Positions 1 to 28,461 of a stretch of DNA of 28,461 bases are shown one piece after another. The first letter of the stretch is position 1. Every line of letters begins with the position of its first letter. This DNA is from an uncultured Candidatus Saccharibacteria bacterium (GTDB taxonomy: Bacteria > Patescibacteria > Saccharimonadia > Saccharimonadales > UBA4665), in the NCBI GenBank assembly GCA_946482575.1, contig CAMLRZ010000013.1, positions 1-28,461 on the forward strand, written 5' to 3'. The notes below the pieces were generated by a model, which did no database searches, was not told the DNA's origin, and saw nothing but the letters and a program-made list of their open reading frames with translations. Made by a program: the position numbers and the translations under genes.

Positions 1-2
1 TT

Positions 3-803
3 ATGAAAGTACAAGGCAAAGTATTTGTGGTCACAGGTGCAGGTGGAGGTATTGGCGGCCACATTGTGTCGGTGCTCCTGGCGCGAGGTGCAAAAGTGGC
101 GGCCGTGGACCTAAAGGACGAGGCCTTGCAGCTACTCAAACAGCAAGTAGGGGACGGTAGTATATCCACACACGCCGTAAATATTACCGATCGTGCTGCA
201 GTAGAGGCACTTCCGCAGCAGGTGATCGCCGCCCAAGGTGCCGTAGATGGGTTGATAAATTGCGCGGGTATTGTGCAACCCTTTGTAAAAGTGAACGATT
301 TAGATTATGACGCCATTGAGCGGGTTATGAATGTTAACTTTTATGGCACGCTGTACATGACCAAGGCCTTCTTGCCTGAGCTGCTAAAGCGACCGGAAGG
401 ATATGTGGCGAATGTTTCCAGTATGGGCGGATTTTTGCCGGTTCCAGGGCAGAGCGTATACGGCGCTTCAAAGGCGGCAGTTAAATTACTCACCGAAGGA
501 TTATATGCTGAGCTGCTTAACACCACGGTGCATGTGTCGGTGGTGTTCCCGGGCGCTACGAACACCAACATTACCAAAAACTCAGGGGTAAAGGCGCCGA
601 CCGCGGCATCCGCCGATCAAAATCAAAGCTTCCAAATGCTGTCGCCCGAGCAAGCCGCAACCATTATTGTGGATGGCATTCAAAAAAATAAGCCACAGAT
701 TTTTACGGGCAAAGATTCACGCACTATGAATAAGCTCTACCGCTTGAATCCAGTCTACGCCACCAAGCTCATTACCAAGCGGATGCAGTCGTTACTGCAG
801 TAG
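3..803 (+). CDS. Short-chain dehydrogenase/reductase (SDR)
   Basis: A 266-residue cytosolic oxidoreductase of the classical SDR family, which uses NAD(P)(H) to interconvert alcohols and ketones. Visible motifs are the Rossmann glycine motif TGAGGGIG at residues 11-18, Asp36 at the end of the second strand (favours NAD over NADP in this family), NCAG at 86-89, Asn111, a catalytic Ser139/Ser140 with Tyr153-x3-Lys157 (YGASK), and PG at 183-184. Length is normal for the family. The start codon lies two bases from the window edge, so its promoter is not visible, but the protein begins just before the first Rossmann strand as expected and appears complete. The substrate cannot be read from the sequence. 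Confidence 0.93.
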   Translation: MKVQGKVFVVTGAGGGIGGHIVSVLLARGAKVAAVDLKDEALQLLKQQVGDGSISTHAVNITDRAAVEALPQQVIAAQGAVDGLINCAGIVQPFVKVNDLDYDAIERVMNVNFYGTLYMTKAFLPELLKRPEGYVANVSSMGGFLPVPGQSVYGASKAAVKLLTEGLYAELLNTTVHVSVVFPGATNTNITKNSGVKAPTAASADQNQSFQMLSPEQAATIIVDGIQKNKPQIFTGKDSRTMNKLYRLNPVYATKLITKRMQSLLQ

Positions 804-840
804 CAGAGCTATCACTCCAGCGAGCGTTGTATTGAGGGGG

Positions 841-1365
841 CTATGCTAAAGCGGCGCGTATTTTGGCAGCACGACGAACAACAGCACTGGATTTATGGTG
901 TTCTTGAATGGTTAGCAAAGGCAGCAATTGATCGGCAGGGAACGAGCCGTCTTTAACAAACTGCGCTAACGTTTCCATGGTATTGGCGGCTACAATCCAG
1001 TCGACATCTTTGGTAGAAATGAGCTTTTTAAGCCATTGCACTGCGTGTTGCTTTTGCTTGTCGGCAAGTGGTACTTGTTTGTAGATCTGCGCCATGTGCC
1101 ATTGAATAGAAGGCTGCGTGGTGTCTGCAAAATCAGAAGCCAATCGATCTATGTAGGGCACGAGCCAATCGGGGTGCTCACGACAGATTTTTTCGAGCGC
1201 ATCAGCAGCACGCATCCGCACCCAGGCGTCGTCATTGAATAAGCACTGGTACAGTTCCTCAATATGAGAAGGGTTGTGTAGCACTATTTCTATAACCTCG
1301 GGGACTTTGCCAAGCGAATTGGCATGGCCGCCGGTGGTTAGCATCTTGGCAAGTGATTCAGTCAT
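841..1365 (-). CDS. HEAT-repeat-like protein, unknown function
   Basis: A 174-residue all-helical soluble protein. The stretch around residues 44-60 (NDDAWVRMRAADALEKI) is a typical HEAT/armadillo helix pair, and similar helix pairs follow to the C-terminus, so a short superhelical scaffold is likely. There are no catalytic motifs or membrane segments. The start at 1365 is supported by a TAGAAT -10 box (1377-1372) six bases upstream, which predicts a leaderless mRNA with no Shine-Dalgarno site. It converges on the SDR gene with only about 37 bases between the two ends. The function is unknown. A protein-interaction or DNA-alkylation-repair-like fold is possible, but I see no residues that decide it. 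Confidence 0.8.
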   Translation of the reverse strand: MTESLAKMLTTGGHANSLGKVPEVIEIVLHNPSHIEELYQCLFNDDAWVRMRAADALEKICREHPDWLVPYIDRLASDFADTTQPSIQWHMAQIYKQVPLADKQKQHAVQWLKKLISTKDVDWIVAANTMETLAQFVKDGSFPADQLLPLLTIQEHHKSSAVVRRAAKIRAALA

Positions 1366-1419
1366 GTCTCTATTCTATAAGAGGCTACGCAACTTACCTA
1401 CTTTTAGTTGGTGGAACTG

Positions 1420-1791
1420 TTAGCCTTCTACTTCTGCAGCAAAGCCGCCGTAAGCCATGCGTTTCATGTCAAATGGCATGAAGTCTTCTTCTGGCTGTTG
1501 GCTCATTTCTTCCATAACCTTGGCGTTTACTTCGTCGCGGTGTTCTTTGGATTCAAAAATAATAAACGAAAACCATACGGTTTCGCCGTCTTGTGCGCCG
1601 GCCATTTCGTCAAAGGCACGAGATTTTTCGGGGCCCATGTCGTGCTGAGCCATGTCGTCGCCGCGACATTCGTAGTATTCGAGGGCGCCATGCTTCATCC
1701 ACATGTCACGACCCATGGTGGCCATCTGCTTGTATTCCTCGGTCTTGTCCGATGGTACAACTAGCACAAATCCGTCAACGTATTTACCCAT
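1420..1791 (-). CDS. DUF1428 family protein
   Basis: A 123-residue protein matching the DUF1428 (YbaA-like) family from end to end: YVDGFVLVVP near the N-terminus, HGALEYYEC in the middle, GETVWFSF and HRDEVNAKVM, then MPFDMKRMAYGGF at the C-terminus. The fold is a dimeric alpha/beta barrel of the ferredoxin-like type. The biochemical role of the family is not established. I place the start at 1791 because a perfect AGGAGGTGCT Shine-Dalgarno site (801-792 of the 1.8 kb region, i.e. 1801-1792) directly precedes that ATG; an upstream in-frame start at 1821 lacks one. A TACAAT box at 1830-1825 would give a leader of about 27 bases. This makes it one of the leadered genes in the window. Confidence 0.92.
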   Translation of the reverse strand: MGKYVDGFVLVVPSDKTEEYKQMATMGRDMWMKHGALEYYECRGDDMAQHDMGPEKSRAFDEMAGAQDGETVWFSFIIFESKEHRDEVNAKVMEEMSQQPEEDFMPFDMKRMAYGGFAAEVEG

Positions 1792-1854
1792 AGCACCTCC
1801 TATACTTCTTGTGTTTACCAACTCATTGTAGCATTGATTAGAGCGAGCCGGGAA

Positions 1855-2247
1855 TTATTTACCTCGGAGCGGACGACGGGTAATGGCTTGCGCAATGGCT
1901 CCAAAAATGGCGCCAACTACAACTCCCATTATAAGCGTGGCAATCATGGCTGGAACACGGGCAAAGGCTGCCTCGTCCCAGTTGACTTGCTGAGGAATGA
2001 TGGCAATGGCTTCGTACAGTACGCTTGCGCCCATCACAGTCCAGAATGGCTGTTTGTCATGGGCTAGCACGGTGATAATGACCCACACTACACGAATACC
2101 AACCCAAACGCCGCCGATAACACCGGGTGCCCATTCGTCAGTAAGGCCAATTGCTTTGCTGAGTGGCCACAGTAGCCCAAGTAGCGCCAGTGGTACTGCC
2201 AATTTCCATGAAACTTTGTGAAAGATATTTGTATTTTGGTTGCTCAT
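1855..2247 (-). CDS. Small multi-pass membrane protein, unknown
   Basis: A 130-residue protein with about four hydrophobic segments (roughly residues 15-33, 41-62, 68-88 and 100-122) and a basic C-terminus ending RRPLRGK, suggesting a cytoplasmic tail. I do not recognise the family. A TATACT -10 box at 2259-2254 lies exactly six bases before the ATG, so the mRNA is probably leaderless. The gene is divergent from the LURP-one-like gene, with a shared intergenic region of about 60 bases carrying both promoters. Nothing in the neighbourhood assigns a function. Confidence 0.75.
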   Translation of the reverse strand: MSNQNTNIFHKVSWKLAVPLALLGLLWPLSKAIGLTDEWAPGVIGGVWVGIRVVWVIITVLAHDKQPFWTVMGASVLYEAIAIIPQQVNWDEAAFARVPAMIATLIMGVVVGAIFGAIAQAITRRPLRGK

Positions 2248-2310
2248 GTAGGTAGTATATCCTATTTTGACTACGCCCTAGGAGTTATGGTGTGCTATTA
2301 TGTACTCCAT

Positions 2311-2919
2311 ATGAAGCCACGCCTTATCGTTGAACAAAAGATTACCGCATTTGTTAACAAATACGCCATTTACACTGCCACTGAGGATGGCCACAAAGAC
2401 CAGCTGGTGGCGCTTGCGCAGCAAAAGCGCATTGCTCTTAAAGAAAAGATTACATTTTACACCGATGAGTCTAAGCAAGAAATTGCCTTTAGCTTTCGTG
2501 CTGAAAAAGTTATGGATATTCACGGCCGCTATTTGGTAGAAGATGCTCAGGGCCATCTGATCGGCGCCTTTAGAAAAGACTTTAAAAAGTCACTGCTCAG
2601 CAGCACCTGGAACATCATTGATGCGGGCGACAAAACGACGCTCAATGTCACCGAAAGTAGCATAGCACTTGCAGTTATTCGCCGTTACGGTGGTTTTATT
2701 CCAATTGTGGGGGACATTATTAATCTTATTACTTCGTTTCTGCGTTACCATTTTATATTTTTCGATGCCGAAACTGGCCGCGAAGTAGGTCGTTACCAAA
2801 AGACCACGTTGTTCCGTGACCACTACAAATTACTTGCGGAAGACGAGGCCTATACCAAACAGGATTGGCGCGTACTTGCCGCCATGGCCGTTGGCTTGGA
2901 CGCACTTCAAAGCCGTTAA
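2311..2919 (+). CDS. LURP-one-related (tubby-like barrel) protein
   Basis: A 202-residue protein resembling the LURP-one-related/DUF567 family, a tubby-like or scramblase-like twelve-strand barrel around a central helix. Supporting features are the ordered short strands (FSFRAEKVMDIHGRYLVED, then GHLIGAFRKDFKKSL, then STWNI) followed by a hydrophobic helix near residues 140-160 (FIPIVGDIINLI) and a terminal strand FFDAETGREVGRY. The family is known in bacteria, plants and animals, but its bacterial role is unclear; membrane-lipid binding is suggested for relatives. I start at 2311 and not at an upstream in-frame ATG (2218), because a TATTAT -10 box (2296-2301) sits nine bases before it and the upstream extension does not fit the fold. 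Confidence 0.75.
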   Translation: MKPRLIVEQKITAFVNKYAIYTATEDGHKDQLVALAQQKRIALKEKITFYTDESKQEIAFSFRAEKVMDIHGRYLVEDAQGHLIGAFRKDFKKSLLSSTWNIIDAGDKTTLNVTESSIALAVIRRYGGFIPIVGDIINLITSFLRYHFIFFDAETGREVGRYQKTTLFRDHYKLLAEDEAYTKQDWRVLAAMAVGLDALQSR

Positions 2920-2994
2920 ACTTCTATAAGATCTACTAGGGCATCAATTTACGCCTTCTCGATACTTCGTATTAATGCCATACTACTAAGAGAT

Positions 2995-4047
2995 ATGGAG
3001 CAATTAGCACAATTTGGCTGGACGGACACTTTCCGTCAAAAGTGGCAGCAACTTCAAACCGAGGGGCTTATACCCGCCCGGGTAGTGGCAGATTTTGGTA
3101 CCTCATTAAAGATTGCGACGCCAGCAATACTGACCGCGGAGCTCTCGGGTAAACTTGCGCATTATACTAACCGCGAAGACGTGCCCAAAGTTGGCGACTG
3201 GGTCGCCGCCCGGCCATCTGCCCATGGCAACGCAGTTATTGAAATGGTTGTGCCTCGCCACAGCGAAATCGCCCGCAAAGTCGCTGGCAAACAAACCGTA
3301 AAGCAAATTATTGCGGCCAACGTTGATGTTGCTTTTGTACTGCTGGCCCTGGATAACGATTTTAGTATCGAGCGGCTCAAACGATTTTTATACCAGCTTT
3401 CTATTAACGATATCGAACCCGTTATCGTGCTGAACAAAGCCGATAAAGTTGCAGATGTAACGCCATATGTGGAACGTCTACAGCAACTTAACTTGCCAAT
3501 TATTGTGGCTACCGCGATCCAAGGCTCTGGCGTTAGTGAAGTCATGTCGCATATTCAGCCGGGCCAAACTGCAATTTTGTTGGGCTCCTCGGGAGTGGGC
3601 AAGTCCACGCTCACCAATCAGTTGTTACAGCGTGAGGTGCAAGCCACTCAGGAGACTCGCGCTTCGGACGATACCGGTAAGCATACGACGGTTCATCGGG
3701 AGTTATTTGTGTTGCAAAATGGAGGGCTGCTTATTGATACACCTGGCATTCGCGAGCTGCAATTATGGGGTACTCAAGAAGATCTGGATGAGAATTTTGA
3801 CGATATAGCCCAGCTTATTAGCCAATGCAAGTACGCTAATTGCCAGCACAACGGCGAGCCCGGCTGTGCTGTTCAAGCTGCGCTCAAAAGTGGTCAGCTG
3901 GCTCCGGCGCATTACGCCAGCTATCTAAAAATGAAGGCCGAGCTTAGCGCGCTGCAGCAGAAAACTACCGTACGAACGCGTATGGCTAACAAAAAATCGC
4001 GCAAGAGCATCAATCGCCAAGTCAAAGATATGCTTGGTGATGATTAG
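2995..4047 (+). CDS. rsgA: Ribosome small-subunit-dependent GTPase A
   Basis: A 350-residue circularly permuted GTPase that acts in late 30S ribosomal subunit maturation, releasing assembly factors on GTP hydrolysis. The order is typical of the family: an N-terminal OB fold (about 25-100), then G4 NKAD (147-150), G1 GSSGVGKST (197-205), G2 around TGKHTT (227-232) and G3 DTPG (248-251), followed by a zinc-binding module with Cys278, Cys283, His285 and Cys291. The C-terminus is basic, as expected for rRNA contact. A CATACT box (2979-2984) ten bases upstream suggests a near-leaderless mRNA. The gene converges on the GDSL esterase gene, with under 20 bases between them. Confidence 0.96.
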   Translation: MEQLAQFGWTDTFRQKWQQLQTEGLIPARVVADFGTSLKIATPAILTAELSGKLAHYTNREDVPKVGDWVAARPSAHGNAVIEMVVPRHSEIARKVAGKQTVKQIIAANVDVAFVLLALDNDFSIERLKRFLYQLSINDIEPVIVLNKADKVADVTPYVERLQQLNLPIIVATAIQGSGVSEVMSHIQPGQTAILLGSSGVGKSTLTNQLLQREVQATQETRASDDTGKHTTVHRELFVLQNGGLLIDTPGIRELQLWGTQEDLDENFDDIAQLISQCKYANCQHNGEPGCAVQAALKSGQLAPAHYASYLKMKAELSALQQKTTVRTRMANKKSRKSINRQVKDMLGDD

Positions 4048-4066
4048 CCCCACGTTACCATGATTT

Positions 4067-5563
4067 TTACACAGACGGAGTAAGAAAAGACGCGAGCTGA
4101 TCGGCTATGTAGCTGTGGCCTTTATTCGATGGGTGCACAAGGTCGCCTGCCGGCCATAGGCCGTAATCATTCGCATCTGCGCCCGGCATTCGGGTACCCA
4201 CCGTAAAGTCCATTACACTCACTAACGAAGTGCCACCTGGTCCGTCTGTGTCACTATCTGCGATAGTCCATGCTGCGGTAACGTATTGCGACCAAGGGTA
4301 CGTGTACGAACTTTGATTTACGCGGGGAGGGTACATGTTGAGAATGATAGAAGGTTTGGGGTCGGGGAGCGCAGCGCGCAGCTGAGTGATAAGTGTAGTT
4401 ATGTTCGTAGTAAACGTTGAGGGCGTGACTGCCGAAAACTGATCATTGACGCCGAGCGAAATAATAATTGCCGATGGTGAAAGTGCTGCAATTGCCGCTG
4501 CGGGTCCCGCGGTTGCACTATTTGTTGCCGACACCCAGTTTGAGGTCTGCCAGCCATAATGCCCAGCATCATGAACCTGAATACCACTTGCGTAGTCATT
4601 GTTAAACTCGATTACCCCATCAATATTTGAACTGCCGGACACCCAGGCTAATCGAAGGGTGTGCGATCCGCTTGCCCCCAAGTTAATATGAGTAAGTTTT
4701 CCGTCTGCTATGCTTCCGCCATTTGTTGAAACGTTCGTAGCGGCGCCCCCGTCGACTGCCCAGCTAAACGTGCCGCCAAATGGAACCTGCGTCCACATGA
4801 TGTCGGCAGATGTACCTGTAAGGACGTAATCGATTGTCTGACCCGATGCGTTAAGCTGCAAAAACTGTGACTTGGGTCCAAGAGTGGACGCGGCAGTTGG
4901 CGAACCGGTAACGGTAGCAGGCCAGGGGAACGACACTTCTCCGGTGTTTGATGAGCCTAGAAAGCCTCGGCCACCACCGCTGAGGCCAGTGGTCTGGAAT
5001 CGTGTTCGTAAATTATCGCGAAGACGGGCAATCCAGCGACGATCATCTGTATCGGCGCCTTGTCCTTCGGTAATGCTGTCTCCGACGCAGACTACATTGC
5101 ACCGGGCGTAATGACGATTGGCTAAGCCGCTCATCCAGGGCGTGAGGGCTTGCGCGCGTTGCGCTGCCAATAGCTGCTGGTTGTAAGAGCTCGCGGTAAA
5201 GGCGCCGACCGCGGAAATTGTTACGTCTACTTTGTTATTGGCTGTATCATCACTGGCGCTAACGGTTATGCCTGTACCTTCAATGACGTTCAATCGTTTG
5301 CGCGTGCCAACAAGGGTGCCGGCGCTCGCTAGTTCAAGCTTCTGCGTGGTGGTGTCATCAACAACTGCTAAAGTACGATTTGTAGTGAGGTCACCTCCGC
5401 CGGTTAAGCCAGTTCCAGCGGTAACTTGGCGGGTGGATGGAACCATGGAGTCATCGGTGCGAAGTTTGAGCGTGCCATCTTCGTTATGCTCGACCCGAAG
5501 AAAGTCGTTTAGGACTTCTCCCCACGCATTGCTATCACCACCAGGATTTGGAAGACGTACCAC
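4067..5563 (-). CDS. SGNH/GDSL esterase with tail-fibre-like N-terminus
   Basis: A 498-residue protein. Residues about 145-498 are an SGNH hydrolase domain: block I VCVGDSITEG with nucleophile Ser163, block III GVNDQ at 371-375, and block V DLVHP with Asp474 and His477. Such enzymes deacylate esters, often on polysaccharides. A beta-sandwich insert appears to lie between blocks I and III (about 205-320). The N-terminal 120 residues begin LPNPGGDSNAWG and continue with AGTGLTGGGDLT and DTTTQKL, the low-complexity beta style found in phage tail fibres and related appendage proteins. No signal peptide is visible, so the route to the surface is unclear. The GTG start at 5563 has a GGGGAG Shine-Dalgarno site about eight bases upstream. 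Confidence 0.88.
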   Translation of the reverse strand: MVRLPNPGGDSNAWGEVLNDFLRVEHNEDGTLKLRTDDSMVPSTRQVTAGTGLTGGGDLTTNRTLAVVDDTTTQKLELASAGTLVGTRKRLNVIEGTGITVSASDDTANNKVDVTISAVGAFTASSYNQQLLAAQRAQALTPWMSGLANRHYARCNVVCVGDSITEGQGADTDDRRWIARLRDNLRTRFQTTGLSGGGRGFLGSSNTGEVSFPWPATVTGSPTAASTLGPKSQFLQLNASGQTIDYVLTGTSADIMWTQVPFGGTFSWAVDGGAATNVSTNGGSIADGKLTHINLGASGSHTLRLAWVSGSSNIDGVIEFNNDYASGIQVHDAGHYGWQTSNWVSATNSATAGPAAAIAALSPSAIIISLGVNDQFSAVTPSTFTTNITTLITQLRAALPDPKPSIILNMYPPRVNQSSYTYPWSQYVTAAWTIADSDTDGPGGTSLVSVMDFTVGTRMPGADANDYGLWPAGDLVHPSNKGHSYIADQLASFLTPSV

Positions 5564-5687
5564 CGTTGTACTCCCCGTTTAGGTTGCTTCTATTCACTAT
5601 ACGCCAATAGAAATGAGCCTTCAAGCATAGCTTTGCTTGATCTTCATACGGAAAGAGGCCAGCGTCAAGGCCGCTGATCAGTACTGG

Positions 5688-6005
5688 CTACTTTTTTGTC
5701 TTTGCAGGAAGTGCGCCAGCCGTTATTGCTATAAGCTTTGACAGCCAGGTGTTATCCTGCCAGGCAGACCGCGGAACGTGCATACCTGGCTTGGCTCCCG
5801 GATACGCGGGCGCTAGTTCAAGATCAGGAGCATAAGTTCGGCCTTGCACCGTATCTTTCACGAACAGCTCATCACGACATACCAGTGCGACTACCTTTTC
5901 ATCACAGTATAGCGCATACTCGCCAAACATTTTTCGGGCGCGAACATGGCCAGCGGGAGCAATTAACTGTAAGAGTTCTTCAATGGTGGCTTCGGTTGTG
6001 CGCAT
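5688..6005 (-). CDS. TfoX N-terminal domain protein
   Basis: A 105-residue protein made of the TfoX_N domain alone, with the hallmark RARKMFGEYALYCDEKVVALV near residues 22-42 followed by LFVKDT and the APAYPGAKP segment. The domain occurs in competence regulators such as TfoX/Sxy but also stands alone in many bacteria with unknown function. The C-terminal Sxy domain is missing, so a competence role cannot be assumed. The ATG lies two bases after the TAG stop of the VOC gene on the same strand, so the two are almost certainly co-transcribed and probably translationally coupled. Confidence 0.9.
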   Translation of the reverse strand: MRTTEATIEELLQLIAPAGHVRARKMFGEYALYCDEKVVALVCRDELFVKDTVQGRTYAPDLELAPAYPGAKPGMHVPRSAWQDNTWLSKLIAITAGALPAKTKK

Positions 6006-6007
6006 AG

Positions 6008-6355
6008 CTATTCAGACCACACTGCTAATTCATTGCCTGCCGGATCAGTAAAATGGAATCTGCGTCCACCAGGAAAAGGATAAATATCTCGAGTAATAGT
6101 TCCGCCAGCTTTTACTATGGCAGCTTTGGTTACTTCGAGGTCTTTCGCGTAGACAACAGCGAGCGGCTTTAATGGACGGTCGTCGGTAGCAATTACGCCG
6201 CTTTGCAGGCCGCTGTCCGCGGTATCACTATACACACCTCCCCAATCTTTATACTTCCAGCCAAATACTTGGGAGAAGAAATTCGTTACTGCTTTTAGCT
6301 CTTCAGGGTTTTTTGCTGGGAATTCAATGAGATCAATATGGTTATTCTTATTCAT
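6008..6355 (-). CDS. VOC-superfamily (glyoxalase-like) protein
   Basis: A 115-residue single-domain protein of the vicinal oxygen chelate fold. It opens with IDLIEFPAKNPEELKAVTNFFSQVFGW and ends with FHFTDPAGNELAVWSE, the classic closing motif of glyoxalase/bleomycin-resistance-like proteins, with Glu109 in the position of a usual metal ligand. The substrate is unknown. I place the start at 6355 because a TACAAT -10 box (6367-6362) is exactly six bases upstream, making the A of ATG the expected transcription start; an in-frame ATG at 6370 would overlap the promoter. It leads a two-gene unit with the TfoX_N gene. Confidence 0.9.
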   Translation of the reverse strand: MNKNNHIDLIEFPAKNPEELKAVTNFFSQVFGWKYKDWGGVYSDTADSGLQSGVIATDDRPLKPLAVVYAKDLEVTKAAIVKAGGTITRDIYPFPGGRRFHFTDPAGNELAVWSE

Positions 6356-6385
6356 GCACCTATTGTACAATACCGACCAAAACGA

Positions 6386-6862
6386 TTAACTAGTTTCAGT
6401 TAAATATGCGCGAAGCTTTTCTGCATATGGTACCCGTAGCTGCGCCTCAACAAACGCCGCCTGATCGTGGTTGTGGTAGAGTTTGTCGTTTACGTACCGC
6501 GGGTATACGTGCGCGTGAAGGTGCCAGACATCTTGGTCGCCAGCCGGCTCATTATGTTGGCGCGTTGATGTTCCGTCACAGTCATAGGTGGCGCGGATTG
6601 CTGTAGCGATTTTCTTTACGGTTTTGTAGACCTCGGCAAGGTGGTCGTCGGGGGTGCTGTAGATATTTTCGTAATGTTCGTTGGGAATAACAAGCACGTG
6701 ACCTTTGTTGTTCGCCCACCACTTGGGAGCGATAAACGCTGTAGTGAACTCGTTTTGGTACACGATATCCTGTGGTGAATTGTATTTGTCTGGATTGCCT
6801 GCTAGGAATTTGCAAAACGGACATGCGTAATCTTTGGGCTCATGACTGAAAGTGTTGCTCAT
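6386..6862 (-). CDS. HIT-family nucleotide hydrolase/transferase
   Basis: A 158-residue histidine-triad protein. The active-site motif is HLHAHVY with His114, His116 and His118, the middle one expected to form the nucleotidyl intermediate. A CPFC pair at 14-17 is the usual N-terminal zinc site half, and GHVLVIPNEHY (54-64) is the nucleotide-binding strand. Members hydrolyse or transfer nucleoside monophosphates from dinucleotides or aminoacyl-AMP; the exact substrate cannot be read. A TATCAT box (6874-6869) lies six bases from the ATG, predicting a leaderless mRNA. Confidence 0.93.
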   Translation of the reverse strand: MSNTFSHEPKDYACPFCKFLAGNPDKYNSPQDIVYQNEFTTAFIAPKWWANNKGHVLVIPNEHYENIYSTPDDHLAEVYKTVKKIATAIRATYDCDGTSTRQHNEPAGDQDVWHLHAHVYPRYVNDKLYHNHDQAAFVEAQLRVPYAEKLRAYLTETS

Positions 6863-6905
6863 CTACATATGATAACAGAGCGGCCTAGCTAAAGTTAGGT
6901 GGAGG

Positions 6906-7337
6906 CTACGTTAGTTTACCAGAAATACGCAACGCCTTGGCTATTGAGTCCTTGTAGAACGTGAGCAGGTCAAGACCTCTTAGCTCGCTGGTCTTAAACG
7001 CCCTAAATTCAACATGGCCTGCCTCACTCGTCTCTTCGAAAGCACTGGTCTTATCAAGTAAATCGCAGAGGTAGGTAATGACAAGAACTCCACTCTGTTC
7101 GTCTACTGATTTTTTTACGGTGAATATATCTGCACTAACTATTTCTCTGACACTTGTTTTAAAGCCTAGTTCTTCTTGGAGCTCCCGAACCACAGTTTCT
7201 GCAGGTCGCTCGCCGACATCAACTTTGCCTCCGGGTAGCTCCCATTCGTTTCGCTCATTTCTTCTAAGCCATACTTTTTCGTTTTCAAAGACGATTCCTT
7301 TAGACGATACGGGGACTCTATAAGGTGTGAATGCCAT
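6906..7337 (-). CDS. Nudix hydrolase
   Basis: A 143-residue Nudix hydrolase. The Nudix box runs from Gly37 to Gly58, starting GKVDVGE, with RELQEELG at 51-58 carrying the metal-binding glutamates Glu52, Glu55 and Glu56. These enzymes cleave nucleoside diphosphates linked to other groups, such as oxidised dNTPs, NDP-sugars or ADP-ribose. No specificity motif is visible. I start at 7337: a TACTAT -10 box stands eight bases before that ATG, while the alternative in-frame ATG at 7355 lies inside the promoter. Neighbouring VOC and HIT genes share strand and expression style but have their own -10 boxes, so they are separate units. Confidence 0.93.
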   Translation of the reverse strand: MAFTPYRVPVSSKGIVFENEKVWLRRNERNEWELPGGKVDVGERPAETVVRELQEELGFKTSVREIVSADIFTVKKSVDEQSGVLVITYLCDLLDKTSAFEETSEAGHVEFRAFKTSELRGLDLLTFYKDSIAKALRISGKLT

Positions 7338-7499
7338 TGAAATACATAGTAGCATACAACCGGCTGCACTCGCGCCCGGACCTCTTGAGGATGTGAAGAG
7401 TTATCAAGTAGCCATGCCCAGCTCGGAGGGATTCGATTCGGGTGAGCAGCAAAAGCTTCACTGGAGCTTTTGCTCATTCTCGTTCAATCCGAACAAAAG
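7338..7499. other. Intergenic stretch with one inverted repeat
   Basis: About 160 bases separate the Nudix gene from the tRNA terminator. The only clear structure is a 10-base inverted repeat, AGCAAAAGCT at 7448-7457 and AGCTTTTGCT at 7465-7474, with a 7-base loop and no following T run. A minus-strand reading frame crosses it (from 7477) but overlaps the Nudix gene out of frame and has no promoter or ribosome binding site, so I do not call it a gene. Confidence 0.45.
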
Positions 7500-7529
7500 A
7501 AAAAAGACCTACAAAAGCAGGTCTTTTTT
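7500..7529 (-). terminator. Intrinsic terminator after tRNA-Gln (works on both strands)
   Basis: Arms AAAAAAGACCT (7500-7510) and AGGTCTTTTTT (7519-7529) form an 11-base stem with an 8-base loop. The A and T runs make it a bidirectional terminator. On the minus strand it lies just past the CCA end of the tRNA. Confidence 0.9.
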
Positions 7530-7532
7530 CTT

Positions 7533-7606
7533 TGGCTGGGGATGAGGGATTCGAACCCCCGATCATGGGACCAGAACCCACTGCCTTACCACTTGGCCAA
7601 TCCCCA
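7533..7606 (-). tRNA. tRNA-Gln (anticodon CUG), CCA encoded
   Basis: The minus strand folds into a full cloverleaf. The acceptor arms TGGGGAT and ATCCCCA pair over seven bases; the D arm GCC...GGC has three pairs; the anticodon stem GTGGG/CCCAT encloses the loop TTCTGGT with anticodon CTG; the variable loop is four bases; and the T arm GGGGG-TTCGAAT-CCCTC has one G-T pair. The discriminator G is followed by an encoded CCA at 7535-7533. The first base pair (T-A) and the sequence closely resemble bacterial glutamine tRNAs. A TATACT box at 7629-7624 is placed to start transcription shortly upstream. Confidence 0.96.
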
Positions 7607-7765
7607 ATATTAAGAACAAAATTAGTATAGCAAATTATTGGAGTAATTTCCAGTCCTAGCAGCCTGTAGTAACGAATAGGGTGGGGGGAGAACAGCGGGC
7701 AGAGGAGGCCGGGCAGCCAGTTGGCACGTGCCCGGCCTCCTTGCGTGCCACATTGACGAAGCGGA
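7607..7765 (-). terminator. GC-rich 3' hairpin of island A membrane gene
   Basis: No gene is visible in these 159 bases. They hold the tRNA promoter at the left end and a perfect 13-base inverted repeat, arms at 7703-7715 and 7729-7741 (core GGCCGGGC), with a 13-base loop. It lies 25 bases past the stop of the 7766-8158 minus-strand gene. There is no T run after it, so it may be an mRNA-stabilising 3' structure or a non-classical terminator. Confidence 0.6.
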
Positions 7766-8158
7766 CTAGACGATGGGTGCCATGTAGACCAGGAAGCCAG
7801 CGCCAGAGCCGATGCACGCGCTGATGACGAGGCCATGCTTCTTGAAGAAGCGGGCAACATCGGCGCTCAGGAGCTTGCTGGATGCAGGTTTGATGGTCGT
7901 GTTCCGGTAGCGCAACAGTACAAAGACGGCACCGAAGGCGCACAGCTCAGTAATGGCGGATACGTAGCAGAACGTGCTGGGAAACACGACGATGAACGCT
8001 ACGCAGACCATCACTTGCAGCACGGCACCCACACATGTGGCGTAAACGAAGCTGCGGCGCACAGGAAAATAGGGCGACGACATCACGTACTTGCAGGCAA
8101 CCTGCAGCCACAGCAGAAAGGCCGCGAGGCCAATCAGACGTACCGTTTCGGGACTCAT
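7766..8158 (-). CDS. GC-rich island A: small polytopic membrane protein
   Basis: A 130-residue protein with about four membrane segments (residues 5-27, 37-60, 63-82 and 110-128) and basic loops. I do not recognise the family. The start is supported by a GGGGAG Shine-Dalgarno site six to eleven bases upstream. A TACTAT box at 8207-8202 gives a leader of about 37 bases, which begins near a 6-base hairpin TTGAGC-ATA-GCTCAA (8192-8178). Third codon positions are far richer in G and C than in the neighbouring tRNA-flanking and ATPase DNA. It is divergent from the lipoprotein gene at 8334, and both belong to one compositional island between housekeeping loci. An origin by transfer is plausible but not proven. 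Confidence 0.75.
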   Translation of the reverse strand: MSPETVRLIGLAAFLLWLQVACKYVMSSPYFPVRRSFVYATCVGAVLQVMVCVAFIVVFPSTFCYVSAITELCAFGAVFVLLRYRNTTIKPASSKLLSADVARFFKKHGLVISACIGSGAGFLVYMAPIV

Positions 8159-8177
8159 TGTTCTCCCCTCAGGTGCT

Positions 8178-8310
8178 TTGAGCTATGCTCAAGACCGGGT
8201 AATAGTACAACATTTGCATGGTAATTAAAAGTACTCAAAACATTGAATTTATGGTATAATTAGCGCGTTGCAACCGCAACACTCGTCTGACTCGATCATC
8301 CGGATCGAGT
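8178..8310. promoter_or_regulatory. Divergent promoters of island A with leader hairpins
   Basis: Rightward: TATAAT at 8255-8260 within TTTATGGTATAATT (8248-8261), an element repeated exactly at the island C promoter. The predicted +1 near 8267 falls at GTTGC-AACC-GCAAC (8267-8280), a 5'-terminal stem-loop. A second hairpin, ACTCGATC/GATCGAGT (8290-8297, 8303-8310), is followed by the T-rich stretch ATTTTGTTT and could act as an attenuator. Leftward: TACTAT at 8207-8202 with a weak TTTTAA at 8230-8225 (17-base spacing), then the TTGAGC/GCTCAA hairpin at 8192-8178. Confidence 0.65.
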
Positions 8311-8333
8311 ATTTTGTTTCTCTGGGAGACCAC

Positions 8334-8798
8334 GTGAACCATTGCATTGTCCGTGCGGCTAGCGCTGCGCTGGTTGTCTTACTGGCTGCTGGCGCCACTG
8401 GTTGCCGCATCGAGCAGGACAACGCCGGCTCGTCTGGGTCGCAGCAGGAGCAGCAGGGCGCGTCCGGTTCGCTGGACTCCAAGGCCAACAAGGCCAACGA
8501 GACCTGCGCCCAGTACCGTCTGATCTACGACGACATGCAGCCCACCGACGCCGAGCGCCAGCTGACCGGCCACGACCGTACTCTGTCCAGCTACAAGAGC
8601 ATGCAGAAGTTCTACGCCGCATTCGGTCAACTCTTCCCGGAGTCCGCCACGGCTGCCAACGCGCTCAGCGACATCTACCGTCAGGCGACCCGTGGCCCGC
8701 TGCCTCCGGCAACCGAAAACAAGATCGCCGGCTACGACGACAAGATCAATGTCGTGATCGACAAGTACTGCCCCAACAGCGGCTATCCGGCCAGCTAA
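8334..8798 (+). CDS. GC-rich island A: putative lipoprotein
   Basis: A 154-residue protein beginning at a GTG preceded by GGGAGA, the only start that leaves a proper signal peptide. Residues 1-23 form a type II signal: Arg7, a hydrophobic run ALVVLLAAG, then the lipobox ATGC with Cys24 as the acylated residue. A low-complexity Ser/Gln/Gly linker (about 25-50) leads to a helical domain with one Cys near its start (TCAQY) and one near its end (KYCPN), suggesting a disulfide. Function is unknown. The layout resembles the island B protein at 19610 and the two-cysteine helical lipoproteins common in Actinobacteria. Codon use is strongly GC-ending. Confidence 0.82.
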   Translation: MNHCIVRAASAALVVLLAAGATGCRIEQDNAGSSGSQQEQQGASGSLDSKANKANETCAQYRLIYDDMQPTDAERQLTGHDRTLSSYKSMQKFYAAFGQLFPESATAANALSDIYRQATRGPLPPATENKIAGYDDKINVVIDKYCPNSGYPAS

Positions 8799-8838
8799 GT
8801 AGCGGCCCGGTCCGCAACAGAAACAGCAAGACGAGGGC

Positions 8839-8923
8839 CGGGAGGGCATGCGCGGTTTTCCGCAAAAAAGCATGTCCTCCCGAAACTCCAGAATTGTAAC
8901 ACCTCAGCAGAAGGGGTGTTTTT
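8839..8923 (+). terminator. 3' hairpin plus intrinsic terminator of island A lipoprotein
   Basis: Arms at 8839-8851 and 8870-8882 pair over 13 bases (one G-T), enclosing an inner hairpin GCGG-TTTT-CCGC (8852-8863) and a six-A bulge. A second, classical terminator follows: AACACC ... GGTGTTTTTT, at about 8898-8923. Together they give a two-step 3' end. The terminator also overlaps the upstream part of the ATPase promoter region. Confidence 0.75.
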
Positions 8924-8954
8924 TATTGCCAAAACACTTATAATAAGCACAAGC

Positions 8955-11471
8955 GTGAATAGTCAGCAAAAACATATTTATAATCTTGAAATTGAGCCAG
9001 CGCTGACGGCGTTTGAGACGTCGCGGGCTGGTATAACGTCTGAAGAGGCCAAAATCCGCCAGCAGCAATTTGGCCGCAATGAGCTTCAGGCGCAAAAAAC
9101 ATCTCTGTTAAAGCGGATTATCGAACCATTTAGCAGTGCGTTCGTATTGGTGCTGCTGGTTGCCTTAGTACTCAGCATAATTGAGCGCAAAGTTCCTGAT
9201 GCCGTGGTGATCGGTGTTATCGTTATTGTGAATGCGCTCATATATTATGTGCAGCAATTCTCTGTGTCACGAGTGCTAAAAACGCTTAAAAACCAAGATG
9301 TGGTTATGGCCAGCGTGCTGCGCGATGGTAAAACAGTGAACATTGCCAGTGAAAACCTGGTGCCAGGCGATATTTTGCATGTCGCTGAAGGTGTCAAAAT
9401 TCCAGCCGATGGTCGTTTGATAGAGGCCAGCCAGCTGCATGTGGACGAAGCCGTGCTCACAGGCGAGTCCATGCCTGTGCATAAACATGCTTCGGCCCTA
9501 GAGGGCGAACCAGCCATTTACGACCAGCAAAACATGTTGTTCAAGGGTTGCTATGTGCGCTCAGGTACTGGCCTCATGATGGTGACCGGCATCGGTAACG
9601 ACACACAATTGGGTGACATTCACACCTTGGCAAGTAGTGTGGACGCCACGCGTTCGCCAATTGAGCGCAAAATTGACAAGCTAACGCAAAAGATTATGAT
9701 CGCCACTATTGTGAGCGCGTTGATAGCGATTGCATTGGCAGTATGGCGGGGCACGACTCCCGAGGAAGCTCTGCGATTTAGCCTGTCACTGGTGGTTTCT
9801 GCTATTCCTGAGGGCTTGCCGGTTGCATTGACCATTGTGCTCTTACTGAGTGCGCGTCGTATGGCCAAAGTGCATGCCCTGGTCAAAAAAATATCTAGTA
9901 TTGAGACTATGGGTGCCATAACGCTGATTGCGACCGATAAAACAGGCACTATCACGCAGAACAAACTGAGCATTGCCGAGCAGCAAACCACGCACGGCAG
10001 CCAAAAAACCTTTGACGAAGCAATTCGGGCAAGTCTGAACGGTAGCAACGATTACGCTGGTGACACGCTGGACCAATTGCTGCACACCGCAGTTGCTCAT
10101 GTAGAATTACCCGCAGGCTGGCACAAAGCCAAAGAGATTCCGTTTAACCAAGAGCTGCGGATTAGCGGCGTATTGTGGCAACACGCGCATGGCGTTACTT
10201 TGTTTGTAAAAGGTGCGCCCGAGCGCCTGCTAGCGCTTTGCCAGAAAACGCCCAAAACCGCAATCGTTGAACAAAAACTAACTGAGTTTGCAGGCAACGG
10301 CTATCGAACTATCGCCTTTGCGCACCGCGACTTTAAGACCATGCCCTCTAAAATCGAACATGCTATTTTTCAGGACATGCACCTTGACGGTTTAGTCGGT
10401 CTGGCTGACCAGTTGCGCAGTAAGATTCCAGAGGCAATCGCCGAGGCTCGCCAGGCGGGCATTAACGTCGTGATGCTTACCGGCGACCATGTGGCTACCG
10501 CTGCACACATTGCGCAATCGGTGGGTATTGCAGAGCGACCAGAGCAGGTGGCCTCCAGCGCCGTTCTGGAGGGTGGTGATCCAAATGAAATTCGTCGCGC
10601 GCTAAAGACAACGCGTGTGTTTGCTCGCGTGCTGCCACAGCATAAATACGCCTTGCTAAAGGCCGTGCATGGATCTGAAATTACTGCCATGACTGGCGAC
10701 GGTGTAAACGATATTCCCGCATTGGTGCAGGCCGACACCGGCCTGGCTATGGGTAGCGGTACCGACGCCGCCAAGGATGCCAGTGACATTGTGCTCATGG
10801 ACGATAACTTCCGCACCATCGTGTCGGCAATAAAAGTGGGCCGCACAGCTTTGGCTAATATTCTAAAAATGTTGGTCTACCTGTTGAGCACCAGTATTGG
10901 TGAAGTAACTACTATGCTCACGGCCTTGGTTTTGGGACTGCCGCTACCGGTCACGGCTATTCAAATTTTGTGGGTTAACTTGGTAACTGATAGTCTTGTG
11001 GTTATCCCGCTTGGCTTGAGTCCGGCCGAATCACACCACATGCACCAGCCGCCCAAAGACCCCAATGCGCCATTGCTCAGCAAACGTTTGGTATCCCGAG
11101 TGATCGTTATGGCGCTTGCGGTAGCGTTCTCGGTTCTCACCGTGTTCCACCTAAACCGAGGATTGGGCGAAGAAACTGCCCGCGCGCTGGCGTTCTTGAG
11201 CTTGATTGTTATCCAGTGGGCAAACGCATTATGTGCCAACTTTGACTACAAATCCTGGGTGTACAACTTCATTCACCCCAATAAAAAACTGCTGGTGGCC
11301 ATCGCCGGCTCCATTGTCTTGCAGGTAATCATGTTTACCACCTCATTACGCGACTTTATTAACGTTGTGCCGCTACATGCCGAAAACGTCATTATAGCGA
11401 TCTTACTGCCAATTGGAGCCGCATTTGTGGCCTCTGATATCCATAAATTTATCACTCGAAAATGGCAGTAA
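8955..11471 (+). CDS. P2-type cation-transporting ATPase (Ca2+-like)
   Basis: An 838-residue membrane pump that couples ATP hydrolysis to cation export. Motifs are all intact: TGES 169-172 (actuator domain), IPEGLP 284-289 (M4 ion site), DKTGT 328-332 with the phosphorylated Asp328, KGAPE 419-423 (nucleotide binding) and TGDGVND 580-586. In M5 and M6 the residues STSIGE and WVNLVTD match the Ca2+ ATPase pattern, except that the usual Asn of SSNVGE is Ser. Ca2+ is the best guess, but Mn2+ or monovalent cations remain possible. I choose the GTG at 8955 because a TATAAT box (8939-8944) lies ten bases upstream; an upstream in-frame start overlaps the preceding terminator. Confidence 0.93.
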   Translation: MNSQQKHIYNLEIEPALTAFETSRAGITSEEAKIRQQQFGRNELQAQKTSLLKRIIEPFSSAFVLVLLVALVLSIIERKVPDAVVIGVIVIVNALIYYVQQFSVSRVLKTLKNQDVVMASVLRDGKTVNIASENLVPGDILHVAEGVKIPADGRLIEASQLHVDEAVLTGESMPVHKHASALEGEPAIYDQQNMLFKGCYVRSGTGLMMVTGIGNDTQLGDIHTLASSVDATRSPIERKIDKLTQKIMIATIVSALIAIALAVWRGTTPEEALRFSLSLVVSAIPEGLPVALTIVLLLSARRMAKVHALVKKISSIETMGAITLIATDKTGTITQNKLSIAEQQTTHGSQKTFDEAIRASLNGSNDYAGDTLDQLLHTAVAHVELPAGWHKAKEIPFNQELRISGVLWQHAHGVTLFVKGAPERLLALCQKTPKTAIVEQKLTEFAGNGYRTIAFAHRDFKTMPSKIEHAIFQDMHLDGLVGLADQLRSKIPEAIAEARQAGINVVMLTGDHVATAAHIAQSVGIAERPEQVASSAVLEGGDPNEIRRALKTTRVFARVLPQHKYALLKAVHGSEITAMTGDGVNDIPALVQADTGLAMGSGTDAAKDASDIVLMDDNFRTIVSAIKVGRTALANILKMLVYLLSTSIGEVTTMLTALVLGLPLPVTAIQILWVNLVTDSLVVIPLGLSPAESHHMHQPPKDPNAPLLSKRLVSRVIVMALAVAFSVLTVFHLNRGLGEETARALAFLSLIVIQWANALCANFDYKSWVYNFIHPNKKLLVAIAGSIVLQVIMFTTSLRDFINVVPLHAENVIIAILLPIGAAFVASDIHKFITRKWQ

Positions 11472-11474
11472 CTA

Positions 11475-11503
11475 TTGCTTTGCTCGGTTGAGCGCGGTAT
11501 AGT
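11475..11503 (+). promoter_or_regulatory. Promoter of the SAM riboswitch-metK transcript
   Basis: TTGCTT (11475-11480), a 17-base spacer and TATAGT (11498-11503). The predicted start near 11510 lies about 14 bases before the riboswitch. Confidence 0.7.
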
Positions 11504-11523
11504 AAAGAAGCTTAACAACTTAT

Positions 11524-11676
11524 AAATATACAGAGTGCAGCGAGAGATCTAGCTCGTCGACCTGCCAGCAACCTACCTTACGGTGTGGTGCTCCATCTAG
11601 CCCGCGACTATCTGCGGGGAAGATATCAGCAAGTCTTGTATCCTTTCCTGCAGAAGATTGCAGAAAGGATATTTTT
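11524..11676 (+). ncRNA. SAM-clan (SAM-I/IV type) riboswitch with terminator
   Basis: A 5' leader with the core of the SAM-I/SAM-IV riboswitch clan. The conserved CAGCAACC (11566-11573) is followed by a hairpin and GGTGTGGTGCT (11582-11592), the pattern that builds the SAM pocket. A P2-like arm pairs GCAG 537-540 with CTGC 562-565 (add 11000), with inner CGAG/CTCG; an extra 3' hairpin pairs CCCGC 11601-11605 with GCGGG 11613-11617, as in SAM-IV-like members. The expression platform is TATCCTTT (11639-11646) pairing with AAAGGATA (11664-11671) followed by TTTTT, which both terminates transcription and hides the metK Shine-Dalgarno AAAGGA. Binding of S-adenosylmethionine should lower metK expression. 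The exact Rfam subclass is uncertain. Confidence 0.85.
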
Positions 11677-12786
11677 ATGTCAAAAATAACCCAATTCGCC
11701 AGTGAATCAGTGTGTGCCGGACATCCCGACAAAATTGCTGACGCTATAAGCGATGCCATAGTTGATGCCATTTTGGCTCAGGATCCCAACGGCCGCACTG
11801 GCGTGGAAGTGCTGGTGGCGGCAGATCGCGTAGTTTTGGCCGGCGAAGTAAATACCACAGCCAGCGTGGACTTTGCGGCGGTTGCCCGCGAGCAAATTCA
11901 GCGCTTGGGCTACACTAATCCGGACTGGGACTTTAGTGACCAGTCACAAATTGAAAACTACATTCATCAGCAGTCAAGCGAGATAGCAGTGGGCGTAGAC
12001 AACGATGGCGCCGGCGATCAGGGTATGATGTTTGGTTTCGCCACCAATGAAACGCCAGAGTATTTACCGACGCCAATTGCCTTGGCACATGCTCTAACGC
12101 GAGGTCTGGATACTGCTCGCGAGCAAAAAACGCTTCCGTATTTGCGGCCAGACGGTAAAGCCCAGGTTGTAGTGAACTACGAAGATGGTAAGCCAGTGGG
12201 TATCGACCATGTAACTATCGCTATTCCGCACAACGAAGATATCCAGCTGGAACAGGTCCAAAAAGACGTGTACGAACAGATTATTCTGCCCACGCTCAAA
12301 GAGTACGGCTACGAAGTCTCGCTGGATAAGGTGATCGTGAATGGCACGGGCGTGTGGTATACGCCGGGACCTACATCGGACGCAGGTCTTACCGGTCGCA
12401 AGATTGTGGTCGACGGTTATGGTGGCTTTGCTCGAGTAGGCGGTGGCGCCTTTAGTGGCAAAGACCCCAGCAAGGTTGACCGCTCGGGCGCATACGCTGC
12501 GCGCTACATTGCCAAAAACATTGTGGCAGCTGGCCTGGCCGATGAGTGCGAAGTAGCATTGGCTTACTATATTGGCGCCAAAGAACCCGTAATGCTCACC
12601 ATTAACAGCTTTGGTACCGCCAAACAGCCCGAGGAGGCTTTGTATGCATACGCCAAGAACCTGCTTGTGCCATCGGTGAAAAACATCGTAGAGCAACTGA
12701 ATTTGCGCCGCCCCATTTACTTGCAAACCACCGCCTACGGCCACTTCGGCAAAGACGGCTTGCCGTGGGAACAGATCGCTGCGTAG
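11677..12786 (+). CDS. metK: S-adenosylmethionine synthetase
   Basis: A 369-residue cytosolic enzyme that makes S-adenosylmethionine from methionine and ATP. It opens with FASESVCAGHPDKIADAISDA (His16 and Asp18 contact ATP and metal), has the signature GAGDQGMMFG (111-120) and the second signature GGGAFSGKDPSKVDRSGAY near residues 256-274. Length is slightly shorter than the roughly 385-residue E. coli enzyme but all core motifs are present. The ATG lies eight bases after an AGGA Shine-Dalgarno that forms part of the riboswitch terminator stem, so both transcription and translation are coupled to SAM level. Confidence 0.97.
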   Translation: MSKITQFASESVCAGHPDKIADAISDAIVDAILAQDPNGRTGVEVLVAADRVVLAGEVNTTASVDFAAVAREQIQRLGYTNPDWDFSDQSQIENYIHQQSSEIAVGVDNDGAGDQGMMFGFATNETPEYLPTPIALAHALTRGLDTAREQKTLPYLRPDGKAQVVVNYEDGKPVGIDHVTIAIPHNEDIQLEQVQKDVYEQIILPTLKEYGYEVSLDKVIVNGTGVWYTPGPTSDAGLTGRKIVVDGYGGFARVGGGAFSGKDPSKVDRSGAYAARYIAKNIVAAGLADECEVALAYYIGAKEPVMLTINSFGTAKQPEEALYAYAKNLLVPSVKNIVEQLNLRRPIYLQTTAYGHFGKDGLPWEQIAA

Positions 12787-12808
12787 GCTGTAGTATACTA
12801 ATTTATAT

Positions 12809-13252
12809 ATGAACGACGACCTAAGGCTTTCCGAAAAAGACCTGGAGCGCATTAAGTTAGGGGACATACTTGCCAGAGAGTTCTTTTATATTCCTATTGT
12901 GGAATGCGAAGACGAGGAATATTATGATCCAGTTCGACTTTTTTACACATTAAAAGACGGCACGCTGACCGATAAGGGCTACGCAAGTAAAGTAGCTGTG
13001 CGTGAAAGTCTGTGGCACGCGGTTCGTACGGACCTAGAAAAGGATCTTGGCTACCCGGCGGGCCAACGAATTATGATTGACTCGGTGCAGCTTCATGATC
13101 AGGCGTTGGACAAGTATGGCAACATGCTCAGCCGCCTTGTAGTACATATAGCAGTTGCCCGGTACGATGTCTCCAAAGTGCAACCGTTGGGCATGAAGCT
13201 CGTCTGGGAAGACGAATTGCCTGAGGATACTGATCTTTCATATACGCGTTAG
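12809..13252 (+). CDS. Conserved-looking hypothetical protein
   Basis: A 147-residue acidic soluble protein of unknown family. It shows strands followed by an amphipathic helix (VRESLWHAVRTDLEKDLGY, about 66-84) and more strands (MLSRLVVHIAVARYDV). The order recalls a Nudix fold with a ruined catalytic box, but this is only a weak resemblance. A TATACT box (12794-12799) nine bases before the ATG suggests a near-leaderless mRNA independent of metK, which ends 22 bases upstream. No membrane segment or signal peptide is visible. Confidence 0.75.
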   Translation: MNDDLRLSEKDLERIKLGDILAREFFYIPIVECEDEEYYDPVRLFYTLKDGTLTDKGYASKVAVRESLWHAVRTDLEKDLGYPAGQRIMIDSVQLHDQALDKYGNMLSRLVVHIAVARYDVSKVQPLGMKLVWEDELPEDTDLSYTR

Positions 13253-13257
13253 CTCTA

Positions 13258-13287
13258 AAATCAGCCCGGAATTGCCTGGGCTGATTT
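13258..13287. terminator. Bidirectional intrinsic terminator
   Basis: AAATCAGCCC (13258-13267) and GGGCTGATTT (13278-13287) pair perfectly over ten bases with a further inner GG/CC. On the minus strand it is followed by TTTT and would end the transcript running leftward from 13700; on the plus strand it ends the gene at 12809-13252. Confidence 0.8.
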
Positions 13288-13701
13288 AATATGTGTGCAA
13301 AAGGGGTTAGGGTGAGCAGGCAGGAGGCAGGACGATGGGCTTGGAGCGCGTGAAACGCGGGTCGCAAAAGCGCATCAAGTCGCCAGGCATCTGCCTGCTC
13401 GGGTTGAGGTTGAAGGGGTGGTAGCGGCGGGTTGGACCCGGTGCCAGAGATAGCGGGGGATGAAGTTCCCTGGCACCGGGCGTATTGCGGGTGGTGCGAT
13501 TGCGCTAATCACTCGTTATGGATGGGCTTGTTGGGGGCGCGAGGACATAGTCCCTGCGGCGGACCGCGTGCACCCTGTTGTATCGGCTGTGAGACTGATT
13601 CCTGCAAAGCAGGCTCCCGGCGCGCACCGCACGGGAGACAGTCCTGGACACGAAGCAACGGCAAGCCGCCCTTCATACTGACGAGCCAGGTGGCAAGTCA
13701 T
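13288..13701 (-). ncRNA. Candidate GC-rich structured RNA (or unrecognised short gene)
   Basis: A GC-rich stretch of more than 400 bases with no convincing coding frame. On the minus strand it is bounded by a promoter (see 13707-13735) and the terminator at 13258-13287. It holds several strong paired elements: CCCGGTGCCAG/CTGGCACCGGG (13437-13447, 13470-13480; 11 bases), a long-range GAGCAGGCAG/CTGCCTGCTC (13314-13323, 13391-13400), CGCGT-GAA-ACGCG near 13347-13359, and a three-way junction in which GACTG and CAGTC enclose the hairpins CTCCCG/CGGGAG and CCTGC/GCAGG (about 13592-13642). I tested RNase P RNA and tmRNA by eye and could not match their conserved cores. A 61-residue Cys-rich frame starting at 13701 is a less likely alternative. 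Confidence 0.5.
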
Positions 13702-13706
13702 TTACT

Positions 13707-13735
13707 ACTATAAGGAGTGGCGAACAAAACCACAA
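13707..13735 (-). promoter_or_regulatory. Minus-strand promoter for the 13.3-13.7 kb RNA
   Basis: On the minus strand, TTGTGG (13735-13730), a 17-base spacer and TATAGT (13712-13707). It sits directly after the terminator of the PKD-protein gene, so it serves a separate transcript beginning near 13700. Confidence 0.6.
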
Positions 13736-13742
13736 CTACAAA

Positions 13743-13772
13743 AATACCGCCCGGAAATATCCGAGCGGTATT
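13743..13772 (-). terminator. Terminator of the PKD surface-protein gene
   Basis: AATACCGCCCGG (13743-13754) pairs with CCGAGCGGTATT (13761-13772) with one C-A mismatch. On the minus strand the stem is followed by TTTTTGT, a classical intrinsic terminator 27 bases past the stop codon. Confidence 0.85.
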
Positions 13773-13798
13773 GTAGAGAGGGGATTAAACCGTATGGC

Positions 13799-15541
13799 TT
13801 ATTGGCCGAGGCCGAACATGCGGCGGTTGGCGAACAAGCGGTGGAAGGCTGCACCTGCAATGGTTACACCAAGGAACAGGCCGATTACCTCACCAGCACC
13901 AGTGTTTGGTAGCGTGGTAGGTGTTTCGGGAGTCTGGGGTGTAGTAGGAGTCTCAGGTGTCTGAGGGGTTTCCTTACATTCAGGTGAGTCTACTGGCAGG
14001 TTTTCCTTACCAGGAACAGTACACATTGGCTGTTCGATGGTTACGCTACCAGCACAAGCTTCAGAAGTCTTGGTGATAGTCTTGCCATTAGCGGTAGCAG
14101 TTACGCTTGCCTTAACAGTGTAGGTACCAGCCTTGGCGTAGGTGTGGTTTACAGCGCTGTCGGCGCCCGTGTAAGCAGCAGTTCCGTCACCAAAGTCTAC
14201 AGAGTAGCTGGTGATAGTTGCGTGCTGAGCAGTTGCCTTAACAACGAAGCTGTAAGCCAACTTGTTTTCGCCGTTCCGTGAGAAGATCAGTTGGTCACAA
14301 ACAACTACTGGTGTCTCAACACATTCAGGTGAGTCTACAGGTAGGTGCTCTTTACCAGGAACAGTACACATTGGCTGCTCGATAGTGATCTTAACTGCAC
14401 ATTTTGCAGAAGTTACATTCTTTTTGTCCTTGCTGCTAACAGTTACGAAAGCAGTGTAGGTACCTGGTTTTGAGTACGTGTGTGAAGCGGTTGCAGTCGT
14501 TGCGCTGGTTGGTACAGCTTTGGTGCCACCGTCGCCAAAGTCAAAGGCGTAGTCGGTGATCGTAGTGTTCTTGGCAGAAGCCTTACCAGTAAAGGTGTAG
14601 GTTTTGTCCTGCTTGGTGAACGTGAGGCTCTCACAGGTCAGAACAGCTTGAGGTGGAGCAATGGTCAGTTTAACGCTACAGTCAGGAGACGTTACGTTAG
14701 ATTTGTCCTTGCTACTAACCTTTACGGTTGCTGTGTACGTGCCAGGGGCGGCGTAGACGTGGTTAGCTTTAGCAGTTGAGCTGCTTGTAGTAACCGTTTG
14801 AGTCTTGCCATCACCAAATGCGAAGTCGTACTTAGTGATCGTAGTGTTCTTGGCAGTTGCTTTAGCGGTGAAAGCAAATGACTTGTTGTCGCTGCCGCTT
14901 GCACTGTTGAAGATCAACGAGTTACAAACCAAGCTTGCAACAGGTTTTACAGGTGGCTTTGGCGTTGCCTTAACAGCGTTACCACAGTCCACCATAATAG
15001 CGAACTTAAAGCTGCCGTCGGCGTTGAAGTATACAATTACCTTGGCTGAGCTGTGCTCAAATGAGGTAGTCGTCTTGCGAGCGTAGATGTTGCTTGTTAC
15101 ATGAGTAAAGCCTTTGCCGCCGTTAAAGCGAGCACTTACCGATGCGTCCGTTGCAACAGTTGCGCCGTCAACGCTAATGTGACCGTCCTTGTACAGCGTA
15201 CCGTACTTGGTGTTGCTGGTAGACATGCCACTTACAATAGACTTGCTGGCGCCTGCCCAGTTGTAAACAGCTTGCAGGTCAGTGTAGTCCTTTTTAACAG
15301 TCGGAGAGCTTTTGTGTCCCGACTTGTTGGTGTTGTAGTAGTCCTTGAACGAACTAATATATGCACTAGTAGAGCTACCGCTCAAACCACAGTACACGAT
15401 GTTTACTTTGTCACAGCTGGTAGCTGCGCTTACGGTGTTTGGCTGACCGATAAATTGGCTAGCCGCTGAGCCACTGACCGCGCAGAAGAAAACGACTGCA
15501 GCGAACAGAGCACCCACCTTTTTTAAAAGGTTTTTTACCAT
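13799..15541 (-). CDS. Sortase-anchored PKD-domain surface protein (LPNTG)
   Basis: A 580-residue exported protein. A signal peptide (residues 1-27, KK then a hydrophobic run, cleaved near GSAAS or at VSAAT) is followed by an N-terminal domain of unknown type (about 43-187, with four cysteines) and three PKD-like beta domains (about 203-294, 300-388 and 412-503), each with FGDG at its first loop (242, 335, 450). Two near-identical linkers CTVPGKE-LPVDSPEC (391-407 and 506-522) separate or follow them. A Pro/Thr-rich stalk leads to LPNTG (544-548), a hydrophobic span and a basic tail, a full cell-wall sorting signal. No sortase gene is in the window. The start has a strong GAGGAGGAG Shine-Dalgarno. 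A role in adhesion is inferred from the architecture. Confidence 0.93.
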   Translation of the reverse strand: MVKNLLKKVGALFAAVVFFCAVSGSAASQFIGQPNTVSAATSCDKVNIVYCGLSGSSTSAYISSFKDYYNTNKSGHKSSPTVKKDYTDLQAVYNWAGASKSIVSGMSTSNTKYGTLYKDGHISVDGATVATDASVSARFNGGKGFTHVTSNIYARKTTTSFEHSSAKVIVYFNADGSFKFAIMVDCGNAVKATPKPPVKPVASLVCNSLIFNSASGSDNKSFAFTAKATAKNTTITKYDFAFGDGKTQTVTTSSSTAKANHVYAAPGTYTATVKVSSKDKSNVTSPDCSVKLTIAPPQAVLTCESLTFTKQDKTYTFTGKASAKNTTITDYAFDFGDGGTKAVPTSATTATASHTYSKPGTYTAFVTVSSKDKKNVTSAKCAVKITIEQPMCTVPGKEHLPVDSPECVETPVVVCDQLIFSRNGENKLAYSFVVKATAQHATITSYSVDFGDGTAAYTGADSAVNHTYAKAGTYTVKASVTATANGKTITKTSEACAGSVTIEQPMCTVPGKENLPVDSPECKETPQTPETPTTPQTPETPTTLPNTGAGEVIGLFLGVTIAGAAFHRLFANRRMFGLGQ

Positions 15542-15577
15542 TGGGGTTTCTCCTCCTCACCATTGGATATGAAACTC

Positions 15578-15606
15578 ATTTTATACTAAAAGTGCCAAAA
15601 AGTCAA
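15578..15606 (-). promoter_or_regulatory. Promoter of the PKD surface-protein gene
   Basis: On the minus strand, TTGACT (15606-15601), 17 bases, then TAAAAT (15583-15578). The leader is about 30 bases and ends in the Shine-Dalgarno site before 15541. Confidence 0.65.
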
Positions 15607-15698
15607 CCTTCTTGCACATTACACACTATAGCCACCATATCATTAGATGGGGAAGAGTTTCAAGGTTTTGTTCGGATTTGGTCTACAAAAGCGCAGTT

Positions 15699-15827
15699 TT
15701 AGGGTTTAACAGTAGTAATTGGCTGCGGAGCACCGGCAGGAGTGCCTTGGGCTTGTACTTTATTGAGAGCAAAAATTGTGAGGATGAGAAGGGCGACCAA
15801 GATCGCCGTACTGAGCGTTCGTTTCAT
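15699..15827 (-). CDS. 42-residue secreted or membrane peptide
   Basis: A short gene on the minus strand. The peptide starts MKRTLSTAIL, continues as a hydrophobic helix to about residue 21 and reaches a possible signal peptidase site at VQA-Q (residues 24-27). The remaining 16 residues are QGTPAGAPQPITTVKP, rich in Pro, Gly and Thr. A TATACT -10 box (15841-15836) lies eight bases before the ATG, matching the leaderless promoters of neighbouring real genes. That is the main reason I accept it despite its size. It sits between the surface-protein gene and rarA. Function is unknown; a small anchored or secreted peptide is the natural reading. Confidence 0.6.
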   Translation of the reverse strand: MKRTLSTAILVALLILTIFALNKVQAQGTPAGAPQPITTVKP

Positions 15828-15870
15828 ACGTTCCTAGTATACCGCGCTTTGCAAGCATTAGCGAATTATC

Positions 15871-17049
15871 TTACACAAACAGATCAAGATTGCCCAATTC
15901 GGGCGGCAAAAAGCCGTTTTGGTGTTTAAAATCGGCCTCCCATTTGTAGCCTTTTTGGTAGCCCAGATCTTTCATGAGCTTAGTGGGGGCGTTGCGTAGG
16001 TGTAGCGGCACAGGTAAGTCAGGGTGCTCACGAGCTGCCGTTTGCGCGGCGTACATTGCAGCGGTTACTTCGCGGGACTTTTTGGTCTTGGCGAGCACGG
16101 TGGCACAGTGATACAGATTGTACTGACACTCTGGCATGCCAATCCGCTCGACCGCTTGGTAGGTGGAAACAGCCAAGTTTAATGCTGCGGGCGCGGCCAG
16201 ACCAATATCTTCAGATGCAAATACGATCATGCGACGAGCCAAGAACTTGGGATCCTCGCCACCTTGTAAAATACGTGCCATATAGTACAGGGCAGCGCTG
16301 GCATCGGATCCGCGCATGCTTTTAATGAACGCGCTGATTAGGTTGTAGTGGTTTTCGCCGTTCTTGTCGTAGCCTGGCACTCGTTTTTGAGCAGCTGTGG
16401 TAACAATCTCGGGGGTGACTGGTTTTTTGCCAGCTAACTGCGTGGCTAATTCCAGGTTACCCAGAGCTACTCGAGCATCGCCACCCGACAGTTCGGCCAG
16501 TAGCTCCAGACTTTCTTTGGGCAGCTTTTTGGCGCTCAATTTTTGCTGTTTGGCAGCGTTCTCTAATATGTGGGTAATGTTCTCTTTGCTCAGTGGCTCT
16601 AGCACTAAGACGCGTGATCGGCTAAGTAGCGGAGTAATAACTTCAAAACTGGGGTTTTCGGTAGTGGCACCGATCAAGACAATAGTGCCATCTTCTACCA
16701 CGGGCAGCAAGGTGTCTTGCTGGGCTTTATTAAAACGGTGAATTTCGTCCACAAACAGGATGGTGCGCATGCCAAGACGTTGATTGCCGCGTGCGTGATC
16801 AATTACCTTGGTAATATCGGCTTTGCCGGCAGTAACGGCACTGATTTCTATAAACTCTGCCTCTGTTTCCCGCGCAATAATACGCGCAAGAGTAGTTTTG
16901 CCGCTACCTGGTGGCCCCCATAGAATAAGGCTGGTGGGCTGCTTGTTGGCGATAATCTGTTGAATAATTTTTCCATGCCCAACCAGATGCTCCTGACCGA
17001 TAACTTGGTCAAGTTGGGCTGGTCGTAATTGTTCGGCAAGCGGTTGCAT
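15871..17049 (-). CDS. rarA: Replication-associated recombination protein A
   Basis: A 392-residue AAA+ ATPase of the RarA/MgsA (WRNIP1-like) family, which acts at stalled replication forks. The N-terminal AAA+ module has Walker A GPPGSGKTT (45-53), Walker B FVDEIH (99-104) and sensor 1 GATTENPSFE (127-136). The C-terminal half has the family tetramerisation region with SDASAALYYMARIL, FASEDIGLA and LRNAPTKLMKDLGY. Length is close to the usual 400-450, with a short N-terminus that begins straight at MQPLAEQLRP. A TATACT box (17061-17056) is six bases from the ATG, so the mRNA is probably leaderless. Confidence 0.96.
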   Translation of the reverse strand: MQPLAEQLRPAQLDQVIGQEHLVGHGKIIQQIIANKQPTSLILWGPPGSGKTTLARIIARETEAEFIEISAVTAGKADITKVIDHARGNQRLGMRTILFVDEIHRFNKAQQDTLLPVVEDGTIVLIGATTENPSFEVITPLLSRSRVLVLEPLSKENITHILENAAKQQKLSAKKLPKESLELLAELSGGDARVALGNLELATQLAGKKPVTPEIVTTAAQKRVPGYDKNGENHYNLISAFIKSMRGSDASAALYYMARILQGGEDPKFLARRMIVFASEDIGLAAPAALNLAVSTYQAVERIGMPECQYNLYHCATVLAKTKKSREVTAAMYAAQTAAREHPDLPVPLHLRNAPTKLMKDLGYQKGYKWEADFKHQNGFLPPELGNLDLFV

Positions 17050-17067
17050 AGCTATAGTATACCGCGC

Positions 17068-18285
17068 TTAACGGGACTGATCCCATTGAATCTTAAGCGC
17101 GGGGTCGTGCAGGCGAGCTATAAGACGATCGGCAGTGTCAGGGGCTTTGCCATAGAGGCCACGATTTAAAATTGTCTTACTGCGTGTTTGAATCGCGGTA
17201 ATGGAGCTCACTCGTTCTCCGCGATACCCAAAATGGATCCTATGTGCCGGTCGCTTAAGGCTGTCGGTGCTTTGAACAGCGGTGACTTCATCGGCAAAAA
17301 CATATATTCCTGCACTATTCTTAATGTAAAGCGAGGGAGAAAACGTGCCGCGTGCCAGTTTGGCTTTGCTGTTGACTTTATTGTTCATTGCTTGGATCAC
17401 AAAGTTTCGTATACCTTCGGATAGAGCGCCAGCCTGAAATTCATCTGCGCATGTTTCAATAGTTTTATCGAGAGCTTTTTGAAATCCATTCAAGAAACGG
17501 CCCTGCGGTGACTTGCCTGAGAACTGCTCAGTCATGTCGTCGATCAACAAACTGGCGAGCGTCATGTATGTTTTACCGCCTCCTTTTGGGAGACGAAGAT
17601 GATTATCGCGCACGAACTGCGTCAGGCCCAGCGGCAAGACGCGATGCTGACGGGTTTCGGCCGGTTTGACGCCCGCACCAACCTGTACCGGAATTTTGGT
17701 GCCGCGTCCTTTGTCCGCCGGAAAAACTGCTATATCGTGATTTAAGAGTGTTTGCGAGCTTGCTTCTTCGCGCGGCGAGGCCAAGAAGGGAATATTTTTA
17801 CCCGACCGTAACAACACGCCATGTACCGCAAGTTCGGCGACTCGCCCCACCAACGCTGCCCGCACACCATCAACTCGGGCGGTGTTTAGCTGATTCACCG
17901 TGTCTTTTAGCATGTAGCCAATATTTATATACGATCGACGCACTGCTTGCTCCGAGATTGGCTCGCCATTAAAAGCATCAGCAAAGACCGGCGCTGTGGC
18001 GTACAGAATACGAGCTTGGCCCCATGCCGTGGTTTTGAGATTTTCTCGGTGAAATATAGTGGTGGCGCGGCTTTCAATATCTGGTGGCGCGCTTTCTTGC
18101 GGAGTATTTAGCGAGAGCTCGATGTCTTTCCAGAGTCGTGCAATGGGTGACTGGGCGGTTATTTGACCAAGCGCAGCAGCGCAGGCCTCCTCGGCTGCGC
18201 GGCGTGGATCGAGGCAGATTTCTGGCACGCAAACAGATGCAGCGGGATCGTGTAAGGGCGCTATATCTGGTGGTAAAAACTCCAT
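17068..18285 (-). CDS. Large hypothetical protein, unknown family
   Basis: A 405-residue soluble protein that I do not recognise. Its middle part has an alternating pattern: RVAELAVHGVLLR (148-160), then HDIAVFP (183-189), then KIPVQVGAG (197-205). This loosely resembles a PD-(D/E)xK nuclease core with Glu151, Asp184 and Gln201, but the expected lysine is replaced by glycine, so activity is doubtful. The start at 18285 is preferred over 18303 because a TACAAT box (18299-18294) lies eight bases upstream of it. The gene is on the same strand as rarA, ending 19 bases before it, but rarA has its own -10 box. Confidence 0.8.
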   Translation of the reverse strand: MEFLPPDIAPLHDPAASVCVPEICLDPRRAAEEACAAALGQITAQSPIARLWKDIELSLNTPQESAPPDIESRATTIFHRENLKTTAWGQARILYATAPVFADAFNGEPISEQAVRRSYINIGYMLKDTVNQLNTARVDGVRAALVGRVAELAVHGVLLRSGKNIPFLASPREEASSQTLLNHDIAVFPADKGRGTKIPVQVGAGVKPAETRQHRVLPLGLTQFVRDNHLRLPKGGGKTYMTLASLLIDDMTEQFSGKSPQGRFLNGFQKALDKTIETCADEFQAGALSEGIRNFVIQAMNNKVNSKAKLARGTFSPSLYIKNSAGIYVFADEVTAVQSTDSLKRPAHRIHFGYRGERVSSITAIQTRSKTILNRGLYGKAPDTADRLIARLHDPALKIQWDQSR

Positions 18286-18306
18286 GACGCTGTATTGTAT
18301 CATCGC

Positions 18307-18335
18307 TTGGCGTAAATCACGCAGGGAAGTACAAT
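18307..18335 (+). promoter_or_regulatory. Promoter of the bactofilin-like gene
   Basis: TTGGCG (18307-18312), 17 bases, TACAAT (18330-18335). It overlaps the divergent leaderless promoter of the 17068-18285 gene. Confidence 0.6.
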
Positions 18336-18359
18336 AAAGGTAACTAAAGAGGGAATGGC

Positions 18360-19475
18360 ATGAAAAAAATAAAGCTAATCATTGTAGGAGTGGTCTTTGC
18401 GTCGCTTTCGGCGTTGAGCTGGGCTGGTATGGCTCGGGCCGAGGCATTTACGCAGAATGTTGACGCCGGCAAGACAATCAATGGCTCAGTGTACAGTGCT
18501 GGAAATCAGGTGCGCATTGCAGGTACGGTGGACGGCGACGTCTACTGCGCAGGCAAACGAGTCACCATTAGCGGCACGGTTAAGGGCGACGTTATTTGTG
18601 CCGCCCAAACCATTACCATTAGCGGTAAAGTCGAGGGAAGCGTGCGGGTGGCCGGCCAAACAGTGATACTGCAAAATACCACTGAACGCAGTGCGAGCAT
18701 CGCCGCCAGTGAAATTACCATGGAAAAGAAGGCCACCATTGGCCGTGATGCCACATTTGCCGGTGCCATGCTGGCACTTGACGGTACCGTTAAGCGTGAC
18801 GCCGTTATCGCCAGTGGCGACACAACGCTCACAGGCACCATTGGCCGCAACATGCGCTTTACGGGCACTACTTTGCAGATGCAAGACAAGGCAATGGTCG
18901 CTGGTTCATTAGAATACACAAGCGACAAGACTGCGGACATCGCCAACACAGCTACCGTTAAAGGCGACGTAACGCACCACATCCCCGAAGCTCGAGATCA
19001 AAAAGTGTTTAATGTGGGCGAGTTCCTCATTGCTTTGGTGGTAATGACAGCCTCGGCATTAGTGTTGGTTCTGATTTTCCCACAGCTCATTCACCGCGTA
19101 AGCATGATTGCCGCCAACAGTTTGGGCAAGACACTGTTGGTAGGACTTGCCGCCACCTTTGTTGCTCCGGTCGCACTTATTGCGTTGTCTTTGACAATTG
19201 TCGGCATTCCGCTAGCCATCGGTGCTTTACTGGTGTGGATTTTGTTGGTCATGTTGAGTATGCCAATTGCCGCTTACTACCTGGGTAGCATGGTGCTTTC
19301 TAAGGCTAAAAACGCCGTAGCAATTATGGCGGTTGGCATAGTATTGCTGGTCGTGCTGATGTACTTACCGCTGGTAGGATGGTTCGCTGCCTTTATGGCC
19401 TACTTTATCGGTATGGGCGCGCTGGTCCGCCATCTTAAACAGCGTCTGCACAGTCCTGACTACAAAGTTGAATAG
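18360..19475 (+). CDS. Bactofilin-like beta-helix membrane protein
   Basis: A 371-residue protein. A signal peptide (residues 1-27, ending ARAEA) is followed by a repeated hexapeptide-like beta pattern (about 38-205: GSVYSAGNQVRIAGTVDGDVYCAG, then similar turns such as ISGTVKGDV and ISGKVEGSV), the kind of parallel beta-helix found in polymer-forming bactofilins. The C-terminal third has about four to five membrane spans (about 219-243, 260-285, 286-313 and 322-355) and a basic tail. Such fusions are probably envelope-associated scaffolds; here the beta-helix would lie outside the membrane. The ATG follows a short leader with GAGGG. Confidence 0.85.
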   Translation: MKKIKLIIVGVVFASLSALSWAGMARAEAFTQNVDAGKTINGSVYSAGNQVRIAGTVDGDVYCAGKRVTISGTVKGDVICAAQTITISGKVEGSVRVAGQTVILQNTTERSASIAASEITMEKKATIGRDATFAGAMLALDGTVKRDAVIASGDTTLTGTIGRNMRFTGTTLQMQDKAMVAGSLEYTSDKTADIANTATVKGDVTHHIPEARDQKVFNVGEFLIALVVMTASALVLVLIFPQLIHRVSMIAANSLGKTLLVGLAATFVAPVALIALSLTIVGIPLAIGALLVWILLVMLSMPIAAYYLGSMVLSKAKNAVAIMAVGIVLLVVLMYLPLVGWFAAFMAYFIGMGALVRHLKQRLHSPDYKVE

Positions 19476-19486
19476 CTAGGGATAGG

Positions 19487-19604
19487 TTGACAAAACAGGG
19501 GTAATGTAGTATAGTTACCCCTCGTTACACCGTAACATCCGCTCAACAAACAAAGAGCCCAGCTCTTTTATAATTCAGCTCTAGTTCGATCACCCCGAAA
19601 CGGG
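19487..19604 (+). promoter_or_regulatory. Island B promoter with operator-like palindrome and leader hairpins
   Basis: A strong promoter: TTGACA (19487-19492), 17 bases, TATAGT (19510-19515). An inverted repeat AGGGGTAA (19497-19504) / TTACCCCT (19515-19522) brackets the -10 box, a natural repressor site. The predicted transcript starts with the small stem-loop GTTAC-ACC-GTAAC (19524-19536). A second hairpin AAAGAGC/GCTCTTT (19552-19568) is followed by a T-rich run, and CCCG-AAA-CGGG (19594-19604) partly covers the Shine-Dalgarno GGGAGG. The leader therefore offers several regulation points. Confidence 0.6.
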
Positions 19605-19609
19605 AGGAA

Positions 19610-20104
19610 ATGAACACGCACATCCTTCGACGGATTATCCTGTCCGCAGCTGCGATTATCGCACTGTTGGTCGTGGGGAGCTCCGTTGACTTCAGCAAAC
19701 TGGGATCCGACGACTCTGGCCGTAGCACCAGCGCCTACTGCGACGCTTGGCTGAACTACACCGAGTCCAGGAGCGAGGAATACAACCGCATCCTGGAGTC
19801 GGGTACCGAGGCCGAAAAGCTTCAGATGATCGCAGCCATGCCTGGCGACATCGCCGAGCTCTACGACACCGTCCACAAGGTGGCGCCGTCAGAGATCGAG
19901 CCCGACATCGCCCGAGCTGCACAGGACGCCCACGTCTTCGAGGAGCAGAATCGTCACGTTCCGACGGACGTTCTGGGCCTCGGTGCTGGGTTCCTGGAGA
20001 AGCTCTTCCAGTCTGCCAACGCGTCCACGACGCAGAAGCGCATCCACGACTGGAACGCTGCCAACTGCGAGAATCTGCAGGGAGAGAACGCCTACTTCAA
20101 CTGA
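19610..20104 (+). CDS. GC-rich island B: exported helical two-cysteine protein
   Basis: A 164-residue protein with a hydrophobic N-terminal segment (about 8-23) that acts as a signal anchor or uncleaved signal. No clear cleavage or lipobox is seen. The rest is acidic and helical, with one cysteine near the domain start (AYCDAW, about 43-48) and one near the end (ANCEN). This matches the layout of the island A lipoprotein and of many actinobacterial cell-envelope proteins. Function is unknown. GGGAGG lies four bases before the ATG. Third codon positions are strongly G/C, unlike the flanking beta-helix gene and typA. It heads a two-gene unit. Confidence 0.8.
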   Translation: MNTHILRRIILSAAAIIALLVVGSSVDFSKLGSDDSGRSTSAYCDAWLNYTESRSEEYNRILESGTEAEKLQMIAAMPGDIAELYDTVHKVAPSEIEPDIARAAQDAHVFEEQNRHVPTDVLGLGAGFLEKLFQSANASTTQKRIHDWNAANCENLQGENAYFN

Positions 20105-20165
20105 TCTGGCGCATCGCACCACCACAAGCAGTCTGTTCGTGCATCACTCTTCCAGGAGTTTACCC

Positions 20166-20471
20166 GTGAAGACCGCCAGAAACCTCCTCGTTTCGACACT
20201 GCTGCTCGTGCTTACGGCCATCGGCCTTCTGCATGCCAACCAGCCGGGCACCGGTGCCTACGCCGACGAGTGCGCCACTTCGACTTACATCGTGACTCAC
20301 TCGGGTGCCAGCGACCGCTTCACCTGCGCGTTCGTTCGTGTCAGCCTCGGTCGGTTCTCGACTCCCTCTTCGGAGATTCCGTCGGGATTCGTCATGCTGG
20401 GCATGCTCGGTCTGCCGATCATGACGGTCGGCGCCGGTCTGGGTGCACGTCGCCAGTACGGCAAGGAGTAG
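20166..20471 (+). CDS. GC-rich island B: small type I membrane protein
   Basis: A 101-residue protein starting at a GTG with AGGAG seven bases upstream. It has a signal peptide (about 1-33, ending GAYA-DE), an external part of about 40 residues with two cysteines (ECATS and FTCAF), then a C-terminal membrane helix (about 73-93) and the basic tail ARRQYGKE. The C-terminus looks like a sorting signal without LPxTG, so simple membrane anchoring is more likely. It follows the two-cysteine protein by 61 bases and shares its promoter and codon bias. No family is recognised. Confidence 0.78.
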   Translation: MKTARNLLVSTLLLVLTAIGLLHANQPGTGAYADECATSTYIVTHSGASDRFTCAFVRVSLGRFSTPSSEIPSGFVMLGMLGLPIMTVGAGLGARRQYGKE

Positions 20472-20515
20472 CCCCGAGGGCATGATCGAACACACAACTG
20501 AATACTGAGCGGACC

Positions 20516-20558
20516 GTGAAGGTCGTCTTTTTTGCCATTCGGCACCGACGACCTTCAC
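20516..20558 (+). terminator. 3' hairpin of island B
   Basis: A perfect 12-base inverted repeat, GTGAAGGTCGTC (20516-20527) and GACGACCTTCAC (20547-20558), with a 19-base loop that opens with six T. It lies 45 bases past the last stop. The T run falls in the loop and not after the stem, so it is not a textbook terminator on the plus strand. Confidence 0.65.
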
Positions 20559-20593
20559 CCCGCACCACCCTTGTTTTATCGACATCCGCTTTT

Positions 20594-20622
20594 TTGGATA
20601 TATCTGTAACCTATGTTACAAT
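20594..20622 (+). promoter_or_regulatory. typA promoter with TGTAAC-N4-GTTACA palindrome
   Basis: TTGGAT (20594-20599), 17 bases, TACAAT (20617-20622). The palindrome TGTAACCTATGTTACA (20605-20620) overlaps the -10 box, as a repressor operator would. The leader is about 58 bases and has no clear Shine-Dalgarno near the ATG. Confidence 0.6.
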
Positions 20623-20686
20623 AAGTATAAATATCTCCCCAGGAGCAGCTGCCGGAATAAGGACCGGTCTAATACACGTATATTTT

Positions 20687-22519
20687 ATGACACCAAACAA
20701 CCAAGACCCATCCAAGATCCGTAACATCGCAATTATTGCGCACGTTGACCATGGTAAAACTACTTTGGTGGACGGCCTTTTGAAGCAGTCCAAGACCTTC
20801 CGCGATAACCAAGCCGAAATGAACCAAAGTCTGATCATGGACAGCGGCGACCAAGAAGGTGAGCGCGGCATCACCATTACCGCCAAGGTAACTGCTGTAC
20901 AGCACGATGACTACCGAATTAACATTATCGACACTCCTGGTCACGCCGACTTTTCTGGTGAGGTTGAGCGTACGCTGAACATGGCTGATGGTTGTTTGCT
21001 GATTGTGGACGCCCAAGAAGGCCCCATGCCTCAGACTAAATTCGTGTTGGGTAAGGCTCTGGCTCAAGGCCTGAAGCCAATTGTGATTATCAACAAAATT
21101 GACAAGCCAGCGCGCCGTATTCAAGAAGTAGAAAACGAACTAGCTGACCTGTTTTTGGAGTTGGCTGTTCACGAAGACCAATTGCACTATCCTGTCTATT
21201 ACGCTATTGGACGCGCAGGCAAAGCCTGGAAAGAGGCGCCTGCTGACGCTGAAGCCGATGCAAATCTAGATGTGATTTTTGACGCTATTATCAATGATAT
21301 TCCAGCACCACAGGTAGAGATGGACAAGCCTTTCCAGATGCTTGTTACAGGTCTTAGCTGGGACTCATTCAAGGGCAAGTACTGCGTCGGTCGCATTACT
21401 CGCGGCACCGTAAAGCCTGGCCAACCGGTAACACTGTGCAAAAAAGATGGCACCCAAACCAAAGCCAAAGTTGACTTGGTATTTATGAGCCATGGCGTGA
21501 CTAAATTTGAAGTTCCCGGTGGTGTTGCTGGTGATATCGTTCAGCTGACTGGTATTGCTGATGCTAAAATCGGCGAGACCATTGCTGACGCCGACCAACC
21601 CGAGGCATTGCCCGTTATGGAAGTTGAAGCCCCAACCTTGCGCATCTACCTCGGTCCAAACACCAGCCCATTCAAGGGCACCGAGGGTGAATTTACTACT
21701 AGCCGCCAAATTGGTGATCGTCTGCAAAAAGAGCTGGAAACCAACGTTGGTTTGCGTGTGGAAGAAGACGGCATTGGCTTTACTGTAGCCGGCCGCGGTG
21801 AACTGCACCTTTCTGTTTTGATCGAGACCATGCGCCGCGAAGGCTTTGAGTTTGAAGTGGGCCGCCCCCAGGTTGTGACCAAAGAAGAAAACGGCCAAGT
21901 TGTTGAGCCGCTGGAAGAAGTTATTATCGAGGTGCCCGCCGAACACGTAGGTACCGTGCAAATGGAGCTCGGCCAACGCCGCGCAACCCTCAAAGAACAG
22001 TTCTCTAGCCCTAAAGGCGTGACTAAATTAGTGTACGAAATGCCTACCCGTGCTTTGCTCGGTATGCGCAACATTCTGATGACCAACACCAAGGGTACGA
22101 TCATCATGAACAGCCTGACCATTGGCTACCAGCCACAAGGCGCAGCGCTGCAACAGCTACGTAATGGCGTGTTGATTGCCTTTGAAACCGGTACTACAAC
22201 TCCATACGCCCTGCAAAATGCCGAAGCACGCGGTACTACATTTGTGGGTGCTGCCGAAAAGGTATACGCTGGTGAAATCGTTGGCCTTAACACTCGACAA
22301 GAAGACATGGAAATTAACGTCTGCAAGACGAAGCACCTGACCAACATGCGCTCATCAAGCAGCGATGGTGTGGTGCAGTTAACGCCGCCAACTATTCTTA
22401 GCCTGGAACAGTGCCTGGACTTTATTGAAAACGACGAGCTTTTGGAGGTTACGCCAAAGGCGTTGCGACTCCGCAAGCGCGAACTCGACCCTAACAAGCG
22501 TAAGCGAAACAACAAGTAG
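20687..22519 (+). CDS. typA: Translational GTPase TypA/BipA
   Basis: A 610-residue ribosome-binding GTPase that supports 50S assembly and growth under stress, close to the usual 605-615 residues. G1 is AHVDHGKTT (18-26), the switch II G3 DTPGH (82-86) and G4 NKID (136-139). Later domains include GRGELHLSVLIETMRREGFEFEVGRP in part and the typical C-terminal run with LTPPTILSLEQ. The start is set at 20687, just before the GTPase core; an in-frame extension upstream to 20516 runs through the island B hairpin and the promoter and is not real. It is followed at 23 bases by an unknown gene on the same strand. Confidence 0.97.
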   Translation: MTPNNQDPSKIRNIAIIAHVDHGKTTLVDGLLKQSKTFRDNQAEMNQSLIMDSGDQEGERGITITAKVTAVQHDDYRINIIDTPGHADFSGEVERTLNMADGCLLIVDAQEGPMPQTKFVLGKALAQGLKPIVIINKIDKPARRIQEVENELADLFLELAVHEDQLHYPVYYAIGRAGKAWKEAPADAEADANLDVIFDAIINDIPAPQVEMDKPFQMLVTGLSWDSFKGKYCVGRITRGTVKPGQPVTLCKKDGTQTKAKVDLVFMSHGVTKFEVPGGVAGDIVQLTGIADAKIGETIADADQPEALPVMEVEAPTLRIYLGPNTSPFKGTEGEFTTSRQIGDRLQKELETNVGLRVEEDGIGFTVAGRGELHLSVLIETMRREGFEFEVGRPQVVTKEENGQVVEPLEEVIIEVPAEHVGTVQMELGQRRATLKEQFSSPKGVTKLVYEMPTRALLGMRNILMTNTKGTIIMNSLTIGYQPQGAALQQLRNGVLIAFETGTTTPYALQNAEARGTTFVGAAEKVYAGEIVGLNTRQEDMEINVCKTKHLTNMRSSSSDGVVQLTPPTILSLEQCLDFIENDELLEVTPKALRLRKRELDPNKRKRNNK

Positions 22520-22542
22520 CACGGTGGGCGCAGGAGAGGAAC

Positions 22543-23124
22543 ATGACGGAACGATTTGAAAGCCCTTACGACAATCCCCATGTGCCTCCGCAAAAATTCC
22601 TAATAGCTGCCTTAGCTTCTCATCTTTCGCCTCACAACAATTTAGTACGTGTGGTGTGGGGCCAAACACCTTCGCGATTGGTTGGCGGCGATGCCAAAAT
22701 GCTTACCACCCAGGAAAAGGTGAATAAGTATGGCGTGACGTTGTCGTGCGATGCTTGGATGGATCCGCAGGCTCCATCTTATAGCGACGAGCCAATGTAT
22801 GACGTGCATCTTATTGGGCGCGGTAACATACAAGACACCGTTATGCGGTATGCTGTGTGTCGGGACGCCACCTATTTGGCACAGCCAATGGGCCGCCTAA
22901 CAGTTGAAAAGTTTACCAGCCGCGTAGACGATCGTATTGTAGGTAATTTATCACGCCTATTGCAGGGAGCTCGCTTTAGTGATCGTTCCACGGATGGGGC
23001 CTATGACTACATGAGCGCGTGGGGCGTGATGGAAGCAGACGGCGCTAATGATGAACTCTATCCTGACATCGCTCACTACCCATACATGGACCAGTTTTAT
23101 CAGGAAACTGGCGGTCAAGAGTAG
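22543..23124 (+). CDS. Hypothetical soluble protein downstream of typA
   Basis: A 193-residue protein with no recognised family, no signal peptide and no membrane segment. It is acidic at its C-terminus (several DY/DE and Tyr-rich turns) and contains two cysteines. GGAGAGGAA lies directly before the ATG. With only 23 bases after the typA stop and no promoter in between, it is probably translated from the typA transcript. I cannot assign a function. Confidence 0.8.
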   Translation: MTERFESPYDNPHVPPQKFLIAALASHLSPHNNLVRVVWGQTPSRLVGGDAKMLTTQEKVNKYGVTLSCDAWMDPQAPSYSDEPMYDVHLIGRGNIQDTVMRYAVCRDATYLAQPMGRLTVEKFTSRVDDRIVGNLSRLLQGARFSDRSTDGAYDYMSAWGVMEADGANDELYPDIAHYPYMDQFYQETGGQE

Positions 23125-23156
23125 TTTAAATTGCACAAAGCCCGTACAATAGCGGT

Positions 23157-23525
23157 ATGTTTACTGTAACTGACGACGAGTTTGCCGATCTTATTGCTCA
23201 GGCACTCACAACGCTTTCCAAAGATCACCAAGCTGCAATCCAAAATGTGGCAATTACCTATGCCGACGATCCCACGCCCGAACAGCGTGTGCAGCTTCAG
23301 CTGCGCGGCGACCAAACATTATTTGGCTTATACGAGGGCGTTCCCCTGGCTGAGCGCCAAGGCATGACATCGTATGGGCCAGATCGGATCACTATATTTA
23401 AGAATCCGATCCAGGAGTGGTCGCAGGACTTGGCCTCGCTACGAGAGCAAATCCGTCATACTGTCTGGCATGAAGTGGCCCACTATTTTGGCCTGAATCA
23501 CGCGCAAATTCACGAATTGGAATAG
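23157..23525 (+). CDS. Zincin-like metallopeptidase family protein
   Basis: A 122-residue minimal zincin (Pfam 'zincin_1'-type family). The motif HEVAHYFGLNHAQIHELE fits HExxHxxGxxH: His105, Glu106, His109 and His115 should bind and use zinc. The upstream DRITIFKNPI strand is typical. Members are cytosolic and mostly uncharacterised. A TACAAT box (23145-23150) is exactly six bases from the ATG, predicting a leaderless mRNA. It ends one base before the next gene, with which it forms an operon. Confidence 0.92.
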   Translation: MFTVTDDEFADLIAQALTTLSKDHQAAIQNVAITYADDPTPEQRVQLQLRGDQTLFGLYEGVPLAERQGMTSYGPDRITIFKNPIQEWSQDLASLREQIRHTVWHEVAHYFGLNHAQIHELE

Positions 23526-23526
23526 C

Positions 23527-24096
23527 ATGGACAAAATCCTCACAATTGCAGTGCTTGCTGGCACCAAGCGCGAAAACGGTCACTCAATGAAGGCTGCGCG
23601 CTATGTGGCGGAATTTGGCCGCCAGCTGCCCGGTGTGGAAATCATTTTTGTGGATCCCAGTGATTTTAGCTTTCCCGGGGACGGTAACGATCCCCAGGGT
23701 AAAGATCCGCGCTATACCCAAACTACTGCCAAGGCCGACGCGTTCTTTATAGTTTCCCCCGAATACAATCACAGTTTTCCGGGCACATTAAAGCGCATGC
23801 TGGACAGCGAATTGGAAAATTATTATCACAAACCGGTTGCTTTGGCCGGCGCAAGCAATGGCGCGTGGGGCGGCGTGCGGTGTGTGGAGGCGCTCACAAC
23901 TACTGTGCGCGAGATGGGCTTGGCGGTAACGTCGTGGAGTGTGTATTTTCCTCGTGTCCACGAAATGTTTGATGAGTCAGGTGCATTGCTGCCCGAATAC
24001 AAAGAGCGCACCGAGCAAAATGTGGGTGATGCCTACAAAGAACTTATTTGGATGGCCAAAACGCTCAAATGGGGGCGAACTAATCTAGCTGTGTAA
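23527..24096 (+). CDS. NAD(P)H-dependent FMN reductase
   Basis: A 189-residue flavodoxin-fold reductase of the NADPH-dependent FMN/quinone/azo reductase type. Signs are the phosphate-binding N-terminal loop AVLAGTKRENGHS (8-20), SPEYNHSFPGTLKRMLD (about 77-93) and ALAGASNGAWGG (about 105-116). It should reduce FMN, quinones or azo compounds with NAD(P)H in the cytosol. It starts one base after the zincin stop and has no Shine-Dalgarno, so it relies on coupling to the upstream gene. Confidence 0.93.
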   Translation: MDKILTIAVLAGTKRENGHSMKAARYVAEFGRQLPGVEIIFVDPSDFSFPGDGNDPQGKDPRYTQTTAKADAFFIVSPEYNHSFPGTLKRMLDSELENYYHKPVALAGASNGAWGGVRCVEALTTTVREMGLAVTSWSVYFPRVHEMFDESGALLPEYKERTEQNVGDAYKELIWMAKTLKWGRTNLAV

Positions 24097-24097
24097 T

Positions 24098-24147
24098 CTT
24101 TACTACTTGCATGTGGGCTTTTTGGAGCCAAGGTGTAAATAGTAAAG
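24098..24147 (+). terminator. Imperfect hairpin after the FMN reductase
   Basis: CTTTACTA (24098-24105) pairs with TAGTAAAG (24140-24147), with partial pairing inside and a GGCT/AGCC-type tip. There is no T run, so termination is only suggested by position. Confidence 0.4.
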
Positions 24148-24177
24148 GGGTGGTGCATTGAGAAGGAGGACTGAGCG

Positions 24178-24223
24178 GGCGGACGGCAGTGACTGCCACA
24201 GTGTGGAGCCACCGCCGTCCGCC
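24178..24223 (-). terminator. GC-rich 3' hairpin of island C
   Basis: GGCGGACGGC (24178-24187) and GCCGTCCGCC (24214-24223), a perfect 10-base stem, with an inner GGCAGT/ACTGCC. It lies 16 bases past the stop of the minus-strand island C gene and lacks a T run, like the island A minus-strand hairpin. Confidence 0.6.
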
Positions 24224-24239
24224 GCGCCGCGTCGGTTGT

Positions 24240-25346
24240 TCAGAGGAGGAACATCAGGTCGATGAGCGTCAGCACGGCAGAGCCGATGATGCTTCCGATG
24301 ACCCAGATGATCTGGTGGGCGTGAGCCTCGTCGCGTGCGAATTGAGGGTCCTCAACGGTGCGACTGGCTGCCACACTGCCCACGAAGCATGCTCCCAGCG
24401 TCAGGTTGAGGCTGGCGAGCAAGGCGATCCCCACACTCAGGACCGGGTTGAAGTCGGTGTGCTGGTCGAGCAGCATGAGGAGGGTGATCAGGGTGATCAC
24501 ACCGGTGCCACAGCCAGTGACCATGAGGGCCCAGCGCTGTGCCAGTGTGTACCACCAGTAGGGGCGGGAGTCGTTGTTGATGAACGGTGCGGCCACGGAA
24601 CCGGTGGGTTCGTCGTCTCCGTTCTCGGACTGGGCGTCCGACTCGGGGAGTTTGGTCAGGCCCGAACCGGGAGCGGTCTCCTGGATTTGCGGCGCCTGCT
24701 CCGGTTGCATCGCCCATGCGGGCGCGGTGTACTCGCGAAGCTCTTTTCCGTGGTGGGCCAGAAAGGCCTTGACCTCGTCGTAGGGGTAGGCGTATTCGCC
24801 GATGACCAGGTACTGACCGCCGCCGGTCAGCTGGTACAGTTGCACCTCCTCACCGCGGTCCAGCTCCCAGTATTCGTCGGTCACCACCCTGACGGAGGTC
24901 AGGCTTTCGGTGGCGTGTCGGGGGAGCTGCTTGAGCACGATGTGCTCGGCGACCAGCGCGAGGTGATAGCGGACGTCGGACCCATAGTGGTCGACGATCA
25001 GGGTGACCTCCTCCAGATCGCTGGTGCTGAGGTCCAGCGCGGCGGGAAGCTCGGGTTGGGGCTCGGACGGTTCGGTCTGGTCGGTGTCGATCATCGCTGT
25101 CTCCTGGTTGCTCGCGAACGGGTTGACGCGGATGTTGAGCGACTGAGCGCCGGGGCAGGTGACCGCATGGTCCAATGCAGCCTTGACGAAGTCGAAGTGG
25201 TACGGGTTGCCGTTGATCTTGATTGTCGGCTCGGTCCACTTCTGGTCGCGGGCATTGTCGCAGGTGCTGAAGTGCAGCATGGCAGCGGCCATCATCCCTG
25301 CGTCCACGGCGCTTTGGACCGGCCGGTGAGGCGTGTTTTCGTTCAC
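24240..25346 (-). CDS. GC-rich island C: large membrane-anchored protein, unknown
   Basis: About 368 residues from a GTG at 25346 (a GTG at 25355 is also possible; neither has a strong ribosome site). The N-terminal 250 residues are soluble and acidic, with an inner Pro/Glu-rich stretch (about 88-100) and a second Pro/Gln-rich linker (about 190-235). The C-terminus has about three membrane spans (about 258-282, 290-315 and 340-366) and ends LMFLL. An internal ATG at 25094 (residue 85) has a perfect AGGAG six bases upstream, so a 284-residue form may also be made. Strong G/C third positions persist across both parts in one frame, so the gene is continuous. No family is recognised. Confidence 0.7.
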   Translation of the reverse strand: MNENTPHRPVQSAVDAGMMAAAMLHFSTCDNARDQKWTEPTIKINGNPYHFDFVKAALDHAVTCPGAQSLNIRVNPFASNQETAMIDTDQTEPSEPQPELPAALDLSTSDLEEVTLIVDHYGSDVRYHLALVAEHIVLKQLPRHATESLTSVRVVTDEYWELDRGEEVQLYQLTGGGQYLVIGEYAYPYDEVKAFLAHHGKELREYTAPAWAMQPEQAPQIQETAPGSGLTKLPESDAQSENGDDEPTGSVAAPFINNDSRPYWWYTLAQRWALMVTGCGTGVITLITLLMLLDQHTDFNPVLSVGIALLASLNLTLGACFVGSVAASRTVEDPQFARDEAHAHQIIWVIGSIIGSAVLTLIDLMFLL

Positions 25347-25372
25347 GATGTGCACACTTTCTGTGAGGGAGG

Positions 25373-25699
25373 TCAGCCGTGCAGGGTGGCCAAGTGGTTG
25401 GCGATTCCAAGCACGATGTCTACCGCCGCGACACTCCACAGCCAGCCACGAAGCTCGCCGGTTGCGTCCGGGAGCATGTAGGGGGCGGGGTAGCGCCGGT
25501 AGGTCTGGGTCATGATCAGGGCGAACATGATGACCGTGACCATGACGATCAACGAAACGGGGAGCACTGCCGACCACACGAATGTGATCAGTGTTCCCAC
25601 GAAGGCGAAGGCGAGGTACACAGCACCGAACAACATCAATGCACTTGCCACGAAGGCAAACACACGGGCGCTGTTGCGGGCGATCTGGCGAGTAGCCAT
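25373..25699 (-). CDS. GC-rich island C: small membrane protein
   Basis: A 108-residue protein with about three membrane segments (about 13-36, 38-63 and 86-104) and a short polar loop with QTYRRYPAPYMLPD. AAGGA lies six bases before the ATG at 25699. It is the first gene of a two-gene minus-strand unit; the large membrane protein begins about 26 bases after its stop. Codon use is GC-ending. The pair probably works at the membrane together, which is inference from the operon only. Confidence 0.75.
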   Translation of the reverse strand: MATRQIARNSARVFAFVASALMLFGAVYLAFAFVGTLITFVWSAVLPVSLIVMVTVIMFALIMTQTYRRYPAPYMLPDATGELRGWLWSVAAVDIVLGIANHLATLHG

Positions 25700-25727
25700 G
25701 GGTTTTCCTTGAATGGTTGACGGGTGA

Positions 25728-25866
25728 AAGGTGTTGCAATGAACGTACCACTGCGTGCTGCGGCCGTTGCAACACCTTAGTCAACTCCTTCTCAATGTCA
25801 AAATACATATCCCAACAACCGTTGAAATAACCAAACAATTATACCATAAAAAGTCATAAAACACAA
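25728..25866 (-). promoter_or_regulatory. Island C promoter and leader hairpin
   Basis: On the minus strand, TTGTGT (25866-25861), 17 bases, TATAAT (25843-25838). The -10 region lies in TTTATGGTATAATT (25850-25837), identical over 14 bases to the island A promoter. The leader is about 130 bases and holds a perfect 12-base inverted repeat, arms 25728-25739 and 25767-25778 (AAGGTGTTGCAA and its complement), with a 27-base loop. The octamer GTTGCAAC in this arm also occurs at the start of the island A leader. Confidence 0.65.
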
Positions 25867-25892
25867 CAACTATGGTGCGGTATACTACAGAT

Positions 25893-26459
25893 ATGGGCTT
25901 TGATTTTTTACAGGCAAATGTGGTGCAGGTGGCGCGCCAACTGCTCGGTTGTGAACTGTTGCTAACAGATCAAAAAGGTACTGTCCGACTCAAAATTGTA
26001 GAAACCGAGGCTTATCATCAGACTGATGCAGCCAGCCATAGCTATAAAGGCAAAACGCCGCGTACCGAAGTTATGTTTGGTCCGGCGGGCTTTTTGTATG
26101 TGTATTTTACCTACGGCATGCACTACTGCATGAATGTGGTCACCGGCCCGGCGGGCGAAGGCTCGGCTGTGCTGATCCGTGCGGCAGAGCCGCTGGAGGG
26201 CGATTATATTTTGCGTCAGAACCGTCCTGGCAAGAATGGTGTAGAACTTACTAACGGCCCGGCTAAATTGTGTCAGGCTTTGGGCGTTAATACTGGTTGG
26301 AGCGGTCACGATCTGCATAATAAACCGCTGCAGCTGGTTCCAAAACTGCAACTGTCCGATGCTCAAATTGTGCAAACTACCAGAGTGGGCATTTCGCAGG
26401 CCCAAGAAAAACCCTGGAGATTTTATATTCGTGATAATGCCTACGTTTCGCGGCCATAA
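25893..26459 (+). CDS. 3-methyladenine DNA glycosylase (AAG/MPG family)
   Basis: A 188-residue base-excision repair enzyme that removes alkylated purines from DNA. Diagnostic motifs are ARQLLGCELL near the start, VETEAYHQTDAASHSYKGKTPR (about 34-55, with the catalytic Glu), FGPAGFLYVYFTYGMHYCMNVV, VLIRAAEP, NGPAKLCQALG and the closing PWRFYI. Length is normal. The start is set at 25893: TATACT (25881-25886) lies exactly six bases upstream, so the earlier in-frame ATG at 25872 precedes the promoter and cannot be used. The gene is divergent from island C. Confidence 0.95.
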   Translation: MGFDFLQANVVQVARQLLGCELLLTDQKGTVRLKIVETEAYHQTDAASHSYKGKTPRTEVMFGPAGFLYVYFTYGMHYCMNVVTGPAGEGSAVLIRAAEPLEGDYILRQNRPGKNGVELTNGPAKLCQALGVNTGWSGHDLHNKPLQLVPKLQLSDAQIVQTTRVGISQAQEKPWRFYIRDNAYVSRP

Positions 26460-26480
26460 CAGTGCTATACTGAAAATCAT

Positions 26481-27125
26481 ATGAACGCAAAAACTGACAC
26501 AACCATCTACGATGGTCACCGCGGCTGGTATATCGCCAGTCTTGTGGTGGCTGTTCTGGGGCTGGGCGCTGCAACGGCACTGGCTCTGCATACCAAACAC
26601 GCTATTCCATCCTGGGAAATCAGCGTATTTCATCACGTAAATGACTGGCCGGCATCCCTAAAGCTTACTGGCCTAGCTATTACTATGATTGGTGGTAGCG
26701 TATGGGCGGCGTTGGCGAGCATTGCCATTGCAACCGCTATGCGCTTTTACCGCCTGGCCTGGCGTTTGGCAGCAGTGATTATCGGTGGGTACGGCGTGGA
26801 CTTCATTCTTAAAGAATGGATAGATCGAGGTCGCCCCGCCGAGTTATTGACCGACTTTCATCGGTATTCAGTAGAGACGGGCGCTGGCTTTCCGTCTGGC
26901 CACACCACGGTGGCGACGGTTATATCGCTGACGTTACTGCCGTACTTGCCCAAAGCGTGGCGCTGGTTGCCGATTGCCTGGATTGCTTTGGTGGCGCTGT
27001 CCCGTTTGTACTTGGGCGTACATCTGCCGCTAGACGTTATCGGCGGCCTGCTGGTGGGCCTGCTGGTAGTGTCTCTGACTCGTGTGTTGCCGCAGCCGCT
27101 GCGCGTCTTTTTGCGCCTCGATTGA
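26481..27125 (+). CDS. PAP2-family membrane phosphatase
   Basis: A 214-residue membrane phosphatase of the type-2 phosphatidic acid phosphatase family, which dephosphorylates lipid phosphates such as undecaprenyl diphosphate or phosphatidate. The three signature parts are all present: KEWIDRGRP (Lys111, Arg118, Pro119), PSGH (138-141) and SRLYLGVHLPLD (Ser174, Arg175, His181, Asp185). About six membrane helices are visible. A role in recycling the cell-wall lipid carrier is likely but not certain. TATACT (26466-26471) lies nine bases before the ATG. It follows the glycosylase gene by 21 bases. Confidence 0.93.
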   Translation: MNAKTDTTIYDGHRGWYIASLVVAVLGLGAATALALHTKHAIPSWEISVFHHVNDWPASLKLTGLAITMIGGSVWAALASIAIATAMRFYRLAWRLAAVIIGGYGVDFILKEWIDRGRPAELLTDFHRYSVETGAGFPSGHTTVATVISLTLLPYLPKAWRWLPIAWIALVALSRLYLGVHLPLDVIGGLLVGLLVVSLTRVLPQPLRVFLRLD

Positions 27126-27136
27126 TCATAAATCGC

Positions 27137-27217
27137 TTGTGCTTTTGATGGCCCGGGCGTATCATTGAAGTAGGAAGTGTGAGGCTTCCCATAAGACCCG
27201 GGACATCCCCGGGTCTT
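27137..27217 (+). ncRNA. Candidate short RNA between PAP2 and rmuC genes
   Basis: A promoter-like pair TTGTGC (27137-27142), 17 bases, TATCAT (27160-27165) would start a transcript near 27172. That transcript would hold a small hairpin GGAAG/CTTCC (27173-27177, 27185-27189) and end about 45 bases later at the strong terminator AAGACCCGGG/CCCGGGTCTT (27193-27202, 27208-27217) with a short T run. The terminator alone could simply serve the PAP2 gene, so the RNA is tentative. Confidence 0.4.
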
Positions 27218-27219
27218 TA
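27193..27219 (+). terminator. Intrinsic terminator after the PAP2 gene
   Basis: A 10-base perfect stem AAGACCCGGG/CCCGGGTCTT with the 5-base loop ACATC, followed by TAA. It lies 68 bases past the PAP2 stop. Confidence 0.85.
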
Positions 27220-27256
27220 AGGACCACACGGCGCTAAAACGGAGTACAATAGATAT

Positions 27257-28461
27257 ATGAACGCGATTCTTTTATTGGTAGGGGTTGTCAACTTAGTTGG
27301 GTTGGGTGTATTGATCGTGCTGCTGCGCAAGCAACACGATAGTAAAAACATGGGCGGTGCTTTGCGCGAGGAATTTTCGCTCAGCCGGCGTGAATTTGCC
27401 GAGGCAAACAAAGACCTTCGCCAGGAGGTAACAGGCGGCATCACGCAGACGCGCGAGTCGCTCGACAAGCGCTTGGAGCAGCTACGCGACAAGAACGACG
27501 AAAAGTTGGAGCAGATCCGCAAAACGGTAGAAAGTCGTTTGGAAACCTTGCAAAAAGACAACGCCGACAAGCTGGAAAAAATGCGGGCTACTGTTGACGA
27601 AAAACTGCAAAGCACGCTCGAAAAACGCCTCAGCCAAAGCTTTAAATTGGTTAGTGAACGGCTAGAGCAAGTGCAGCGCGGCCTGGGTGAGATGCAAGGT
27701 TTGGCCAGTGACGTGAGTGACTTTAAGCGCGTGCTGACCAACGTTAAAACACGTGGTACTTGGGGCGAAGTGCAGCTCGAGAACTTGCTGGAGCAAGTAT
27801 TTATTAAAGACCACTACGAAAAGCAAGTCATGTTAAGCCCGGGCAGTCGTGATGCGGTGGATTTTGCCATTAAGCTGCCAGATAAAAGCAGCAAAACCGG
27901 TTTTATTTATTTGCCAATTGACGCAAAATTCCCCATGGAAGATTACCAGCGCCTTGTTGCGGCTCAAGAAAAAGGCAACGTAACAGATGCCGAGCTGGCG
28001 CACAAAGCCATGATTAATCGCATTAAACTTGAAGCCAAAAGTATTAAAGAAAAGTACATTGTGCCGCCCAAAACTACTGACTTTGCGGTGTTGTACGTGC
28101 CAACCGAGAGTCTGTACGCCGAAGTTCTGCGCACTCCTGGCTTATTTGAGCAACTGCAATCTACGTATCGCGTAACCGTGGCTGGCCCAACCACCATCGC
28201 AGCTATTTTAAGCAGTTATCAACTGGGCTTCCGTACGCTCGCCATTGCCGAGCAGACCAGCCAAGTCTGGGAATTGCTGACTGTTATCAAGGGCGAGTTT
28301 GGTAAATTTGGCGACCTGCTGGATAAAACCCGTGAAAAATTGGTGCAGGCCACTAACACCATTGATACAGCTAGTCGCAAGTCGCGTACTATTGAAAGCA
28401 AGCTAGGTAAAGTACAAAAATTGGCCGACAAAACGGTTGATTCAGCCTCTGAAAACGTCTC
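27257..28461 (+). CDS. rmuC: DNA recombination protein RmuC (3' end cut off)
   Basis: At least 401 residues; the frame runs open to the window edge. An N-terminal membrane helix (3-23) is followed by a long coiled coil (about 35-135, heptad-rich with many Glu/Lys/Gln) and the RmuC nuclease-like domain: TRGTWGEVQLENLLEQ (about 169-184), VDFAIKLP, YLPIDAKFPMEDYQ (Asp and Lys of a PD-(D/E)xK-like core), IKEKYIVPPKTTDFAVLYVPTE and VTVAGPTTIAAILSSYQLGFRTL. The family limits DNA rearrangements, in part by acting on DNA near the membrane. TACAAT (27245-27250) is exactly six bases before the ATG, so the mRNA is expected to be leaderless. Confidence 0.95.
   Translation, partial: MNAILLLVGVVNLVGLGVLIVLLRKQHDSKNMGGALREEFSLSRREFAEANKDLRQEVTGGITQTRESLDKRLEQLRDKNDEKLEQIRKTVESRLETLQKDNADKLEKMRATVDEKLQSTLEKRLSQSFKLVSERLEQVQRGLGEMQGLASDVSDFKRVLTNVKTRGTWGEVQLENLLEQVFIKDHYEKQVMLSPGSRDAVDFAIKLPDKSSKTGFIYLPIDAKFPMEDYQRLVAAQEKGNVTDAELAHKAMINRIKLEAKSIKEKYIVPPKTTDFAVLYVPTESLYAEVLRTPGLFEQLQSTYRVTVAGPTTIAAILSSYQLGFRTLAIAEQTSQVWELLTVIKGEFGKFGDLLDKTREKLVQATNTIDTASRKSRTIESKLGKVQKLADKTVDSASENV

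Follow-up and report, generated by a model that had tools for sequence, protein, structure and literature searches.

What are the three GC-rich islands (A, B and C) that adjoin chromosomal housekeeping genes in the window, the whole stretch of 28,461 nucleotides from an uncultured Candidatus Saccharibacteria bacterium analysed here, and where did they come from? Most Saccharibacteria live on other bacteria and their genomes are reduced, so the genes that they gain and keep are telling. The islands are probably autonomous expression cassettes of one or two genes, foreign and of high-GC origin, placed between native transcription units of a Saccharimonadota chromosome.

The GC content of islands A, B and C is 0.586, 0.585 and 0.611, compared with 0.504 in the remainder of the window, where the GC-richest stretches of the same lengths reach 0.552, 0.554 and 0.540, respectively. 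All six island genes prefer G/C-ending codons, as the initial annotation had noticed, with GC3 values of 0.76-0.84 against 0.40-0.61 in the remaining 24 scored genes. The island limits proposed there also match functional-looking ends: island A spans from the 3' hairpin of A1 (7704-7740) to that of A2 (8840-8881), island B from a -35 box (19487) to the 3' hairpin of B2 (20516-20558), and island C opens with the 3' hairpin of C1 (24178-24223) and closes a little above an extended -10 promoter (25838-25848). The features are as follows.

7704..7740, minus strand: 37-nt 3' hairpin that closes the A1 unit and lacks a T run (position and fold; z -4.22 for the 90 nt past the stop)
7766..8158, minus strand: A1, 130 aa, four hydrophobic segments, GC3 0.76 (hydropathy scan; no Pfam family above cut-off)
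8198..8212, minus strand: weak, putative -10-like stretch TACTAT upstream of A1 (sequence)
8250..8260, plus strand: predicted extended -10 promoter TATGGTATAAT of A2 (sequence)
8290..8310, plus strand: leader hairpin of A2 (leader z -2.46)
8334..8798, plus strand: A2, probably an exported protein of 154 aa with three invariant Cys; GC3 0.82, GTG start, TAA stop (hydropathy scan, alignment)
8840..8881, plus strand: 3' hairpin of A2, 12-bp outer stem (z -5.42)
19487..19515, plus strand: promoter-like TTGACA-17-TATAGT of the B1-B2 unit (sequence)
19610..20104, plus strand: B1, 164 aa, N-terminal hydrophobic segment and predicted helical bundle, invariant Cys44 and Cys153, GC3 0.79
20166..20471, plus strand: B2, 101 aa, a hydrophobic segment at either end, GC3 0.78, GTG start, no Pfam family
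20516..20558, plus strand: 3' hairpin of the B unit, 12-bp stem (z -5.35)
24178..24223, minus strand: 3' hairpin of the C unit, stem of about 17 bp (z -6.70)
24240..25346, minus strand: C1, 368 aa, GC3 0.84, GTG start; a conserved N-domain, a mid domain that can be swapped and a variable linker precede three hydrophobic segments at the C-terminus
25373..25699, minus strand: C2, which opens the C unit and encodes a hydrophobic protein of 108 aa, GC3 0.80
25728..25778, minus strand: leader hairpin of the C unit (inverted repeat; z -2.82)
25838..25848, minus strand: predicted extended -10 promoter TATGGTATAAT of the C unit (sequence)

Strong hairpins are present at all four transcription-unit ends (shuffle z -4.2 to -6.7), several of them without a T run. 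The earlier suggestion of self-contained transcription is supported by a promoter and a 3' hairpin predicted from sequence for each unit, the promoter of A1 being weak. No known RNA family was detected in the window islands, and the DNA of islands A, B and C found no match in 80 loci and the long contigs.

None of the six island proteins reached a Pfam cut-off, in agreement with the first reading that they belong to no recognised family. That reading had also called all six products membrane or exported proteins, one of them a lipoprotein. A simple hydropathy scan bears out the general claim, with four hydrophobic segments in A1, one N-terminal segment each in A2 and B1, one at each end of B2, three C-terminal segments in C1 and one, by the cut, in C2, but the lipoprotein assignment of A2 is doubtful. 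The lipobox consensus has G, A or S before the lipid-bearing Cys, unlike the E or K found before the invariant Cys24 in five of eight A2 sequences, the window protein and its two closest relatives having G. Judged from the alignment, A2 is more likely to be simply exported, and its three cysteines at 24, 58 and 146 are invariant.

The A2, B1 and C1 families are real but rare, with 7-8 relatives each among 5.8 billion proteins searched (seven for A2, at 54-93%), and the only organism named among them is a Saccharimonadales bacterium. The B1 cluster was found on 12 contigs, and the B1 and C1 families occur in further Saccharimonadales contigs. Related loci were found to lack the island genes: tblastn in 80 Saccharimonadota loci gave matches for none of the six island proteins, compared with 14 of 24 neighbours. 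For A2, B1 and C1, the three proteins taken into the genome search, 392 genomes of the order yielded nothing convincing. In overlapping draws, C1 was sought in one genome, 93 genomes of the family, 392 of the order and 392 of the class, B1 in 17 genomes (order of G393) and 392 (order of G001), and A2 in 392; the sole matches, with E 0.0018-0.0082 in six genomes, were treated as chance. Neither the structure model of C1, which is poor (mean pLDDT 53.7), nor that of B1, which is moderate (71.6), matched a PDB entry at E <=0.001.

A total of 60 similar genes, one a likely false positive, were found in the parts read of three other Saccharimonadota, which were picked because their typA loci already contained such genes. 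By GC3 and codon model the class comprises 30 of 330 called genes in G353, 25 of 327 in G393 (one judged a false positive) and 5 of 155 in G147. The control relative G001 has none among 316 called genes (400 kb) by the same cut, and none of its genes reaches GC3 0.70. The GC3 distribution is bimodal. The first codon model had 11 training sequences, two of them (L065 genes 2 and 3) out of frame; for the model used thereafter, the training set consisted of the six genes of the window together with 22 G393 genes that the first had called, so that the calls are partly circular; the scan covered loci with at least four long ORFs. Two genes, L018 and G393 257766, passed a cut and were left out of the cassette count. 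At L004, a cassette-like gene (16900-17553) failed the cut.

Removal of two of the 64 called genes by length and contig-edge rules left a set of 62, to which the window contributes four, since B2 and C2 escaped the caller and its version of C1 was too long. Hairpin and promoter features played no part in calling these genes, and both recur in the class. A 3' hairpin below -20 kcal follows 95% of the 62 class genes but 24% of 400 native genes, and a shuffle-controlled 3' z below -2 was obtained for 87% of them and 15% of 150 native genes. A near-consensus promoter (score at least 11) precedes 44% of class genes compared with 10% of the 400, and a leader z below -2, again shuffle-controlled, was obtained for 42% of class genes and 10% of the 150. 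A T run of at least four was found after 56% of cassettes and after 45% of native genes, for which reason the missing T run was dropped as an actinobacterial sign. The initial annotation had proposed modular surface-protein cassettes; modular units of distinct composition are indeed seen, but the surface theme is not general, as a hydrophobic segment occurs in 50% of the 62 comparable genes (four from the window) and in 38% of 400 native genes, and some cassettes resemble cytoplasmic enzymes (cytidylate kinase, guanylate kinase and GNAT). No cassette family is common to several genomes. Among the 60 proteins, of which L065_3 was compared out of frame, matches were found only between tandem neighbours, and in the set of 64 proteins, matches elsewhere were confined to a DUF475 protein and the likely false positive.

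The contigs read contain 45 scattered islands, window included. In 4 of 74 loci, again with the window, the gene closest to typA on its upstream side is a class member. One G393 cassette sits between fusA and tuf, and this site is both filled and empty in the order of one relative: nine of 15 loci are empty (gap 136-168), five are filled and one has no adjacent fusA. Besides the G393 cassette, other small genes occupy the site in four loci; in three filled loci the genes at the site have GC3 0.32-0.46 and tuf 0.27-0.32. This lower GC3 could reflect another source instead of age. The only match to a known RNA family in the fusA-tuf loci was far below cut-off (E 0.36). No empty site was seen for the window islands, the TypA of the closest relative among the 80 typA loci being only 87% alike. 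Two further ideas about the sites were rejected: tRNA genes as targets of insertion show no enrichment at islands (7 of 45) over native gaps (35 of 288), and k-mer enrichment for a common end motif gave only promoter-like, Shine-Dalgarno-like and GC-rich k-mers. The searches yielded no donor, recombinase or shared end sequence.

These observations are consistent with the following mechanism. Each cassette has a predicted promoter of its own, which for A1 is a weak candidate, followed by a leader, by genes rich in GC3 and by a strong 3' hairpin; this would make it expressible wherever it is inserted without joining a native operon. Cassettes would enter horizontally from a high-GC pool, occur singly or in short runs, prefer sites upstream of typA and between fusA and tuf, and probably drift to native composition with age; those of the window encode envelope proteins. 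They would behave like phage morons, but in a cellular chromosome. Morons are described in the relevant part of PMC2920897 as single genes between conserved genes, with their own promoter and terminator, different GC and common insertion hotspots. The cassettes share with the morons described there a position as single genes between conserved ones, a predicted promoter and terminator of their own, deviant GC and common hotspots, and insertion between genes adjacent in relatives is seen for the G393 fusA-tuf cassette. They differ in their location, a bacterial chromosome and in one case the space between fusA and tuf, and in having GC above their surroundings, whereas one Burkholderia phage moron group in the same part of PMC2920897 has lower GC. 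Given the chromosomal housekeeping context and the absence of viral-contig relatives of C1 and B1, we say that a cassette works like a moron and do not class it as one.

Two rival readings are each unlikely, though they retain some weight. In the first, genes of actinobacterial hosts, which the initial annotation had raised as a source in speculation, would have passed directly into the cassettes via competence or T4SS-linked exchange. Their codon usage correlates with that of one Rhodococcus plasmid (r 0.87-0.94), and one G393 cassette encodes a CHAP protein with LGFP repeats, a mainly actinobacterial repeat. However, a Saccharibacterium of GC 0.60 fits nearly as well (r 0.84-0.90, against a single actinobacterial yardstick), and because codon usage is confounded by GC, naming a donor from it was rejected. 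The searches with A2, B1 and C1 identified no homologue from Actinobacteria, and among the few relatives of these proteins the only named organism is Saccharimonadales. The Cmk and Gmk cassettes have no clear actinobacterial affinity in the PDB listing, which also counts against host transfer, and the initial suggestion is unproven.

The second makes the cassettes cargo of Saccharibacteria phages, satellites or plasmids; they would then be true morons that lost their vectors by decay or recombination. The moron-like anatomy fits, as do nine PHROG families matched among 63 cassette proteins with one member each, including gamma-glutamyl cyclotransferase, guanylate kinase and endolysin. Against it, searches of IMG/VR with C1, B1 and the Gmk cassette found no relatives, a search of 50,697 phage records found none of C1, and no phage genes were noticed beside the window islands. 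Plasmid matches of two ter-like G353 proteins, all below 60% identity (34-37% among the matches listed) and mostly from Proteobacteria, were uninformative on the donor.

It is rather doubtful that Saccharimonadota share a dedicated circulating pool of single-gene high-GC cassettes of fixed architecture (strong promoter, structured leader, 3' hairpin), loaded by machinery that swaps the gene between conserved ends, with codon usage kept host-like by evolution of the genes within high-GC partner bacteria or for expression there. If true, the candidate phyla radiation would have an innovation system that works in the manner of an integron yet contains none. The cassettes do resemble integron gene cassettes in being small, diverse and mostly of unknown function, with a structured 3' end and similar non-coding ends in neighbours. 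They are unlike them in having their own promoters and scattered sites (the 45 islands) with no array beside intI; of attC-like traits the structured 3' end is present, and the k-mer enrichment gave no common end motif.

That a dedicated integron-like loading system of Saccharimonadota performs the insertion is less credible still. In its favour, neighbouring cassettes have common non-coding ends and dissimilar proteins: at L045 two cassettes have 85 nt of a 3' element in common at 91% identity, with proteins that match only at E 0.088, cassettes 1 and 2 of L065 have 116 nt in common at 78% with proteins at E 0.43, and a leader box common to three L065 cassettes reappears before the cytidylate kinase gene. 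Yet no end sequence is common to genomes, the cassettes have their own promoters, and tandem duplication with very fast protein divergence may have given such ends; paralogy of the L065 and L045 tandem cassettes was not borne out by blastp. An integron integrase above the TIGR02249 cut-off was found in none of six related genomes, nor in any of 14 controls, which leaves that search without a positive control; the weaker matches in the six are probably Xer-like.

Native genes with codons optimised for high expression are a highly improbable explanation, in spite of the strong promoters and the strong C preference in two-fold codons, part of which EF-Tu of G393 shares. In G393, EF-Tu (GC3 0.50) and EF-G (0.54) argue against translational selection, ribosomal-protein genes, named by eye, have 0.37-0.65, and the bimodal GC3 and the families missing from relatives speak against it as well. 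An assembly chimaera with GC-rich DNA, conceivable for a window that is likely metagenomic, can hardly be entertained, as the pattern recurs across separately deposited genomes, the B1 cluster lies on several contigs and borders run from promoter to hairpin.

Autonomous cassettes of foreign high-GC origin, the preferred reading, suggest an undescribed route of gene uptake in these reduced genomes, and no prior account of such cassettes was found among the open-licence PMC papers listed. Horizontal acquisition reaches up to 13% of genome length in Patescibacteria, according to passages of PMC12455944. Genomic islands and individually transferred genes treated in these passages are alike in being acquired horizontally in the same phylum; units of a single gene with its own promoter and 3' hairpin, or a codon usage that is uniformly high in GC, are not mentioned in the passages. 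GC-rich stand-alone genes number 5-30 per genome in the parts read of three Saccharimonadota. If the reading holds, the signature of GC3 jump, own promoter and 3' hairpin would list recent acquisitions in any such genome and yield candidate envelope and host-interaction genes, and the donor and insertion mechanism would become directly testable.

Polymorphic, modular surface or immunity proteins represent a mode of evolution that C1 resembles, and C1 differs from them in matching no Pfam family above cut-off and no structure with its poor model. Its alleles P0003 and P0004 are 97, 36, 95 and 98% identical over four segments. From such comparisons C1 is, at the level of sequence, a domain-swapping mosaic in which mid domain, linker and membrane segment appear to be exchanged between alleles, which suggests exchange among related copies under diversifying pressure.

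The three GC-rich islands of the window hold two genes each:

7703-8882, island A (genes A1 and A2)
19487-20558, island B (genes B1 and B2)
24178-25866, island C (genes C1 and C2)

They were confirmed as compositional islands: in GC3 the six genes (0.76-0.84) lie above all 24 other scored genes (0.40-0.61), and the GC content of the islands is unmatched by any equal-length stretch elsewhere in the window. The limits proposed in the initial annotation coincide with promoters and hairpins. Folding of the 3' ends against dinucleotide shuffles gave z values of -4.22 (A1), -5.42 (A2), -5.35 (B unit) and -6.70 (C unit); z was below -2 in five of the 24 other window genes. The lowest of these values, -5.92, belongs to a PKD-domain surface protein gene (13799-15541), which has a strong 3' hairpin yet native codon usage and encodes a C-terminal LPNTG-like sorting motif. 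By tblastn at 1e-3, 14 of the 24 neighbours but none of the six island proteins matched in 80 typA loci, nearly all of which are titled Saccharibacteria, Patescibacteria or unnamed bacteria. The window TypA shares 87% identity with its counterpart in Candidatus Saccharibacteria bacterium YM_S32_TM7_50_20.

Cassettes of this kind, GC3-rich genes with their own predicted promoter and 3' hairpin, were also found in relatives. Directly upstream of typA, locus L065 has three GC-rich genes in tandem; their leaders are repeated, and neighbours also have repeated 3' elements. Further ones occur in L045, L047 and L004. The 80 loci, picked by typA alone, contain nine class genes in five loci (one doubtful) among 1069 called genes, window included. 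In long contigs, a gene was assigned to the class if its GC3 exceeded the local median by at least 0.15 and it fitted a GC-rich codon model better. Three genomes picked since such genes had already shown there have 25 of 327 (G393, one likely false positive), 30 of 330 (G353) and 5 of 155 (G147); G001 has 0 of 316. G363, a GC-rich Saccharibacterium with GC near 0.60 over the 200 kb read (C2, 600001-800000) and a TypA 87% identical to that of G353, could be a reservoir.

The anatomy was compared between 62 class genes (29 from G353, 24 from G393, five from G147 and four from the window) and native genes. A 3' hairpin below -20 kcal/mol follows 95% of the class genes and 24% of 400 native genes, a promoter score of at least 11 precedes 44% and 10%, and TGA is the stop codon in 34/62 and 67/400, respectively. 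With shuffle control, z was below -2 at the 3' end in 87% of the 62 class genes versus 15% of 150 native genes, and in the leader in 42% versus 10%. Class-gene codon usage correlates across four genomes with r of 0.88-0.97, and with native genes at r of 0.60 or less, much of which is driven by GC. High expression does not account for this usage, as GC3 is only 0.50 in EF-Tu and 0.54 in EF-G of G393, although EF-Tu has the C preference in part. In G393, one GC-rich cassette gene is closely followed on its 3' side by a match to the type III hammerhead ribozyme (L083:6567-6621, minus strand), with 38.7 bits, under the gathering score of 48.5, an E value of 7.5e-7 in a 601-base search, and a core complete by eye.

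The best reading of the islands and their class is that of moron-like chromosomal cassettes. With a promoter and terminator of its own, an incoming gene could persist wherever it lands in a compact genome. Selection for autonomy may suffice for this, and a dedicated machine would fit as well. Routes of entry are conceivable, as Patescibacteria reportedly exchange genes (PMC12455944) and have a monoderm-type T4SS, mostly without relaxase (PMC12102498).

One candidate insertion site lies between fusA and tuf, where G393 has a cassette. Among 15 tuf loci of its order, the gap is 136-168 bp in nine, with the tuf promoter visible within it, 650 bp in G393, and 987, 1019, 1261 and 1398 bp in four others; one lacks an adjacent fusA. 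By eye, promoter-like sequences and hairpins accompany the two or three small genes in each of the four other filled loci. GC3 of these genes is 0.59-0.61 in G403 (tuf 0.49) and 0.32-0.46 in G431, G422 and G424 (tuf 0.27-0.32). The first gene is related across the latter three (E 4e-37 to 1.4e-4); for the second this holds between G431 and G424 alone (E 5e-19). Such a series would be expected from insertions ageing at a single hotspot, but a lower-GC source also fits. In three genomes (L214, L218 and L219), the leaders of the first cassette in this gap have in common a conserved motif of about 60 nt 5' of the start codon, which is probably structured; an Rfam search gave nothing above cut-off. 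G393 also has three GC-rich genes between rpsJ and rplC (named by eye), and in 4/74 loci, window included, a class member is typA's immediate upstream neighbour. The islands showed no preference for tRNA genes as neighbours.

Some cassettes have common ends and unlike proteins. Two neighbours in L045 have a common 3' element, 91% identical over 85 nt (proteins only E 0.088), and cassettes 1 and 2 of L065 have 116 nt in common at 78% (proteins E 0.43). Either very fast protein divergence after duplication or gene exchange between conserved ends would account for this.

Relatives of three island proteins were found: eight of C1 (41-89% identity), eight of B1 (50-66%) and seven of A2 (54-93%), none with precomputed Pfam domains. 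The longest contig is 97,888 bp for both the B1 cluster and the C1 relative P0003, and 809,595 bp for both P0018 (B1) and P0008 (C1), which suggests that they lie on the same contigs. P0018 carries the name Candidatus Saccharimonadales bacterium. B and C thus seem to occur together in further genomes of this order rather than being one-off accidents. A search for A2, B1 and C1 in 392 genomes of the order gave no convincing match. Over C1 segments 18-95, 98-205, 206-262 and 263-368, identities are 97, 36, 95 and 98% between P0003 and P0004, 97, 91, 59 and 39% between P0006 and P0009, and 100, 100, 55 and 93% between the window protein and P0002. By these identities, C1 is a mosaic whose mid domain, linker and membrane segment are swapped separately. 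Its structure model is confident only in the mid domain; that of B1 has an N-terminal helix and a helical bundle. Invariant cysteines are Cys44 and Cys153 in B1, and Cys24, Cys58 and Cys146 in A2, whose family alignment makes its earlier designation as a lipoprotein doubtful.

The envelope-protein theme noted initially holds for all six island genes, but it is a mild excess and no rule, since a hydrophobic segment is encoded by 50% of the 62 cassette genes versus 38% of the 400 native genes. Because 19 families were matched, with one member each, at least 44 of 63 cassette proteins are without a family match. The matches include DUF475, C-C bond lyase, TerD, cytidylate kinase, guanylate kinase, GNAT, fatty acid desaturase, CDP-alcohol phosphatidyltransferase, alpha/beta hydrolase and AIG2-like, and CHAP and LGFP together in one protein. 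The cytidylate kinase-like protein (L097:5715-6380, minus strand) may not be an ordinary kinase, as its GAGTGTTS motif has T at the position expected for the P-loop lysine. A GC-rich group in G353 (C5, 51630-55274), which codes for C-C bond lyase, DUF475 and TerD proteins, is like a tellurite-resistance-type cluster.

In the window, an intergenic GC-rich stretch of about 420 bases (13296-13716) without a convincing gene has a fold just slightly more stable than those of shuffled sequences (z -1.48) and no match in Rfam, the 80 loci or the long contigs. A SAM riboswitch (11523-11629, 49.7 bits) is located directly 5' of the S-adenosylmethionine synthetase gene.
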